A stretch of 64,000 bases of DNA from an uncultured Algibacter sp. Its GTDB lineage: Bacteria > Bacteroidota > Bacteroidia > Flavobacteriales > Flavobacteriaceae. Where the stretch lies: NCBI RefSeq assembly GCF_947487575.1, contig NZ_CANKXG010000003.1, positions 186,001 to 250,000 of the forward strand. Reading direction: 5' to 3'. Shown piece by piece: positions 1-64,000 of the stretch. The notes beneath the pieces were generated by a model that saw only the letters and a program-made list of their open reading frames with translations, ran no database searches and had not been told where the DNA came from. The position numbers were made by a program, and so were the translations under genes. Position 1 is the first letter of the stretch; each line of letters starts with the position of its first letter.

Positions 1-674
1 TGTGAACATAATTCAGCAGTTAATCCTCCTGAGAATTCTCGATACATCCTCCAATTTATAGCTTTTTCAAATTTAGAATCAGGAACTGGTCTTCGCCAGT
101 TTCCATGCCTATTCCATTGACACTCAAAACCTGTAATATTACCAACTTTTCCTTGTTTAATTAAATCTACTATATGTGTATAAAGCCTTGAACTATGGTA
201 TTGATGACCTGTTTGAAATATTCGATTAGAATCATTTTCCTTATTAACTAATTCAATAATTCCTTTGTAGCCCTTAGCTAATGTTTTTTCGCAATATACA
301 TGCTTGCCAGCATCAAGTGCATCAATCGCAATTTTTGAGTGCGTATTAAATGGTGTTGCAACTATAATTGCATCAATATCTTTGTTATCTAAAAGTTTTC
401 GGTAATCTGAATAACCAGTAGGATTTGAATTAGATTTTGCTAAACCTTTATTTAATCTAAATGGCAAAATATCGCAAGCAGCTATTACATTTACATGGTC
501 TATTGAATTGATTATAGACGTTAAACCGCCTCCACGATCTCCAGTACCAATAACACCAATATTTATATTGTTGTTGGCATTTAAATTAGACATCACATTG
601 CCATATAAATAAGAAGAACTTGCTATACCTGCAGTAACTACAGCTGTATTTTTTATAAATGAGCGTCTTTTCAA
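1..674 (-). CDS. Gfo/Idh/MocA family oxidoreductase, Tat-exported (partial, C-terminus outside window)
   Basis: This frame is open from the window edge to position 674. It starts KRRSFIKN, a twin-arginine leader, followed by a hydrophobic stretch and then INIGVIGTGDRGGG, the glycine-rich NAD(P)-binding loop of Gfo/Idh/MocA dehydrogenases. Further on are VATPFNTH and HVYCEKTLAK, which align with the usual 'EKP' catalytic-lysine motif (here EKT). No ATG precedes the Tat motif; the only fitting start is TTG at 674-672, three bases after the stop of the upstream gene and in the same frame, so the two are probably translationally coupled. The role is inferred: periplasmic NAD-dependent oxidation of a sugar or glycoside, together with the next two genes. 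The substrate is unknown. An ATG at about 590 would remove the leader and is less likely. Confidence 0.85.
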   Translation of the reverse strand, partial: MKRRSFIKNTAVVTAGIASSSYLYGNVMSNLNANNNINIGVIGTGDRGGGLTSIINSIDHVNVIAACDILPFRLNKGLAKSNSNPTGYSDYRKLLDNKDIDAIIVATPFNTHSKIAIDALDAGKHVYCEKTLAKGYKGIIELVNKENDSNRIFQTGHQYHSSRLYTHIVDLIKQGKVGNITGFECQWNRHGNWRRPVPDSKFEKAINWRMYREFSGGLTAELCS

Positions 675-677
675 ATT

Positions 678-2021
678 TTATAGTTTTGGTTCCCAACCTG
701 GCTCATAAGTTCTAGACCAGAGTTTCATGGCATCTCTGTTATACATCATACCTGTTTTATCATCTATATCAAAACCATCATTAATTCTGTAAGCAATATT
801 TGCGTAATGCACCATAGCCATACTTTTACTAGCATCATCAATAGGTGCGTTTAATTTAGTTTTTCCTCTAATGGTATCAAAAAGATTTTGAACATGTTTT
901 GTTGAGGTATCTCCACCTCCACCTAAAGCAGTTCCTGCTTCTTTCGATGCTGAATTGTATTCTTTAACTAATTTTCCTTTACGGTCATATAGCATGTATT
1001 TACCTCTATCTACAAATACTGATCCTTCTGTTCCATAAATAACAGTTCCACGACCTCCTCCATAAGTACTGTAACTATTTCTAGATTTACCATCCCACTT
1101 AATAACCTTATTATCAGCAAATTTAAATGTAGCTTCCATATCATCATACATTTCCCAACCATCATCTAAAAAGTGACGCTTTTCAGCTTCAACATATACA
1201 TGCTGAGGAAAATCCACTTGTAATGCCCAACGAGCCACATCTAACTCATGGGTGCCATTATTACCAGCTTCGGCGGTTCCATATTCCCAACCATACCAAT
1301 GCCAGTTATAATTCCATGTTTCAGAGGTATAATCGCGTCTTGGCGCGGGACCTTGCCATAAACTCCAATCTAATCCATCTGGTATTGGAGCACTTTTTTG
1401 TACTGGTGACTCACCACGTCCATTGTTATAAAATGCAACAGCTTTATATGGTTTCCCAATAATGCCATTATGTATTTCATTAATAATTTCAATAGTATGA
1501 CCTGATGAACGTTGTTGATTACCCATTTGAACCACTTTGTTAAAATATTTTGCTGCTTTAACCAATTGTTCATTTTCATGCATATTGTGACTACAAGGTT
1601 TTTCTACATACACATGTTTGCCTGCTTTCATTGCCATTATTGATCCTGGAGCATGCCAATGGTCTGGTGTGGCATTAATCAATACATCTACATTTTTATC
1701 GTCTAATACTTTTCTAATATCATTCTCTAGTGAAGGGTTATAATCTATATATTCTCTAAACCCCTTTAAAGCCTTCAAGCGTTGACTTTCCATAACATCA
1801 CATAAGTAAAGCAATTTGGCATTAGTTGCTTTTGAAGCTATGGGTGGCTTAAAAGCATTCAAACGCCTTCCTAAACCAGCAATAGCTACGTTTAAGCGGT
1901 CATTTGCACCAATGATATTCTTATAACTTTTAGCAGACATAGCATTAACGCCACCTGTTAAACTAACTCCGATTGCCGCTACAGTTGTTTTTTTTAAAAA
2001 ATCTCTTCTATTATTATCCAT
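678..2021 (-). CDS. Gfo/Idh/MocA family oxidoreductase, Tat-exported
   Basis: The protein has 447 residues if translation begins at the ATG at 2021, which I prefer because MDNNRRDFLKKTT is a textbook twin-arginine leader; the frame extends further up but would then overlap the upstream gene. After the leader come the Rossmann segment LNVAIAGLGRR, the motif HVYVEKPCSHN carrying the expected EKP lysine, and a C-terminal substrate domain containing GNNGTHELDVARWAL. The family oxidises or reduces sugar hydroxyls using tightly bound NAD(P). Its start lies one base beyond the stop of the double-DUF1080 lipoprotein and its stop sits three bases before the next dehydrogenase, so the three are one operon. 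Two exported dehydrogenases beside DUF1080 suggest oxidation of a glycoside to a 3-keto form followed by cleavage. That pairing is inference. Confidence 0.9.
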   Translation of the reverse strand: MDNNRRDFLKKTTVAAIGVSLTGGVNAMSAKSYKNIIGANDRLNVAIAGLGRRLNAFKPPIASKATNAKLLYLCDVMESQRLKALKGFREYIDYNPSLENDIRKVLDDKNVDVLINATPDHWHAPGSIMAMKAGKHVYVEKPCSHNMHENEQLVKAAKYFNKVVQMGNQQRSSGHTIEIINEIHNGIIGKPYKAVAFYNNGRGESPVQKSAPIPDGLDWSLWQGPAPRRDYTSETWNYNWHWYGWEYGTAEAGNNGTHELDVARWALQVDFPQHVYVEAEKRHFLDDGWEMYDDMEATFKFADNKVIKWDGKSRNSYSTYGGGRGTVIYGTEGSVFVDRGKYMLYDRKGKLVKEYNSASKEAGTALGGGGDTSTKHVQNLFDTIRGKTKLNAPIDDASKSMAMVHYANIAYRINDGFDIDDKTGMMYNRDAMKLWSRTYEPGWEPKL

Positions 2022-2022
2022 T

Positions 2023-3405
2023 TTACTGCTTGTTATTTTTTGGAACTCTAATTTTAATATTTCTAAAAGACACCTTATCACCATGGTCTTGCAATAAGAT
2101 TTGTCCTTTTTCTAGCACTCCAAAATTAGGCCATTTAGCATATTTGCTTTCTGAAACTAAATTTAAAAATTCTTCACTTCCACGCTCATATTCTAAAACT
2201 TTTACATCATTAAGCCAATGCTCTACATGATTATTAATAGACTTAATATACGCCGTATTCCATTCTCCAATTGGATTAATCGGTTTATTAGGATTTGCTT
2301 GAATTAAATCATACAAAGAACAAACTGTTCTACTACCTACATGCGAACCTAGTTTAGCATCTGCATGCAATGCATCATCTAAGATTTGATATTCTAAACC
2401 AATTGATGATCCTGATCCTTTATTAATTTCTGTATCTACGTAATATTTTATACCACTATTTGCTCCAGGTGTTAATTTAAAATCTACTTGTAATTCAAAG
2501 TTACTGTATACATCGGTTGTAACAATATCACCACCTGCTTCAGATTCGGCACCTCCTGTATCAGCTACGATTAGCTCTCCATTTTCTATCGACCAACCTT
2601 TATCTGGAAACGTATCTAATTTAGCGCCACGCCAACCTTGAGTTGTTTTACCATCCCAAAGCATTTTCCATCCAGCCTTTTTTTCATTGTAAGTTAAATT
2701 ATTTTTAGTAATTATAGGTTCAATAGGAGATTCTTTAGAATATTTTGATAAATTTTCAGTTAAAATCTTAGCATTCTTCCACATAACCTGCTTACCAAGC
2801 TTCTCCATTTTATTACCAATAGAATGTACTTGCAATCCAATAAAACCAGTAGCTGTTTTATCATCAATCAAATAAGAAGCAGGAACATTATTTATCCAAG
2901 TTTTTATAGTATCACCTATGGCTTCAACTCTGTAATTATTCCATTTATTTTGTTTGAATGCTTTTTGCGCTTCCGGATTATTCTCAAGTGGATTAAGCCA
3001 TTTACGTCGTTTTTCATCATAAATACCACCGCTCCAAGCTCGCTTTGAAGGATCTATTTCAACTTGATATCCATGCACCATACCTTCTCTATAATATGGA
3101 AGACTATTACTTCGTATTTGTATACCTGAATTCATCGTGGAATCGACTTTAAAATCGATTTCAAAAATAAAATTTCCATACATTTTATTGGTTGTTAAAA
3201 ATGTATTTGGTGTATTAGCCTTGGTAGTGCCAATAATTACGCCATCATTAACCTTATAGGTCGCTTTACCTCCCAAAATTGTCCAACCATTTAATGAATC
3301 ATTCTTAATCAATTCTACCCAAGGTATTTCTTCTTTTTTTGTGTTACAGGATATGATAAAAAAGCATGCAACAATTAGTGATAGTTTGGTTGTAATTGTA
3401 TTCAT
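2023..3405 (-). CDS. Lipoprotein with two DUF1080 (3-keto-disaccharide hydrolase) domains
   Basis: This is a 460-residue protein with a lipoprotein signal (IVACFFIISC, Cys about 20). Two similar halves follow: the first DUF1080 domain opens WVELIKNDSLNGWTI (about 28-210), the second WKMLWDGKTTQGWRG (about 245-455). Each has the family's jelly-roll pattern, including NSGIQIRS and NSGIKYYV. DUF1080 (PF06439) is a concanavalin-like fold associated with hydrolysis of 3-keto-glycosides. It probably acts in the periplasm or on the outer membrane, feeding on products of the two exported Gfo/Idh/MocA enzymes directly downstream. It is first in the operon. Upstream are a TCCTG-type operator (3626-3643) and, unusually, an intrinsic-terminator-like hairpin (3452-3495). 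Confidence 0.9.
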   Translation of the reverse strand: MNTITTKLSLIVACFFIISCNTKKEEIPWVELIKNDSLNGWTILGGKATYKVNDGVIIGTTKANTPNTFLTTNKMYGNFIFEIDFKVDSTMNSGIQIRSNSLPYYREGMVHGYQVEIDPSKRAWSGGIYDEKRRKWLNPLENNPEAQKAFKQNKWNNYRVEAIGDTIKTWINNVPASYLIDDKTATGFIGLQVHSIGNKMEKLGKQVMWKNAKILTENLSKYSKESPIEPIITKNNLTYNEKKAGWKMLWDGKTTQGWRGAKLDTFPDKGWSIENGELIVADTGGAESEAGGDIVTTDVYSNFELQVDFKLTPGANSGIKYYVDTEINKGSGSSIGLEYQILDDALHADAKLGSHVGSRTVCSLYDLIQANPNKPINPIGEWNTAYIKSINNHVEHWLNDVKVLEYERGSEEFLNLVSESKYAKWPNFGVLEKGQILLQDHGDKVSFRNIKIRVPKNNKQ

Positions 3406-3451
3406 AAATATATATTATAATAGTTTGTAATAAATGTACAGATAAATAAAA

Positions 3452-3495
3452 AAATAACCTCCATTTTAAAACTTAATTTTAAGTGGAGGTTATTT
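3452..3495 (-). terminator. Intrinsic-terminator-like hairpin in the leader of the DUF1080 gene
   Basis: A perfect 12-bp inverted repeat (AAATAACCTCCA at 3452-3463 and its complement at 3484-3495) has a 20-base loop and, read on the minus strand, runs into a T tract. It lies 47 bases before the start codon of the double-DUF1080 gene. It is not needed to end the SusC/D operon, which has its own terminator further upstream, so it may act as an attenuator or as the end of a small RNA. Confidence 0.6.
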
Positions 3496-3625
3496 TTGAC
3501 TAACTCAATAAACTACTTTAATTTAAACATATATAAAAACTGTATACTCATTTAAGTTCAGTTTATAATCATTAATTATGAAGTTCTGTTAATTAATTAA
3601 AACTAATGTAATATAGATAAGAAAC

Positions 3626-3643
3626 TATCCTGCTGTATCCTGA
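3626..3643 (-). promoter_or_regulatory. TCCTG-type operator, site a (upstream of DUF1080 operon)
   Basis: TATCCTGCTGTATCCTGA matches the 15-bp motif TCCTGyrCTGTaCTG, seen in near-identical form at 15208, 29566, 30641, 52631 and 53859. It is about 220 bases upstream of the start at 3405. Its orientation relative to the downstream gene is the same as at the other sites. Confidence 0.5.
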
Positions 3644-3889
3644 AAATAATATTTTCAGAAGAATAAACTGTAGTTTTAAAATTAAAGTAAGTTTGATATA
3701 AAATATTAGGTTTTAACTGGCTTATATCAATATTTGTACTTTGAGTGTAGTAAAAGGGTATTTAAAAAGTGTTAAGGTTTGAAATACAATAAACTTGATA
3801 ATATATTATCTGGTATTTAAGTCAACAAACCAGCCTTTATACTAAAACTAACTTTATTTAGAAGTTAAATGTTTTTTTGTATGAATAAA

Positions 3890-3919
3890 AAAATAGCGAG
3901 AATTTAATCCCGCTATTTT
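3890..3919 (-). terminator. Terminator of the tandem SusC/SusD operon
   Basis: The arms AAAATAGCG (3890-3898) and CGCTATTTT (3911-3919) pair perfectly. On the minus strand the hairpin is followed by a T-rich run. It lies 35 bases beyond the stop codon of the DUF1735/DUF4361 lipoprotein gene. Confidence 0.7.
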
Positions 3920-3953
3920 TAACTTAAACGATATGATTTATAATGTCTTAAAA

Positions 3954-5126
3954 TTAAGGTATTTCTAAGTCTAGTGTAAACTCCTCAAACTTTACATCTC
4001 TGTCTCTAATAACTAAAGTATCTTTAACTGTATGCAATAAATCAAGCGTTGCTGTTGTTGTTGAAATTAATCTACCAAAAAAGCGTCTCTCAGTAACTTC
4101 AACTTCTAGTTCTCGGTATTCATAATCTAAGTAAATTACGTCTCGACTTTCACCTCCCCATTCATCTCCATCTTCTACAAAATTTCCTGAGCCCGTTACA
4201 GTAACTGTACTACTTGGGTCTGCATTAGTAACAGTAATTTCTTCATTATCGTTAAATGTTAATAGTAAAGACAATGTATTATTGGTAGCAAGATCTGGAT
4301 CTGATCTTCTAACACCAATAGTAGTAGTTGCTATATTTCTTCCTGCAGTTGATACTGGAAGTAATTCATCACCTACAACAAACTCAGATCTATAAACTGT
4401 AGAGTTATCAATGTCCCTTGATTCTGTCTCTGTTGGGTCTCCACTTTCAAAAACCGTTTCCAATCCGACAAAGCCGACAACTGCATCCTCACCGCGTCTT
4501 AAATAGATACCTTGATATTTATTCATAAACTTGATACCAAAAAGTGTATAGTCTTTAGGTTGTGTTGCCCAATCATCAGCTTTAATCTTAATTGGGTTAT
4601 CAACCACTGGTACACCTGTTAAAAGAGAATCTAATTCTTCATAACCAGTAATTTTTAAAGGAAGAACATAGTTAACCGAATCCTTTTCAGCAACAAATGA
4701 AAGTGGATCATCAAAAAATGCATCTGAAAGCTGCACCGGTATGCGTCCTTTTGTAGAACCAGAAGGAATTGTCACAGGACTTTCTTGTTCAATAGTATAG
4801 TAAGAAGCAGGTAATACTCTTACATTTACTGCATTAACCCCTGTCAATTGAGTAGCATCTATTAATTCAGGAGCTAACTCAAAATGTACTCTTCGATTTT
4901 TATTATTATTGTAAACTCCAGACATAACAACACCGATTTCAAACCGTCCATTATTGTCGTTTTCATTAAAACCTAAATCATACTTCCCTTGAATTAATGT
5001 TCGTACAGGGGTTTGAAATGGAAAATATACTGAAGTTGAACCAAAATCGTCAAATTCATTTTCCTGATTTTCGCAAGCCATTAAACTAAAGGCAATTACG
5101 CATATTATTAAATATTTTATTTTCAT
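3954..5126 (-). CDS. Surface lipoprotein, DUF1735/DUF4361 type (candidate glycan-binding protein)
   Basis: The protein has 390 residues with a lipoprotein signal ending CVIAFSLMAC (Cys18). The N-terminal part, with SVYFPFQTPVRTL and repeated beta-strand patterns such as RVLPASYYTI and IPVQLSDAFF, fits DUF1735 (BACON-like N-terminal domain of BT_3987-type proteins). The C-terminal half, including LFGIKFMNKYQGIYLRRGED, fits DUF4361. Proteins of this kind are commonly the third partner after a SusC/SusD pair and bind glycan at the cell surface. The gene is the last of the operon and starts 40 bases after the SusD stop. No catalytic motif is visible; ligand unknown. Confidence 0.8.
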   Translation of the reverse strand: MKIKYLIICVIAFSLMACENQENEFDDFGSTSVYFPFQTPVRTLIQGKYDLGFNENDNNGRFEIGVVMSGVYNNNKNRRVHFELAPELIDATQLTGVNAVNVRVLPASYYTIEQESPVTIPSGSTKGRIPVQLSDAFFDDPLSFVAEKDSVNYVLPLKITGYEELDSLLTGVPVVDNPIKIKADDWATQPKDYTLFGIKFMNKYQGIYLRRGEDAVVGFVGLETVFESGDPTETESRDIDNSTVYRSEFVVGDELLPVSTAGRNIATTTIGVRRSDPDLATNNTLSLLLTFNDNEEITVTNADPSSTVTVTGSGNFVEDGDEWGGESRDVIYLDYEYRELEVEVTERRFFGRLISTTTATLDLLHTVKDTLVIRDRDVKFEEFTLDLEIP

Positions 5127-5165
5127 GTCTAATATTTTTTAATTCTTCTAAGTTACATAATTACC

Positions 5166-6893
5166 CTACCAGCCATTATTTTGCTCCAATTCAGGAAATT
5201 TTATAGTCTCTGCATTTGGAATTGGCATATAAGTCGCAAATGGTTGGTAATCCCTCTCTTCTACAGAAGGCAACTCAACATAATTACTTCCGTTAAAAAA
5301 GTAACCTTTAGCTGTTTCATTTAAAGATAGTCCCCACCTTCTAAGATCCCAGAACCTATGACCTTCAAAACTTAGTTCTATACGACGTTCATTTCTAATA
5401 AGCTCTCTCATCCCGTCTGTAGTTGAAATAGATGCTAAGTAGTTATCTGGTTGTGTAATTCCTGCTCTATCACGTATTGCTGCAATCACGTCACGGGCGG
5501 TAATACCACCAACCTGATGGTCAGGACCACCAATTTCGTTAGCTGATTCTGCTAAAATTAAAAACAATTCGGTATATCTAAAATACACATTAACATGTAT
5601 CTTACCTGTAGCAGTATTATCATTATTAATTCTAACATCTGGACGTAACAATTTTTTAAGGTAATAGCCTGTAGTTGTTGATTGCTGAGGAATAGAATCT
5701 AACCTATCATTTCCACCACCAACACCAGTATTAATTGTTCCACCTCCAAAAGAAGCCCCATTAAGAACAACATATTTTTCTAACCTAGGATCTCTATTGG
5801 CATACGGGTTTTGTGGATCAAAACCATTAGCCTCAGTTGCAGGATATCCGTCTTGCATTGGGAATGCCATTACAAAGTTATGTGTTGGATTAATCTCCCC
5901 ATTTCCATTAACTGAAGGCGGAAACATTCTTTCTTCATAGTTGGAAGTATTGCCTCCTAAAGAACTACGCCAAAGCATTTCGCTACTCTCTAAATTAGGA
6001 TCATCTGCATAAAACTCAAGACCAATTGGATCCAAACCAGCAACGCCTCCAATAGTATTTAAAATTTCAGCGGCATTATTTGCTGCCATATTATAATAGT
6101 CTTGATTATTTAAAAACGAAGGACTTGCAGCAAAAAGTGCTAAACGTGCTTTTAGTGCTTTTACAATTCTTCCTGAAATACGTAAATCAAAAAAGTTATC
6201 ATTTACCACTTTGTATTTAACATAATCAAAGTCTTCCAAATTTGAATACCACTCATCTACCTGTACCTCACTTAATCCATAATCAGTTGGTAATAAAGTA
6301 AGTGCCTCATCAAAATCTGCCATAATAGCCTGAACAGAGGCTTCAAATGGTAAACGGGGTACATTAAAGTTACCATCAGGTTCAATAAATTCAGTAAAAT
6401 AAGGAATACCTAATAATTCACCAGAAGTACCAACTCCTGCATGTGCTTGAAGCGCATAAAAATGATGCAACCCTCTTAACGCCAATGCTTCACCCTTTAA
6501 ACGAAGGTAAAACATATCATTAGTTAATGTATCTCTGCTCCATTGTATTTCTCTTGCATCAATAATTTCTAGAAATCGGTTTACCCAGAATACATTTTCA
6601 AATCTACTCCAACGGGCTATAGGGTTAAATTGTGCGCTTAGCTCTCCAATAGCAATTCGCTTGATATCATTATCCAAAATATTATTAACAGCATCATCAG
6701 TAGCCGCTTCAGTAAATGAATATTGATCCAACAAGTTATTATATCCATTTAATAATATTCCTTCTGCTAAATTTGGATTTGCGCTAACATCATCAAAATC
6801 TAACCTGTTTTCATCAATAGGTTCGAAGGTATCACAAGCAATCATGCCAGTAAACACCAATACAATTAAAATATATTTTATTAAATTTTTCAT
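5166..6893 (-). CDS. SusD/RagB-family outer-membrane lipoprotein (pair 2)
   Basis: This 575-residue protein has a lipoprotein signal (VLVFTGMIAC, Cys20). Its typical SusD features are TPR-like helices in the N-terminal half (EALALRGLHHFYALQAHAG), the C-terminal RNERRIELSFEGHRFWDLRRWG block, and a terminal aromatic-rich ending. SusD proteins form the lid of the SusC transporter and capture oligosaccharides. It sits directly downstream of its SusC partner, with a 27-base gap. Ligand specificity cannot be read from the sequence. Confidence 0.95.
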   Translation of the reverse strand: MKNLIKYILIVLVFTGMIACDTFEPIDENRLDFDDVSANPNLAEGILLNGYNNLLDQYSFTEAATDDAVNNILDNDIKRIAIGELSAQFNPIARWSRFENVFWVNRFLEIIDAREIQWSRDTLTNDMFYLRLKGEALALRGLHHFYALQAHAGVGTSGELLGIPYFTEFIEPDGNFNVPRLPFEASVQAIMADFDEALTLLPTDYGLSEVQVDEWYSNLEDFDYVKYKVVNDNFFDLRISGRIVKALKARLALFAASPSFLNNQDYYNMAANNAAEILNTIGGVAGLDPIGLEFYADDPNLESSEMLWRSSLGGNTSNYEERMFPPSVNGNGEINPTHNFVMAFPMQDGYPATEANGFDPQNPYANRDPRLEKYVVLNGASFGGGTINTGVGGGNDRLDSIPQQSTTTGYYLKKLLRPDVRINNDNTATGKIHVNVYFRYTELFLILAESANEIGGPDHQVGGITARDVIAAIRDRAGITQPDNYLASISTTDGMRELIRNERRIELSFEGHRFWDLRRWGLSLNETAKGYFFNGSNYVELPSVEERDYQPFATYMPIPNAETIKFPELEQNNGW

Positions 6894-6920
6894 TTTATTT
6901 ATCTTAATTTTCTAATTATA

Positions 6921-9900
6921 TTAAAATGACGCTCTTATCCCTAGAGTAAAAGCTCTAGTTAGTGGCGCTCTACCAATCCTTAATTGGCGAATATCTCGAT
7001 TTTTAGCTATTTCCAAAAGGTTAGTTCCTTGAAGGTTTATGCTTAAATCTTGAATACCAAGTTTATTCGATATGTTATCATCGAATTCATATGTTAACTG
7101 AGCACGATTAATAGTAAAATAACTATTATCGTACAACCAAAATGTAGATGATCTAAAGTTGTTTTGATTTGTACCAGCTGACAACCTAGGAAACGTTGCT
7201 GTATTTGCAGTTTCGGGAGTCCAACGATTTAAAACAACCTCAGAATATTTATCATTTCCATCAACTGAATAATATTGGTTAAAAGCACTATTTAATTTAC
7301 TACCAACTCCTCCTGTTTGTCCGGTTCCAAGTATAAATAGATTAAATGCTTTATATTTTACATTTAGGTTAATTCCATAATTCCAAGGACTATTAGTCTG
7401 CCCAATTGCAATTTGGTCATCGTCATCAATCCAATTATCTCCATTTTGATTGGCGTATTTTATATCACCTGGCTTTAGTACCGTACCAAATCGAGGAACT
7501 GGCAAACCAGCATTTAAATTACCGTCTCCATCAAAATCGGCCTCAGAATAAAAGCCTTGGTCAACTAAACCAAAAGTTGTATTAACCTCTTTTCCAACTC
7601 TGTTTTGGTAGTCAAACTCATTTATTTCAGATCGTTGTAATACTTCTGTTTGACTGTACAATATATTAGCACCTATAGCTACTGAAACATCATTAAAGTT
7701 TTTCTTAAAATTCATACCTATTTCAAAACCAGTATATAAGTTCTTACCGAAATTGTTATAGGGTCTGAAGTCTTCATAATAAGACGGGTATAGGGCATTC
7801 AAAAATTCTACTTGCTTATCGAGCTCTGATTTAAAATAATTAAACTCTAACCACAGAGAATTCATTAAATAACTTTCTAAACCTATGTTTAAATCAATAC
7901 GCTCTTCAAATGTTAAATCAAGATTCTCTCCTTGTGAAATATTTTGTCTACGATTAGAATTTCCATCAGCCCAATTAAAATTGTTACCATTAGAATAGTT
8001 TACATTATATAAATAGTAACCACCTATTCCTTGGTCAGACTTTATAATACCACCTGAAGCCTTTAACTTAAGGTAGTTAATAAAATTACTATTCTTCAAA
8101 AAAGGTTCTTCACTTAAAATGTACGCCACACCTGAAGTTGGTGATAAAGCACCTCTATTTCCTTCCGGTAGCTTTAACGAAGTAACATAGGTTCCTGTAA
8201 AATCAAAAAATAGTTTCTTTTTGTAGTCATAAGCTATTTGAAATCCTAAATGAGCATCAACATCTGTTTGAATAACATTGCTTCTCCTTTGTGAATTATA
8301 ATAACCTAACAACGTGGTATTTAAAGAATGATCTTTAGAAAAAGTTGTGTCATAATTTACCAGTCCATAAAGACCAAATCGAGATACAAAACCATTGGTA
8401 CTAACATTTTCAGTTTGATCTTTTATGTCTCTACCAAAAATACCAGAATCATCTGCGATAGGGTTAAGTGAATCAGTATTATCAATACCAAAATTTGTTA
8501 TTCTATTACCTTCCCAACCTGGAGCGTATGTTTTGTATTCATTAATTATATTTAAATCAAAAGAATCATAAAAATCAAAACTCACATAGGTTTTAGCAGA
8601 CAGACCTTTTGTTATCCTATCTAAATCAAAATTGATTGAGTTGTTAAACTGTGTAGAACGAAACACATTAGTTTGGTACCCACCAGCAATAGCCAAAGCT
8701 ATAGGTGCATCTGTACCGAACTGTTGTGTTGTTCCCAAAAGAAACCCATTAAACGTACGTGCCGTTTGCAATTGTCCTGCAACCGTAGGGTCGCTAGTAT
8801 CTACTAAATTTGCAGGTAAAAATGGCGAATAAGTATTAGGCTTAAGAGTAGTACCAGCGCTCAACAAATTAGCTCTAGACGAATTAGTTGTACTTATAAT
8901 CGCAACACCATCTAGACTACTAGTAATCCAATCATTTATTTTAAAATCTAAGTTACCTCTTATATTAAAACGGTTATTACCTGCATTGATGTCATCATTA
9001 ATATTAACCCATTCCTCTCTAGTATTCCAACCCACATTAACATAATACTGATTTTTATCATTTCCACCAGAAAACTCAGAAATAACACTTGTAGTATTAA
9101 TAAAGGGTTGCACATATTCACTTGAATATAAGTCTACATCTGGGTATAGGTACTTATTTAAGCCACTATTGGTATTAAAAATCTTCTCATTTGAAAATCT
9201 TCGCCCATCATCTGCTAGTGCACCATCGTTATCCAAAGCTTCATTAAAAAGTGTCATATATGCCGCTGAACTCAAATAATTGGGCAAAGCCCTAGGGACA
9301 CTAATACCAGAGCGTACATTAACATTAATCTCTTTTCTATTTTCTTTTCCGCGTTTAGTGTTAATTACAATAACACCATTTCTACCTTGACTACCGTATA
9401 ATGCCACAGAGTTTGCATCTTTAAGCACCGTTATCTGCTCAACCTCTTCCATATTAAGAATATTAGGATCACGACCAATTACACCATCAATAACAAAAAT
9501 AGCATCATTCCTTAACCCTCTAACATTATCAGAACCTCTTACTCCTAACATTAGTCCGTTAATATAATCTCTAACCCATTGGGTATTGTCATAGGCTAAA
9601 CGATCTTTTGTGTTTATTGATGAAACCGCTCCAACAATATCACGACGATATTTAGTAGCTACTCCCATCTTAATTTCATCATCTTCGCTGGCCAGAAATG
9701 GCGATTTCTCCAAGGTAATATTATCTGTCAAATCAAACATATTAGTGAGCTTCGATTCATAACCCTTTTTTTTAATTACAACAGACTCATCATCAAGTAA
9801 CATAATTTGAAACTGCCCATTAACATCCGAAGATGTTTTATTTCCATTAAAGCCAAAAACATTAACTCCGCTTATAGGGTTACCTTCTTTATCAACCACA

Positions 9901-10007
9901 GTTGCTTTTACTTCTGAAACTTGTTTTTGAGCCAATGCTATATTACAAAAGCAGAACAACATTAAGCAAACTAGAGTAAACAACTTATATAATTTATTTA
10001 TCTTCAT
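6921..10007 (-). CDS. SusC/RagA-family TonB-dependent transporter (pair 2)
   Basis: The protein has 1028 residues from the ATG at 10007. I chose this start because it gives the signal peptide MKINKLYKLFTLVCLMLF...ALAQ and avoids overlap with the preceding SusD gene. After the signal come a carboxypeptidase-like regulatory domain (about 30-100), a plug domain with ITVLKDANSVALYGSQGRNGV, and a beta-barrel ending TLGIRASF. The segment that should hold a canonical TonB box (DEVVVVGYG in the other two SusC proteins here) reads EDDEIKMGVATKYRRDIVG, so the box is atypical. It imports oligosaccharides across the outer membrane with its SusD lid. Confidence 0.95.
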   Translation of the reverse strand: MKINKLYKLFTLVCLMLFCFCNIALAQKQVSEVKATVVDKEGNPISGVNVFGFNGNKTSSDVNGQFQIMLLDDESVVIKKKGYESKLTNMFDLTDNITLEKSPFLASEDDEIKMGVATKYRRDIVGAVSSINTKDRLAYDNTQWVRDYINGLMLGVRGSDNVRGLRNDAIFVIDGVIGRDPNILNMEEVEQITVLKDANSVALYGSQGRNGVIVINTKRGKENRKEINVNVRSGISVPRALPNYLSSAAYMTLFNEALDNDGALADDGRRFSNEKIFNTNSGLNKYLYPDVDLYSSEYVQPFINTTSVISEFSGGNDKNQYYVNVGWNTREEWVNINDDINAGNNRFNIRGNLDFKINDWITSSLDGVAIISTTNSSRANLLSAGTTLKPNTYSPFLPANLVDTSDPTVAGQLQTARTFNGFLLGTTQQFGTDAPIALAIAGGYQTNVFRSTQFNNSINFDLDRITKGLSAKTYVSFDFYDSFDLNIINEYKTYAPGWEGNRITNFGIDNTDSLNPIADDSGIFGRDIKDQTENVSTNGFVSRFGLYGLVNYDTTFSKDHSLNTTLLGYYNSQRRSNVIQTDVDAHLGFQIAYDYKKKLFFDFTGTYVTSLKLPEGNRGALSPTSGVAYILSEEPFLKNSNFINYLKLKASGGIIKSDQGIGGYYLYNVNYSNGNNFNWADGNSNRRQNISQGENLDLTFEERIDLNIGLESYLMNSLWLEFNYFKSELDKQVEFLNALYPSYYEDFRPYNNFGKNLYTGFEIGMNFKKNFNDVSVAIGANILYSQTEVLQRSEINEFDYQNRVGKEVNTTFGLVDQGFYSEADFDGDGNLNAGLPVPRFGTVLKPGDIKYANQNGDNWIDDDDQIAIGQTNSPWNYGINLNVKYKAFNLFILGTGQTGGVGSKLNSAFNQYYSVDGNDKYSEVVLNRWTPETANTATFPRLSAGTNQNNFRSSTFWLYDNSYFTINRAQLTYEFDDNISNKLGIQDLSINLQGTNLLEIAKNRDIRQLRIGRAPLTRAFTLGIRASF

Positions 10008-10045
10008 TTTTTTCTTTATATTAATTAAAACGAAATTGTATAAAA

Positions 10046-11941
10046 CTACCATCCTGGGTTTTGAGGGAAGCCCTCGTAAATTTGTGTTTGATCAGCTCTA
10101 AACGGTAACCAATAGTGTTGAGGAAAATCACAAACTCTATCAGCAAGAAGTCTTTCTGTGAAACTACTTCTATTTTCTGGAAAATCTAAGGCTAATTTTC
10201 TTCTGTATTTATCTAAATGTGCCACTCCCCATCGTCGTATATCTACCCATCTATGTGCTTCATAACTTAACTCAACAGCTCTTTCTCTTCTAAGTTCATC
10301 CATAAACTTGTTGTTATCTGCAACTATATTAGGATGCACATTAGGAATACCAGCTCGATTACGGAATAAATTAATAGCACCCTCAGCAGTTAAGCTATAA
10401 GAACTTGGTGTTGCAGTTGCTCCCTTAGATGCATGTAATGCTTCTGCATACATTAAATAGACATCTGTTAGTCTCATATGCATACGCATACCAGAATATT
10501 GTCCTATAATATTATTCCATTTACTATGATACTCACCATCAACTTTGGGATAAAATTTTGTCCACATATACCCTGTTGTAGATTTTTTATTATCAAAGAT
10601 AGTTCTACGGTGTATACCTGCATCATCCGCAGTATTATACCAAAGCTGTGCAAATCTGTGCTGTGCGTCTCCTCCTGTTGCTTTTGGAGCTACCTCATCA
10701 CCATCTATAATATGCCATCTGTAAAAGCGTGGATCACGATTTTCAAAAGGTTTAGTTACGTCAAAATCTGAAGTTCCATATTGACCACTTTGATCATCCT
10801 CTATTGAAAGGCCATTAGCCATTCCAAAATTGTTATGAATATAATTATGAGTAGGAGAGATATTTTCTGATATGCTACCATGCATGTCTCTATTTACTCC
10901 TGATGTCATAAATCTTTCGACTTGACCTTGATTACCTCCTCCAGCAGAAAACACATATTCTGTACCTCCTGGCCATGCATTAGGTGTTGGTGATTTCCAA
11001 AACACCTCATCATAATTATCCCAAGAAGCTAATGCATAATAACCTTGGTCTGCTAATTTAAGAATTCCTGAAAAAGCATCAACAGCCATATCACATAACT
11101 CCTTGTCATACTGATACGTATTTATACTACCGTTATTCCCAAACATTAAAGGGCTTGCTGCTAAAAGTAAGTTTTTACCTTGAAAAGCATATGCCGTTCC
11201 TTTAGTAAGCCTACCCTTATTTTCACCAAATGTTAGTTGGCCATAATCCTCTTCATCCCAATCATTAGGTAATAACTTAATGGCTTCTTCGTAATCTGCA
11301 TTAGCTAGTAAAGCAACTTCTCTATAGGTTTCTGGACGTGGTAATTTAAAATCATCTATTAAGACTCTATCTATGTATGGATAACGTCCCCAAAATTTCA
11401 TAATCTCATTATGGAAAAATGCTCTAAAAAAATAAGCTTGTCCAAGAATAACATCTTTTTCCGCTTCAGTTGCATTCACCATTAAATCAATATTAGCAAT
11501 TACAATATTAGCTTTACGAATACCACGTAAGCTACCATCATATAACCCTGGTCTTTGTCTATTAAAAGTATTAATATTATCAACATTGGCTGAATTGGTC
11601 CCTGTCGATCCATAATCAGAATTTTGGTGATTATTAAAGTAAGAAAAACTTTCTGATATTACAGCATTGAAGTTTCCTGCATCAATATCACCACTCATTT
11701 TTACTTCTCTATTAACATGCCCGTCATCACCCAAAAGAAAATCTTGAAAGGTATGCGCTTGCACTTCATAAGCTACCACTAAGGCATACATTTCTTCAAC
11801 GAAACCTTGAGCATTTTTAAAGGTTGAAAAAACCTCTACTTCGTCTATGATTGACTCTGGAGCCTGATCTAAAAAATCCTCACATGAAAACGACAATGCG
11901 AGTCCTAAGATTATTAATATTTTTATTTTATAGTTTTTCAT
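10046..11941 (-). CDS. SusD/RagB-family outer-membrane lipoprotein (pair 1)
   Basis: This protein of 631 residues is longer than most SusD proteins. Its lipoprotein signal ends LGLALSFSC (Cys20), followed by EDFLDQAPES, the common start of mature SusD proteins. Helical TPR-like segments (AYFFRAFFHNEIMKFWGRYPYI) and the C-terminal RRERAVELSYEAHRWVDIRRWG block are present. The gene follows its SusC by 12 bases. Extra length lies in the middle, around the predicted glycan-binding face (residues about 300-450). Substrate unknown. Confidence 0.95.
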   Translation of the reverse strand: MKNYKIKILIILGLALSFSCEDFLDQAPESIIDEVEVFSTFKNAQGFVEEMYALVVAYEVQAHTFQDFLLGDDGHVNREVKMSGDIDAGNFNAVISESFSYFNNHQNSDYGSTGTNSANVDNINTFNRQRPGLYDGSLRGIRKANIVIANIDLMVNATEAEKDVILGQAYFFRAFFHNEIMKFWGRYPYIDRVLIDDFKLPRPETYREVALLANADYEEAIKLLPNDWDEEDYGQLTFGENKGRLTKGTAYAFQGKNLLLAASPLMFGNNGSINTYQYDKELCDMAVDAFSGILKLADQGYYALASWDNYDEVFWKSPTPNAWPGGTEYVFSAGGGNQGQVERFMTSGVNRDMHGSISENISPTHNYIHNNFGMANGLSIEDDQSGQYGTSDFDVTKPFENRDPRFYRWHIIDGDEVAPKATGGDAQHRFAQLWYNTADDAGIHRRTIFDNKKSTTGYMWTKFYPKVDGEYHSKWNNIIGQYSGMRMHMRLTDVYLMYAEALHASKGATATPSSYSLTAEGAINLFRNRAGIPNVHPNIVADNNKFMDELRRERAVELSYEAHRWVDIRRWGVAHLDKYRRKLALDFPENRSSFTERLLADRVCDFPQHYWLPFRADQTQIYEGFPQNPGW

Positions 11942-11953
11942 TATTTCTTTTTT

Positions 11954-14900
11954 TTAAAAATTCATATTAAAACCAATGTTAAATCTTTTTAAGGTAGGAT
12001 AATCTCCTCTTGAACGTGCACTTGCATCAGTGTTAAACTCTCTATCATCAGGCAAATCAGACCATAAGATTAGGTTATTACCATTCACAAAAACTTGAAG
12101 TTTCTTCAGTCCAAGCTTTTCACATGTCTTTTTTGGTATATCATAAGATAAAGACACTGCTTTAAGCCTTGTTAATGATCCATCCAACCAGTTATCCCTA
12201 GGGTTGCTAGCTCCTTTTGCTTGCCATGCTGGTTGTGTATCTGTATTGTTAGGCGTATCTACGGTCCAATAATCCAAATCCTGTGTAAAAATTAATGGTG
12301 TTGTTTGAGTAAACGTATTGTTACTAAATTGCCTAGAAGCATTTTGAGTTCCATACAACTGAGCTGAAATACTAAATCCCTTGTAGCGTGCCCCCAGAGT
12401 AGCACTCCAGTTTCTTTGAGGCTGTTCTGGATAACCAAAAGGTGCGTTATCAAAATTAGAATTGTAAACACCATCTCCATCAAAATCTACAACATCATAA
12501 TAACCTAGACGCGTAAAACTTTGATTCTCATTTCTTGGTGTTGACATGTAAACATCGTCCCAATTTGTTAATATCCCTGCGGGAATGGCTGTTCTATTTT
12601 GCCCAATTGGATAACCAGCATCATTTTTGTAAGAAGGTTCAAACGCTGGATCATCTCTTAGTATAACATTATCTATGGCTTGCGTATAACTAAAATCACC
12701 AAAAAGATTTAAACCATTACCAAAGGTATAATTGGACCCAAGTACAATTTCAAAACCTCTTACCTCAACTATACCTTTATTAATATCTGGAGCCGTTGCT
12801 CCATAGAAATCTGGCACAGTACGACTAGAACTACCAGCAACTATAACTTCAGTGCGATCTTCAGCAAAATAATCTAATTCACCAGTTAATAATCCATTAA
12901 ATAGAGAGAACTCAGCAGCTATGTCAATTTTAGTAGCTGCCTCCCACTGAAGGAATGGATTTCCAACACTATCCTCTCTATAGAAAACATAAGGCGATCT
13001 TGCTCCATTGCCTTGATATGTACTTGGCACTAAAAATGCAGAACCAAATACAGGACCTCCATTTGCCCATTGTGTTTGATATTTAAATCTGTCCCCAGAA
13101 TCATCACCAATAAGTCCATACGACCCTCTAAATTTTAGCAAATTTAACCAATCTGCATTTTCCATAAAGGCTTCGTTTGACACTGTCCAACCTAGTGCTA
13201 TGGAAGGGAAAAACTCGAAACGAAAACCTGGACCAAATTTTTCAGACCCATTGTAAGCTCCGTTTGCCTCTAAAAAATATCTTGAATCGTAGTTATAAGT
13301 TGCCCTTCCTATCCAGTCTTCACGAAATATTGGAAACTGATTACCATTAGTAGTTTGCTGCTGTCTTCTCATTAAAAAAAGCGCAGTAAGGCTATGTTTC
13401 TCTGCAAAAGTTTTGTTGTAATTAAATGAAAAGTCATAAAGCATTAGACGTTTTCGTTGGCCATCCTCCTCTTCTGAAGGACGTAAAGTCCAATCTGGTT
13501 GAACATAACCAAATCCGGTATCAGTATTTGGAATGTCTAGCTGCTCAACACCATTATCGTAAAATCTATATGATACACCCCCATCATTTAATACTTGCTT
13601 ACTCCTCCTTCTATTATCTAGCGAAAATCGTCCTTGAAAAGACAAGCCTTCAGTTATAAAGTCTAATTTTTGCTTTAGCATAAAATCTGAAGTCACTTGG
13701 AACTCCGTAAAAGTATCATAACCAGAGGCCGACAAACTTACAATAGGGTTATTGAAAATAAAAGCAGAATTTATAGATCGCCCATAAAAACCATCTGGAT
13801 ATACAGGCGTGTAAAGACTTGGAGCTATTTGGTAAATACCATTTATAACATTACCTACACTAGAAGGATTTTCTCTAACACCTAAGAAACCAGCTAGACT
13901 AACAGAGAACTCAGTAGTACTTGTAATATTAAAATCAATATTACTTCTAAAATTAAATCTTTCGTAGTTGTATTCACCTAGATACCCTCTTCCGTTATCA
14001 TACTTTCCACCATCAAAAATATCATCTACGGTTTGGTAAGCTAAACTACCAAAATATTTGGCCTTTTTATTACCACCTCGCACAGACAAATTAATTCTAT
14101 AATCTTGCGCAAAATCTTTCAATAATTCATCTTCCCAGTTAACGTTAGGATAAATATAACTTTCTTCCAGAGATGCAGGGTTACGGTATTTATCGCGAAT
14201 AGCTTCTGGAGTATAATCTCCCCATGATAGAGGAGCAATAGACAATTCTCTAAGAATAGAGCTATTTGCCTCCCTTATTGCGTCATAAGAATCTAATTTT
14301 TGTGGTAATTGAGAAACCATTTTAATGGTTGTATTCACATTTAGCGACAACTCCGCCTTTCCTATTTTACCACGCTTAGTGGTAATTAATATTACACCAT
14401 TAGCGCCTTCTACACCAAAAACAGCCGTAGCAGAAGCATCTTTAAGCACCGAAAGGTTTTCAATATCATTCATATCTATATCGCTCATCGACCTCTTAAC
14501 ACCATCCACCATAACTAGAGGATCACCATCACCATTCCATGAACTTCGACCACGAATAAAAATCTTGATATTATCCTCCCCAGGAACACCACTACTTTGT
14601 ATAGCAGTAACACCTGGTAAATTTCCCTGTAACGCTTGTTCAACATTAGTGATACCAGCTGCCCTTTCCATTAAATCCTCACCTTTTATTTGGGAAATTG
14701 CTGCAACTACAGACTCTTTTTTCTGAGTACCATAACCTACAATAACAACTTCATCTAGGCTTGCTATATCCTCTTCTAGAGTTACATTGATTGTTGTTTT
14801 TCCATTTACTGGAATTTCTACCGTTTTGAAACCAAGATAAGAAAACACTAAAGTTTTTTGACCAGAAGTTAATTCAAGAGAATAGTTTCCGTCAAAATCT

Positions 14901-15112
14901 GTTGATGCACCACGAGTGGTTCCTTTTTGCAGAACACTTACACCAGGCAAAGGCATACCACCAACGTCTTTCACAACACCAGAAATTTTTTCTTGAGCTT
15001 GTAAGTTAACAGCTGTAAAACTGGATAAGACCAGAGCAAGCATTAATACAAACCCAGAAAAAGGAAACTGTCTTTTTAATTTTTGTTTCATTTTGAGTTT
15101 TAGTTTTAACAT
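11954..15112 (-). CDS. SusC/RagA-family TonB-dependent transporter (pair 1)
   Basis: The protein has 1052 residues. An internal Met eight codons on (15091) gives MKQKLKRQFPF and an equally good signal peptide, so the start is uncertain by 21 bases. The signal is followed by a carboxypeptidase-like domain (SGVVKDVGGMPLPGVSVLQKGT), the TonB box LDEVVIVGYGTQKK, a plug with VLKDASATAVFGVEGANGV, and a barrel ending RFNIGFNMNF. It is the first gene of a five-gene operon. A promoter of Bacteroidota type and a TCCTG operator lie upstream. Role: energy-dependent import of oligosaccharides. Confidence 0.95.
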   Translation of the reverse strand: MLKLKLKMKQKLKRQFPFSGFVLMLALVLSSFTAVNLQAQEKISGVVKDVGGMPLPGVSVLQKGTTRGASTDFDGNYSLELTSGQKTLVFSYLGFKTVEIPVNGKTTINVTLEEDIASLDEVVIVGYGTQKKESVVAAISQIKGEDLMERAAGITNVEQALQGNLPGVTAIQSSGVPGEDNIKIFIRGRSSWNGDGDPLVMVDGVKRSMSDIDMNDIENLSVLKDASATAVFGVEGANGVILITTKRGKIGKAELSLNVNTTIKMVSQLPQKLDSYDAIREANSSILRELSIAPLSWGDYTPEAIRDKYRNPASLEESYIYPNVNWEDELLKDFAQDYRINLSVRGGNKKAKYFGSLAYQTVDDIFDGGKYDNGRGYLGEYNYERFNFRSNIDFNITSTTEFSVSLAGFLGVRENPSSVGNVINGIYQIAPSLYTPVYPDGFYGRSINSAFIFNNPIVSLSASGYDTFTEFQVTSDFMLKQKLDFITEGLSFQGRFSLDNRRRSKQVLNDGGVSYRFYDNGVEQLDIPNTDTGFGYVQPDWTLRPSEEEDGQRKRLMLYDFSFNYNKTFAEKHSLTALFLMRRQQQTTNGNQFPIFREDWIGRATYNYDSRYFLEANGAYNGSEKFGPGFRFEFFPSIALGWTVSNEAFMENADWLNLLKFRGSYGLIGDDSGDRFKYQTQWANGGPVFGSAFLVPSTYQGNGARSPYVFYREDSVGNPFLQWEAATKIDIAAEFSLFNGLLTGELDYFAEDRTEVIVAGSSSRTVPDFYGATAPDINKGIVEVRGFEIVLGSNYTFGNGLNLFGDFSYTQAIDNVILRDDPAFEPSYKNDAGYPIGQNRTAIPAGILTNWDDVYMSTPRNENQSFTRLGYYDVVDFDGDGVYNSNFDNAPFGYPEQPQRNWSATLGARYKGFSISAQLYGTQNASRQFSNNTFTQTTPLIFTQDLDYWTVDTPNNTDTQPAWQAKGASNPRDNWLDGSLTRLKAVSLSYDIPKKTCEKLGLKKLQVFVNGNNLILWSDLPDDREFNTDASARSRGDYPTLKRFNIGFNMNF

Positions 15113-15151
15113 ATTATAGTTTTATTAGTTTGACATAGTAAAACTCCATAA

Positions 15152-15183
15152 CAAAGTTATGAAGTCACCAATATCTTTACAAT
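15152..15183 (-). promoter_or_regulatory. Predicted promoter of the tandem SusC/SusD operon
   Basis: Read on the minus strand, TAACTTTG at 15159-15152 matches the Bacteroidota -7 consensus TAnnTTTG. ATTG at 15183-15180 is a near match to the -33 TTTG element, with a 20-base spacer in the normal range. The shared operator lies about 25 bases further upstream. Prediction by eye only. Confidence 0.45.
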
Positions 15184-15207
15184 TTTACAAATAAGTGCTT
15201 GCTCAAG

Positions 15208-15227
15208 TATCCTGTACTGTACTGATA
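15208..15227 (-). promoter_or_regulatory. TCCTG-type operator, site b (upstream of SusC pair 1)
   Basis: TATCCTGTACTGTACTGATA contains the motif core TCCTGTACTGTACTG, identical over 15 bases to site d at 30641. It lies just upstream of the predicted -33 element, in the same orientation to its gene as the other sites. Its position above the promoter is more typical of activation than repression, but this is inference. Confidence 0.55.
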
Positions 15228-15344
15228 AAACAATATTTTTTATTTTTATTTTAAATCCTAAGATAGACAATCAACACAAATCATTTTTAAACCTTAACAA
15301 TAAACAAGTTGACTTTTTTTTATTTAAAAAAAACAAAGATTAAC

Positions 15345-15374
15345 TTGTTGTTGAATTAAACATTTATATTTTTG
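15345..15374 (+). promoter_or_regulatory. Predicted promoter of the acid-sugar cassette
   Basis: TATTTTTG at 15367-15374 matches the -7 consensus TAnnTTTG, and TTG at 15345-15347 lies 19 bases upstream as a partial -33 element. The perfect palindrome beginning at 15373 overlaps the end of the -7 element and the expected start point. Confidence 0.45.
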
Positions 15375-15394
15375 TATTTTGTATACAAAATACA
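15373..15394. promoter_or_regulatory. 22-bp perfect palindrome, likely GntR operator
   Basis: The half-site TGTATTTTGTA is followed immediately by its exact complement, giving 22 bases of perfect dyad symmetry centred on GTATAC. It overlaps the predicted -7 element and ends 19 bases before the GntR start codon. FadR-type GntR repressors bind short palindromes of this TGTATACA style. Autoregulation, and control of the whole downstream cassette, is the natural reading. Confidence 0.65.
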
Positions 15395-15412
15395 TTTAAT
15401 AGTAAATGTTTT

Positions 15413-16036
15413 ATGATTGAACACAAAAACATAAGTCAGCCTATTTATATAAAGTTAAAAGAAATGATTCTTAGTGGTGAATTGGAGCAAGGTGAAAAAA
15501 TCGTTCAAGAAAGAATAGCTTCATTATTAGGTGTTAGTAGAACTCCTCTTATGAAAGCCTTATTAGCATTAGAAAACGAATATTTAGTAGAAAGCATCCC
15601 TCGAAGAGGTATGTATGTTAAATCTTGGGATAAAAAGGAAATTACAGATATATATATCTGTAGAGAAGCACTTGAAGGTATGGCAGCACGTTTGTTAGCA
15701 CTTTCAAGTAATGATAACATCATAAAACAACTTCAAGCTTGTTTTAACCCCTTTATTTCTAAGAAAAAAATAAACTTGGAAACCTATTCAAAAGCAGATG
15801 AAAAATTTCATTCGCTGTTAATTAAACTTACTGGTAATGAACCTCTAGACAAAATATACTTTTTTGGGAAAATACATGATAAAGTTACAGGTCGTGGACT
15901 TATTAGAACTCCAGAAGAAACACTGGAAGAACACTTTGGTATTATCAAAGCTATTTCTAAAAAAAATGCTGATGAGGCAGAAAAACTAGCAAGAATGCAC
16001 ATTAAAAAATCGAGAGAATTATTATTTAATCAATAA
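15413..16036 (+). CDS. FadR-type GntR transcriptional regulator (FCD domain)
   Basis: The protein has 207 residues. An N-terminal winged helix (about 8-70) includes ERIASLLGVSRTPLMKALLALE, the GntR recognition region. The C-terminal helical FCD effector domain (about 77-200) holds the expected metal/effector ligands: D129 and H133 in the DEKFH segment, H174 and H196. FCD domains bind carboxylic acids such as uronates, gluconate or lactate through this metal, which suits the acid-sugar enzymes encoded downstream. The stop is 10 bases before the next start, so the regulator is the first gene of its own operon, with a palindromic operator over the promoter. The effector is unknown. Confidence 0.9.
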   Translation: MIEHKNISQPIYIKLKEMILSGELEQGEKIVQERIASLLGVSRTPLMKALLALENEYLVESIPRRGMYVKSWDKKEITDIYICREALEGMAARLLALSSNDNIIKQLQACFNPFISKKKINLETYSKADEKFHSLLIKLTGNEPLDKIYFFGKIHDKVTGRGLIRTPEETLEEHFGIIKAISKKNADEAEKLARMHIKKSRELLFNQ

Positions 16037-16046
16037 AAACTAAAAA

Positions 16047-17093
16047 GTGAAAAATTATAACATTGCAGTAGTACCAGGAGATGGCATTGGAAACGAAATA
16101 GTTCCTGAAGGGTATCGAGTATTAGAAGCCGTTGCTAAAAAGCATAATTTCAATATATCATCGAAAAATTTCGATTGGGGTGCGGGCTACTATTTAAAAA
16201 ACGGTAAGTTTCTGCCTGATGATGGTTTAGAAACTTTGAAAGAATTTGACGCAGTTTATTTTGGTTCGGTTGGCTTACCAGCTGTTGATGATACACTTCC
16301 TGCCAAAGATTATACCTTTAAAGTACGTACAAGTTTTAATCAGTATGTTAATTATAGACCTGTTAGAACTTATCCAGGAGTAACAAGACCTTTAAGAACA
16401 GAAAAACATATTGACTTTGTAATTGTTAGAGAAAATACTGAAGGTGAGTTTGTACAAATGGGAGGTCAATATCTTCCAGACGAAGCTAACGGAATGGGAA
16501 CAGATACCAGTGTTTTTACAAGAAAAGGTATAGAAAGAGTAGCACATTATGCTTTTAAACTAGCAAGAACAAGACGTAAAAAAGTTACCCACATTACTAA
16601 ATCTAACACCTTAATAAATAGTTTAGCCTATTGGGATAGAGTAATTAAAGAAGTAGCTCAAGAATATCCAGATGTAGAGCATGAACAAATGTATATCGAT
16701 AATTCAACAGCTATGTTTGTTTTAAAACCAGAAATTTTTGATGTGGTATTAACAACAAATCTTTTTGGAGATATTTTAAGTGATTTAGGTGGTGCCGTTA
16801 TGGGTAGTTTAGGTCTTGGTGGTAGTGGAAACATAAATCCAGAGAAAGAATTTCCATCTATGTTTGAACCTATTCATGGATCTGCACCAGATATCGCTGG
16901 ACAAAACATTGCTAATCCTTATGGGCAAATATGGTCTGCAGCTATTATGCTAGAGCATCTGGGTGAAGTTGAAGCTGCGAACAACATCATGGAAGCTATA
17001 GATAAAAGTACATCCTCTGGGGTACTTACTGTAGATTTGGGAGGAAGCGCTAAAACTTCTGATGTAGCTGATGCCGTTATTAAAAACCTTTAA
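16047..17093 (+). CDS. Isocitrate/isopropylmalate dehydrogenase-family beta-decarboxylating dehydrogenase (tartrate dehydrogenase-like)
   Basis: The protein has 348 residues with a GTG start at 16047, 10 bases after the regulator's stop. It begins IAVVPGDGIGNEIVPEG and carries the family's substrate arginines (R94, R104, R128 in VRENTEGEF), the catalytic lysine K185 in THITKSNTL, the metal-binding aspartates D218, D242 and D246 (NLFGDILSDLGG), and the NAD region EPIHGSAPDIAG. These enzymes oxidise a 2-hydroxy acid at the carbon beta to a carboxylate and decarboxylate it. Overall it looks most like the tartrate/D-malate dehydrogenase branch. Beside a DUF1537 kinase it could act on a tetronate or its phosphate in the way PdxA2 does. 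That is inference. Confidence 0.85.
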   Translation: MKNYNIAVVPGDGIGNEIVPEGYRVLEAVAKKHNFNISSKNFDWGAGYYLKNGKFLPDDGLETLKEFDAVYFGSVGLPAVDDTLPAKDYTFKVRTSFNQYVNYRPVRTYPGVTRPLRTEKHIDFVIVRENTEGEFVQMGGQYLPDEANGMGTDTSVFTRKGIERVAHYAFKLARTRRKKVTHITKSNTLINSLAYWDRVIKEVAQEYPDVEHEQMYIDNSTAMFVLKPEIFDVVLTTNLFGDILSDLGGAVMGSLGLGGSGNINPEKEFPSMFEPIHGSAPDIAGQNIANPYGQIWSAAIMLEHLGEVEAANNIMEAIDKSTSSGVLTVDLGGSAKTSDVADAVIKNL

Positions 17094-17099
17094 TAACTA

Positions 17100-17738
17100 A
17101 TGAATACTATAGTAGATCTTACTCTAAATTATACAAATGCTTTTACTGGCTTCTCAAAAGAAGTTAGTAGAAGCATTGAAAAAGATGGATGGAATGCGAG
17201 TATCTTAACGTTTTACTCACATTGTGGCACACATATGGACGCCCCTATTCATTTTAATGTAAGTAATCAAACTATAGATAAAATATCTGTTTCTGATTTT
17301 GTTGGGAAAGCTTGGGTAATAGATGTCCGTGAAATAGGCTCAAAAGGACTATTACATTCAAATCATATTCCTAAAAAAATACTAGAAAAATTTTCTAAAG
17401 GAGACAGTCTTATTTTTTGGACAGGTTGGTCACAATACGTAAACACTTCAAAATACAGAGATGAATTACCCAGAATAAGTGAAGAACTTGCTCTTTGGTG
17501 TCTTGAAAATAAAGTTAAAATGATTGGTGTTGAACCACCATCTGTAGCCGACGTAAATAACTTAAAAGAAGTTACAAAAATTCATCAAATACTACTTAAA
17601 GGGGTTGTTATTATTGAAGGGCTCACTAATATTGAAGCAATACAATCAAACTGTGTAGAACTTATAGCATTACCTCTAAAAATAGCTGACGGAGATGGGG
17701 CTCCTGCAAGAGTCATAGCTATAGAAAAATATAAATGA
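17100..17738 (+). CDS. Cyclase-family metal-dependent hydrolase
   Basis: This 212-residue protein contains the metal-binding motif HxGTHxDxPxH at 41-51 (H41, H45, D47, H51). The motif defines the cyclase / kynurenine-formamidase superfamily (PF04199). A later conserved block, KMIGVEPPSVAD, is also typical. Family members open amide or lactone bonds, or dehydrate or isomerise small acids. In this operon a lactone or acid-sugar substrate seems more likely than formylkynurenine, since no tryptophan genes are nearby. The gene starts six bases after the dehydrogenase and its stop overlaps the kinase start by four bases (ATGA), so these two are translationally coupled. Confidence 0.85.
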   Translation: MNTIVDLTLNYTNAFTGFSKEVSRSIEKDGWNASILTFYSHCGTHMDAPIHFNVSNQTIDKISVSDFVGKAWVIDVREIGSKGLLHSNHIPKKILEKFSKGDSLIFWTGWSQYVNTSKYRDELPRISEELALWCLENKVKMIGVEPPSVADVNNLKEVTKIHQILLKGVVIIEGLTNIEAIQSNCVELIALPLKIADGDGAPARVIAIEKYK

Positions 17739-19135
17739 GTATTTCCTTATTAAACATAGCAAAACGACTGCCTGTAGAAGATACTTCTAACTACAGAGGT
17801 ATGAATCACAACCTCTTTAAACAATTAAATAGAACTTGTATAGTTATTGATGATGACCCTACTGGGAATCAAACAGTTTACGATATTCCTTTACTAACCA
17901 ATTGGGATAAAGAAACCATTCTGAATGAATTTAAAAAAGAAACTCCAGTTTTTTTCATTTTAACGAATTCCAGAAGTTTATCCGAAAAGCAATCTTCAGA
18001 AATATTTAGGGTAATTTCTGAAAATGTTGGAGAGGCGTCAAAAACTACAAATAGAAAATTCACCATTATTAGTAGAAGTGATTCTACATTACGAGGACAT
18101 TTTTCTGAAATAGAAGTTATTAAACAAACTATTTCAATACAAGAAAGTATTACCTTATTTATTCCGGTAATGTTTGAAGGCGGACGTGTTTCTGTTAATG
18201 ACACACACTATATTTCGGATAGCGAACACCTCACTCCTGTTAATGAAACTCCATTTGCAGAAGACCATACTTTCAGATACTCTAATGCAAATTTAAAAGC
18301 TTATATAGAAGAAAAAACAAAAGGAAAAATTAAAGCTTCAGAAGTTTATTCTTTTAGTATTAATGACGTAAGAACGCTTGATGTAAAATTATTAAGCAAA
18401 CAACTAATCGCATTAAAACCGAATCAATACTGTATTGTAAACGCATTAAATTATACCGATTTAGATAAATTTTCTCAGGCTATTTTGTTAGCAGAAAAAT
18501 CAGGAAAAACAATGTTTTTCAGAACCTCTAGTTCTTTTGTGCCTTCATATATTGGACAAAAACCAAAAGGGTTACTTAATTCTAAAAACCTTTTAGATAC
18601 TAATAATTCATCTGGCGGACTAACAGTTGTAGGTTCTTATGTTAAAAAATCGTCCATTCAACTCAATTCAGCTTTAAATCATTTTGAAAAAGAATGTATT
18701 GTTGAAGTAAATGTTGAAATTATTTTAAGTAAACAATCATCTAATTATATCGCATCGTTAATTTCTAAAATAGATAAACTGTTAATTCAAGGAAAAGATG
18801 CTATTATATTTACCAGTAGAAAAATAATCTCTGGAAAAGACACTACCTCTAATATTAATATTGCTTCAAAAATATCAAATACATTAGTTGCATTAGTAAA
18901 AGGCATACAAGTTTGTCCAAAATATTTAATTGCAAAAGGCGGCATTACTTCTCATGATTTAGCAACTAAAGGCTTAGGTATGAAACAATCAAAAGTCTTA
19001 GGTCAAATAGAATCTGGTATTCCTGTTTGGTCTATGGGTAAAGAAACTAAATTTCCTGAATTACCCTATATTGTATTTCCTGGTAATGTAGGAAATGAAA
19101 ATTCGCTTTTAACAATAATCCAAAAACTAAAATAA
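17735..19135 (+). CDS. Four-carbon acid-sugar kinase, DUF1537 / YgbK family
   Basis: The protein has 466 residues, normal for the family (about 420-480). The N-terminal sugar-binding domain holds CIVIDDDPTGNQT (D39-D41), and the C-terminal nucleotide-binding domain holds KGGITSHDL (G402-G403) and FPGNVG near the end. DUF1537 enzymes phosphorylate tetronates or 3-oxo-tetronates (DtnK, OtnK, DenK) and 3-oxo-isoapionate (OiaK) at the terminal hydroxyl. The usual partners PdxA2, LtnD, OtnC and OtnI are not here. Instead it sits with a tartrate-dehydrogenase-like enzyme and a cyclase-family hydrolase. The acid substrate is therefore open. Confidence 0.85.
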   Translation: MSISLLNIAKRLPVEDTSNYRGMNHNLFKQLNRTCIVIDDDPTGNQTVYDIPLLTNWDKETILNEFKKETPVFFILTNSRSLSEKQSSEIFRVISENVGEASKTTNRKFTIISRSDSTLRGHFSEIEVIKQTISIQESITLFIPVMFEGGRVSVNDTHYISDSEHLTPVNETPFAEDHTFRYSNANLKAYIEEKTKGKIKASEVYSFSINDVRTLDVKLLSKQLIALKPNQYCIVNALNYTDLDKFSQAILLAEKSGKTMFFRTSSSFVPSYIGQKPKGLLNSKNLLDTNNSSGGLTVVGSYVKKSSIQLNSALNHFEKECIVEVNVEIILSKQSSNYIASLISKIDKLLIQGKDAIIFTSRKIISGKDTTSNINIASKISNTLVALVKGIQVCPKYLIAKGGITSHDLATKGLGMKQSKVLGQIESGIPVWSMGKETKFPELPYIVFPGNVGNENSLLTIIQKLK

Positions 19136-19137
19136 TT

Positions 19138-20403
19138 ATGAACACAAGTATTCCAAAAAGAAGATACGGTTTCTTCGCAGGCTCTTTCTTTATTACATTA
19201 TTGTTATACATAGATCGTGTTTGTATATCATCTGCCAAAGATGCCATTAGTGGAGATTTGTTACTTACGGATATTCAAATGGGCTGGGTTTTAAGTGCTT
19301 TTGCTTTAGGATATGCTTTATTCCAAGTCCCTGGAGGTGCATTAGGAGATAAATTTGGTGTTCGGAAAGTGATGACTTCAATTATGATTTTATGGTCTAT
19401 TTTTACAGCGTTTACAGGCTTAGCTTGGAATTATGTATCCATGGTATTTTTCAGGTTTATTTTTGGTGCTGGAGAAGCTGGTGCTTTTCCTAATATTTCT
19501 AGAGCTGCCTTTTCGTGGGTTCCCTTAAAAGAACGCGGTATTTTTCAGGGCATCAATTTTTCAGGATCTAGATTAGGAGCTGCTTTTGCTTTACCATTGG
19601 TTGCTTATTTAATTGATGCTTGGGGCTGGCGAAATATCTTCTACTTTTTTGGCGCTGTGGGAATTATATGTTCTGTAGCATTTTATTTTCTATTTAGAAA
19701 TAAGCCTGAAGAACATAAAGGCATTTCTGATGCTGAAAAAAAGTACATTATTAAAAATCGTCAACAAGAAGTGGAAGGCACTAAAACAAGTTTACCGCTA
19801 AATCGTATTCTTGGATCTAAAAATGTGATTCTTGCCATGATTCAATATATAGGAAGTAACTTCATTTTCTTTTTCACACTAACATGGTTATTCCCATATA
19901 TTAAGGCAAAATATGGTTTGAATTTGGTAACAACTGGATTCTATGCCATGTTACCGCTTTTAGCGGGTGCTTTAGGAAATTGGGTGTCTGGTTATACCGT
20001 AGATGCTATTTACAAAAAAGGAAATTGGAAATTATCTAGACAAATACCTGCCATTATTGGCTTTGTATTAGTGGTTATAGGTATACTTTCTAGCTTATAT
20101 ATGGAAACGGCTCTTGGTGCTGTATTATGCTTATCAGTTGCCATATTTGGCGCAGATATGACATTGAGTCCATCATGGTCATTTTGTATGGATATTGGAA
20201 AAGAACATTCTGGAAAAGTTTCTGGAATGATGAATATGGCAGGAAACTTAGGTGCTTTTTCTACAGCACTAGCCTTCCCCTATTTACTAGATTGGACGGG
20301 GTCAAACGAGCCATTTTTCTATGTAGCTGCCTTTTTAGGTTTTGTTGCTATTTTCTGTTGGTTATTTATGGATTCTTCTAAAGCAATTAATCATGAAAAA
20401 TAA
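19138..20403 (+). CDS. MFS transporter, anion:cation symporter (hexuronate/acid-sugar) type
   Basis: The protein has 421 residues with about twelve hydrophobic segments. The N-terminal RRYGFFAGSFFITLLLYIDR and the loop-2/3 motif GGALGDKFGVRKVM are characteristic of the ACS family that includes ExuT, GudP and GarP. The central loop between helices 6 and 7 is short and charged (NKPEEHKGISDAEKKYI). It starts two bases after the kinase stop and overlaps the next gene by 11 bases. It is predicted to import the organic acid used by this cassette across the inner membrane with protons. Confidence 0.88.
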   Translation: MNTSIPKRRYGFFAGSFFITLLLYIDRVCISSAKDAISGDLLLTDIQMGWVLSAFALGYALFQVPGGALGDKFGVRKVMTSIMILWSIFTAFTGLAWNYVSMVFFRFIFGAGEAGAFPNISRAAFSWVPLKERGIFQGINFSGSRLGAAFALPLVAYLIDAWGWRNIFYFFGAVGIICSVAFYFLFRNKPEEHKGISDAEKKYIIKNRQQEVEGTKTSLPLNRILGSKNVILAMIQYIGSNFIFFFTLTWLFPYIKAKYGLNLVTTGFYAMLPLLAGALGNWVSGYTVDAIYKKGNWKLSRQIPAIIGFVLVVIGILSSLYMETALGAVLCLSVAIFGADMTLSPSWSFCMDIGKEHSGKVSGMMNMAGNLGAFSTALAFPYLLDWTGSNEPFFYVAAFLGFVAIFCWLFMDSSKAINHEK

Positions 20404-21433
20404 GTTGAAAGGTGTTGCTATAGGCGCTGGATATTTTAGTAGATTTCAATATGAAGCTTGGACGCGTATTTCTGAAGTTGAAATTACAGCACTTTGCAAT
20501 TCTAATATGGAAAGAGCAAAGGGCATCATGAATTCATTTGGTGTAAAAAAGCATTACACAGATTACAAAGAAATGATTATTAATGAAAAACCAGACTTTG
20601 TAGATATTATTACACCGCCAGAAACACATTTTGAGATGTGTAAATTTGCCGCAGACAACGGTGTTCATATTATTTGCCAAAAACCATTAGCACCTACTAT
20701 TGAAGAATCTCAAAAAATTGTAGATTATGTATCTTCTAAAGGTGTGCGCTTTGTGGTACATGAAAATTTCAGGTTTCAACCTTGGCATCGTGAAATCAAA
20801 AAAATTATTAATAATGATGAATTAGGAGACTTGTTTAACCTTAACTTCAGATCCCGAATGGGTGATGGCTGGGGAGATGATGCTTATTTGGCAAGACAGC
20901 CTTATTTTAGAGATTACAAAAAGTTGCTTATATACGAAACTGGCGTCCATTTTATTGACACCTTTCGTTATCATGCTGGTGAAGTGAAAAGCGTTTATGC
21001 TATTCTAAAAAGATTGAATCCTGTTATAAAAGGTGAAGATTCTGGATTAATGATTTTAAATTTTAACAATGAATCTACAGCTATTTGGGATGCGAATCGA
21101 TTTAATGAAAATAATTTCAAAAAATCAAGATACACTTTTGGTGAGTACCTAATTGATGGCTCTAAAGGTTCATTAAGACTTTATTCTGATGGAAAAATCA
21201 CCATTCAAAAATTAGGTCAAAAAGAAGAAGAGCACAGCTATACGCACAATGATATTGGTTTTGCAGGAGATTGTTGTTATATTTTCCAAAGAGATTTTAT
21301 CGATAAACTTATCTCTGGAGATACTTTTGAAACTAGCGGACATGATTATTTAAAAACATTAAAAATACAGGAAGCCATATATGAATCAGCACAAAAAAAT
21401 GTTCCTATTCACATAGCACCTATTCCAACTTAA
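20393..21433 (+). CDS. Gfo/Idh/MocA family oxidoreductase, cytoplasmic
   Basis: The protein has 346 residues from the ATG at 20393, chosen because it gives MKNKLKGVAIGAGYFSRF with the Rossmann loop (GAGYFS) at the very N-terminus; the open frame upstream lies inside the transporter gene. There is no signal peptide, unlike the two exported relatives at 1-2021. Key segments are DFVDIITPPETH and the catalytic-lysine motif in IICQKPLAPT, where the usual EKP is QKP, a mild oddity. The dimerisation/substrate domain contains ETGVHFIDTFRYH. It is the last gene of the acid-sugar cassette and probably oxidises the imported sugar acid or interconverts an inositol-like or aldonate substrate. Exact reaction unknown. 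Confidence 0.85.
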   Translation: MKNKLKGVAIGAGYFSRFQYEAWTRISEVEITALCNSNMERAKGIMNSFGVKKHYTDYKEMIINEKPDFVDIITPPETHFEMCKFAADNGVHIICQKPLAPTIEESQKIVDYVSSKGVRFVVHENFRFQPWHREIKKIINNDELGDLFNLNFRSRMGDGWGDDAYLARQPYFRDYKKLLIYETGVHFIDTFRYHAGEVKSVYAILKRLNPVIKGEDSGLMILNFNNESTAIWDANRFNENNFKKSRYTFGEYLIDGSKGSLRLYSDGKITIQKLGQKEEEHSYTHNDIGFAGDCCYIFQRDFIDKLISGDTFETSGHDYLKTLKIQEAIYESAQKNVPIHIAPIPT

Positions 21434-21436
21434 AAC

Positions 21437-21465
21437 AATAAAACATTGGTAACCAATGTTTTATT
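21437..21465. terminator. Bidirectional terminator between convergent operons
   Basis: A 14-bp perfect inverted repeat (AATAAAACATTGGT at 21437-21450 and its complement at 21452-21465) has A/T-rich flanks on both sides. It lies between the stop of the acid-sugar cassette and the stop of the aldose epimerase gene, which it overlaps by two bases. It can serve both strands. Confidence 0.75.
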
Positions 21466-22363
21466 ATTTATCTATTTTAAGACTCCATTTTACACTATAA
21501 ACATCACTAGGTTGAAGTTCTTTTAAACCTATACCATTATTAAAGCTATCTGAGACTCCCGTTGTTGGTTCTATTGCCATAGTATTTTCTAATGGAGGCG
21601 TATACAATTGTAAGAAGCTGTCTTTTTCAGAAGATTTTAAAATTAAACTATAGTTTGGTGTTTTAAATAAAACGCTATTAGAATCCAAAATAAAGCAATC
21701 ATCTAAACTCTTATTATCTACAACAAATCCTTTAACTTCTTTATTAGAGATAACTGCATCGGTTATATTACGATGGTCTAGTTTCAATTTTTTATTTGAA
21801 TCAAAAATTATTGAGCTTTCACATAAGTTTTTACTTAAAAAATAAGGGTGCCAACCTATTGTAAAAGGAAAAGTTTTTAAATCCGTATTTTTTATTTCAA
21901 TATTTAAATCTAGTGTGTTTTTAGTTAAAACATATTCTAAATAAACTGCATATTTAAATGGAAACCCATTAGACATGTTTTCTTCTTGATATTCTAATTT
22001 TATAGAAGCATAAGTTTCTGTTGCCTTTTTATCTACAACTTCAAAAGTTTTATTATAAACCAAACCGTGAATGGCATTATTAAGCTTTTTCTCGTTGATA
22101 TCAAATTGAAATGTTTTACCCTTAAATTTATATTTACCATCTTTTATTCTATTTGCGAATGGAAACAAAATTGAAGAAGCATAGGTATCTCTATAACTCA
22201 GAGGACTTAAATCTTTTATAATAGTTTGATTTTCACAAACTAACTCTTGTAAACTCCCACCTAAATTCAAATAAATCTTAGCGTATGACGCTTCTTTTAT
22301 ATTTTGAATTTCAATATAATTTTGATCTTCAGATGGGAGATTTGTATGTTTAATAATATACAT
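21464..22363 (-). CDS. Aldose 1-epimerase (galactose mutarotase-like)
   Basis: This 299-residue cytoplasmic protein is of the GalM fold. Recognisable segments are LSPLSYRDTYASSILFPFANRIKDG, with the conserved asparagine-arginine pair that binds sugar, NAIHGLVYNKTF, with the catalytic histidine region, and FTIGWHPYFL. It interconverts alpha and beta anomers of free sugars so that the isomerase meets its preferred form. It is the last gene of the xylose operon, 22 bases after the sugar porter. Xylose is the likely substrate here, from context only. Confidence 0.85.
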   Translation of the reverse strand: MYIIKHTNLPSEDQNYIEIQNIKEASYAKIYLNLGGSLQELVCENQTIIKDLSPLSYRDTYASSILFPFANRIKDGKYKFKGKTFQFDINEKKLNNAIHGLVYNKTFEVVDKKATETYASIKLEYQEENMSNGFPFKYAVYLEYVLTKNTLDLNIEIKNTDLKTFPFTIGWHPYFLSKNLCESSIIFDSNKKLKLDHRNITDAVISNKEVKGFVVDNKSLDDCFILDSNSVLFKTPNYSLILKSSEKDSFLQLYTPPLENTMAIEPTTGVSDSFNNGIGLKELQPSDVYSVKWSLKIDK

Positions 22364-22385
22364 TGTGTGTGCTTTTAGAAACCGC

Positions 22386-23810
22386 TTACTTTTTCCAAAG
22401 ACTTTCCATTTCTTCTAAAGTTTTCCCTTTAGTTTCAGGTACATATTTCCATACAAACCACATGGCTAATAAAGACATAATACCGTAAACCCAATATGCA
22501 AAACCATGATTAAATTGTTCGGTTAAAGCTGTATTATCATTCATCATAGGGAATGTTAATGATACTAGATAATTAGAAATCCATTGCGCTGCTACTGCAA
22601 CTGCCATAGCTTTTCCTCTAATTTTATTAGGAAATATTTCTGAAAGTAATACCCAAACTACTGGCCCCCAACTTAAGGCGAAACTTGCTACATAAAGCAT
22701 CATACATGCTAAAGCTAAATATCCTGTTGCTCCTGAGAAAAACACAAACCCTAAAGCTAACATAGCTACTGCCATGCCCAATGCACCAATAAGCATTAAC
22801 GGTTTTCTGCCTCGCTTATCAACTGTTTTAACAGCTATGATCGTAAATAAGAAGTTTACAATACCCACAATAATGGTTAGCAATAAAGCACCATCTGTAT
22901 TAGGATCAATAGATTTAAATATTTCTGGTGCGTAATATAATACCACGTTTATACCAACAAACTGTTGGAATACTGAAAGTGCAATACCAATAAGTATAAT
23001 ACCCCAACCGTATGATAATAATTTCCCTGAGCTTTTAGTTTCAGAAACTGAGCTTTTAATTTCAGCTAAAATTCTGTTTCCTTCTTCTTCTCCATTTACT
23101 TTTTTAAGAACGTCTAATGCTTCTTCTGGTTTATTTTTAAGCATTAAAGAACGTGGCGTATCTGGCACAAAAAATAATAGCCCTAAAAATAATCCTGCAG
23201 GAATAACTTCTGATGCAAACATCCATCTCCAACCCACTTCATTCAACCACGCGTCTGAACCTCCACCTCTTGAAATAAAGTAGTTTACAAAATACACGAC
23301 CATGAAACCACCAACAATTGCCAGCTGATTAAAAGACACTAGTTTACCTCTACTATCCGCAGGCGCAATTTCTGCAATATAAAGAGGTGATAACATAGAA
23401 GCTAAACCAACTCCTATACCACCAATAATTCTATAGCAGATAAAAATTGTTGAAAATGTATGATCTAATTCTCCAATTGGAGCAAGACCCATTTCGGGCA
23501 TTGCAGATCCCAAAGCAGAGATTAAAAATAATATGGCCGCTAGAATTAAACCTTTTTTTCTACCTAATTTTTTACTTACAAGTCCACCAAAAATACCACC
23601 TATAATACAACCTATTAAAGCACTAGCAACTAAAAATCCTTTAAATGCATTTGCGGCTGCTTCACCGAGTCCTTTTGGTTGTACAAAAAAGCTATCTAAA
23701 GAACCTACGGTTCCTGAAATAACACCGGTATCATACCCAAATAAGAGACCTCCTAATGTAGCAACTAAGGTTAGTTTTATTAAATATCCTGAATTTTTTG
23801 ATGTTCCCAT
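22386..23810 (-). CDS. xylE: MFS sugar porter (D-xylose:H+ symporter-like)
   Basis: The protein has 474 residues with twelve membrane segments. It carries sugar-porter signatures: LFGYDTGVISG in helix 1, KKLGRKKG after helix 2, RIIGGIGVGLASMLSPLYIAEIAPADSRG, VPDTPRSL before the central loop, QQFVGINVVLYYAPEIF in helix 7 and VPETKGKTLEEME at the end. It lies directly after xylA, following a terminator-like hairpin, and before galM. Import of D-xylose with protons is the best-supported role; related porters carry arabinose or glucose, so the symbol is tentative. Confidence 0.88.
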   Translation of the reverse strand: MGTSKNSGYLIKLTLVATLGGLLFGYDTGVISGTVGSLDSFFVQPKGLGEAAANAFKGFLVASALIGCIIGGIFGGLVSKKLGRKKGLILAAILFLISALGSAMPEMGLAPIGELDHTFSTIFICYRIIGGIGVGLASMLSPLYIAEIAPADSRGKLVSFNQLAIVGGFMVVYFVNYFISRGGGSDAWLNEVGWRWMFASEVIPAGLFLGLLFFVPDTPRSLMLKNKPEEALDVLKKVNGEEEGNRILAEIKSSVSETKSSGKLLSYGWGIILIGIALSVFQQFVGINVVLYYAPEIFKSIDPNTDGALLLTIIVGIVNFLFTIIAVKTVDKRGRKPLMLIGALGMAVAMLALGFVFFSGATGYLALACMMLYVASFALSWGPVVWVLLSEIFPNKIRGKAMAVAVAAQWISNYLVSLTFPMMNDNTALTEQFNHGFAYWVYGIMSLLAMWFVWKYVPETKGKTLEEMESLWKK

Positions 23811-23837
23811 AATTTATATTTAGTTAGTTAATATTTA

Positions 23838-23872
23838 AAGATGTTTCAGGTTTTAAAAACCTGAAACATCTT
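23838..23872 (-). terminator. Hairpin between xylA and the sugar porter
   Basis: Positions 23838-23854 and 23856-23872 are exact complements (AAGATGTTTCAGGTTTT and partner). No long T run follows on either side, so this may slow transcription or stabilise mRNA ends and lower porter expression relative to xylA rather than end the transcript. Confidence 0.5.
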
Positions 23873-23879
23873 ATGGTTA

Positions 23880-25196
23880 TTATATGTATTGATTAATAAT
23901 ATTCTCAAACAACTCTTGCTTACCACTTCTTAATTGTAATTCGCCGTTTTCTTGAGCGATTTTATATAAATCTTGTAAACTTAATTTACCGTTTTCAAAA
24001 TCTTTTCCTTTACCTGAATCGAAAGAACTGTAACGCTCTTTTCTTAATTTTTCATAAGGTGATGAAGTTATGATTTTATCTGCAATTAATAAAGCGCGAG
24101 CAAAAGTATCTGCTCCACCTATATGTGCGTGGAATACATCTTCTAAATCTGTTGAATTTCTTCTAATTTTAGCATCAAAATTAACACCTCCACCTTGTAA
24201 GCCTCCTGCTTTTAAGAACACTAACATAGCTTCTGTAGTTTCTTGAATGTTGTTTGGAAACTGATCGGTATCCCATCCGTTTTGGTAATCGCCTCTATTA
24301 GCATCTAAACTTCCTAACATGCCTGCTTTTGCAGCCGTTTCAATTTCGTGTTGGAATGTATGTTGCGCTAAAGTAGCGTGATTTACTTCAATATTTATTT
24401 TGAAATCTTTATCCAATCCGTATTCTTTTAAGAATCCAATAGCTGTTGCTGTGTCAAAATCGTACTGGTGCTTTGATGGTTCCATAGGTTTTGGCTCAAT
24501 AAAGAAATTCCCTTTAAAACCTTGGCTACGTGCATAATCTCTAGCCATACCTAAAAATTGTCCCATGTGGTCTAGCTCACGCCCCATATCTGTATTTAAT
24601 AAAGACATATAACCTTCTCTACCTCCCCAGAATACATAATTTTCACCACCTAATTTTATTGTAGCATCTAAAGCTAATTTAATTTGCCCTCCTGCTCTAG
24701 CAACCACATCAAAATCTGGATTTGTTGAAGCACCATTCATGTAGCGTGGGTTTGAAAAACAGTTTGCTGTTCCCCATAATAATTTAACACCACTAGCTGC
24801 TTGCTTGTCTTTGATATAATCTGTAATAGTTGCTAATCTTTGTTCTGATTCTGAAAACGTTCCACCTTCTTGAATTAAATCGAAATCGTGGAAACAGAAA
24901 TAATCGAAGCCCATTTTACCAATAAATTCGAAAGCGGCATCGGCTTTATCTTTTGCTGCTTGAATAGGGTCTGAAGATTGATCCCATGCAAAGTTTTGTG
25001 TTCCTGGACCAAACGGGTCTGAACCTTGACCACAGAATGTATGCCAGTAAGCTATTGAAAACTTAAACCATTCACTCATAGTTTTTCCGGCTACAACCTG
25101 ATCTGGGTTATAGTATTTAAATGCTAATGGGTTATCGGATTCTTTCCCTTCAAATTTAATTTTGTCTATTCCTTTAAAATATTCTTTAGTTGCCAT
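23880..25196 (-). CDS. xylA: Xylose isomerase
   Basis: The protein has 438 residues, the length of the class II (E. coli-type) enzyme. The catalytic pair H103 and D106 sits in FCFHDFD, the family signature WGGREGY at 190-196, and the metal/active-site pair E234 and K236 in FIEPKPMEP. Further metal ligands are in [13 protein letters not shown] and [18 protein letters not shown]. It converts D-xylose to D-xylulose in the cytoplasm. It lies between xylB and the sugar porter. Confidence 0.97.
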
Positions 25197-25254
25197 GATA
25201 AAAAGTTTATATGTGTTTTTGTTTATTCGTTTATTTGTTATTAGTTCTGCTGTG

Positions 25255-25342
25255 CGTTAGGGATTGAGGCATTTGTTGAAGCTCTCCCAATTTTTTATCG
25301 GGAAGCGACTGCCGAAAGCCCGACCCTTGCGGTAACGCCCAA
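25255..25342. repeat. Intergenic repeat-like sequence between xylA and xylB
   Basis: The gap of 146 bases contains a GC-richer block with the phrases ATTGAGGCATTTGTTGAAG, TCTCCCAATTTTTTATCGGGA (hairpin-like) and GCGACTGCCGAAAGCCCGAC. Its composition differs sharply from the AT-rich surroundings, and no reading frame is present. The block resembles a dispersed intergenic element that I recall from flavobacterial genomes, but no second copy is visible in this window, so the repeat call rests on memory and composition. Confidence 0.4.
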
Positions 25343-26833
25343 CTATTTTTTATTTAATATTAGTTCTAATTCGTTTTTCCAGTTATTATAAGCTTCTAGA
25401 TAAGGTTTCTTGTCTTTAAATGGCATGAAGGTCATAACATGATCATTATCCATAATAGCCTTTCCGAAGGCTTTAAAATCGCCTTTGTGCAAATTTGCTG
25501 CTCGTGCTGCCCCTATGGCGCCTGTTGTGTTATAAATTTCTATTTCTTGCTCTATTAAAGTGGCTACGGTGTTTGCGAAAATTTCTGAGCGGAATAAATT
25601 ATCGTTTCCGGCGCGAATGACGCTTGGTTTCATACCGTCGGATGTCATGATTTCCATACCATATACAAATGAAAACGCGATGCCTTCTAGAGCTGCTCTG
25701 CACATGTGGCCTTTGTGATGATTGTTTAGATTCATGTTGACAATACGCGTGCCTATTTCTTTGTTGTTTAGCATACGTTCTGCTCCATTTCCAAAAGGAA
25801 TTAAGCACACGCCATCTGACCCTACTGGAATTTCTGAAGCTAAATTATTCATCTCTTCATAGGAGTTTACCGCTAAATTATTTAACAACCAGCGGTACTG
25901 AATACCAGCACCATTGACACATAGTAATTTACCAATTCTTGGGTCTGCTCCTTTTTGATAATTTACATGTGCAAAATTATTTACTCGCGAACTTTCTTTG
26001 GCTGATAAACTATCTGTTACAGCATAAACGACTCCTGAAGTTCCTCCTGTTGCCGCTACTTCGCCCGGATTAAACACGTTTAGTGATAAGGCGTTATTTG
26101 GTTGATCTCCTGCTCTATAAAAAATGGGGGTTCCTGCGGCGATACCACTTTCTGCTTCTCCATTTGCATCGACTGTAGATTGCGCGCCGAAGGTTTCAAC
26201 AATATCTGGAACCAACGCTTTATCTATACCGTAATGTTCTAAAAGAAAATCGGCTACATTATCGTCTTTGAAATTCCAAAAAATCCCTTCTGACAATCCT
26301 GAAATAGTTGTGTTTATCGTGTTTGAAAACTTATATGCCACATAATCTCCTGGGAGCATAAATTTATAAATCTTGTTATAAATATCTGGTTCGTTTTCTT
26401 TTACCCATTTTAATTTTGAGGCTGTAAAATTGGCTGGAGAATTTAATAAGTTTGATGCGCAGGTGTCATTTCCAATCTCGTTAAAAGCGGTATTACCTGT
26501 TTCAACAGCTCTACTATCGCACCAAATAATACTTTTACGAAGAGGATTGCCTTCTTTGTCTATTACGACAAGCCCATGCATTTGATAAGAAATACCTATA
26601 CCTTTAATTTGAGCTTTGCTTACATTATACTTCTTTTTCAATTGTGTAATAGCGTTGCAAATGTGTTTCCACCAGTCGTTTGGACTTTGTTCTGCCCAAC
26701 CGTTTTTTGCGGCATACATACCCATTTCTTCTTTTGGTTCTTGTACAACGCCTAAACTTTTACCCGATTCAACTTCTACTAAAGCAGCTTTAATCGATGA
26801 ACTTCCTATGTCTAATCCTAAGTAATAATTCAT
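25343..26833 (-). CDS. xylB: Xylulokinase (FGGY family)
   Basis: The protein has 496 residues. N-terminal LGLDIGSSSIKAALVE is the FGGY phosphate-binding loop; YQMHGLVVIDKEG and RKSIIWCDSRA are typical of xylulokinases. GDQPNNALSLNVFNPGEVAATGGTSG marks the second ATPase half, and IRAGNDNLFRSEIFA the C-terminal domain. It phosphorylates D-xylulose to xylulose 5-phosphate for the pentose phosphate pathway. It starts one base after the stop of the regulator gene, so the two are cotranscribed. Confidence 0.95.
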   Translation of the reverse strand: MNYYLGLDIGSSSIKAALVEVESGKSLGVVQEPKEEMGMYAAKNGWAEQSPNDWWKHICNAITQLKKKYNVSKAQIKGIGISYQMHGLVVIDKEGNPLRKSIIWCDSRAVETGNTAFNEIGNDTCASNLLNSPANFTASKLKWVKENEPDIYNKIYKFMLPGDYVAYKFSNTINTTISGLSEGIFWNFKDDNVADFLLEHYGIDKALVPDIVETFGAQSTVDANGEAESGIAAGTPIFYRAGDQPNNALSLNVFNPGEVAATGGTSGVVYAVTDSLSAKESSRVNNFAHVNYQKGADPRIGKLLCVNGAGIQYRWLLNNLAVNSYEEMNNLASEIPVGSDGVCLIPFGNGAERMLNNKEIGTRIVNMNLNNHHKGHMCRAALEGIAFSFVYGMEIMTSDGMKPSVIRAGNDNLFRSEIFANTVATLIEQEIEIYNTTGAIGAARAANLHKGDFKAFGKAIMDNDHVMTFMPFKDKKPYLEAYNNWKNELELILNKK

Positions 26834-26834
26834 T

Positions 26835-27827
26835 TTATAATGAGTCTCTTAATGTTAATTTGGTTGGTACGTAATGTTGTATTGGTTTATCTTGGGTTAC
26901 AAATTCTGCCGCTTTAGTACCTAATGCTTTAAAATCTGTTGAAATAACCGAAATGCCTTTATATATAAATTTTTTGGTTGGTGTTTCGTTATAAGACAAA
27001 AAGCCCACATCGACACCAGGCTCTAAATTTTCTGATTTACATTGTTCTAAAAACTGACCTAACATTCTATCGCTTGTAGAAATATATGCTACATCTTTTT
27101 CTACTTTAAATGCTTTGGGGTTTGATATTATTTCGTAATCAAATTGAAATAACTCACAATACTTTTTAAAATAATCAATAGTTTCCTTTGGATGAAAAGT
27201 AAAAGTTGGGTATAGAAAAATCAACTTTTTATATTTTTTAAAAGTGCTACTAGCTGGTTTTAAAGCTTCAAAAAAAGCTTCACCAAAATCTTGAAACACA
27301 TAATTATTATTAGAGTTAGAGTGTATACTCCAATCTATAAGCAAAAGCTTATTATTATCAATATCCGACAATACTGAAGGGACATCATTATGATTAAACG
27401 TCATAACAACATACTTATAATACTTCCCTTTACTGTTATTTAAAATGGTTTTAAAATTATCAATATTATAATGATGAAATTGAACATCTGTAATAATATT
27501 ATCGGGTAAATTGTTTACAAAAGAATGATAAACAACTTCTTTATATGCTTTAAAAGTATCTAAAACTAGAAGTACTTTCCGTGTGTTATTTGCAATGTAA
27601 TACCCTTTATTGGGTACTGATTCTATAACACCTTGTTCCTTAAGAATAGAATAGGATTTAAAAACGGTATCTCTAGATAACTGATAGGTATTGCATATGT
27701 AATTAACAGAAGGTAATGCATCGCCGCTTTTTAATTTGTTATTGGCAAGATCATTGTTTATGGCGTTTACCAATTGTTGATACTTTGGCACTTCACTATT
27801 AGTATTGATAGTTAAATTTACACTCAT
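26835..27827 (-). CDS. GntR-type regulator with LacI/periplasmic-binding-like sensor domain (xylose operon)
   Basis: The protein has 330 residues. The winged helix (about 15-80) contains LKSGDALPSVNYICNTYQLSRDTVF, the GntR DNA-binding block, followed by GYYI. The remaining 240 residues form a sugar-sensing domain of the periplasmic-binding / LacI type (KVLLVLDTFKAYKEVVYHS, AYISTSDRMLGQF, VGFLSYNETPTKKFI). It heads the xyl operon, so a xylose or xylulose response is likely. A paralogue at 52756-53757 shares long stretches such as VYHSF, FHHY, YYKY, NYVFQDFG and ISTDFKALG. Three tandem copies of GTTCT directly above the start may be its own operator. Confidence 0.88.
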   Translation of the reverse strand: MSVNLTINTNSEVPKYQQLVNAINNDLANNKLKSGDALPSVNYICNTYQLSRDTVFKSYSILKEQGVIESVPNKGYYIANNTRKVLLVLDTFKAYKEVVYHSFVNNLPDNIITDVQFHHYNIDNFKTILNNSKGKYYKYVVMTFNHNDVPSVLSDIDNNKLLLIDWSIHSNSNNNYVFQDFGEAFFEALKPASSTFKKYKKLIFLYPTFTFHPKETIDYFKKYCELFQFDYEIISNPKAFKVEKDVAYISTSDRMLGQFLEQCKSENLEPGVDVGFLSYNETPTKKFIYKGISVISTDFKALGTKAAEFVTQDKPIQHYVPTKLTLRDSL

Positions 27828-27834
27828 TAAAAAT

Positions 27835-27853
27835 CTGTTCTGTTCTGTTCTGG
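27835..27853 (-). promoter_or_regulatory. Tandem CTGTT repeat above the xyl regulator (possible operator variant, site g)
   Basis: CTGTTCTGTTCTGTTCTGG consists of a 5-base unit repeated more than three times, ending eight bases before the start codon. It resembles the TCCTG-type motif (spaced CTG triplets) in the same orientation, but is not a full match. It could be an autoregulatory site or a slippage-prone repeat. Confidence 0.35.
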
Positions 27854-27949
27854 TTTGTAAATATACTATATTTTTAATTCTTTGAAATACTTTCCGATGC
27901 TTTTTTCACTTAAAAGACTCTATTTCAAAAAGAAAGAAATATTAACACC

Positions 27950-29518
27950 CTATTTAGTCTGTTTGATAAACTTATTTGGAATCCTATCTATTGACTTGAT
28001 TTTAATATCTTTATAGAAAACCTCTGCCGCCTCTGATTGAATTTGAATACGCCCTTTTACCAGAGGTACAATTTGATTATCTGAATTCTTATATTTTGAA
28101 TTATACAATGCCATTACCACTTTTCCATTTACAATATGCAAACTTGTACCTTCATAACAAATAAGTTCAAGTGTATTCCATTCTCCATGAGGTTTTTCAT
28201 TATCAAAACCTTTATTACAGTGGTTTGGAGGAAAGTGCTCTATAGCCGAATAAGGATTCCTTTTGCCATTTTTTAAATAACTAAATTCCTTTTCACCTTC
28301 TTTCTTATCTGAAGGAATATCTATTAAAACATCTACTAATCCATAGTAATCACCTACATCGGTTTCTTGAACCTGAAATTCTTGAGAAGCCATCCATACA
28401 TTCCAAAAAGCCGTATATGAACCGTGGCAATGATATAAAATACCACTATCGCGTTTTCTTAATAATCTTGGTTCCCAAATTTGCTCCCCCCATTTAAATT
28501 GGAGTTTTAAATGGTAATTTTCATAATCTTGCTTTGAGGTTAATGCACCATAAATTTCTCCGGAAACATGAAGTATATTTTCTCCATTTTCTTTTTTAAA
28601 ATTGAATACTTTTTTAGGGTCATTATTTAAACCCAATGGTGCTGCATTTTTACCGTTACTCTCTGGATCAACGTTATCCAAACCTTTTACCGTAGCATGG
28701 GGTGCTCCAATAAACACATCCCAATTTTTGTTTGAATCATCCTCAAAAAGATTTGTCCATTTTTTAGTTGAAGGTTTTTTTATTTGCTTTAAATCTGCAG
28801 CCCAAAATATAGCGCCTTGTATTAATTTTTCAAACCTTATATCATCATAAATCTCATTAGTATGCCCCATTCCTGTATAAAACACTCTACCACCATCATA
28901 ATGATGGTACCAAGTAATGGGATGGTTATTGGTATTCATTTTTTTACCTTTATAAGAACTTTCATCTAGCGATGCTAAAACATTGACATGTTTAGCAACA
29001 GGCTTTGTGAAATTATACCATTCGTCCTTAAAAACCTCAACTGCCTCTAAATGGTTAATTGTTGGATGCTCACTTGATTTATCAACGTGAAGTGTAGCGT
29101 TTTGAACTTTTGGATGGTCTTTAAAAGTAGCTCCAATCATTTCAGTAAACCAAGGCCACTCTATTTCTGTATTTGATACACAGTGGATTCCAACAAATCC
29201 TTTACCTGTAATCATATACTGTTTTAGTGCTTTTTTTTGATTTTCATCAAATAGATTTCCTGATGTATTTAAAAAAACAAGTACATTGTATTGCTTTAAA
29301 TTATCACTTGTAAAATCTTTAGAATCTTCAGAGAAATTAACATTCCAATTGTTTTTATTCGCTAATTCAGTCATGAATTTAATCCCTGTTGGAATAGATT
29401 TATGACGAAAACCTTCTGTTTTTGAAAACACAAGAATATTTGGTTTATTTTGTTGTGACTGAACTATTCCAAAGGAAAGTAGAAATAAAACGTAACAAAT
29501 TATTTTTTTATTATTCAT
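27950..29518 (-). CDS. ThuA-domain protein fused to DUF1080 (exported)
   Basis: The protein has 522 residues with a signal peptide (IICYVLFLLSFGIVQSQ). The first half (about 25-240) is a ThuA-like, class-I-amidotransferase-fold domain (NILVFSKTEGFRHKSI, GFVGIHCVSNTE, WYHHYDGGRVFYTGMGHTNE). The second half (about 255-510) is a DUF1080 3-keto-glycoside hydrolase-type domain (WTNLFEDDSNKNWDVF, LLRKRDSGILYHC, NTLELICYEGTS). ThuA is linked to trehalose-type sugar utilisation, but its activity is not well defined. The fusion is common in Bacteroidota and Planctomycetota. A TCCTG operator lies 48 bases upstream. It likely works with the exported dehydrogenases at 1-2021. Confidence 0.88.
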   Translation of the reverse strand: MNNKKIICYVLFLLSFGIVQSQQNKPNILVFSKTEGFRHKSIPTGIKFMTELANKNNWNVNFSEDSKDFTSDNLKQYNVLVFLNTSGNLFDENQKKALKQYMITGKGFVGIHCVSNTEIEWPWFTEMIGATFKDHPKVQNATLHVDKSSEHPTINHLEAVEVFKDEWYNFTKPVAKHVNVLASLDESSYKGKKMNTNNHPITWYHHYDGGRVFYTGMGHTNEIYDDIRFEKLIQGAIFWAADLKQIKKPSTKKWTNLFEDDSNKNWDVFIGAPHATVKGLDNVDPESNGKNAAPLGLNNDPKKVFNFKKENGENILHVSGEIYGALTSKQDYENYHLKLQFKWGEQIWEPRLLRKRDSGILYHCHGSYTAFWNVWMASQEFQVQETDVGDYYGLVDVLIDIPSDKKEGEKEFSYLKNGKRNPYSAIEHFPPNHCNKGFDNEKPHGEWNTLELICYEGTSLHIVNGKVVMALYNSKYKNSDNQIVPLVKGRIQIQSEAAEVFYKDIKIKSIDRIPNKFIKQTK

Positions 29519-29565
29519 TTAAAATATTTTTGAATAGCAATATTACTTATTTAAGAAATACAAAA

Positions 29566-29585
29566 CATCCTGCGCTATACTGATT
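29566..29585 (-). promoter_or_regulatory. TCCTG-type operator, site c (upstream of ThuA-DUF1080)
   Basis: CATCCTGCGCTATACTGATT matches the shared 15-bp motif at 12 positions (TCCTGCGCTATACTG) and lies 48 bases before the start codon of the ThuA-DUF1080 gene, between it and the Kelch gene. The spacing is almost the same as at site d. Confidence 0.5.
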
Positions 29586-29601
29586 CAGACCTAGTAGATA
29601 A

Positions 29602-30591
29602 TTATCTGAATCTTTCCATAGAATCTAATTCAGGTTTACCACCTCTATTACCACTTCCAGCAACAATATAAATGCTGTTTTTATAAACAATAGCCTGAGT
29701 GCCATGTCTACCTCTATTTAAACCTTCAATTCTTCGCCATGTATTAGATTTTATACTATAAGCATCAACATCGCTATGCGCTTCTTTTTGCGCCATACTT
29801 TCTCCTCCAATCAAAATTAAATCATCTCCTAGAATAACAGATGATGCCCCTGCTCTTGATATTTTTATATTATTCTCTTGAGGTAATGTTGTCCAAGTAT
29901 TTGTTTTTATATCGTAAACATCAACCTCTGGAATAGTTAATTGAAATGTTTGCTTGGTCGCATAAGAAGAATTTCTGCCTCCAGCTGCATAAATCTTACC
30001 TTTCTTAATAACTGCATGAAAATGGTCTCTGGCTCTTGGTGCGTCTTTTAAAACTGTCCATCGTTTTGTTTTAAAATTATAAACATCTAACCAAGGCACA
30101 TGCGTGCTATTATGACCATCTACAATACCGCTAACAATATAAGCTTTATTTTTTTTAATAACCACACCTGAAGAACCGCGCCGTCTTTCTTTAGGGATTT
30201 CTGCACCTTCTGCCCAAGTATTTTTTTTAGGATTATAGATTAAAATATTTGGTAATGGTGTTTCATAGGGGTATTTACCAGTCATGGCTCCAAACATATA
30301 GATATTACCTTTGTAAGCTACAGCTTGAAAATGATGAATTTCTACAGGTGGCTTAGAGCTTTTACTCCAAGTATTTGTTTTAGTATTATAAATTGAAACC
30401 GGTTTAATTCCACGACCACCAAGCAAATAAAATTTATGTTTTACACGAACAAAACTATTTTCATGACGTGCTATAGGTGAATCAGGAGAGTTAATTGTTT
30501 CCCATTTCCCTTTTGATGAAAAATCTTGCGAAAGTGTTAATTCAGGTAGTATTAACAGCCAACATAAAAATAATATTTGTTGTAATTTCAT
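29602..30591 (-). CDS. Exported Kelch-repeat protein
   Basis: The protein has 329 residues with a signal peptide (ILFLCWLLILPELTLSQ). About six Kelch repeats fill the rest; each has the pattern of a paired-glycine strand (YLLGGRG, YIVSGIVDG, YAAGGRNS, LILIGGES, YIVAGSGNRGG) followed by a conserved W (NTWSKS, NTWAEG, KRWTVL, NTWTTL, NTWRRI). It should form a six-bladed propeller. NanM-type sialate mutarotases share this architecture, but no other sialate genes are present. Its own TCCTG operator and its position between GH2 and ThuA-DUF1080 point to a role in periplasmic sugar handling, perhaps mutarotation or binding. Function is otherwise unknown. Confidence 0.8.
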   Translation of the reverse strand: MKLQQILFLCWLLILPELTLSQDFSSKGKWETINSPDSPIARHENSFVRVKHKFYLLGGRGIKPVSIYNTKTNTWSKSSKPPVEIHHFQAVAYKGNIYMFGAMTGKYPYETPLPNILIYNPKKNTWAEGAEIPKERRRGSSGVVIKKNKAYIVSGIVDGHNSTHVPWLDVYNFKTKRWTVLKDAPRARDHFHAVIKKGKIYAAGGRNSSYATKQTFQLTIPEVDVYDIKTNTWTTLPQENNIKISRAGASSVILGDDLILIGGESMAQKEAHSDVDAYSIKSNTWRRIEGLNRGRHGTQAIVYKNSIYIVAGSGNRGGKPELDSMERFR

Positions 30592-30640
30592 TTAGATATA
30601 GTTTGACCTTATCAATATTAATAATTTAGACAACAAATTA

Positions 30641-30660
30641 CATCCTGTACTGTACTGCAA
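30641..30660 (-). promoter_or_regulatory. TCCTG-type operator, site d (upstream of Kelch gene)
   Basis: CATCCTGTACTGTACTGCAA carries the 15-base core identical to site b (15208-15227). It ends six bases before the GH2 stop codon and lies 50 bases above the Kelch start, in the common orientation. Confidence 0.55.
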
Positions 30661-30665
30661 ATATT

Positions 30666-33086
30666 TTACTTAATAGTCAAATACGTGCCTTTAAAACTTT
30701 GATTTAGTACCATAACTTGAAGCGGTTCTTCTTTTGATGTACGCTTAACCATAATTGAAGCTTTACCATTAGCCATCTCTATTATCTCACTTCCTGTTGG
30801 TGTTCCTTGGCTAACCAAAGCAGTTCCTCCATTTAAACATTGGAAGTACACTCGATTTTGGTAATCTAAACATCTTAAACCATTATTATCTACTGCTGTA
30901 CTTGTTATCAAATAATTATTATCTGCTAATTCTTTATACTCTAATTTTAAAGCTCGTGCTTTTCCATTTTTAACATAACGATAATTAACTTTCAATGCAT
31001 CGTTAACCTGTGTCTTTTCTTTAGTTTTACCTATAGCCTTTATATTATTTTCACCTTCATTAAAAACAATGCTCCAATTTAAACCTGCAGCAGGAAATAC
31101 TTTAGTGTCTCTTTTTTTTGTTCCTAAACTTTTTCCGTTTAAAAATAATTCAACTTCTGGACAATTACTATAAACGCTTATATCTCTTGATTTACCTTTT
31201 GGCCCTTGTCGCTCTGTCCAGGTATGGGATTCTATATATACAAAAGGCTCATCACTCCAATAACTTTTAAAAACATAGTAGGCATCTTTTGGTTTGCCTG
31301 TTCTATCTACTAAACCTTTTTGATTCATATATGGAATCGCATTTTCTGGTCGTAATGGCGTCCCAAAATCTTTAAATGCCCATTGTATATTACCAACGAA
31401 TGTAGAATCATTTTCAGAAATTCGTAAATGCCAATCAAATAAATCTACAATGTAGTTTTCGCTCCAATCTCCTATTTGTGCAATGTTGGCAACATCAGTT
31501 TGAACGATAGCCTCTTCCCAACCATCAGATTTAATTTTACCTTCGCCAGTTATAGGGTTTTCAGTATGACGCCCAACATGACTAGACCCTCCATATTCAG
31601 CGTGCAAAAAATGTGGATACTCTGCCTTATATTGATCTATAGCTTTTTGATAACTTTTATAACTCCCTGAATACCAACCCGACCAGATAGACGGTGAGAA
31701 CACATCAACAATATGAGCCCCTTCGTAATATTTACGTATAGCTGTTTTACGAAATGGATCTAATTTGTGCGCATAATCATTTAGTTCTTGCAAATATGTA
31801 TTTATATTTTCTCTATCATCTCCATTTTCAAAATCTGGCAACCAATAAATTTCGTTACCTAGAGACCATAAAATAACACTTGGATGATTATAATTTTGTT
31901 CGATAATTTCCTTTAACATGTTTTTAGAATTCTTTTTCCATGCATCATTACCTAAACCACCTCGACACCAAGGTAATTCGTCCCAAACTAATAAACCCAA
32001 CTCATCACAAGCCTTGTAAACTTCTGGGTCTTGTGGGTAATGTGCTAATCTTACAAAATTGGCTCCCATATCCTTAATGAGTTCCATATCAGCTCTATGT
32101 TGCTCATTACTCATAGCTGCACCTACACCAGCATGCTCTTCATGTCTGTGAGTACCTCTTAGCAATAAACGTTTTCCGTTAAGATAAAATGCTCCGTGGT
32201 CTTTAAACTCAAACCACCTAAAACCTAAGCGTTCTGCAACAGCATCTTTGACGAATTCACCATCAATTAATTCTAATTTAAGTGTATATAAATTTGGTGT
32301 TTCAGTATCCCAAAGTTGAGGATTATTAATATCGTTAAATACAATATCAGCTGAGTTTTTAGAGATATCAAATAACGCTATTTTTATAGTTGTGTTTTTA
32401 GCATCAATCAATGATGCCTTAACTTTTAGGTTAGATTTTTTAGCTCCACTTACTGAAACTGTAGCTATTAATTCCGCACTTTCATGAGAAACCTTTGGGG
32501 TACTAATTTTTAAATTTGAAAGATAACTTGCTGGATAGGTTTGTAACCATACGTCTCTAGTTACACCCCCAAATATGAAAAAATCACTTTTTTGAGAAGG
32601 AATAACTTCTGGGTTATATGTGTTATCAGCTCGAACTAAAATTTCGTTTTTCCCTTTTTTAATAACACTTGTAATATCTACTTCAAAACCAATGTATCCA
32701 CCAATATGCCCACCTACTTTTTTACCATTAACATAAATTTCACTTTCAATATTTACACCTTCAAAGTATAGACTATAGTTTTGCCCAATAATTAGTGTTT
32801 CTATATGCAATTCTTTTTTGTACCAGCTTGCACTCCTTCTATAACCCGGTATAATATCAGTAGCATCTAACGCGTTCCATGTATGTGGTAAATCTATTGA
32901 ATTCCATTTGGCTTGCCCTAAAGCATCATCTAACGAGTTTGTATTATTTTCTAAGTAAAACCAATTATTATTAATGTTTGTTTTACTACGAACACTGTTA
33001 TTCTCTGAATTTGAGTTGCATGATAACATCATAAAACTCATCCAGAAACATATAATTAACTGGAAACTGAAAGCTTTATATTTCAT
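30666..33086 (-). CDS. Glycoside hydrolase family 2 lipoprotein (beta-galactosidase/beta-glucuronidase type)
   Basis: The protein has 806 residues with a lipoprotein signal (SFMMLSC, Cys23). Domains run in GH2 order: jelly-roll sugar-binding (about 35-185), immunoglobulin-like (about 190-290), TIM barrel (about 295-600) and C-terminal beta domains. The barrel has the GH2 signatures LLLRGTHRHEEHAGVG, WSLGNEIYWL with the acid/base E412, and HAEYGGSSH with the nucleophile E497. It removes a terminal beta-linked galactosyl, glucuronyl or related sugar in the periplasm. Placed beside GH88 and the uronate genes, a beta-glucuronidase-type or other accessory activity is plausible but unproven. Confidence 0.9.
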   Translation of the reverse strand: MKYKAFSFQLIICFWMSFMMLSCNSNSENNSVRSKTNINNNWFYLENNTNSLDDALGQAKWNSIDLPHTWNALDATDIIPGYRRSASWYKKELHIETLIIGQNYSLYFEGVNIESEIYVNGKKVGGHIGGYIGFEVDITSVIKKGKNEILVRADNTYNPEVIPSQKSDFFIFGGVTRDVWLQTYPASYLSNLKISTPKVSHESAELIATVSVSGAKKSNLKVKASLIDAKNTTIKIALFDISKNSADIVFNDINNPQLWDTETPNLYTLKLELIDGEFVKDAVAERLGFRWFEFKDHGAFYLNGKRLLLRGTHRHEEHAGVGAAMSNEQHRADMELIKDMGANFVRLAHYPQDPEVYKACDELGLLVWDELPWCRGGLGNDAWKKNSKNMLKEIIEQNYNHPSVILWSLGNEIYWLPDFENGDDRENINTYLQELNDYAHKLDPFRKTAIRKYYEGAHIVDVFSPSIWSGWYSGSYKSYQKAIDQYKAEYPHFLHAEYGGSSHVGRHTENPITGEGKIKSDGWEEAIVQTDVANIAQIGDWSENYIVDLFDWHLRISENDSTFVGNIQWAFKDFGTPLRPENAIPYMNQKGLVDRTGKPKDAYYVFKSYWSDEPFVYIESHTWTERQGPKGKSRDISVYSNCPEVELFLNGKSLGTKKRDTKVFPAAGLNWSIVFNEGENNIKAIGKTKEKTQVNDALKVNYRYVKNGKARALKLEYKELADNNYLITSTAVDNNGLRCLDYQNRVYFQCLNGGTALVSQGTPTGSEIIEMANGKASIMVKRTSKEEPLQVMVLNQSFKGTYLTIK

Positions 33087-33114
33087 TTTATGTTTTTAAA
33101 CTAGGGTAATAAAT

Positions 33115-33143
33115 AACTTAATCCATAAACTATAGATTAAGTT
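33115..33143 (-). terminator. Weak hairpin after the GH88 gene
   Basis: A 9-bp inverted repeat (AACTTAATC at 33115-33123 with GATTAAGTT at 33135-33143) lies 40 bases beyond the GH88 stop. The following minus-strand sequence is T-rich but interrupted. This may be a terminator separating SusC/D-GH88 from GH2. Confidence 0.35.
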
Positions 33144-33182
33144 TGATTCACTTGTATTTGGTCTCTGATTGATGCGTCTTTT

Positions 33183-34373
33183 TTACTTTAAGTCCTTTAG
33201 ACGCAATAAAGTTTGCAAAAAATAGTAATCGCCATAAACAATAGGCTCATCCATTTCATGACGTTTTGACCAATCACCAAAACTATGGTCTAATATAAAT
33301 GGAATATTTAAATCTTTTGGTAAAATATAGTTAGAACTTTTCAAACTATTAACCACTTTTTTACTATAGTTTAAATAAGCTTCATTTTTTGTGTATTGGT
33401 ATAACTCTACCAAACCTGAAGCTACAACTGTTGCTGCAGAAACATCTCGAGGGATATTTGGGATATCTGAATGTGAAAAATCCCAATACGGAATACCATC
33501 TTCGGGTAAGTCTTTATGATTTATAAAAAAATTGGCTGTTTTTACAGCTCGATTTAAATATTTTTTATCTTTTGTATAACGGTATACTGTAGTAAAACCA
33601 TTTATAGCCCAACCTTGTCCTCTAGCCCAAGCAGAATTGTCATGAATACCTTGATGGGTAACACGACCCCTTACTTGTCCTGAAATAGTATCATAATCTA
33701 ATACATGCCAAGTACTATGATCTTCACGAAAATGATTTTTCATGGTTGTATTCGCATGATTAACCGCTATTTTATGAAATGTACTATCTCCTGAAATTTT
33801 AGTTGCCTCAAAAAGCAACTCTAAATTCATCATGTTATCTATTATCACAGGAAATTGCCACTTATCTCTATTAAAATCCCATGAACGGATACTACCTATA
33901 TGAGGATTGTATCGTGTACTTAGTGTTTGTGCACTATGTACAATAACATCTTTATATTCTTGATTATCTTCAACTTTAAGTCCGTTATCAAAACTACAAA
34001 ACACCTTAAAACCCATGTCGTGAGTTTTATCATTATACTTTTCTTTTTCGATAAAAGCTGTCCATTCTTTGGCTTTATTTTTATAAGCTTCATTTCCTGT
34101 TAGCATATAAATTTGCCAAAAGTTACCAGCAAAAAAACCACTAGTCCAATTTTCAGAAGGTACTTTTTTTATTATTGTTGTTTTTGGATTATAGCTTCTT
34201 GCAAAAGCTGTGGAATCTACTTTATAATTTAGAAACTTATTGTATCTAGCTTGTAACAAAGCTTCAATAGTTTCTTTACTGTCTACTACTTTATTTTTAT
34301 CCTCAGATTTACATGATACACATGTAAATCCAAGGATAATAAATAAAAAACTAACTCTAAACATCAAACTCAA
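33183..34373 (-). CDS. Glycoside hydrolase family 88: unsaturated glucuronyl hydrolase
   Basis: The protein has 396 residues with a lipoprotein signal (GFTCVSC, Cys21). The (alpha/alpha)6-barrel motifs WTSGFFAGNFW, THDMGFKVF (D119) and IIDNMMNLELLF (D179) match the two catalytic aspartates of unsaturated glucuronyl hydrolases. WARGQGWAINGF and DVSAATVVASGLVEL are further family blocks. The enzyme hydrates the 4,5-double bond of the unsaturated uronate that polysaccharide lyases leave at the non-reducing end, releasing 4-deoxy-5-keto-uronate, the substrate of the KduI/KduD route encoded at 48720-50364. No lyase is encoded nearby. Confidence 0.92.
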   Translation of the reverse strand: MSLMFRVSFLFIILGFTCVSCKSEDKNKVVDSKETIEALLQARYNKFLNYKVDSTAFARSYNPKTTIIKKVPSENWTSGFFAGNFWQIYMLTGNEAYKNKAKEWTAFIEKEKYNDKTHDMGFKVFCSFDNGLKVEDNQEYKDVIVHSAQTLSTRYNPHIGSIRSWDFNRDKWQFPVIIDNMMNLELLFEATKISGDSTFHKIAVNHANTTMKNHFREDHSTWHVLDYDTISGQVRGRVTHQGIHDNSAWARGQGWAINGFTTVYRYTKDKKYLNRAVKTANFFINHKDLPEDGIPYWDFSHSDIPNIPRDVSAATVVASGLVELYQYTKNEAYLNYSKKVVNSLKSSNYILPKDLNIPFILDHSFGDWSKRHEMDEPIVYGDYYFLQTLLRLKDLK

Positions 34374-34380
34374 AAGTTTT

Positions 34381-35892
34381 TTAATAACCAGTGTTTTGTG
34401 GCTCTAAATTTGGATTACGTTGTAACTCATCATTCGGAAGTGGGTACAAATAATCTCTTGACGCTGTAAAATTTGATCTTACTTCAAAACCACCAGGACC
34501 AAATACTTGGGTTCCTAAGTCACGCCTTTTAATATCGTACCATCTTTTAAACTCAAAGGCTAACTCCCATCTGCGTTCCTCCATAACCATGTCTCTAAAG
34601 TCATCTTGATTTAAACCAGAGACATCTGCTGGAAAACTAGAACCGTTACCATTTCGTGCTCTAGCTCTAACTTTGTTTACATAACCATCTGCTTCCGTAG
34701 TACCTGGAGTCACTTCATTTAGTGCTTCAGCAGCTATTAGCAAAACTTCGGCATAACGCAATTGCGCATAATTATGCTCTGAACCTCGACCGTTTCCGTT
34801 TGAAGTCTGTCCTGTAAACCTAGCGTACTTAGCAATGTAGGCACTTTGTATATTTCTGGCATCGTAGGTTGGAAAATTCATAAAATCATCGACTGACCCA
34901 CTAAAAACTCCTGTAGTATCGAGACTTACGGCTTTTCTATAATCTCTACCATCCCATCTGTTATAAACTTCTATACTTGGTACAGCAACAGACCATCCGC
35001 CACCTATATTACCAATTTCATTTCTTCTTATACCTGTAAGTGCAGGCATATAATCTTGCCCGTAGTTACCATCTCTAAAGCCATTATGATCAATGGTAAA
35101 TAGCGCTTCTTTTAAACCTCCTTGCTTAGTTGAATCAAATAAATCTTGAAAATCAGTTGCAAGCTCTAAATCAAATCTACCTTCATTATCTATCACAAAT
35201 TTTGCTTCATCATAAGCATTTTCAAAATCCTCAATAGTTAAGTAAACCAACGCCAAATAACCTGCAGCTGTTGCTTTAGACGGTAGGCCTGAAGAAGGTT
35301 GTGTATCTGGCAACCACTGTTTTGCAAATTCCAAATCTGCAATAATATTCTCATACACCGTAGCTTCTGGAGTTTTCGATATTTGATTTGCATCATCTAT
35401 AACTGCAACAGGAGCATCAATATATGGTATATCGCCAAAGAGTCTTACCAAATGAAAATATGTATACGCTCGCACAAAATACGCTTGTGCAACAACTGGT
35501 TTTGAAATTTCATCTGATAAATCTAAATTACTCTCTCCAAGAATAGCCTCGTTAGCTCCTGCAATAATTTGATAGGTTCTTGGCCAAAATGCAGTAATCA
35601 TTCCGTTATCATCTGCAACAGCAAAATTATCATGATCCTTTCTTCTACCAGCAGTACCTTGATCTCCAATACCGACCATATCACTTCTAAGCATTAGTGG
35701 TAAAGAAAACTTTCTTCCCCAAAATGCTTCTGTTGCCATATTACCATAACTACCATTAATAGTAGTTTGAACATCGCCTATAGATTTTATGAAACCATTG
35801 GGAGATAATTCAGATTTGAGTTCTTCCTCTAAGTCTGTACAACCTATAATAGGCAAGACTAACAGTATTATTAAATATTTAAATTTTTTCAT
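34381..35892 (-). CDS. SusD/RagB-family outer-membrane lipoprotein (pair 3)
   Basis: The protein has 503 residues with lipoprotein signal LLVLPIIGC (Cys18). The N-terminal TPR-like helices (AQAYFVRAYTYFHLVRLFGDIPYI) and the C-terminal MEERRWELAFEFKRWYDIKRR block are standard SusD features, and the protein ends YPLPNDELQRNPNLEPQNTGY. It follows its SusC by 11 bases and precedes GH88 by seven, so import and hydrolysis are coexpressed. Ligands are probably unsaturated uronate oligosaccharides, inferred from the GH88 neighbour. Confidence 0.95.
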   Translation of the reverse strand: MKKFKYLIILLVLPIIGCTDLEEELKSELSPNGFIKSIGDVQTTINGSYGNMATEAFWGRKFSLPLMLRSDMVGIGDQGTAGRRKDHDNFAVADDNGMITAFWPRTYQIIAGANEAILGESNLDLSDEISKPVVAQAYFVRAYTYFHLVRLFGDIPYIDAPVAVIDDANQISKTPEATVYENIIADLEFAKQWLPDTQPSSGLPSKATAAGYLALVYLTIEDFENAYDEAKFVIDNEGRFDLELATDFQDLFDSTKQGGLKEALFTIDHNGFRDGNYGQDYMPALTGIRRNEIGNIGGGWSVAVPSIEVYNRWDGRDYRKAVSLDTTGVFSGSVDDFMNFPTYDARNIQSAYIAKYARFTGQTSNGNGRGSEHNYAQLRYAEVLLIAAEALNEVTPGTTEADGYVNKVRARARNGNGSSFPADVSGLNQDDFRDMVMEERRWELAFEFKRWYDIKRRDLGTQVFGPGGFEVRSNFTASRDYLYPLPNDELQRNPNLEPQNTGY

Positions 35893-35903
35893 TGTTATTT
35901 TTT

Positions 35904-38900
35904 TTAAAACTTAAGATTTACACTGAAGGTGATTGATTCTATATTTGGATAGTTACCATAATCAAACCCTCTATTTACGTTACCATTTCTATTTCCTGAA
36001 GCTTGATAGCTTACCTCTGGATCTGTACCTGGGTAATCTGTTATGGTTAATAAATTTTGTCCACTTAAAGACAATCTAACATTATCCATTCCTAGCTTAT
36101 TGGCTAATTGACTTGGCAAACTATACCCAAAAACTAAATTCTTTAAACGTACATAACTACCATCATAAACAAACCTAGAATTGATTCTTCTTTCTCTAGC
36201 TGAAGCTCTCGGAACATTAGTATTAGTATTACTTGGTGTCCAAACATTAAGCGCTTCTGTAGTTGCATTTGAACCTCCTGAAGCAAGCTCAGATAATGTG
36301 AAACTATAGATATCACCACCTATAGCACCTTGAAAGAATATACCTAAATCAAAATCTTTGTATTTAAACGTATTGTTTAAACCAAAAGTCCAATCCTGAT
36401 TTGGGTCTCCAATAATTTTTCTGTCAGCACTATTAATAACACCATCACTTACACCATCTACTTCAACATCTGTAAATAACTCATCACCTGCTACTGCTCC
36501 ACTAAATGTAGCTGTACCTTCAGGCAACCCTCCGCCTTGATAAACGCCTCTATATTCATAACCGAAGAATTGACCTATAGGTTCTCCCTCTCTAAGAATA
36601 TGTGTATCATCTTGTAAAAAGTGTCCTGGTGCAGCAGAATCTAGAAACAAATCTTCCCCACTTACTGCAAGTTTCACAATCTCATTACGGTTTCTGGACC
36701 AATTAAAATCGGTAGACCATGAAAAATTATCCGTACTAATATTTCTAGTTGAAAGCACAACTTCAAACCCAGTATTGCTAAGTTCTCCTATGTTTGCGAA
36801 GAAGTCTGGCTCTAAAAAACCAGTATATTCTGCTGTAGAACTGTTTCTTAATACTAAATCATTTGTTTCAATATTATAATAATCTAGACTCAATGATACC
36901 CTGTTATTCCATAAGCCCAAATCTATTCCAATATTTGCTTGACTTGATGTTTCCCATCTTAAGTTTGGGTTTGCAGGGCGCCCAGGAACTACGGCATTTA
37001 CAGTTTGGTCTCCAACAGCAGTATAAATTGGTGTAAACGTAGAAAATGATTGAAATTCTGTAATGGATGGATTTCCTGATGCACCATAACTTGCTCTTAA
37101 TTTTAAATTAGAAATGGTAGCACTATCTTTTAAAAAATCTTCATTTGAAATTTTCCACCCTATCGCACCAGATGGGAAAAAAGCATACTTGTTATTTTTA
37201 GCGAAAACAGATGATCCATCACGACGAGCAGTTAAGGTAATTAAATACCTATCATCATAGCTATAATTAATACGCCCGTACAGAGATTGCAATTCTCTGT
37301 CCCTAAAAAATGACTCAGGCAATAAAGGCACTGAAGCCGTGGCTAAATTAAGGTATGAAGTACTGTTGGTTATAAAACCTTGAGCTCCTGTAGAGTTAGT
37401 GAACTCTTCATCTTTTTGATATGAGAACCCAACTAAAGCAGTAATATTACCTTTACCTATCTCTTTAGTATATGTAAAGTAGTTTTCTGTTAATAAGGTG
37501 TTTCTTTTTAAGTTTTCAATACTTGCTATACCGCCAACATCTGCAGCAGATGTGATTAAAGTAGAAGGTGTATACTGTCCTCTGGTTTCATTTCTAGAAT
37601 TAAATCCAAATGTAGACTTAAATACTAAGTTGTCTAAAATTTTATATTCTCCATAAAAATTTGCTCGATATATATCTTCAACGGTTTCGTCAACACGCTC
37701 TGTAGCCACAGCAAATGGGTTATCTATATTATCACCCACTGGATTGAAAGTGTTATTACCATTTTCATCTAAAACCCCTATATCTGGCACAAAACGATAA
37801 GCAATAGAAATTACATCACCACTTCCACGTCCTCCACTATCTGCCTGACTAGACACACCGTCTTTATTACTTCTGCTACCAAAAGCATTAAAACCAATCT
37901 TTAACTTATCATTAATTTGTGCATCAATATTGGTCAAAAATGAAAAGCGCTCGAATCCAGAATTAATAACTACACCATCTTGATCAAAATAGTTACCTGA
38001 CACATAGTAGTTCATTTTATCCGATCCGCCTGAGAAAGATAATTGATGATTTGTTGTATGACCTGTAGTAAAAATTAAATCTTGCCAGTTCGTACTATCT
38101 GGTCCTTGTACATAAGCTGAGTTAATTTGCCTGTTGTAATTAACAAATTGATTGGCATTCAATAAATCTAACCTATTTGATGTTGACTGAATTGCAAAAT
38201 TACTGTTTAATTCTACTGTCATTTTGCCCTTTTTACCTTTTTTGGTAGTAACTAATATTACACCGTTAGCACCTCTAGATCCATAGATAGCAGTTGCCGA
38301 AGCATCTTTTAAAACTTCTACAGATGCAATATCTCCTGGTTGGGGATATGTAGCACCTACAAAACCATCCACAACCACAAGTGCTGAACTATTTCCATTA
38401 ACCGAAGCATTACCCCTTATAACCACACTAATAGGTGCTCCTGGCTCTCCACCATTATTAGACTGAACTGCGACACCAGCAGCCCTTCCTTGTAAAGCCT
38501 GTTGCGCATCTAAAACTGGAAATGCTGTTAACTCTTCTGACTTAACAGAAGAAACAGAACCCGTTAAATCACTCTTTTTTCTGGAACCATAACCTACTAC
38601 CACAACCTCATCTAAGGCTGATAAATCTTCGTCTAATTGAACATTAACTTGATTAGAACTTCCTACTGTAATTTCTAACGATTTATATCCAACATAGCTG
38701 AAAACTAAAATTGCGTTTTCTTCGGTTACATTTATGGAATAGTTCCCATCAAAATCAGTTGACGCTCCATTAGAGGTCCCTTTAACTATAACATTTACTC
38801 CTGGTAATGTTAGTCCATCCGTTTTGGATGTCACTGTTCCTGTTATTGTTTTGTTTTGTGCATCAATGGAGAGCACAAAACAAAAACCTAATAACAAAAA

Positions 38901-38933
38901 AAGTGTTTGTTTTAATTGTTTTGTTTTTTTCAT
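35904..38933 (-). CDS. SusC/RagA-family TonB-dependent transporter (pair 3)
   Basis: The protein has 1009 residues. A signal peptide (TLFLLLGFCFVLSIDAQ) is followed by a carboxypeptidase-like domain (ITGTVTSKTDGLTLPGVNV), the TonB box LDEVVVVGYGSRKK, a plug with VLKDASATAIYGSRGANGV, and a barrel ending SITFSVNLKF. It is the first large gene of the GH88 unit and lies next to the HTCS gene, which is the usual regulator of such transporters. Imports oligosaccharides into the periplasm. Confidence 0.95.
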   Translation of the reverse strand: MKKTKQLKQTLFLLLGFCFVLSIDAQNKTITGTVTSKTDGLTLPGVNVIVKGTSNGASTDFDGNYSINVTEENAILVFSYVGYKSLEITVGSSNQVNVQLDEDLSALDEVVVVGYGSRKKSDLTGSVSSVKSEELTAFPVLDAQQALQGRAAGVAVQSNNGGEPGAPISVVIRGNASVNGNSSALVVVDGFVGATYPQPGDIASVEVLKDASATAIYGSRGANGVILVTTKKGKKGKMTVELNSNFAIQSTSNRLDLLNANQFVNYNRQINSAYVQGPDSTNWQDLIFTTGHTTNHQLSFSGGSDKMNYYVSGNYFDQDGVVINSGFERFSFLTNIDAQINDKLKIGFNAFGSRSNKDGVSSQADSGGRGSGDVISIAYRFVPDIGVLDENGNNTFNPVGDNIDNPFAVATERVDETVEDIYRANFYGEYKILDNLVFKSTFGFNSRNETRGQYTPSTLITSAADVGGIASIENLKRNTLLTENYFTYTKEIGKGNITALVGFSYQKDEEFTNSTGAQGFITNSTSYLNLATASVPLLPESFFRDRELQSLYGRINYSYDDRYLITLTARRDGSSVFAKNNKYAFFPSGAIGWKISNEDFLKDSATISNLKLRASYGASGNPSITEFQSFSTFTPIYTAVGDQTVNAVVPGRPANPNLRWETSSQANIGIDLGLWNNRVSLSLDYYNIETNDLVLRNSSTAEYTGFLEPDFFANIGELSNTGFEVVLSTRNISTDNFSWSTDFNWSRNRNEIVKLAVSGEDLFLDSAAPGHFLQDDTHILREGEPIGQFFGYEYRGVYQGGGLPEGTATFSGAVAGDELFTDVEVDGVSDGVINSADRKIIGDPNQDWTFGLNNTFKYKDFDLGIFFQGAIGGDIYSFTLSELASGGSNATTEALNVWTPSNTNTNVPRASARERRINSRFVYDGSYVRLKNLVFGYSLPSQLANKLGMDNVRLSLSGQNLLTITDYPGTDPEVSYQASGNRNGNVNRGFDYGNYPNIESITFSVNLKF

Positions 38934-38962
38934 TAGTTAATTTAGTTTTAAATATCCTTTAT

Positions 38963-39055
38963 TTAGTTTAAATAAATAACAATCAACCCTAAAACAACAA
39001 TAAATGCAATTAGTATGTATTCCAAATATTTTGTTGTTGGTTTGATATTTTTCAT
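38963..39055 (-). CDS. Possible 30-residue single-pass membrane protein
   Basis: An ATG at 39055 opens a 30-codon frame reading MKNIKPTTKYLEY and then a hydrophobic run (ILIAFIVVLGLIVIYLN) up to TAA at 38963. The basic/polar N-terminus followed by one strong hydrophobic helix makes it look like a real small membrane protein rather than chance. It lies between the HTCS gene and SusC on the same strand, 29 bases above the SusC start. No known family is recognised. It may be a leader peptide or a small partner of the transporter or sensor. Confidence 0.5.
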   Translation of the reverse strand: MKNIKPTTKYLEYILIAFIVVLGLIVIYLN

Positions 39056-39082
39056 CAGTATAAAATTATAACAATTGATTGC

Positions 39083-39126
39083 TACAGAAGTACAAAATAA
39101 GGGGCAAAATAGTACAACGCTCTGTA
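39083..39126. promoter_or_regulatory. Candidate HTCS operator upstream of SusC pair 3
   Basis: An interrupted inverted repeat, TACAGAAGTAC (39083-39093) and GTACAACGCTCTGTA (39112-39126), flanks AAAATA and CAAAATA. The shared parts are TACAGA/TCTGTA and GTAC/GTAC with unequal spacing. It lies between the HTCS stop and the small membrane ORF, where a site for the AraC-type output domain is expected. Confidence 0.35.
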
Positions 39127-39156
39127 TTTCAATTGGTTAAATATATAAAGACGATT

Positions 39157-42100
39157 TTAATCGGAGAATTTTGAAGCGTACTTTGAAGGTGTTTCTCCAA
39201 ATTTCTTTTGAAAAGATTTACTAAAATATTTTGGATCTCTATATCCAACTTGATAACTAACCTGAGAAATATTTATTTTCCCTTGTTCTAATAATTGTGC
39301 TGCACGCTTCATTCTGAAATGTTGAATAAAATCATTTGGTGTAAAGTTAGACCATGCTTTTATTTTTGTGAATAACATCGTTCTACTAACACCTAGTTCT
39401 GCACAGAAATAAGTAATATCAAAATCTTCATTACTAATATTTTCATTAACTATTAGTAATGCTTTTTTGTAGAGTTTCTCATCATAAGAAGACACCAAAA
39501 TATCTTCAGGTTTCAGCCCTTCATTTGAAACAAATTTCTTCCTTAATTTTTCTCTTGTTTGAAGCAAATTTTTAACTCTAAGCTTAAACTCATTTATATT
39601 GAATGGCTTACTAATATAATCATCGGCTCCAAGCTCTAACCCATCAATCTTATATATTAAAGACGACCTAGAAGTTAATAGTATTATGGGGATATGACTT
39701 GTTTTTAAATCCTCTTTAATTGCAGAACATAATTCTGTTCCTGTCATTTCAGGCATAATAACATCACTAACTATTAAGTCAGGAGCTTCTTTTTTGGCCT
39801 TTTTTAAAGCTAATTTTCCATTTTCAGTTTCAATTACGTTGTATTGCCCTTTTAATAAACTCTTTATAAATTTACGTAGTGGTTTATGATCCTCCACTAT
39901 TAGAATAGTCTGTTTATCTTCTTCTTTTATGTCTTCCACAAATGCATCTTCAATAAAATCTTTAGGTTCATTTAATTGCTCTATATATTGAGATACATCA
40001 TCACTAAATTTAAAATCCTGCAAAATCTCTGTTTCATTTAAATGTGTACTACCTAATAATAATGATACTGAAAATATAGAACCTTTATCATCTAAATTAC
40101 TTTTTACCTCTATAGTTCCTTTATGTAGTTCTACTATATTTTTGGCAATGGACAACCCAATTCCTGTACCTTTATTATAATTGTTGTCTGGTTTATTATT
40201 TACTGCAACTTCAAAAAAACGTTCAAATATTTTGTCATGATATTCTTTAGCTATACCCACTCCAGTATCTTCAATATATATATTTAAGCTATTTTCATTT
40301 TTTTTAACTCTAATTACTATTTTGCCTCCTTTTGGAGTATAGCGAAATGCATTTGATATTAAATTATAAAAAACACGCTCTAACTTATTACGGTCGTAGT
40401 AAACCAAAACAGTATCTTCATCACATATAAAGTCAAATTCATAATTACCATTTTTTGCAAATTCTGTAAAAGACAAATAAATTTCTCTTAAAAACTTAAC
40501 AATATTACCTTCGGCAGCTTGCAATTTATATAGATTATTTTCAAATTTTCTGAAATCCATTAACCTATTAATAAGGTGTAATAGGTGGTTTGCATTATTG
40601 TCTATAACTAGCAATTTTTTATAAACATTACTACTTCCTCGATAATTCTCAATTATTTGATTAAGCGGTCCTAAAATTAATGCTAAAGGTGTTCTAAACT
40701 CATGAGATATATTCGTAAAAAACTGTAGTTTATCTTTATTTATTTCTTTTGTCTTTTCAGTTTCTAGGTATTCTAATTGTAAATCATGCCTCAATTTTGT
40801 TCTAGATTTTAGAATATCTAATAAAAAATAAAGTGCCAATATAATAAGTAAGCCATAAATTGTAAATGCCCACCATGTTCGCCATGGTGCAGGTGCTACA
40901 TAAATTTTTAATTGTGTTACACCTTCATTCCAAACATTATCACTATTAGCTCCTTTAACTTCAAAAACATAATTTCCGGGGTTCTGAATTGTATATGAAG
41001 CGGTATTACTAGTCGTTAAATTCCATTCTTTTTCTAGACCTTTAAGTCTGTATTTATAGTTATTATTACTTGGGTTAATAAAGTTAGGAATGGAAAATGA
41101 AATGCTAAAATTACCTTGAGTATGAGACAAGTTTATAGATTTGGTATAGGGAAGCGTATTTTGTAACACAGTATTAACCTTACTCTTTTTGTAATCATTT
41201 TCTTTAATATTAAAATCTGTCAAAATAACCTGTGGTGTATAGCTATTAGTGATTAATTTATTTGAATCAAAATATGTAACGCCAGTTGGTCCACCAAAGT
41301 AAAACTCAGATTCACCTAGCTTTAAACTACTATTATCATTAAATTCATTACTTACTATACCATCTGTTTGATTATAAATCTCTATTTCATTCTGTTTAGA
41401 ATTATATTTTACTAAACCTTGATTTGTACTAATCCATAATTGCTCTTTATTATCTTCATGAATGCTATGGACTGATGATATATTTATATCGTTAACTGAT
41501 AAATTAACTGGCTTAAAAGTTGTAGCATCATATTTATACAAACCTTTTGACTTTGTACCTACCCACAAATTTTTATGAATATCTTCAAATACGCATAGTA
41601 TATCATCTCCATATTGTAGAGTTTCATCATAAAAAAAAGTGGAAACAATATCTTTATTATCTATTCTGTTTAAACCCTTTTCTGTACTAACCCAAATATT
41701 GTTTTGTGAATCAATACAAATGGCTCGTACTAAATTATTAGATAAGGTGCTCTTAATGTTATCTGACTCATAAAACCGTTTAAAATCTTTAGTTTCAGGA
41801 TTATATTTAAACAAACCCTGACCAAAAGTACCTATCCACACATTATTAAAACGATCTCTTTTAATAGCATAAACACCTGCGTTTTTTATAAACTCACGCA
41901 GGTTTTCAGGTAATTTATTTTTTAAAAATTGTTTCGTTCTTAAATCATATAAATCTAAGCCATTTTTAAAAGTCCCTATCCATAGAGTATTATTTATAAC
42001 TCTTAGAGATTTTATGTTATTATCTGAAAGGCTAGTATTTTTTTTTAAAATATAGCTATATGTATTCTTATTTCTATCCCAAATAGTAACTCCTCCTCCT

Positions 42101-43218
42101 TCTGTACCGAAGTAAATATTATTCTTGTAGTATTCAATTGAGCTCACTACATTATAGCTTAAACCCTTTCCTATTCGATTTTGTGTTATATTTCTGAAGT
42201 TGACATTAGAATCATCCCAAATATTAATACCTCCATAGTATGTACCTATCCAAATGGAGTTTTTTATATCTTCAAATAAATATTTAATTGAATTTTTACT
42301 CAATCCGTTTTTGTTGTCAATATCTGCTCTTAATGCTACTACAGATTTATCTCTACTAACAATCTTTAAACCATTATAAGTCCCAATCCATAAATTATTA
42401 TCAATATCAAAAAGCAATTTTCGAACATTTTTATCATTATTTCCTATAGTATTATCAGTTTCTAAATACGAAGAAAACATTCTCGAAACTAAATCATAGC
42501 TAATAACACCATTGTTTCTTGAAGCTATTAATATGTTTTCATTAAAACCTTCAACTAAATCTTGAACATAAAAATCTTCACTTCCCTTTAATATGGTAAA
42601 CTCAAATATATTTTCGTTTAAACTTGACAACTTATAAATCCCTGCTCCTGTACCTACAAAAACATCTCCATTTGAAGCTTCCATAACACACATAATACGC
42701 TTTTGTATTGGTCTCTCAAACGTATTTAAGTAATTACTAAAACTGTCTTCTTCTTTATTGTAAATAGAAAGTCCTTCTGAGGTTCCTAGCCATACCTTTC
42801 CATTAGAAAGAGTTTTTATTATCCAAATTGTATTATTTGATAAAGACGAGCTTTTTTCATCATGAAAATATCTAGTAAACAAATCGGTTTTAGGATTATA
42901 CTTATTTAAGCCATTGTATGTCCCAACCCACAGAAAGCCATCGTTATCCTCATGGATAGACAAAATATCATTATTACTTATAGAACTGGAGTTATTTTCT
43001 TGGTTTCTATAGACCGTGAATTTTGTACCATCATACTTATTTAACCCATCTCGAGTACCGATCCATATTTGACCTAATCTATCCTGATGAATAGCGATAA
43101 CTGAACTTTGTGAAAGCCCATCAAAAGTAGACAAATGTCTAAATAGATAGCTGTTATTTTGAGCCTTGAGAGTACAAAATACAATGAAAAGGAAAAGATA
43201 TAATACAATCTTTTTCAT
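39157..43218 (-). CDS. Hybrid two-component system sensor/regulator (HTCS)
   Basis: The protein has 1353 residues, full length for the family. A signal peptide is followed by two periplasmic seven-bladed propellers made of repeats such as IWIGTRDGLNKYDG and LWVGTKSKGLYKY (to about 680), a Y_Y_Y domain (about 690-775), a membrane helix (about 780-803), a HisKA domain with the phospho-acceptor in FTNISHEFRTP (His about 838), an ATPase with GTGIGLSIAKNIVELH, a receiver domain with phospho-acceptor Asp about 1149 in IVSDVIMPEMTG, and a C-terminal AraC helix-turn-helix. It senses an imported oligosaccharide in the periplasm and activates transport genes, most likely the adjacent SusC/SusD-GH88 unit. 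Confidence 0.96.
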   Translation of the reverse strand: MKKIVLYLFLFIVFCTLKAQNNSYLFRHLSTFDGLSQSSVIAIHQDRLGQIWIGTRDGLNKYDGTKFTVYRNQENNSSSISNNDILSIHEDNDGFLWVGTYNGLNKYNPKTDLFTRYFHDEKSSSLSNNTIWIIKTLSNGKVWLGTSEGLSIYNKEEDSFSNYLNTFERPIQKRIMCVMEASNGDVFVGTGAGIYKLSSLNENIFEFTILKGSEDFYVQDLVEGFNENILIASRNNGVISYDLVSRMFSSYLETDNTIGNNDKNVRKLLFDIDNNLWIGTYNGLKIVSRDKSVVALRADIDNKNGLSKNSIKYLFEDIKNSIWIGTYYGGINIWDDSNVNFRNITQNRIGKGLSYNVVSSIEYYKNNIYFGTEGGGVTIWDRNKNTYSYILKKNTSLSDNNIKSLRVINNTLWIGTFKNGLDLYDLRTKQFLKNKLPENLREFIKNAGVYAIKRDRFNNVWIGTFGQGLFKYNPETKDFKRFYESDNIKSTLSNNLVRAICIDSQNNIWVSTEKGLNRIDNKDIVSTFFYDETLQYGDDILCVFEDIHKNLWVGTKSKGLYKYDATTFKPVNLSVNDINISSVHSIHEDNKEQLWISTNQGLVKYNSKQNEIEIYNQTDGIVSNEFNDNSSLKLGESEFYFGGPTGVTYFDSNKLITNSYTPQVILTDFNIKENDYKKSKVNTVLQNTLPYTKSINLSHTQGNFSISFSIPNFINPSNNNYKYRLKGLEKEWNLTTSNTASYTIQNPGNYVFEVKGANSDNVWNEGVTQLKIYVAPAPWRTWWAFTIYGLLIILALYFLLDILKSRTKLRHDLQLEYLETEKTKEINKDKLQFFTNISHEFRTPLALILGPLNQIIENYRGSSNVYKKLLVIDNNANHLLHLINRLMDFRKFENNLYKLQAAEGNIVKFLREIYLSFTEFAKNGNYEFDFICDEDTVLVYYDRNKLERVFYNLISNAFRYTPKGGKIVIRVKKNENSLNIYIEDTGVGIAKEYHDKIFERFFEVAVNNKPDNNYNKGTGIGLSIAKNIVELHKGTIEVKSNLDDKGSIFSVSLLLGSTHLNETEILQDFKFSDDVSQYIEQLNEPKDFIEDAFVEDIKEEDKQTILIVEDHKPLRKFIKSLLKGQYNVIETENGKLALKKAKKEAPDLIVSDVIMPEMTGTELCSAIKEDLKTSHIPIILLTSRSSLIYKIDGLELGADDYISKPFNINEFKLRVKNLLQTREKLRKKFVSNEGLKPEDILVSSYDEKLYKKALLIVNENISNEDFDITYFCAELGVSRTMLFTKIKAWSNFTPNDFIQHFRMKRAAQLLEQGKINISQVSYQVGYRDPKYFSKSFQKKFGETPSKYASKFSD

Positions 43219-43283
43219 AAAAAATGCTTTCTTTTAAAAGTAAATATAATAAGATTAAATTTGGTTAATTTTGATTACTAAAA

Positions 43284-43317
43284 AAATAAGTCAACGCATT
43301 AAAACGTTGACTTATTT
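43284..43317 (-). terminator. Terminator of the hexuronate operon
   Basis: A 13-bp perfect inverted repeat (AAATAAGTCAACG at 43284-43296 and its complement at 43305-43317) with an 8-base loop is followed on the minus strand by a T run. It lies 28 bases beyond the dctM stop and before the HTCS start. Confidence 0.75.
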
Positions 43318-43344
43318 AAAATATTAAACATTTTTAAAATTTTA

Positions 43345-44649
43345 TTACAAACCAAACAACCTTGGCAAATACATAGAAATTCCTGGAATATAAGTTATAA
43401 GTAGCAATACAATTACCATAATAAGTAAAAAAGGTAATAATGGCTTGACGACTTGTGAAACCGAAACATTTGCTATACCACTACCAACAAAAAGTATAGT
43501 TCCTACTGGAGGAGTACAAAGTCCAATACATAAATTAAGTACTAAAACAATACCAAAATGCACAGGATCCATTCCTAAAGCAACAACTACAGGCAAAAAT
43601 ATTGGTGTAAATATTAATACAGCTGGTGTCATATCCATAAACGTTCCTATGATTAATAAGACTAAATTAATCACTAAGAATATCACAATTTTATTACTGA
43701 ATTGCTCTAATAAAAACCCACTAATAAGTTCTGGAATACCTTCAAAAGAAAATAACCAAGACATGGCCATAGATGTACATATTAAAAACATAACTACCGC
43801 AGTAGTCTTAGCACTTGTTAGTAATATATCTGGAAAATCTTTAGTACTTATATCACCATAAACTAGAGCCAAAACAGCAGCATATAGTACAGCTATAGCT
43901 GAAGCTTCAGTAGCTGTAAATATACCAGCTACAATACCACCTACTACGATAACTAAAAGTAAAAGGCTAAAAAATGCTTTTCTGAAATAAGTCCAAATTA
44001 ATGATAATGGTGCGCGACTTCCTTTTGTAAACTTTCTCGTTATAGCTACAAATGCGATGTAACTCATAATAGCAACTCCAAGTAAAATACCTGGTAAATA
44101 CCCTGCTATAAATAAAGCAGCAACAGATGCTGTACCTCCACTTGCTAGTGCATATACTATTAAAATATTACTCGGTGGTATCAATAATCCTGTTGTAGAA
44201 GAGGTAATATTTACAGAAGCACTAAATTCTCTTGGATAACCTTCTTCTTCCATTCTATCCGTCATAATACTTCCAATTGCAGATGTTGCAGCAATGGCTG
44301 ATCCTGAAATAGCTCCAAATAACATTGATGCTAATACATTTACATAAGCTAAACCTCCTGGCAAACTAGCTACTAATGATTTAGCAAAATTTATTAATCG
44401 GTTTGCAATGCCGCCGCGTTTCATGATTTCTCCAGCCAAAACAAAAAACGGTATGGCTAATAGTGCGAAACTATCAATACCGGTCGTCATACGTTGTGCT
44501 ATGGTTGTTAACCCAGGTAATTTATCTATATTTAACAATAAACTTATAGTTGTTGAAATACCAATACTGTATGCTACTGGTACTTTAAGCATCAATAAAG
44601 TAAAAAAACTAGCAAATAATACGATAATACTTATTACTTCAATACTCAT
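43345..44649 (-). CDS. dctM: TRAP transporter large membrane subunit (DctM)
   Basis: The protein has 434 residues with about twelve hydrophobic segments, of DctM / TRAP-L type. Characteristic parts are LLAIPFFVLAGEIMKRGG, the pore motif SGSAIAATSAIGSIM, GLLIPPSNILIVYALASGG and PVHFGIVLVLNLCIGLCTPPVGTILFVG. It forms the sodium-coupled channel of the carrier with DctQ and receives substrate from DctP. It is the last gene of the hexuronate operon, two bases after dctQ. Confidence 0.95.
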   Translation of the reverse strand: MSIEVISIIVLFASFFTLLMLKVPVAYSIGISTTISLLLNIDKLPGLTTIAQRMTTGIDSFALLAIPFFVLAGEIMKRGGIANRLINFAKSLVASLPGGLAYVNVLASMLFGAISGSAIAATSAIGSIMTDRMEEEGYPREFSASVNITSSTTGLLIPPSNILIVYALASGGTASVAALFIAGYLPGILLGVAIMSYIAFVAITRKFTKGSRAPLSLIWTYFRKAFFSLLLLVIVVGGIVAGIFTATEASAIAVLYAAVLALVYGDISTKDFPDILLTSAKTTAVVMFLICTSMAMSWLFSFEGIPELISGFLLEQFSNKIVIFLVINLVLLIIGTFMDMTPAVLIFTPIFLPVVVALGMDPVHFGIVLVLNLCIGLCTPPVGTILFVGSGIANVSVSQVVKPLLPFLLIMVIVLLLITYIPGISMYLPRLFGL

Positions 44650-44651
44650 AA

Positions 44652-45143
44652 TTATTCGGTTATTTCGTTAGCATTAATTTTAAACATGTGGTAGACAGAA
44701 AACCACATAATCAATAAGCCACTTACTGGTAAAATAGCATAAATGTATCCTAAAGGAATACGTAATGTTCCTGATAATTGACCTAGGTGTAACGTGGTGT
44801 AAACAAGATTAAATCCGCCAATAACCATAACAATAAGTGCAAATGCAAAAATGCAGATTTCAATAAAAATCAATGCTTTTTTTCTGGTTTTAGGTGAGAA
44901 CTTTTGATACAGAAAATCCATTGATAAGTGCAAACGTTTAGCATTTAAATACGCTGCTCCTAAAATAGACATCCATATTAATGAAAAACGTGCCAGCTCC
45001 TCAGTAAAAGCAAACGATGTGTTTAAAATATACCTTGAAAACACCTGCCCCAATACATCTATAACTAATAGACCGAAAATGAAAACCAAAATAATTTCCA
45101 TGACTTTGCATGCCTTATTAAAAATAACATCTGCTGTTTTCAT
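44652..45143 (-). CDS. dctQ: TRAP transporter small membrane subunit (DctQ)
   Basis: The protein has 163 residues with four hydrophobic segments and the DctQ signature FTEELARFSLIWMSILGAAYLNAKRLHLSMDFL. It pairs with DctM in the inner membrane. It lies two bases after dctP and two before dctM, a compact three-gene carrier. Confidence 0.94.
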   Translation of the reverse strand: MKTADVIFNKACKVMEIILVFIFGLLVIDVLGQVFSRYILNTSFAFTEELARFSLIWMSILGAAYLNAKRLHLSMDFLYQKFSPKTRKKALIFIEICIFAFALIVMVIGGFNLVYTTLHLGQLSGTLRIPLGYIYAILPVSGLLIMWFSVYHMFKINANEITE

Positions 45144-45145
45144 AA

Positions 45146-46117
45146 TTATTGATTTTTAATTTGGTTGATAAGATCATTCATTTCTGGGTGTTCTTCCATA
45201 AAAGCCTCTAAAACAGATTTTGACTGCTCTTGAAACAATGATTTCTCTGGAATAATAACTTCTACACCAGCTGCTTTTGCAGTAGCCATTGATTCTTCTA
45301 CAGATTCGTTCCAAAACCGTTTTTGAGCTTGCACAGACTCATCCATAGCCTCTTGAACCCATTGCTTCTCTTCTTCTGTAAGTTTATCCCAATATTTAGT
45401 TCCAATTAGCAACACATCTGGAACCGAAGAATGCTGATCTAAAGTATAATATTTACTAACTTCATAATGATTTGAAGATACAAATGAAGGTGGATTGTTC
45501 TCCGCACCATCCACCACACCTTGCTGTATAGCAGTATATAATTCACCATAAGCCATTGGTGTTGCCGAACCTCCTAAGGCATTCACCATATTAATAGCCA
45601 TTTGATTATTCATCACTCTAATTTTCAAGCCTTTTAAATCTTCAGGCGTTCTAATAGCTTTGTTGGAGGTGTAAAAACTTCTACTTCCTGCATCATAATA
45701 CCCAAGTCCTCTTAACCAAAATTTACTTCCTTTTTCTAAAATAGATTTACCGACTTCACCTTCTAAAACATCAAATTGATGTTGTTTGTTTCTAAACAAA
45801 TAAGGAATACCTAATACATGATATTCTGGAACAAAATTAGATAATGTTGCTGCACTAACCTTAGTTATCGCTACACTTCCTATTTGCAAAAGCTCAAGAA
45901 CTTCACGCTCAGATCCTAATTGGCCATCAGGAAACACCTTCACATTCATTTTACCACCAGACTTTTTGTTTAGTGCTTTTTTAAACTCTAAAATACCTTT
46001 GTGAACAGGGTGCCCCTGTGGTAAAGTGTGTGCCAAATATAAAGTTTGTGTATCTCCTTCTTCTTTACAAGACGAAAACGCTAAAACCAAAATACAGACT
46101 AAGATAACGTGTTTCAT
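45146..46117 (-). CDS. dctP: TRAP transporter substrate-binding protein (DctP), lipoprotein
   Basis: The protein has 323 residues with a lipoprotein signal (LVLAFSSC, Cys17), so it is membrane-tethered rather than free. It has typical DctP segments: LAHTLPQGHPVHKGI, VFPDGQLGSEREVLELLQIG, LKGLKIRVMNNQMAINM with the carboxylate-binding arginine R167, and GVVDGAENNPPSF. Given the operon (uxaC, uxuA, kduI) the ligand is very probably a hexuronate or its 4-deoxy-5-keto derivative. The gene is three bases after uxaC. Confidence 0.93.
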   Translation of the reverse strand: MKHVILVCILVLAFSSCKEEGDTQTLYLAHTLPQGHPVHKGILEFKKALNKKSGGKMNVKVFPDGQLGSEREVLELLQIGSVAITKVSAATLSNFVPEYHVLGIPYLFRNKQHQFDVLEGEVGKSILEKGSKFWLRGLGYYDAGSRSFYTSNKAIRTPEDLKGLKIRVMNNQMAINMVNALGGSATPMAYGELYTAIQQGVVDGAENNPPSFVSSNHYEVSKYYTLDQHSSVPDVLLIGTKYWDKLTEEEKQWVQEAMDESVQAQKRFWNESVEESMATAKAAGVEVIIPEKSLFQEQSKSVLEAFMEEHPEMNDLINQIKNQ

Positions 46118-46119
46118 AA

Positions 46120-47529
46120 TTATTTTATTTTAAAACCAAAATAGTTTTTGGCATTGTAATAGCAAATGTCTTGAACCGTTTTTCCTAAAAATTCAATATC
46201 GTTTGGAATTAATCCTTGCTTTACATCTTCACCTAAGATGTTGCATAGAATACGTCTAAAATATTCATGTCTTGGAAATGACAAGAAGCTACGACTATCT
46301 GTAAGCATACCAACAAATTTACTTAATAAGCCCATATTAGATAAGCAGTTAATTTGCTTTTCCATACCATCTTTTTGGTCTAAAAACCACCATCCAGACC
46401 CCCATTGCATTTTACCTGGGTAATCAGAATTTTGAAAATTCCCCATCATAGTTGCAAAAACTTCATTTTGCGACGGATTCAAATTATATGTAATGGTTTT
46501 TGCTAGTTTATTATTTAAGTTTAATGTGTTAAATAATTTAGACATAGACTGAGCTACAGGAAACTCTCCTATAGAATCTACACCAGCATCTAGACCTATT
46601 TGCTCTAGTAATCTACTATTATTATTTCTAATGGCGCCAACATGCATTTGTTGCGTCCAGCTTTTAGCATGATACATTTCGCATAACTTTACAAGAATAC
46701 AAGATGTAAATATGTTTGCCTCTTCTTTAGAAATTTCAGTTCCAGAGATGCGTTTCTTAAATATAACATCAGCTAGATCTTCTGTGAAATCTGAAGCAAA
46801 AATCTCTTCTAAACCATAGTCAGATAAACGACATCCTAAACTATCGAAAAAATCAATACGCATTTGAATAGCTTTTAATAAATCTTCTAAATTTTGAATA
46901 GAAAAATCTACACAAGCAGCAAGTTTAGCAATATAAGATGAAAATGATGGTTTTTGCACCATTAACAAATTATCAGGTCTAAATGTTGGAAACACCTTAG
47001 TAAAAAAACCTTTTTCAGCAATTTCCTGATGGTATTTTAAATCGTCAATAGGATCATCAGTAGTACAAATTACCTCAACTTTTAAATCTTCTAAAAGTTG
47101 GGCTGGTGTTTTGTGTTCTAAAACAGCATTTGCTTTTTCGTAAATAGCTTCGGCTGTATTAGGTTGTAACAATTCATCGATATCAAAATAACGCTTCAAC
47201 TCTAAATGTGTCCAATGAAATAATGGATTTCTTAAAGTATAAGGCACTGTTTCAGCCCATTTTAAAAACTTTTCCTTATGAGATGTTGCAGAACTAGTAA
47301 TAAAAATTTCGTCAATACCATTAGCTCTCATAGCACGCCATTTATAGTGATCTCCCTTAAGCCATGCTTCGGTAATGTTTTTTATTGGTTGATTTTCTGC
47401 TATTAATTGAGGTGATAAATGATTGTGATAATCGATAATTGGTAAATCTTTTGCATAATTATGGTATAGTTTTTCAGCTACATCAGATTGCAAAATAAAA
47501 TTATCGTTAATAAAGTTAGTTGTATTCAT
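46120..47529 (-). CDS. uxaC: Glucuronate/galacturonate isomerase
   Basis: The protein has 469 residues, the usual length of UxaC. The metal-binding start PIIDYHNHLSP, ICTTDDPIDDLKYH, QMHVGAIRNNN and LTDSRSFLSFPRHEYFRRILCNILG are conserved blocks of this amidohydrolase-like family. It converts D-glucuronate to D-fructuronate, and D-galacturonate to tagaturonate, in the cytoplasm. With uxuA and the SDR at 51573 it completes the glucuronate arm to 2-keto-3-deoxygluconate. Confidence 0.96.
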   Translation of the reverse strand: MNTTNFINDNFILQSDVAEKLYHNYAKDLPIIDYHNHLSPQLIAENQPIKNITEAWLKGDHYKWRAMRANGIDEIFITSSATSHKEKFLKWAETVPYTLRNPLFHWTHLELKRYFDIDELLQPNTAEAIYEKANAVLEHKTPAQLLEDLKVEVICTTDDPIDDLKYHQEIAEKGFFTKVFPTFRPDNLLMVQKPSFSSYIAKLAACVDFSIQNLEDLLKAIQMRIDFFDSLGCRLSDYGLEEIFASDFTEDLADVIFKKRISGTEISKEEANIFTSCILVKLCEMYHAKSWTQQMHVGAIRNNNSRLLEQIGLDAGVDSIGEFPVAQSMSKLFNTLNLNNKLAKTITYNLNPSQNEVFATMMGNFQNSDYPGKMQWGSGWWFLDQKDGMEKQINCLSNMGLLSKFVGMLTDSRSFLSFPRHEYFRRILCNILGEDVKQGLIPNDIEFLGKTVQDICYYNAKNYFGFKIK

Positions 47530-47538
47530 AGATAAAAT

Positions 47539-48717
47539 CTAGTTCAATGATACTTGTAACGGGTTATTTATTTTTTTTGAAAAGCTTTCTAAATACGTAT
47601 TCCAATTATCTTTAGAAATAAATTCTCCTGCCTTTTTCCAGCCAAAACCAGCGTAATAAATTGCTTTATTATTGTTTATTTTAACTTCTGCAAATAAATT
47701 ACTTTCATCTTTCAATGGTGTATCATATAGTGTTGAAGTAATCATGCTTCCGTTAGGAACCACTATGCCTGTTCCTAATTCAGAATCTCCATGTGGTTGC
47801 CAATATGATACCCATCCTGAAGATTGGTTTTGAGTATCCTCTCCATCTTTTTCATGTAAAGTTAATCCTGTTGAAAACGTATCTGTTCCTGAAATTTCAA
47901 TTTCAAATCGAGATAAATTATTTCCATAGTCTAAAGAAATATGTTTGGTTTCTGAAATAGATTTCCCATTAGCATCCCAATCTGCATATTCTAAAACAAA
48001 ACTGGTTCTTATTGGCCCTGTAGTAATCGTTTTCCAGTTAGTAAAATTTCTAGATATGTGATATATAGAATCTGCTTTTACAGCAATACCACCTACACCA
48101 CGAGAAACACCTACATGAAAATTATCTAGTCCTTCTCCTGAATCTTTATGATAAGCACCTTTTTCCGTTTCAGCTTTTTTGTACCATTTATTAATTATAG
48201 GATATTCAACACGTTTTAACCACGCATCAATCCCGCTAGAAAGTGTACCTCCTTTAACCTCATCCTCAACCATTTTTTGTGCCGTAGGTCCAAAAGTTCT
48301 AAATCCAACTTTGTTATTTTCCCACGCATAATCGTCTGTTCTTTCTGGAACAAATCTAGAATAACAATACTGTAATGTTTCAGGTTTTTCAGAAGCATCA
48401 ACCGAAACTAATTTATATTGATGTGTTGCATTAGCAGCTATTTCTGGTTGAAATAATAGCACATCTGCTTTACCATCTTCATTATTATCTACAAATTGAG
48501 ATACTAAGATCTTATTAGTTTTTATATCCTTGACTGAAAAGCTTTCAAAATCTTCATCTTCATTAAGTTTTAAATCTGCTTTATTGATTTCAACTGTTTC
48601 AAATGTACGTGCTATATCTAAAGTGTTTTTAACCATGATAATATGGTTATGCTCTTTCTTACAACCTAAAAGGATAAAAAAAGCTAGAACCACTAAAAAT
48701 AAAGTTGCTTTTTTCAT
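47539..48717 (-). CDS. DUF4861-family lipoprotein
   Basis: The protein has 392 residues with lipoprotein signal LVVLAFFILLGC (Cys19). Two segments, IVVPNGSMITSTLYDTPLKDESN and NFHVGVSRGVGGIAVK, fit the DUF4861 family, which is common in uronate-containing polysaccharide loci of Bacteroidota; I know of no firmly established biochemistry for it. It is a secreted, beta-rich protein in the middle of a cytoplasmic uronate operon, so it probably handles a uronate-containing substrate in the periplasm, for example as an esterase-, lyase- or hydrolase-like enzyme. Function unassigned. Confidence 0.75.
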   Translation of the reverse strand: MKKATLFLVVLAFFILLGCKKEHNHIIMVKNTLDIARTFETVEINKADLKLNEDEDFESFSVKDIKTNKILVSQFVDNNEDGKADVLLFQPEIAANATHQYKLVSVDASEKPETLQYCYSRFVPERTDDYAWENNKVGFRTFGPTAQKMVEDEVKGGTLSSGIDAWLKRVEYPIINKWYKKAETEKGAYHKDSGEGLDNFHVGVSRGVGGIAVKADSIYHISRNFTNWKTITTGPIRTSFVLEYADWDANGKSISETKHISLDYGNNLSRFEIEISGTDTFSTGLTLHEKDGEDTQNQSSGWVSYWQPHGDSELGTGIVVPNGSMITSTLYDTPLKDESNLFAEVKINNNKAIYYAGFGWKKAGEFISKDNWNTYLESFSKKINNPLQVSLN

Positions 48718-48719
48718 AA

Positions 48720-49511
48720 TTAATCTTCGTTTGAAGGTTTACCTATAGTAGCTAAAATTCCACCATCAACATATACAACATGACCGTTAACAAAATCACT
48801 AGCTTTTGATGACAAAAATATTGCTGCACCAGCTAAATCATTAGGATCACCCCAACGACCTGCAGGTGTTCTACCTACAATAAATTCGTTAAATGGATGT
48901 CCATCTACGCGAATAGGAGCTGTTTGTGATGTTGCAAAATACCCAGGACCAATACCATTAGTTTGAATATTAAATTTGGCCCACTCGGTAGCCATACTCC
49001 TTGTTAACATTTTCAAACCTCCTTTTGCTGATGCGTAAGCACTTACAGAGTCTCGTCCTAATTCACTCATCATAGAACAAATGTTGATGATTTTCCCTCC
49101 TCCTCTTTCAATCATTCCTTTCGCAACACACTTAGATACAATAAAAGGTGCAACTAAATCTACCTGAATTACAGCATTGAAATCTGTGACTTCCATATCG
49201 ATTATAGGAGTTCTTTTTATAATTCCTGCATTGTTGACTAGAATATCTATAGATCCAACTTCCTTTTCTATTTTTGCAATAGAGTCTTTTACTGCCTTTT
49301 CATCAGTTACATCAAAAACGTATCCGTATGCATTAAGTCCTGACGCCTTATATTCTTCAACTGCTGCTGCTAACTTATCTGTAGAATTATTATTTACTAC
49401 AATAGTTGCTCCAGCATTACCTAATCCTTTGGCCATTGCCATTCCTAATCCATGAACAGCACCAGTTACTAATGCTACTTTACCTGTTAAATCAAATAAG
49501 TTAATTGACAT
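48720..49511 (-). CDS. kduD: 2-dehydro-3-deoxy-D-gluconate 5-dehydrogenase (SDR)
   Basis: This 263-residue classical short-chain dehydrogenase has the cofactor loop TGAVHGLGMAMA (17-28), NNAG at 93-96, and the catalytic Y159 and K163 in YASAKGG. The sequence ILVNNAGIIKRTPIIDM and the adjacency to kduI identify it as KduD. It reduces 3-deoxy-D-glycero-2,5-hexodiulosonate (2,5-diketo-3-deoxygluconate) to 2-keto-3-deoxygluconate. It lies 10 bases after kduI. Confidence 0.93.
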   Translation of the reverse strand: MSINLFDLTGKVALVTGAVHGLGMAMAKGLGNAGATIVVNNNSTDKLAAAVEEYKASGLNAYGYVFDVTDEKAVKDSIAKIEKEVGSIDILVNNAGIIKRTPIIDMEVTDFNAVIQVDLVAPFIVSKCVAKGMIERGGGKIINICSMMSELGRDSVSAYASAKGGLKMLTRSMATEWAKFNIQTNGIGPGYFATSQTAPIRVDGHPFNEFIVGRTPAGRWGDPNDLAGAAIFLSSKASDFVNGHVVYVDGGILATIGKPSNED

Positions 49512-49521
49512 ATCTATAATT

Positions 49522-50364
49522 TTATTTTAATTCGTTTATTTTACAATGATCCATATCTCCGTAATCTAGGTTTTCGCCTGCCATACCCCAAATAAATGAG
49601 TAATTACTCGTTCCAGAACCTGAGTGTATAGACCATGGTGGCGAAATTACTGCTTGATTATTTCCCATCCAGATATGGCGTGTTTCTTGTGGTTGCCCCA
49701 TAAAATGACATACCGCTTGGTCTTCGGCAACTTCAAAATAAAAATAGACTTCCATTCGTCTATCATGTACATGCGCAGGCATGGTGTTCCATGAGCTTCC
49801 TGATTTTAAAGTTGTCATTCCCATTTGCAATTGGCAAACATCAACTACACTATTTACTATGTACTTTCTTAAAGTACGCGCATTTGCAGTTTCAGGTGCA
49901 CCTAACTCGATAACTTCGACATCATTGATTCCAATTTTTTTAGTAGGATGTGCTTTATGTGCAGGTGTAGAGTTTAAATAAAACTTAGCTGGATTTTTTT
50001 CAGATACACTTGAAAAAACCACTTTTTTATTTCCTTGTCCAACGTACAATGCTTCTCTATGATTTAAAACATAGTCTTTACCATCAACAGATACAGTACC
50101 TGATTCCCCTATATTTATAATACCAAGTTCTCTTCGTTCTAAAAAATACGGCGCTTTCAAAGGGTCTATAGCTTCTAATTCAATTGAATTTAAAATTGGC
50201 ATAGCCCCACCAGTTATAAATCTATCATAATGCGAATAGACTAAGTTTATTTTATCGGATTCAAATAAATTTTCAATTAAAAACTCTTCTCTTAATTGAT
50301 TTGTATCATATTGTTTTACGCCTTGTGGACTTGATGCGTAACGCGTTTCATAATTTGTATTCAT
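49522..50364 (-). CDS. kduI: 4-deoxy-L-threo-5-hexosulose-uronate ketol-isomerase
   Basis: The protein has 280 residues, matching KduI. The metal ligands H198, H200 and E205 (HVHDRRMEVYFYFE) and H247 (PPWSIHSGSG) correspond to those of the E. coli enzyme. It isomerises 4-deoxy-5-keto-hexuronate, the product of GH88 or lyase action, to the diketo acid reduced by KduD. It lies 20 bases after uxuA within the operon. Confidence 0.96.
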   Translation of the reverse strand: MNTNYETRYASSPQGVKQYDTNQLREEFLIENLFESDKINLVYSHYDRFITGGAMPILNSIELEAIDPLKAPYFLERRELGIINIGESGTVSVDGKDYVLNHREALYVGQGNKKVVFSSVSEKNPAKFYLNSTPAHKAHPTKKIGINDVEVIELGAPETANARTLRKYIVNSVVDVCQLQMGMTTLKSGSSWNTMPAHVHDRRMEVYFYFEVAEDQAVCHFMGQPQETRHIWMGNNQAVISPPWSIHSGSGTSNYSFIWGMAGENLDYGDMDHCKINELK

Positions 50365-50384
50365 GATTAACCTATGCTTTTAAT

Positions 50385-51560
50385 TTATATATTTTGTTTT
50401 AAACCGTATTCTAAACCTCTTAATTCTGCTAAACCACGTAATCTTCCAATTCCTGAATACCCTGGATTAGTTTTTTTATTCAAATCATCAAGCATTTGAT
50501 GCCCATGATCTGGTCTTACTGGAATAGCGTAATCTTTATATCCTTCAGCCTGTCTTCTTTTTTCTTCTACAAGAACTTCTTTGACAATGCTATACATATC
50601 TACATCGCCATCAAGGTGGTTAGCTTCGTAAAAATTACCTTGTTCATCTCGTTTTGTACTTCTTAAGTGAAGGAAATGAGCACGATCTGCAAAACGTTTA
50701 AATATTTGCACCAAATTATTATCAGCTCTTACTCCTAAGGATCCTGTACAAAACGTAATTCCATTTGATCTATCAGGAACATTATCGAATAAATAAGCGT
50801 AATCTGACTCAGTGCTTACTACTCTAGGCAAGCCTAATATTGGGTAAGGTGGGTCATCTGGATGAATACACATTAATACTTCATTTTGAGAAGCTACAGG
50901 TATAATTTCTTTTAAAAATAATACCAAATTTTCTCTTAATGTCTGCGCATCAATCCCTGAGTAAGTATCTAAAATGGTTTGAAACTGTTCTAACGTATAC
51001 CCTTCTTCAGCTCCTGGTAATCCTGCTATAATATTATTAACAAGTTGTTTTTTATGCGCTTCATCAAGACCATCGAAATAAACTTTAGCCGCTGCTTTTT
51101 GAGAATCATTATAACTATCTTCAGCTCCAGGTCGTTTTAATAAAAACAATTCGAAAGCTGCAAAAGCAATCACATCAAAACGTAATGCTCTAGAACCATC
51201 TTCAACCTCAAAATTTAAATCAGTACGCGTCCAATCTAAAACTGGCATAAAATTGTAGCACACAATGTTTACACCATTTTTAGCCAAATTCTCTATACTT
51301 TCCTTATAGCGTTCAATATAAGTTTCAAACTCACCTGAGCGTGTTTTTATATTTTCATGAACAGGAATACTTTCAACAACACTCCAAGTTAAACCTGCTT
51401 GTTCAATAGTTTCTTTTCTTTTAACAATTTCATCAATTGCCCATACTTCTCCGTTCGGAATATGATGTAATGCCGAGACAACTCCTGTTGCTCCAGCTTG
51501 TTTTATATCTGATAAAGATACAGGGTCATTTGGCCCGTACCATCTCCATGTTTGTTCCAT
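50385..51560 (-). CDS. uxuA: Mannonate dehydratase
   Basis: The protein has 391 residues, the standard length. The segment [62 protein letters not shown] and [13 protein letters not shown] are hallmark UxuA blocks with the iron-binding His/Cys/Asp residues. It dehydrates D-mannonate to 2-keto-3-deoxygluconate. It follows the fructuronate-reductase-type SDR by 12 bases, giving the consecutive steps of the same arm. Confidence 0.97.
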
Positions 51561-51572
51561 ATTATTATTTAT

Positions 51573-52400
51573 TTAAACACCACTGTAAGCACTAAAACCT
51601 CCATCAACTGGTATTACAACTCCTGTTATAAAAGAAGCACCTTCACCACATAACCACAATGTTGTACCAACTAAATGTTCAGGCTCTCCAAACTTACCCA
51701 TTGGCGTTTGTTCAATAATTTGATTACCACGAGGTGTTAAACTTCCATCACTATTCGTTAATAAAGCCCTATTCTGTTCTGTTAAGAAAAAACCAGGTGC
51801 TAAGGCATTAACACGAATTCCAACCTTAGAAAAATGAACTGCTAGCCACTGCGTAAAGTTAGACACTGCTGCTTTAGCACCACTGTAAGCTGGTATTTTT
51901 GTTAAAGGTGTAAAGGCATTCATTGAAGATACATTTAGAATACTACAACCTTCTCTTCCTACCATATCTTCTGCGAAAATTTGTGTTGGTAATAAAGTTC
52001 CAATAAAATTTAAGTTAAATACGAATTGAATTCCCGTAGGATCTAAATCAAAAAATGTTTTAAAACCTTCTGTTTTATTAAGTAAATCTTCGGCTTGTAA
52101 AAACGGATTGCTAGTTGTTCCTAAAGGATGATTTCCTCCTGCACCATTTATTAGAATATCACATTTTCCAAATGCTTTATTAACTTCTTCTTTTGCTAAA
52201 ACCAACGAATCTTTTTCCAAAACATTTGCTTCAACTCCAATAGCTGTTCCACCTGCCTCTATAATTTTATCAGCTACTTTTACAGCCGCTTCTTTATTTA
52301 AATCTAATAAGGCTATTTTATGCCCCTGTTTTGCCAAGGCCTCAGCCAAAGTACTACAAAGCACACCTCCTGCACCAGTAACTACTATAGTTTTACTCAT
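51573..52400 (-). CDS. SDR-family D-mannonate oxidoreductase (fructuronate reductase)
   Basis: The protein has 275 residues of the classical SDR fold: TGAGGVLCSTLAEALA for the cofactor, NGAGGNHP, S158/S159 and catalytic Y172 and K176 in YSGAKAA. The position as first gene of the operon before uxuA, together with uxaC, implies reduction of D-fructuronate to D-mannonate. It replaces the long-chain UxuB of enterobacteria, as is common in Bacteroidota. Substrate assignment is by context. Confidence 0.85.
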   Translation of the reverse strand: MSKTIVVTGAGGVLCSTLAEALAKQGHKIALLDLNKEAAVKVADKIIEAGGTAIGVEANVLEKDSLVLAKEEVNKAFGKCDILINGAGGNHPLGTTSNPFLQAEDLLNKTEGFKTFFDLDPTGIQFVFNLNFIGTLLPTQIFAEDMVGREGCSILNVSSMNAFTPLTKIPAYSGAKAAVSNFTQWLAVHFSKVGIRVNALAPGFFLTEQNRALLTNSDGSLTPRGNQIIEQTPMGKFGEPEHLVGTTLWLCGEGASFITGVVIPVDGGFSAYSGV

Positions 52401-52605
52401 TTTTAAGTATTTAGTTTTGTTATATTTTCAACTATTAATATTTTAATAATCATCTCTAAGCGTAAGTTCTGTAAAAAAACCATATTGTTTGATATTTAAC
52501 AATATTTTAATTGAGAAATGTACTTAATTTATACACAATTTGTACTTTTCTGCACCCTATTATTTTCATTAAAATCTCTTAGTAAAAAAGAAAAAAATTA
52601 TTAAT

Positions 52606-52613
52606 CAAATATA
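52606..52613 (-). promoter_or_regulatory. Predicted -7 promoter element of the hexuronate operon
   Basis: On the minus strand TATATTTG matches the TAnnTTTG consensus exactly. At the expected -33 distance there is no TTTG; that stretch is occupied by the TCCTG operator (52631-52653), as would suit a regulator-dependent promoter. Confidence 0.4.
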
Positions 52614-52630
52614 GAAAACAAGGACACTTA

Positions 52631-52653
52631 TACCGTCCTGCTCTGTCCTGTTT
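52631..52653 (-). promoter_or_regulatory. TCCTG-type operator, site e (upstream of hexuronate operon)
   Basis: The core TCCTGCTCTGTCCTG at 52636-52650 matches the shared 15-bp motif at most positions. It lies about 230 bases above the first gene of the kdu/uxu operon, next to the predicted -7 element, in the common orientation. Confidence 0.5.
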
Positions 52654-52755
52654 TTTTTGTAAAATTAATTTTTTTTCGACAGAAAAAAAACAATAATTTA
52701 AAATTTTGGAAATATTAATTTTTAATCAGAAGATTACTCCAAGCTGATTACCTCT

Positions 52756-53757
52756 TTATAAAGAATCCCTTAATATAAGCTTAGTGTTTAAATACATTTG
52801 CAATGTTTGATTAGAATTAATAAACTCTGCAACTTTAGCTCCAAACTCCTTAAAATCAATCGAAATTACCGAAACGCCTTTGTACGTATATTTTTTTAAC
52901 GGCGTATCATTATAAGATAAAATACCCACGTCCTTTCCTAATTCAAAATTAGCATTAGAACATTGATTTAAAACCTCATATAACATCCTATCATTTACTG
53001 TAATATAGGCTGTGTTCTTCTTTACGACAAATTCCTTCGAATTATCAGAAATAGCACATTTAAAGTTGTAGTTCTTGCAAAACCTCTTAAAGTATTCCAA
53101 ACTTTCAGGTGGATGATGGGTAAACTCAGGGTAAACAAAATTCAAAACTTCGTATTTTTCAAATACATCTAGCGCTTTTTCTAAACACGAGTAAAAAGCC
53201 TTTCCAAAATCTTGAAACACATAATTTTCTACATTTTTAAATCCTGATTGTGAATCAATTAACAGTAATTTATTCTTATCAATTCCTAAGAGAATATCAG
53301 AGACTTCCGGATGATCAAACCCCATAACAATATATTTATAATACACACCATTATCTGTATTTAACATCGCTTTAAAGTTTTTTATATCATAATGATGAAA
53401 TTGCAAATCGACAATAACATTTTCGGGCAAGCAACTCATAAATGAGTGATAAAAAACTTCTTTATAGGCTTTGAAAGTACTAATTAGTAATAGGATTTTT
53501 TTTCTACTTTCGCTTATATAATAACCTTTATTAGGAGTGGCCTTTATATAACCTTGTTTCTTTAATAAAGTATATGCCTTAAAAACAGTATCTCTTGAAA
53601 CACCGTAATCTTTACTAAATTCATTTATAGAGGGTATACTATCCCCAGATTCAAATGCATTTATATTAATAGACTCCTTAAATGCATTAACAATTTTAAG
53701 ATATTTTGGAATATTGTTACCATCAATATCTTTAAGAAAAACTTTCTGAGCAATCAT
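52756..53757 (-). CDS. GntR-type regulator with LacI/periplasmic-binding-like sensor domain (hexuronate operon)
   Basis: The protein has 333 residues. The winged helix (about 15-80) carries FESGDSIPSINEFSKDYGVSRDTVF, and the C-terminal sensor domain has ILLLISTFKAYKEVFYHS, AYITVNDRMLYEV and VGILSYNDTPLKKYTY. It is a close paralogue of the xyl regulator at 26835-27827. Located directly above the kdu/uxu operon, it probably responds to a uronate or 2-keto-3-deoxygluconate. A TCCTG-type site 102 bases above its start suggests autoregulation. Confidence 0.88.
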   Translation of the reverse strand: MIAQKVFLKDIDGNNIPKYLKIVNAFKESININAFESGDSIPSINEFSKDYGVSRDTVFKAYTLLKKQGYIKATPNKGYYISESRKKILLLISTFKAYKEVFYHSFMSCLPENVIVDLQFHHYDIKNFKAMLNTDNGVYYKYIVMGFDHPEVSDILLGIDKNKLLLIDSQSGFKNVENYVFQDFGKAFYSCLEKALDVFEKYEVLNFVYPEFTHHPPESLEYFKRFCKNYNFKCAISDNSKEFVVKKNTAYITVNDRMLYEVLNQCSNANFELGKDVGILSYNDTPLKKYTYKGVSVISIDFKEFGAKVAEFINSNQTLQMYLNTKLILRDSL

Positions 53758-53858
53758 AGAAAAAAAATAGAATCTTCGTTAGTAAAGAAAAATCTTTTGG
53801 CATCATTGAAAAAAAAAAAAACCAACTTCATCAAATTAATTATAATAAAATGAAACAT

Positions 53859-53878
53859 CTATCCTGTACTTTCGGTAA
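53859..53878 (-). promoter_or_regulatory. TCCTG-type operator, site f (upstream of the hexuronate regulator)
   Basis: CTATCCTGTACTTTCGGTAA shares TATCCTGTACT with sites b and d but diverges in the second half, so it may be a weak half-site. It lies 102 bases before the start of the regulator gene. Confidence 0.4.
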
Positions 53879-53969
53879 ATTTTTAAAAAAACACTACTCT
53901 TTTATCAATTACTGCTCTGAAACAATACTACTGAGTTATTCAAAAAAAGAGCTAAGGCTATAAACAAAA

Positions 53970-53995
53970 AAAGCCGAAAATTTCTCTTCAGCTTT
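53970..53995 (-). terminator. Terminator of the tRNA-Leu gene
   Basis: AAAGCCGAA (53970-53978) pairs with TTCAGCTTT (53987-53995) with one mismatch; on the minus strand a run of T follows. It lies just beyond the 3' end of the tRNA-Leu fragment, as expected for a tRNA terminator, indicating that this flank is the original chromosome. Confidence 0.6.
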
Positions 53996-54005
53996 TCCTT
54001 TACAG

Positions 54006-54063
54006 TGCGGGCGGGGAGACTCGAACTCCCACACCTCGCGGCACTAGATCCTAAGTCTAGCGT
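54006..54063 (-). tRNA. tRNA-Leu(TAG) 3' fragment (attachment-site remnant)
   Basis: On the minus strand this holds the anticodon arm CTAGA-CTTAGGA-TCTAG (anticodon TAG), the long variable arm expected for leucine, the T arm GGGAG-TTCGAGT-CTCCC, and the acceptor 3' strand CGCCCGC plus discriminator A. The 5' acceptor strand and D arm are absent: upstream of the anticodon stem the sequence is unrelated. This is the usual scar of an element that integrated into the 3' half of a tRNA gene, and the integrase gene lies 200 bases away. The intact copy should lie at the other end of the element, outside this window. Confidence 0.8.
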
Positions 54064-54263
54064 ATATTGCACTAAAGAAACACAAACACACTCATTTTCA
54101 ATGATTTAATTGTTTGTCAATTTTCTTTAAAGTCATATAATATCATATGATATCAATATTTGTTGTACCTATGTTGTACCCAAACGCAGATAATAATTTG
54201 TATCTTTACATAAGTACTTAATCAAATGATATTATGATTTGACTTTCGCAAAACAAATCAAAG
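54064..54263. other. Spacer between tRNA fragment and integrase
   Basis: These 200 bases of AT-rich DNA have several ATAT-type dyads (for example ATATAATATCATATGATAT around 54135-54153) but no ORF. They probably contain arm-type integrase sites and the integrase promoter. Confidence 0.4.
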
Positions 54264-55475
54264 ATGTCAGCAAGTGCAAAAATAATTCTACGTAAAAAGC
54301 CCAACACCAAAGGGCTTTATCCACTTGCAATTCGAATTACTAAAAATCGACGCTCTACCTATAAGCTTTTAGGTCATTATATAGATTTAGAGGATTGGGA
54401 TTCAAAAAATAATGAAATAAAAAAATCTCATCCAAATTCTGAAAGTTTAAACAACCTTATAACTTCAAAATTATCTGAAGCTAGGAAAGGTCTTATTGCT
54501 CTACAAACTAACAATAAAGATGCATCTGCAAATCAAATTAAAAAAGAGATTTACAAACCCACATCAAACTTAACATTTTTTGATTTTGTTGATGAACACC
54601 TCGAAGCTTTAGAAGTCGAAGGCAAAATGAATCGTCTTTCTACTGACTCGGCTTGGGTTAGTTATATTGAAAAATATTGTAAAGTAAGGCATCTAACTTT
54701 TCAAGAAATCGATGAACGGTTTCTTGAAAAATTTAAAATATACTTAAACGGCAACTGTTCTCTTACCGAAACTACCGCAATGAATGTTATGGTTTTTATT
54801 CGGCTGTTATTCAATAGAGCGATTAAGGATAAGGTTGTAAGTAAAGAACTTTATTGCTTTGGGCCAGGAAAATTCAAAATAAAATTTCCAGAAACTGTCA
54901 AAGTTGGACTCTCAGAGAAAGAATTAAAAGTCATCGAGAGCTTAGATAGCCTATCTGATGTAGAACGTCATTCATTGAATGTATGGCTTTTTAGTTTTTA
55001 CTTTGCTGGAATGAGGGTCTCAGATGTTCTGAAAACAAGATGGTCTCAAATTTATGATGGTAGATTACATTACAGAATGGGTAAAAATTCCAAATTGCTT
55101 TCTCTAAAAATACCATTAAAAATCAATAAAATTTTAGAGGAATATGTTTACAATAAGAATTATGATGATGACTTTATATTTCCAGAATTAAAAAAAGCTA
55201 ATCTTGACGATGCTAAAGACTTATACAATAAAATTAAAACTGCTAATAAAAAATTCAACAAGAACTTAAAGTCTATTGCTCTGAAAGCTGGAATAAATAA
55301 GAAAGTAACAATGCACATTGCTCGCCACTCATTCGGAAATATTGCTAGAGACACCATCCACCCATTGATGCTTCAAAAGCTGTATCGTCATAGTGATTTA
55401 CTTATTATATCCAGAGCGTTTTCCTTTTTTTGTTTTTTTAACTTTTGTTCCGCTTCCTTTTTATTGATTTTGTAA
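54264..55475 (+). pseudogene. Tyrosine recombinase/integrase, C-terminally broken
   Basis: The open frame has 403 codons. The N-terminal part (ILRKKPNTKGLYPLAIRITKNRR), the SAM-like core-binding domain (about 105-200) and the catalytic domain are of the phage-integrase type common in Bacteroidota elements. Catalytic R251 (AGMRVSD), H351-x-x-R354 (HIARHSF) and H376 (RHSD) are present. Homology stops right after HSDL: from about 55401 the frame reads a low-complexity tail (ISRAFSFFCFFNF...) and the nucleophilic tyrosine, expected about nine residues later, is missing. The protein should be inactive. A deletion or rearrangement at about 55400 is the simplest cause. Confidence 0.88.
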
Positions 55476-55550
55476 GATTTCATAAGATTCATTTTAGATT
55501 TACTTCCCATAGAGCCGACGCTGTTACCTTCTTTTTGTTGCTTAGTGCTT
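55400..55550 (-). pseudogene. Antisense ORF fragment at the integrase breakpoint
   Basis: On the minus strand a frame with about 57 codons runs KLNIESTKQQKEGNSVGSMG, then a lysine-rich tail (KINKKEAEQKLKKQKKE) and ends within the integrase sequence at about 55400. The stop appears to come from the integrase side of the junction, so this may be the truncated start of an element gene. No family recognised. Confidence 0.3.
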
Positions 55551-55960
55551 TCGATATTCAGCTTTGTTTAGACATATAAAAAGTGCGAGGCACGAGCCTG
55601 ATTATGCTGTCGTTCAAAGCTGAATGTTGTTATTTTGCTGTCAAAAAAAGGTATGACGGTGTTGGATTACGGAAGTGATTCTAAAGTCTTTGTGAAATAC
55701 AAAATCATAGGAAGTGGAACAAAATGTAAATACATTTTTATCCTATTTGGCGGACTTGATTCACGCTTTTTACTAGGGAATGAAGTGTTCCTTTCCAGAG
55801 AAACGGAAAGGGTTAACGGAATGAAAAGTCAAAAGTGTGGATTAGGTTCAAGACTTTGATAATGAAGCTCTTTTTCTGGAATGAAGTTTTTACGGAATGG
55901 AAGGAAATGTGCTGAATGGGATAGGAAGATAAATTCCCCTTGAAAATTGAATATTTATTT
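55476..55960. other. 485-bp decayed region of the integrative element
   Basis: No convincing gene is present. A 74-codon plus-strand frame (55635-55859) has no recognisable domain. Features seen are an 11-bp inverted repeat at 55556-55566 / 55615-55625 enclosing AGGC-ACG-AGCCT, and repeated GGAATGAAG/GGAATGGAAG phrases. The composition is slightly richer in G than the catabolic locus. Confidence 0.4.
55556..55625. repeat. Inverted repeat with 48-base loop
   Basis: ATTCAGCTTTG (55556-55566) is the exact complement of CAAAGCTGAAT (55615-55625), and a smaller hairpin (AGGCACGAGCCT) lies between them. In a mobile element such a structure could be an origin of transfer or a recombination site, but nothing else supports this. 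Confidence 0.35.
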
Positions 55961-56509
55961 TTAAAACAGTTTCTCTTGAATATCCAAAATACCATCATCT
56001 TTTGACACTTTGTTCTTTTTCAAAATAACCTTAAGCGCTTTTCTTCGCTTATCGTAAATCCATAATCTCAGATTTTTTAAGAGTCCTTTTTCATAATCAG
56101 ACAGTTCTTTTGGTGCTATTTCAATCATAGCTTCCAATTGGTTCTTACTTTTGTTCTGCATTGCATATTGAAGTCCTAGCCATGTGTAAATGTTTGCCCA
56201 TTCTGTTTGCATGGGTGCTTCGTAAGTTCTTGGCAGCATCATATAGGCTAAAGTCTCTGTAAGTGATGCCATTTTATTTCCTGTCATTGAGCAAATTATT
56301 CTTGATAATTTTATTCTACCGAGAATTTCTTTTGGAATGGTGTCTTGCCATGCCGATTTAAAAACAATGATTGGACTCGCAAGACAATCCATTAAATCGA
56401 AGACGAAATCGCTCTTATCCTTTTTACTTGGTTTCACTACTTTTTCTTTTACTGATATCGGCTTACATTCAAAACCGAAATCAAACTGAACTACTTTTAA
56501 ATTTTCCAT
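55961..56509 (-). CDS. Hypothetical protein of Bacteroidota mobile elements
   Basis: The protein has 182 residues. It is soluble and mostly helical in character, with no signal peptide or membrane segment. Segments such as DLMDCLASPIIVFKSAWQD and LSDYEKGLLKNLRLWIYDKRRKALKVI match no catalytic motif that I know. It lies downstream of a 53-residue ORF and the parB-like gene on the same strand, all preceded by similar GTTTAATCtAAAA leaders, so it belongs to the element's maintenance module. Function unknown. Confidence 0.7.
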   Translation of the reverse strand: MENLKVVQFDFGFECKPISVKEKVVKPSKKDKSDFVFDLMDCLASPIIVFKSAWQDTIPKEILGRIKLSRIICSMTGNKMASLTETLAYMMLPRTYEAPMQTEWANIYTWLGLQYAMQNKSKNQLEAMIEIAPKELSDYEKGLLKNLRLWIYDKRRKALKVILKKNKVSKDDGILDIQEKLF

Positions 56510-56526
56510 TGATGTGAGATTTTAGA

Positions 56527-56688
56527 TTAAACGCTATCTAATAATACTTGATAATTCGCAGGATGCTTTTCCCTGTAATAAGCTAAATGACTTTCTCCAC
56601 TATCGACATCGTAATTTTCACTACTTAATCGGTAATGTTCTTCTGCTTCTTGTAATGACATGTTGGGTTTTTCAGGTACTTGTTTCAT
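56527..56688 (-). CDS. Small 53-residue hypothetical protein
   Basis: The ATG at 56688 opens a frame reading MKQVPEKPNMSLQEAEEHYR and ending HPANYQVLLDSV at TAA 56529-56527. It is rich in acidic and aromatic residues, has no membrane segment, and has good coding character. It starts after a leader that is a near-copy of the one before the parB-like gene and ends 17 bases before the 182-residue gene. Probably a real gene of the element; function unknown. Confidence 0.6.
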   Translation of the reverse strand: MKQVPEKPNMSLQEAEEHYRLSSENYDVDSGESHLAYYREKHPANYQVLLDSV

Positions 56689-56704
56689 AATTCTAATATT
56701 TTTT

Positions 56705-56853
56705 GATTAAACAATATTTGAGCAGTATCTAAACGGAAGCTAAAATCACAGCTCAAAAGGAAACGGAATAAATAAGCGTTGGATGATGCGTAGGCTTTAT
56801 GCCGTAGTCTTTTGATGGGTGTATTTTACGAGTTTACCTTTGCGCTGATATTG
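56705..56853. repeat. Duplicated leader region, copy A (before the 53-residue gene)
   Basis: The copy shares long identical blocks with copy B at 58760-58911: GCTCAAAAGGAAACGGAATA followed by AAT (56751-56773), and GGCTTTATGCCGTAGTCTTT followed by TGATG (56793-56817), plus similar flanks. Both copies lie at the same place relative to a minus-strand start codon, so this is a duplicated promoter/leader or protein-binding site. Confidence 0.7.
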
Positions 56854-56947
56854 ATTGAATAGGTTCTACCTACCTTTTTTTTACGAAGGACTATATAAAA
56901 AAATAAGAGCCAGCACGAATGCTAACCCTTACTTCCAACAACAAAAG

Positions 56948-58744
56948 CTAATCGTTTAATTCCTGAATTTTCTTTTCAAGTTTTCCTATTCGCTCTTTCA
57001 AACGTGCTTCACGCTTGTTTCCCTCTTCAGTATATTTCTTATCAATATTGGCAATTTTAGTTTTATAATATCCTTGCATCGCATTGTAGAATGAAATGTT
57101 TGTCAAGTTATTAACGTGATTGCATTCTCCAAAATGTACTTGCTTGGTAAGGATGTACCTTATCAACTTATAAAAGGTTTCCTTTTTGAAATTCTTTTTG
57201 AAATGCTCAACAGTTTCCACATCAGTCTTCTTGGATATGTTGCCCAATAATTTTGAAAAGTGTTTTTGTCGACCTACATAGTCCACATTATTTTCATATA
57301 AGGTTAATGAAAAAGCCACCATTTCATTTACCGAAAGTGATTTCTTCTTGTCAATATAATCGGTTTCACGAATCATCTGAACTATGTCCTCAAATTCCTT
57401 ATTGTGCTCGATGTGTCGCTTTCGAGTCTCTCTTTCGTTGATTTTAACGATTTGCTCTTCAGGCGAACACTCTGCCATTTTTCTATTTGCCAATGGTTCA
57501 GAATATGTAGAATTTTCGTTTTTTGAATCTTCTAAACGCTTTACAAAAACGGCTTTATGAACATACGTTTTTGGATGAAACATAATACCAGTTACAAATT
57601 CATTGTCTTTTGCGGAATTATAAACTTCCAATTCTTCCTTGTAATTATCAACAGCTTCTTCAAGTTCAGCTTTTATTTCATCTTCAGAATAGTCGTAATG
57701 TTGGTATTCTATCTTAATTGCTTCTATTGTAGGTTTAATTGGCTCTTCGATTATTTCAACATCGTCCAGAAGATAGACTTTCAATCCCTTTTTTTCCAAT
57801 TGCGATATAATGAGCTGATTATTCTCGTCATCTGCCCAGTATTTGCGAATTTCAGGAATCAACAACACATTCTCTTTCTTCGATTTCTCAATCAAGTTCA
57901 AAAACGCCTTGCTTTTCTTCGTTTCATAACAGGCTGATTTTGTACACACCATTTTACCATCGCCAAACAAATTACCTTGATTTGCTGCGTTGAACGGACA
58001 GGTTGTACAAGCTCCAACTTTAGTAATCAATTTTTCATCGACCACATCGAAAGGTGCATTTTCTAAATCGTAAGTCTGGTTTTTAATCATCTGATTAATT
58101 TGATGGGCATTAAAATCTTCACCCATGGTTTCCAGCATCATTTGCTGTTCCTCTGGCTCGAAAAGTGCAACACCTATACCTAACGAAATCGTCATTTCAC
58201 CATTACGAACAAAGACTTTAAAACCTTCAATTAGACCTGCTAATTTTAACCGTTGCCTTACAAAGTTCTCTGTTCTTCCCAACCGTTTTGAAATCTCCGT
58301 TGGCGAATATTTTTCGCTTAAGAATACTACCGCTTCGGCTTCTTCAGTAGGTTCAACATCCTGTCTTTGTAAATTTTCGATAATTTGAATTTCCAGAACA
58401 TCATTATTAGCATATTCCCTAACGATGCTCGGAATGGTTTTCTTTTTCGTCAATTTGCTTGCGCGAAACCTACGCTCTCCCATTACGATGATGTAATCCT
58501 TTCCAGATTTTCTAACTGTAATAGGTTGTAGGACACCGTGTTCTTCGATACTTTCGGACAGTTGCTTAAGCGCTTCCTCGTTAAAGGTTTTTCTTGGTTG
58601 CATTGGGTCAGGAATAATTCTTCCGATAGGTAGTTCTTGAACTTGAAGTCCAATGGCGCTTTGTGTCAATTTTTTCTTGACTTCATTTTTTACGGTGGCT
58701 GTTGCCTTTCCGTTTTTGCTTGCAGTACTTGCTTTTGTTGTCAT
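56948..58744 (-). CDS. ParB/RepB/Spo0J-family protein of a mobile element
   Basis: The protein has 598 residues, about twice the length of chromosomal ParB. The N-terminal ParB/sulfiredoxin-like domain (about 34-130) contains IIPDPMQPRKTF, VMGERRFRAS (box II, 88-96) and ENLQRQDVEPTEEA, followed by a helix-turn-helix (EISKRLGRTENFVRQRLKLAGL, about 150-172). A cysteine cluster, C246-x2-C249 and C267-x4-C272, suggests a small metal site, as in PRTRC-type ParB proteins of mobile elements. The C-terminal 300 residues are charged and end in a coiled-coil-like lysine/glutamate stretch. No parA is nearby. CTP/DNA binding for partition or gene control is plausible. Confidence 0.88.
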   Translation of the reverse strand: MTTKASTASKNGKATATVKNEVKKKLTQSAIGLQVQELPIGRIIPDPMQPRKTFNEEALKQLSESIEEHGVLQPITVRKSGKDYIIVMGERRFRASKLTKKKTIPSIVREYANNDVLEIQIIENLQRQDVEPTEEAEAVVFLSEKYSPTEISKRLGRTENFVRQRLKLAGLIEGFKVFVRNGEMTISLGIGVALFEPEEQQMMLETMGEDFNAHQINQMIKNQTYDLENAPFDVVDEKLITKVGACTTCPFNAANQGNLFGDGKMVCTKSACYETKKSKAFLNLIEKSKKENVLLIPEIRKYWADDENNQLIISQLEKKGLKVYLLDDVEIIEEPIKPTIEAIKIEYQHYDYSEDEIKAELEEAVDNYKEELEVYNSAKDNEFVTGIMFHPKTYVHKAVFVKRLEDSKNENSTYSEPLANRKMAECSPEEQIVKINERETRKRHIEHNKEFEDIVQMIRETDYIDKKKSLSVNEMVAFSLTLYENNVDYVGRQKHFSKLLGNISKKTDVETVEHFKKNFKKETFYKLIRYILTKQVHFGECNHVNNLTNISFYNAMQGYYKTKIANIDKKYTEEGNKREARLKERIGKLEKKIQELND

Positions 58745-59256
58745 AATACTTAAATTTTAGATTAAACAATATTTTTGCAGAACCCAAACGGAAGACAAAA
58801 TTTCTGCTCAAAAGGAAACGGAATAAATGAGTTGTGGGCGAAGCGTTGGCTTTATGCCGTAGTCTTTTGATGATAATATTTTGCGAGTTTATCTTTGTGC
58901 CAATATTGATATAGATATCTCTCTCATTTTTAGCAGGAATTATGTTTTATCAACACAAAATTTGAATAGAAAAAATCTAGTTTTAAGGCACTAAAACAAA
59001 CATTAATTTCTTTGAATACTAAACCATCCCATAGATTTTAATAAATAGTTTTTTATTCCACTTTTCTTGTTATAAAAATATCTTTTTTAATATATTTTGA
59101 AATATTGCATTTATAAGGACTGAAAATATATGCAAACTACGTTTTAAAACAAAAGCTGCTAAACTATCCAACAAACACTTGAAATTTATACATTTATTAA
59201 CTACTTTTATAAAAGTCTATTTTTTCATCAAAAACTAAAAAAAAGAAACTCCATAA
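58745..59256. other. 512-bp region between the element and nrfH
   Basis: The left third is leader copy B of the parB-like gene (58760-58911). The rest, up to 59256, is very AT-rich without an ORF. It probably contains the nrfHA promoter and perhaps the element's ragged end. I see no clear FNR/CRP-type palindrome and no second copy of the tRNA fragment. Confidence 0.5.
58760..58911. repeat. Duplicated leader region, copy B (before the parB-like gene)
   Basis: Blocks identical to copy A are at 58806-58828 and 58848-58872, separated by a diverged 19-base spacer. It lies at the same distance above the parB-like start codon as copy A does above the small gene, which supports a shared regulatory role. 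On the minus strand both copies end in GTTTAATC followed by A-rich sequence before the ATG. Confidence 0.7.
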
Positions 59257-59856
59257 TTGAACTTTAAACCAAAAATTTTACCACCAAAGACATCAAGATG
59301 GAGAACCACCGCTATATTCTTTATAGCTGTGGTTATAGGTTTGGGGTTATTTATGGCAAGAGAGTCTCGGATAATATCTTATATGTCTGATGACCCACAA
59401 GCCTGTGTGAACTGCCATGTTATGACACCAGTTTATAATAGTTGGATGCACAGTTCACATAGAGAATGGGCAAAATGCAATGACTGTCATGTACCTCATA
59501 ACAACATTTTCAATAAATATTACTTTAAAGCAAAAGACGGCTTATACCACGCCTCTGTTTTTACAGCACGTGCTGAACCTGATGTTATTGAAATGAAAGA
59601 AGCTTCGCAAGAAGTGGTGCAGAGTAACTGCATTCGCTGTCATGTACAACAAGTAACCCAAGTAAAATACGATGGTTGGTTAGAAGGTCATAAAGAAAAT
59701 AGAACAGGGCGCCAATGCTGGAGTTGTCATAAACAAGTACCACATGGTAAAGTACATGGCTTAACCACTATAAAATTTAATGTTGCTCCATTACCAACAG
59801 ATGAAGAAGATGAACTCGTTATTCCTTCTTGGATGGAAAAACGAATTAAAGAATAA
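59257..59856 (+). CDS. nrfH: NrfH-type cytochrome c quinol dehydrogenase
   Basis: The protein has 199 residues from a TTG start; an in-frame TAA lies directly before it and no earlier start exists, so TTG is required to include the membrane anchor (TTAIFFIAVVIGLGLFMA, about 17-34). Four CxxCH haem motifs follow at 50-54 (CVNCH), 74-78 (CNDCH), 125-129 (CIRCH) and 154-158 (CWSCH), the NapC/NrfH pattern. It takes electrons from menaquinol and passes them to NrfA in the periplasm. It lies 15 bases before nrfA. Confidence 0.95.
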   Translation: MNFKPKILPPKTSRWRTTAIFFIAVVIGLGLFMARESRIISYMSDDPQACVNCHVMTPVYNSWMHSSHREWAKCNDCHVPHNNIFNKYYFKAKDGLYHASVFTARAEPDVIEMKEASQEVVQSNCIRCHVQQVTQVKYDGWLEGHKENRTGRQCWSCHKQVPHGKVHGLTTIKFNVAPLPTDEEDELVIPSWMEKRIKE

Positions 59857-59871
59857 TAAAAATATTATAGT

Positions 59872-61371
59872 ATGAAAAACAAAGTATTATTTATCGTAAC
59901 CGTTATCGTAGTTTTTCTACTAGGGCTTTTAGCTTCTAGTATTGTAAATAGAAAGTCAGAAGCAAAATATAAATATGTCCCTCAGGTAAACATTGGAGAA
60001 AATGAACCTAGAAATGAGGTTTGGGGAGAAAATTTCCCTTTAGAGTATCAATCTTCTTTACAAACATTAGATACTTCTTTTGCAACTTATCAAGGAGGTT
60101 CAAGAATGCGTGATGTATTAGAAGAAGACCCACGCTTAATCGTATTATTTGCAGGCTATGGTTTTTCAAAAGATTATAATCAAGGACGTGGACATGCTTA
60201 TGCTATAGAAGATATTCATAATACTTTGAGAACTGGTGGCCCTAAAGGAAAAGGAGACGGCCCTATGCCTGCAACATGTTGGACTTGTAAAAGTCCAGAT
60301 GTACCGCGCTTAATGAATGAGATTGGTATTGCTGAATTTTATAGTGGAAAATGGGCAGATAAAGGTGCAGAAATAGTCAACCCGATTGGGTGTGCAGATT
60401 GCCATAACCCCGAAACTATGAAACTTCGTATTACAAGACCCGCTTTAGTTGAAGCTTTTGATGCAATGGGAAAAGATATTAATAAAGCAACACACAATGA
60501 AATGCGTTCTCTTGTATGCGCACAATGCCATGTAGAGTATTACTTTGACAAAAAACTACCTGGTAAAGAAGGTGTTCCTTATTTGAAATTCCCTTGGAAA
60601 GGAGGCTTTACAGTTGAAGCTATGGAAGAGTATTATGATAATATTGAGTTTGCAGATTGGACGCATAAATTAAGTAAAACACCAATGCTAAAGGCACAAC
60701 ATCCAGGATATGAAACTTTTGTTACTGGTGTACATGCAGACCGAGGCGTATCATGTGCCGATTGCCATATGCCATATAAAAGTGAAGGGGGTCAAAAATT
60801 TACAGATCATCATATTCGCTCACCTTTATCAAATACATCTAATGCGTGCCAAGTTTGCCATAGAGAAGAATCTGATAAACTCATTGCCAATGTTTATGAA
60901 AGACAACGTAAAGCTACCGAGAATAGATTAAAATTAGAAGACCTTCTTGTAAAAGCACATTTAGAAGCTAAAAAATGCTGGGATTTAGGAGCAACTGAAG
61001 AACAGATGAAGCCCATATTAACAGACATCCGTCACGGACAATGGCGTTGGGATTATTCGGCAGCTTCGCATGGCGCATCATTTCATTCTCCTGTTGAAAC
61101 GGCAAGAGTTATTGGTAGCGGATTAGTTATAGCCCAAGAAGCTCGTGTTAAACTTGCACGTTTATTGGCTGACTTAGGGCACAATAAACCAATAGAAATG
61201 CCTGATATTTCTACGAAAGAAAAGGCACAGGAATTTATAGGTCTAGATATGGAAAAATTAAGAGATGAAAAAGCGGAGTTCAAAAAAACATTATTACCAA
61301 AATGGCTTGAAGAAGCAAAAGCGCGCGAAGATAAAATGCCAATAAATGCAGTATCTTCAGTAGAAAACTAA
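59872..61371 (+). CDS. nrfA: Ammonia-forming cytochrome c nitrite reductase
   Basis: The protein has 499 residues with an N-terminal signal anchor. It carries the catalytic haem motif CWTCK at 136-140 and four CxxCH motifs at 174-178, 216-220, 295-299 and 326-330, exactly the pentahaem NrfA set. The calcium/active-site region CAQCHVEYYF and the distal-histidine region TDHHIRSPL are present. It reduces nitrite to ammonium with six electrons (dissimilatory nitrate reduction to ammonium, or nitrite detoxification), using NrfH as partner. A terminator follows at 61395. Confidence 0.97.
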   Translation: MKNKVLFIVTVIVVFLLGLLASSIVNRKSEAKYKYVPQVNIGENEPRNEVWGENFPLEYQSSLQTLDTSFATYQGGSRMRDVLEEDPRLIVLFAGYGFSKDYNQGRGHAYAIEDIHNTLRTGGPKGKGDGPMPATCWTCKSPDVPRLMNEIGIAEFYSGKWADKGAEIVNPIGCADCHNPETMKLRITRPALVEAFDAMGKDINKATHNEMRSLVCAQCHVEYYFDKKLPGKEGVPYLKFPWKGGFTVEAMEEYYDNIEFADWTHKLSKTPMLKAQHPGYETFVTGVHADRGVSCADCHMPYKSEGGQKFTDHHIRSPLSNTSNACQVCHREESDKLIANVYERQRKATENRLKLEDLLVKAHLEAKKCWDLGATEEQMKPILTDIRHGQWRWDYSAASHGASFHSPVETARVIGSGLVIAQEARVKLARLLADLGHNKPIEMPDISTKEKAQEFIGLDMEKLRDEKAEFKKTLLPKWLEEAKAREDKMPINAVSSVEN

Positions 61372-61394
61372 TTTATTTTCAAGATTACTATATC

Positions 61395-61430
61395 AAAGAT
61401 ACCTTATTAAACAAACAGTAAGGTATCTTT
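61395..61430 (+). terminator. Terminator after nrfA
   Basis: AAAGATACCTTA (61395-61406) pairs perfectly with TAAGGTATCTTT (61419-61430), with a 12-base loop, followed by TTTAATTT. It lies 24 bases beyond the nrfA stop and 23 before the next start. Partial read-through to the biogenesis gene is possible. Confidence 0.75.
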
Positions 61431-61452
61431 TAATTTATATGCTATCAATTAC

Positions 61453-64000
61453 ATGAATAAACTTTTACGCCTATTCTCTTCTCCTATTTTAGCAGTGCTA
61501 TTCTTATTTACTTTCGCAATTTCTATGGCTGTGGCTACATTTATTGAAAACGATTTTGGCACTGCTACGGCTTGGAAACTTATTTATGATGCTTGGTGGT
61601 TTGAACTCGTTATGCTAGGGTTAGGCTTTTGTTTTATAATGAATATTTATAAATACAAGCTTTGGCGTTTAGAAAAATGGGCTTTGCTGATGTTTCATCT
61701 GGCCTTTATTGTTATATTAATTGGTGCCAGTATTACACGCTATGCATCTTATGGAGGTGTCATGAGAATTCGTGAAGGCGCATCTTCTAATATTATTGTA
61801 TCTGATAACAATTTCCTTCATATATGTCTATCAGATGGGACAACTACAAAAACGATAAAAAAGCAACTCAATTTTTCTCCATTAAGTAATAACGATTTTA
61901 ATATAGATACAGAATTCAACACTACACCAATTACAATTTCTTATAATGAATTTGTTGCAGATGCCATACCAGAAATAAAAGATGATGCAGAAAACGGGAA
62001 AGCCATGATTCAAATGGTCGTTTCAGCAGGAAACGGAAGAGAAACTGTGTTTTTAGAAAAAGGAGAAGTTGAAGCTATTGGTGCGCATAAACACAAAGTA
62101 GGTTTTGAAGTTGACGAGCCTGATGTGATTAATATTATTGAAAAAGATGATGCTTTCAGCATCCTATCTCCTAGAAACTTAAGCACATTTGTTATGGCTA
62201 CCGAAATAGCAGGAACCATAAAAAAAGATAGCTTACAAACCATGTCATTACGAACCTTATATCGTGATGGTGATGTGTCTTTTGTACCACTTTCTTATCA
62301 TCCAAAAGCGGAAATAGCACTTGTAAGTGCCTCTGAAAAACCAAAAGATAACGATGAACAAAAAGATGATGCTTTAGTTGTAAATATTCAAGTAAACGAA
62401 ACCCTAAAAAAAGCAACATTACTATATCGTGAAGGCTTTTTACCAACAACACACAATGTAAACATTGACAATATTAAAGTATCGCTATCCTATGGTGCTG
62501 AAGCTATAACTATACCTTTTTCAATTCATTTAGACGATTTTCAATTAGAGCGCTATCCTGGATCAACAAGTCCATCTGCATATGCAAGTGAGGTTAAAGT
62601 TCTTGATAATAACACAGAAACACCACACCGCATTTTCATGAATAATGTATTGGATTACAAAGGCTATCGTTTTTTTCAAGCCAGTTATGACACAGACGAA
62701 TTAGGAACCGTGTTAGCCGTTAATCATGATGTTATTGGCACAAATATTACTTATTTGGGTTATTTTTTAATGATGATAGGTATGTTTTTTACACTCTTCG
62801 GGAAAACATCTCGTTTTACATTAATTAATAAAAAATTAAAAAAGCTCAAGCTGAAAAACGCTTTAATATTTCTACTTTTTTGTGGTCTTTCAAATAGTGC
62901 TTTTGCACAAAATAAAAAAAGCAAAGCACCAAAACTTAATTTACAAACTATAGGCCAACAGCATATAGATGTACAACACGCAGAATTGTTTGGTCGTTTA
63001 ATGGTACAAGATTTAGACGGACGTATAAAACCAATGAATACTCTGGCCTCCGAGTTTTTAAGAAAACTATCACGCAAGCCTTATTTCAAATTTACACAAG
63101 ATGGAGAAAGTATTCGCTTTAGTGCAAATCTGGCATTTTTAGCTATGCAATCGGCATCAAATGTTTGGCAATATATCCCGCTTATAAAAATAGACCCTAA
63201 AAAAGGAGGCGAACTCTTTAAAAAATTAAACATAAGCGAAGATGGCTTAGTGGCTTTTGTAGGCTTATTAGACGATAAAGGAAAGTACTTATTTGGTCAA
63301 GCTGTTGAACAGGCTAATAAAAAAAAACCTGCAGAGCGAAGTGAATTGGATAAAGAAGTTTTAAAAGTAGATGAACGCTTCAATATTCTTTACAACGTAT
63401 TTTCTGGAAACTATTTAAAAGTATTTCCTAATAGCAATGATGAAAATAATAAATGGCATAGTCAAACACATCATTTTCAAGATTTCCCTGCTGAAGATGG
63501 TGCATTTGCTAAACAAATTATACCAACTTATTTTAAAGATGTTACTACTAAAAATTGGGTAGATGCTAGTGAAAAATTAGCCTATATTAAAACATTTCAA
63601 GACGTTTTAGGCAAAGACATTATTCCGAATAGAAAACGTATTGAAGCAGAATTATGGTACAACCAACTCAATTTAAATTTTTGGTTGTTTCAAGTGTTTT
63701 TTACTTTGGGCGCTATTCTTTTAGTTTTAGCTATAACTAAAATTTTTACTAAGAAAAAAGCAATTGAATATCTTTGGAATATCTTTATCATTACAACCCT
63801 TATTAGCTTCCTTCTATTTACTGGAAACATCATTCTACGATGGTATATAGCACAACACGCACCTTGGAGTAACGGCTATGAAATGTTGGTATTTGTATCT
63901 TGGGTATTGCTACTTTGCGGATTAATGACTTTTAGGAAATCGGATTTTGCCTTACCACTCTCCACATTATTTTCAGGCGCTTTATTATTTGTAAGTTACC
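61453..64000 (+). CDS. Fused ResB-CcsA (CcsBA) cytochrome c biogenesis protein, partial
   Basis: The frame is open from the ATG at 61453 to the window end (849 codons). The N-terminal ResB part has membrane helices (ILAVLFLFTFAISMAVATFI, then FELVMLGLGFCFIMNIY and ALLMFHLAFIVILIGAS), a large periplasmic domain, and NNVLDYKGYRFFQASYDTDE followed by another helix, all typical of ResB/Ccs1. A periplasmic linker (about 490-730) leads to further helices and to APWSNGYEMLVFVSWVLLL, which matches the start of the CcsA haem-handling domain. System II fusions of this type attach haem to CxxCH proteins such as NrfHA. The nrfA CxxCK haem may need this dedicated copy; inferred. Confidence 0.88.
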   Translation, partial: MNKLLRLFSSPILAVLFLFTFAISMAVATFIENDFGTATAWKLIYDAWWFELVMLGLGFCFIMNIYKYKLWRLEKWALLMFHLAFIVILIGASITRYASYGGVMRIREGASSNIIVSDNNFLHICLSDGTTTKTIKKQLNFSPLSNNDFNIDTEFNTTPITISYNEFVADAIPEIKDDAENGKAMIQMVVSAGNGRETVFLEKGEVEAIGAHKHKVGFEVDEPDVINIIEKDDAFSILSPRNLSTFVMATEIAGTIKKDSLQTMSLRTLYRDGDVSFVPLSYHPKAEIALVSASEKPKDNDEQKDDALVVNIQVNETLKKATLLYREGFLPTTHNVNIDNIKVSLSYGAEAITIPFSIHLDDFQLERYPGSTSPSAYASEVKVLDNNTETPHRIFMNNVLDYKGYRFFQASYDTDELGTVLAVNHDVIGTNITYLGYFLMMIGMFFTLFGKTSRFTLINKKLKKLKLKNALIFLLFCGLSNSAFAQNKKSKAPKLNLQTIGQQHIDVQHAELFGRLMVQDLDGRIKPMNTLASEFLRKLSRKPYFKFTQDGESIRFSANLAFLAMQSASNVWQYIPLIKIDPKKGGELFKKLNISEDGLVAFVGLLDDKGKYLFGQAVEQANKKKPAERSELDKEVLKVDERFNILYNVFSGNYLKVFPNSNDENNKWHSQTHHFQDFPAEDGAFAKQIIPTYFKDVTTKNWVDASEKLAYIKTFQDVLGKDIIPNRKRIEAELWYNQLNLNFWLFQVFFTLGAILLVLAITKIFTKKKAIEYLWNIFIITTLISFLLFTGNIILRWYIAQHAPWSNGYEMLVFVSWVLLLCGLMTFRKSDFALPLSTLFSGALLFVSY

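Follow-up and report, generated by a model that had tools for sequence, protein, structure and literature searches.

The 64,000-nucleotide stretch analysed here (the window, positions 186001-250000 of contig C3) repeats one short motif in the spacers upstream of minus-strand genes, which raises the question of whether these genes form a single regulon and which protein binds the sites. A sequence-only reading had described six spacer sites in one orientation, proposed one regulon, and named the two paralogous GntR-type regulators encoded in the window, GntR-A and GntR-B, as the candidate binders. Our analysis favors a different paralog. We infer that the sites are operators of a third protein, the R-type GntR, acting as a rhamnose-signalled activator of a programme for ulvan use, and give this combination of binding, signal and activation a probability of roughly 0.7.

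The motif is part of a composite promoter

The 15-mer of the earlier reading was at chance level in the window when used alone: at ≤3 mismatches it gave 5 matches where 2.3 were expected, and a count of 5 was reached in 9 of 100 shuffles. The sites at 15210, 29568, 30643 and 52636 were as described, and those at 15210 and 30643 were indeed identical over 15 bases; the sites at 3629 and 53861 exceeded 3 mismatches. When intergenic sites were lined up, the coding-strand operator consensus was CAGnAYAGTACAGGATA, and this operator was part of a promoter. A frequency table of 94 sites gave CAG-N-AYAG-T-A-CAGGA-T-A/G with sharp borders, the final bases falling at the -33 position. The palindromic core, GTACAGTAC, would suit binding by a GntR dimer; the orientation of the sites is nonetheless fixed. 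A covariation count on the palindrome showed no clear compensating changes at operator positions 3 and 9 and lent it no support.

A TAnnTTTG box (≤1 mismatch) started exactly 22 bp after the motif (...GGA) in 82/109 intergenic sites, a set that admitted ≤1 mismatch in relatives and ≤2 on the genome's own contig; each distinct sequence entered it once, and related genomes are not independent. Other offsets held 0-5 sites each, except for 12 sites at offset 0. The box was present at 4 of 22 sites inside ORFs. The same geometry was seen at 79 loci retrieved solely by homology to the R-type regulator, with 73 instances at offset 22 and 12 at the next best offset. Passages of PMC9723704 describe a TAnnTTTG box at -12 to -5 as the one used by the main flavobacterial sigma factor. 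Counted from this box, the operator lies between about -49 and -35, with an extension to about -33/-32. The sites share one orientation because the operator is set at one distance from the -7 box in the promoter.

A fixed two-block geometry would also be expected if the whole sequence were the promoter of an alternative sigma factor, with no operator. We give this next to no credence, since the downstream block is the box ascribed to the main sigma factor in those passages of PMC9723704 and since promoter presence follows a GntR gene across genomes (below).

Enrichment in the genome and in relatives

The genome was searched by pattern, with C3 taken in stretches. The relaxed motif gave 42 matches in the whole genome versus 14 for the reversed pattern, and all 6 exact matches lay on C3. 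At ≤2 mismatches, C3 (320 kb) returned 30 rows, 22 of them intergenic. Among 10 genomes of the genus the strict motif matched 24 times versus 2 for the reversed control and was present in 8/10. All 24 matches were outside ORFs; 22 had a gene start 48-300 bp off in the expected direction, and the other 2 were at contig edges. Across 299 family genomes, 185 strict matches compared with 19 reversed.

A 45-bp composite matrix (operator, 22-bp gap and -7 box) was trained on 54 sites from other genera. On C3, 27 places exceeded 14 bits, of which 26 lay outside ORFs, whereas five Markov-shuffled controls gave 1, 0, 1, 2 and 0 places, with best scores of 10.3 to 16.4. The top three scores on C3, upstream of uxuB, SusC and Kelch genes, were all in the window. 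The composite pattern at ≤3 mismatches matched 23 times in the genome versus 3 for the reversed pattern. In a class-level scan 4 of 295 genomes matched; 9 of the 295 belong to the family, and because only 1 of the 286 others matched, the exact composite form is mainly one of Flavobacteriaceae. Neolewinella loci show a variant composite that a 1-mismatch search misses.

Sites and genes within the window

The matrix placed the following sites in the window, listed here with the genes of the uxuB operon.

52606-52650, minus strand: composite promoter of the genes from uxuB, uxuA and kduI to the TRAP genes, 37.4 bits, the highest score on the 320 kb of C3; operator at 52636-52650 (minus, coding strand CAGGACAGAGCAGGA), -7 box at 52606-52613, 0 mismatches to the composite pattern
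15180-15224, minus strand: composite promoter of tandem SusC/SusD genes (3954-15112), 37.0 bits
30613-30657, minus strand: composite promoter of a Kelch gene (29602-30591), 33.4 bits
29538-29582, minus strand: composite promoter of a ThuA-DUF1080 gene (27950-29518), 27.9 bits
3598-3642, minus strand: composite promoter of DUF1080 / Gfo-Idh genes (678-3405), 25.8 bits
53832-53876, minus strand: site of doubtful status before GntR-B, 12.7 bits, a score that the best control matches also reach
43345-52400, minus strand: targets in the uxuB operon, with NCBIfam matches above cut-off (7 proteins scanned from 45146 to 52400): D-mannonate oxidoreductase, uxuA (mannonate dehydratase), kduI, a gluconate 5-dehydrogenase-like SDR, a BT_3233-family protein, glucuronate isomerase and a TRAP transporter
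43345-45143, minus strand: two TRAP membrane subunits, named from their own sequence only

Rescored in this way, five of the six sites, including that at 3629, stood far above the controls; the one at 53861 was marginal at 12.7 bits. Sense sites were seen upstream of 2/7 GntR-B orthologs from other genomes (loci L184 and L186). The SusC site recurred before the orthologous gene at L111, in another genus, and at L062, in the same genus. The proposal of one regulon with sites in one orientation was supported, and the sites are conserved in relatives. An ARAGORN search beside the integrase found no attachment-site tRNA.

Targets beyond the window

Regulon sites were spread over about 230 kb and also lay on other contigs. 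The site at the genome's own rhaD operon scored 32.3 bits. Further sites on C3 preceded three sulfatase genes (31.0, 28.4 and 19.3 bits), two GH78 rhamnosidase genes (20.8 and 18.3 bits), a GH5 gene (26.0 bits), a GH39-like gene (23.0 bits), a PSCyt1/PSD1 gene (21.9 bits) and a short ORF with a partial PL28 match (26.7 bits). A SusC gene outside the window, named by its own sequence, had a site of 19.0 bits. Composite matches were also found at the PL28 ulvan lyase genes of contig C11 (2 mismatches) and contig C13 (3 mismatches); at the level of the C13 site, the reversed control likewise gives 3 genome matches. One protein matched a solved short ulvan lyase (PDB 6byp, E 1e-169), and its site was weak, scoring 13.6 bits and having the -7 box closer by one base. 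A pair of opposed sites on contig C8, with 2 and 3 mismatches, faced a gene for a 464-residue protein with no Pfam match and genes similar to those for lactate oxidation at locus L121, where NCBIfam names LutB.

Ulvan, a polysaccharide of green seaweeds, is built from rhamnose, glucuronate, iduronate and xylose. The targets are genes for rhamnose, uronates and ulvan, the polymer itself being deduced from the enzymes found, with which the sugar make-up of ulvan fits.

The composite promoter follows the R-type GntR gene

The genome encodes five GntR/LacI-like paralogs. Those that bear on the sites are as follows.

C3:9551-10597: R-type GntR, beside the L-rhamnose catabolic operon (rhaD/rhaI), about 175 kb from the window
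C3:10699-11745: tandem R-type copy, 68% identical to the C3:9551-10597 protein
26835-27827, minus strand: GntR-A, first of the xylose genes, with a Pfam GntR domain and a weak Peripla_BP_3
27838-27852, minus strand: separate GntR-A operator, coding strand CAGAACAGAACAGAA, about 10 bp before the start codon
52756-53757, minus strand: GntR-B, with Pfam GntR DNA-binding and Peripla_BP_3 domains

The R-type protein is about 31-32% identical to GntR-A and GntR-B and has the SRDTV helix common to all three. Its N-terminal GntR domain (PF00392) scored 44.2 bits against a cut-off of 27. The C-terminal Peripla_BP_3 domain (PF13377, cut-off 26.5) scored 26.2 bits, just below cut-off, in the C3:9551 protein and 35.8 bits, above it, in the tandem copy. 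In the adjacent rhamnose locus the bifunctional rhamnulose-phosphate aldolase/dehydrogenase was above cut-off, and the rhamnose isomerase-like and rhamnulokinase-like genes were below.

Twenty regions picked by motif from 16 genera included 11 with an R-type-like GntR gene near the motif sites. We then compared promoter and regulator among the 299 family genomes (236 genera sampled), calling an R-type gene at E ≤1e-75, which made 62 genomes positive. The composite promoter (≤1 mismatch) was found in 51 genomes, with 0 reversed control matches. It occurred in 50/62 genomes with an R-type gene versus 1/237 without (Fisher p 4e-44, the genomes not being independent). Two of the 12 R-type genomes without a composite at ≤1 mismatch had only 40-43% identical homologs. 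For the bare motif, examined at 28 loci, the location was coding in 9/9 from genomes without R-type and in 5/19 from R-type genomes. Many bare-motif matches elsewhere are coding matches.

The 79 loci fetched by R-type homology came from Hyunsoonleella, Algibacter, Wenyingzhuangia, Zobellia, Arenibacter, Flavobacterium, Polaribacter, Neolewinella and others. In 65/79 a rhaD-like gene lay no more than 6 kb from the R-type gene, a composite site was present in 48/79, and rhaD was the next gene to a composite site 40 times. In most freshwater Flavobacterium loci rhaT was preceded by AAGGAYAGTACAGGA and a poorer box (2 mismatches); in the loci of Neolewinella and Lewinella, CCGGACAGTACAGGA was often found upstream of rhaD. 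Eight of the 79 loci showed no site by the scan rule, including the Flavobacterium MAG loci L229, L230 and L294, which have no rha genes. Because the composite promoter follows the R-type gene across genomes, the R-type protein is the best candidate regulator.

The proposal that the window's own paralogs bind the sites was supported as to the GntR type and unsupported as to these two proteins being the main binders, since the promoter follows the third paralog. In their favor are the shared SRDTV helix and the related GntR-A operator. Against them, the composite promoter was found in 0/13 genomes with GntR-A but no R-type and in 33/42 with R-type but neither GntR-A nor GntR-B (the GntR-A list of 33 genomes left out G078, whose only match is its GntR-B). 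GntR-B is itself rare, present in just 8/299 genomes (G079 and G118, both GntR-A matches, were left out of a list of 10), and the single genome with GntR-B but no R-type had no composite promoter. We therefore regard these two proteins as improbable binders overall and set them aside by co-occurrence, except at uxuB.

There, 8 of the 16 uxuB orthologs found in 30 chosen genomes had a composite site above 14 bits. The site was present in 6/6 orthologs with a complete adjacent GntR-B gene, all six carrying the variant GAGCAGGACrG, versus 2/10 others. GntR-B may thus act at uxuB. Because the sites in genomes G002 and G053 have no GntR-B in the locus, uxuB can also join the regulon without it.

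A further possibility is that the activator is the hybrid two-component system (HTCS) encoded at 39157-43218, or another AraC-type protein; excerpts of PMC3878776 link AraC-type proteins to asymmetric sites and to PUL activation in Bacteroides. The SusC/D genes adjoining the HTCS (35904-38933) had no upstream site above 6 bits in the matrix scan, HTCS motifs are described there as direct repeats with long spacers, and the composite promoter follows the R-type gene. These observations make an HTCS or AraC-type activator very unlikely.

Activation or repression

Sugar-sensing GntR proteins are usually repressors, and an R-type repressor covering the -33 region and released on rhamnose would conform to this behavior. 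The GntR-A operator offers an example of such a position. This site at 27838 was matched by the 15-mer scan and was unlisted in the earlier reading; it is related to the composite operator and of a different class. CAGAACAGAACAGAA lies a few bases before the start codon in most GntR-A orthologs (21 of 26 upstream regions were alignable; of 30 loci, 4 yielded no ORF). A -7 box started 13 bp before the operator in 16/21 aligned regions, and the operator therefore starts at +1, a repressor position. The neighboring genes, named from their own sequence, are those for xylose kinase and xylose isomerase.

For the R-type sites, repression would need neither one distance (82/109; 73 instances) nor one orientation, and we consider it a doubtful reading. 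The fixed spacing at -33 and the single orientation instead suggest activation. An R-type dimer would most likely bind at GTACAGTAC, leaving the asymmetric GGATA end to meet polymerase at -33. The bound protein would then probably take the place of a -33 element and recruit RNA polymerase. The signal, set free from ulvan, would be L-rhamnose or one of its metabolites; this is more likely than glucuronate or xylose. Rhamnose catabolism would be turned on together with ulvan lyases, rhamnosidases, sulfatases and SusC/D transport, and uronate catabolism and the DUF1080/ThuA/Kelch genes would belong to the same R-type programme.

On balance, we lean slightly towards a still more specific version: the R-type protein as a class II-like activator in Bacteroidota, acting from a fixed -33 position on genes for ulvan lyases, sulfatases and transport, for rhamnose and uronate use, and possibly on 3-keto oxidative genes, with GntR-A repressing from a nearly identical operator at +1. 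If this is true, one operator family has been put to opposite uses by position.

Comparison with known systems

For marine flavobacteria, whose known regulators are few, the regulon and its promoter offer a testable definition of the control of ulvan and rhamnose use, and make regulon members callable from sequence alone. If activation is confirmed, an AraR-like sensor can activate unusual Bacteroidota promoters, and a large polysaccharide programme can be driven by a monosaccharide in place of an oligosaccharide. In the open-licence literature searched, no description of a GntR rhamnose or ulvan regulon was found, including in passages of PMC12125979, PMC5507952 and PMC9296495.

AraR of Bacillus subtilis joins a GntR DNA-binding domain to a LacI-like sugar sensor and is a repressor. 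The DNA-binding part of the R-type protein matches AraR in PDB 4egy (a repressor by title; E 5.7e-06); the R-type site differs in its -33 location and fixed spacing. In Zobellia galactanivorans, AusR is reportedly, by title, a GntR repressor of alginate genes. Both AusR and the R-type protein would thereby be marine flavobacterial regulators of the GntR family that serve the use of an algal polysaccharide; AusR differs in its polymer, alginate, and, going by the title, in being a repressor.

The L-rhamnose regulators covered in portions of PMC3870299, RhaS/RhaR, are of the AraC, DeoR and LacI families, in lineages that exclude Flavobacteriaceae. As proposed for the R-type protein, they control rhamnose catabolism and, in some lineages, rhamnose oligosaccharide uptake. 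The R-type protein differs from the regulators described there in its GntR domain and in a regulon that reaches polysaccharide lyases, sulfatases and uronate genes. In Bacteroides, parts of PMC3878776 describe RhaR as AraC-type and FucR and ManR as GntR-type sugar regulators. The HTCS/SusR regulons of Bacteroides thetaiotaomicron resemble that of the R-type protein in that SusC/D and polysaccharide enzymes are co-controlled, as those parts of PMC3878776 relate. They are described as using membrane oligosaccharide sensors and direct-repeat motifs with long spacers and as being mostly local, whereas the R-type protein would be a cytoplasmic-type monosaccharide sensor with dispersed sites.

Regulator copies and operators

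The R-type regulator, the GntR-type protein proposed to control the ulvan/rhamnose regulon, occurs as a tandem pair on contig C3, and the two copies are 68% identical to each other. This two-copy layout was also found at loci L225, L226 and L228, and a division of labour between the copies is possible. Among the 51 family genomes with a composite promoter match (operator, 22-bp gap and -7 box), G085 was the only one without an R-type gene; its match could be due to chance. GntR-A, a paralog of the R-type protein and the first of the xylose genes, has a separate, conserved operator that the sequence-only reading had not listed, and we propose that this operator lies at +1 of the GntR-A/xylose genes.

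C3:9551-11745, tandem R-type regulators
Window 27838-27852, GntR-A operator, coding strand CAGAACAGAACAGAA

An identical 14-base match was seen at C8:243372 and C16:35023, both contig ends; it is probably a repeat at which the assembly was interrupted.

Possible integrated element

Three neighbouring features may mark the boundary of an integrated element. In the region of the first, ARAGORN found no tRNA.

Window 54000-54075, stretch resembling part of a tRNA gene
Window 54264-55475, adjoining integrase-like ORF
Window 56948-58744, nearby ParB-like ORF

Putative regulon targets

Regulon sites were also present at two C3 genes outside the window. The first, with a 26.7-bit promoter, covers only positions 20-102 of the 257 in the PL28 profile; near-full-length PL28 matches were found on C11 and C13. 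The second is of a protein type with a Planctomycetes-derived name.

C3:112523-113017 (L041:12523-13017), 164-residue ORF, partial PL28 ulvan lyase match
C3:109500-112334, PSCyt1/PSCyt2/PSD1 protein with DUF2231

Within the window, the rhamnose-type regulon includes DUF1080 (3-keto-disaccharide hydrolase family), ThuA, Gfo-Idh-like and Kelch genes (678-3405 and 27950-30591), and their membership hints at an oxidative 3-keto step acting on ulvan oligosaccharides.
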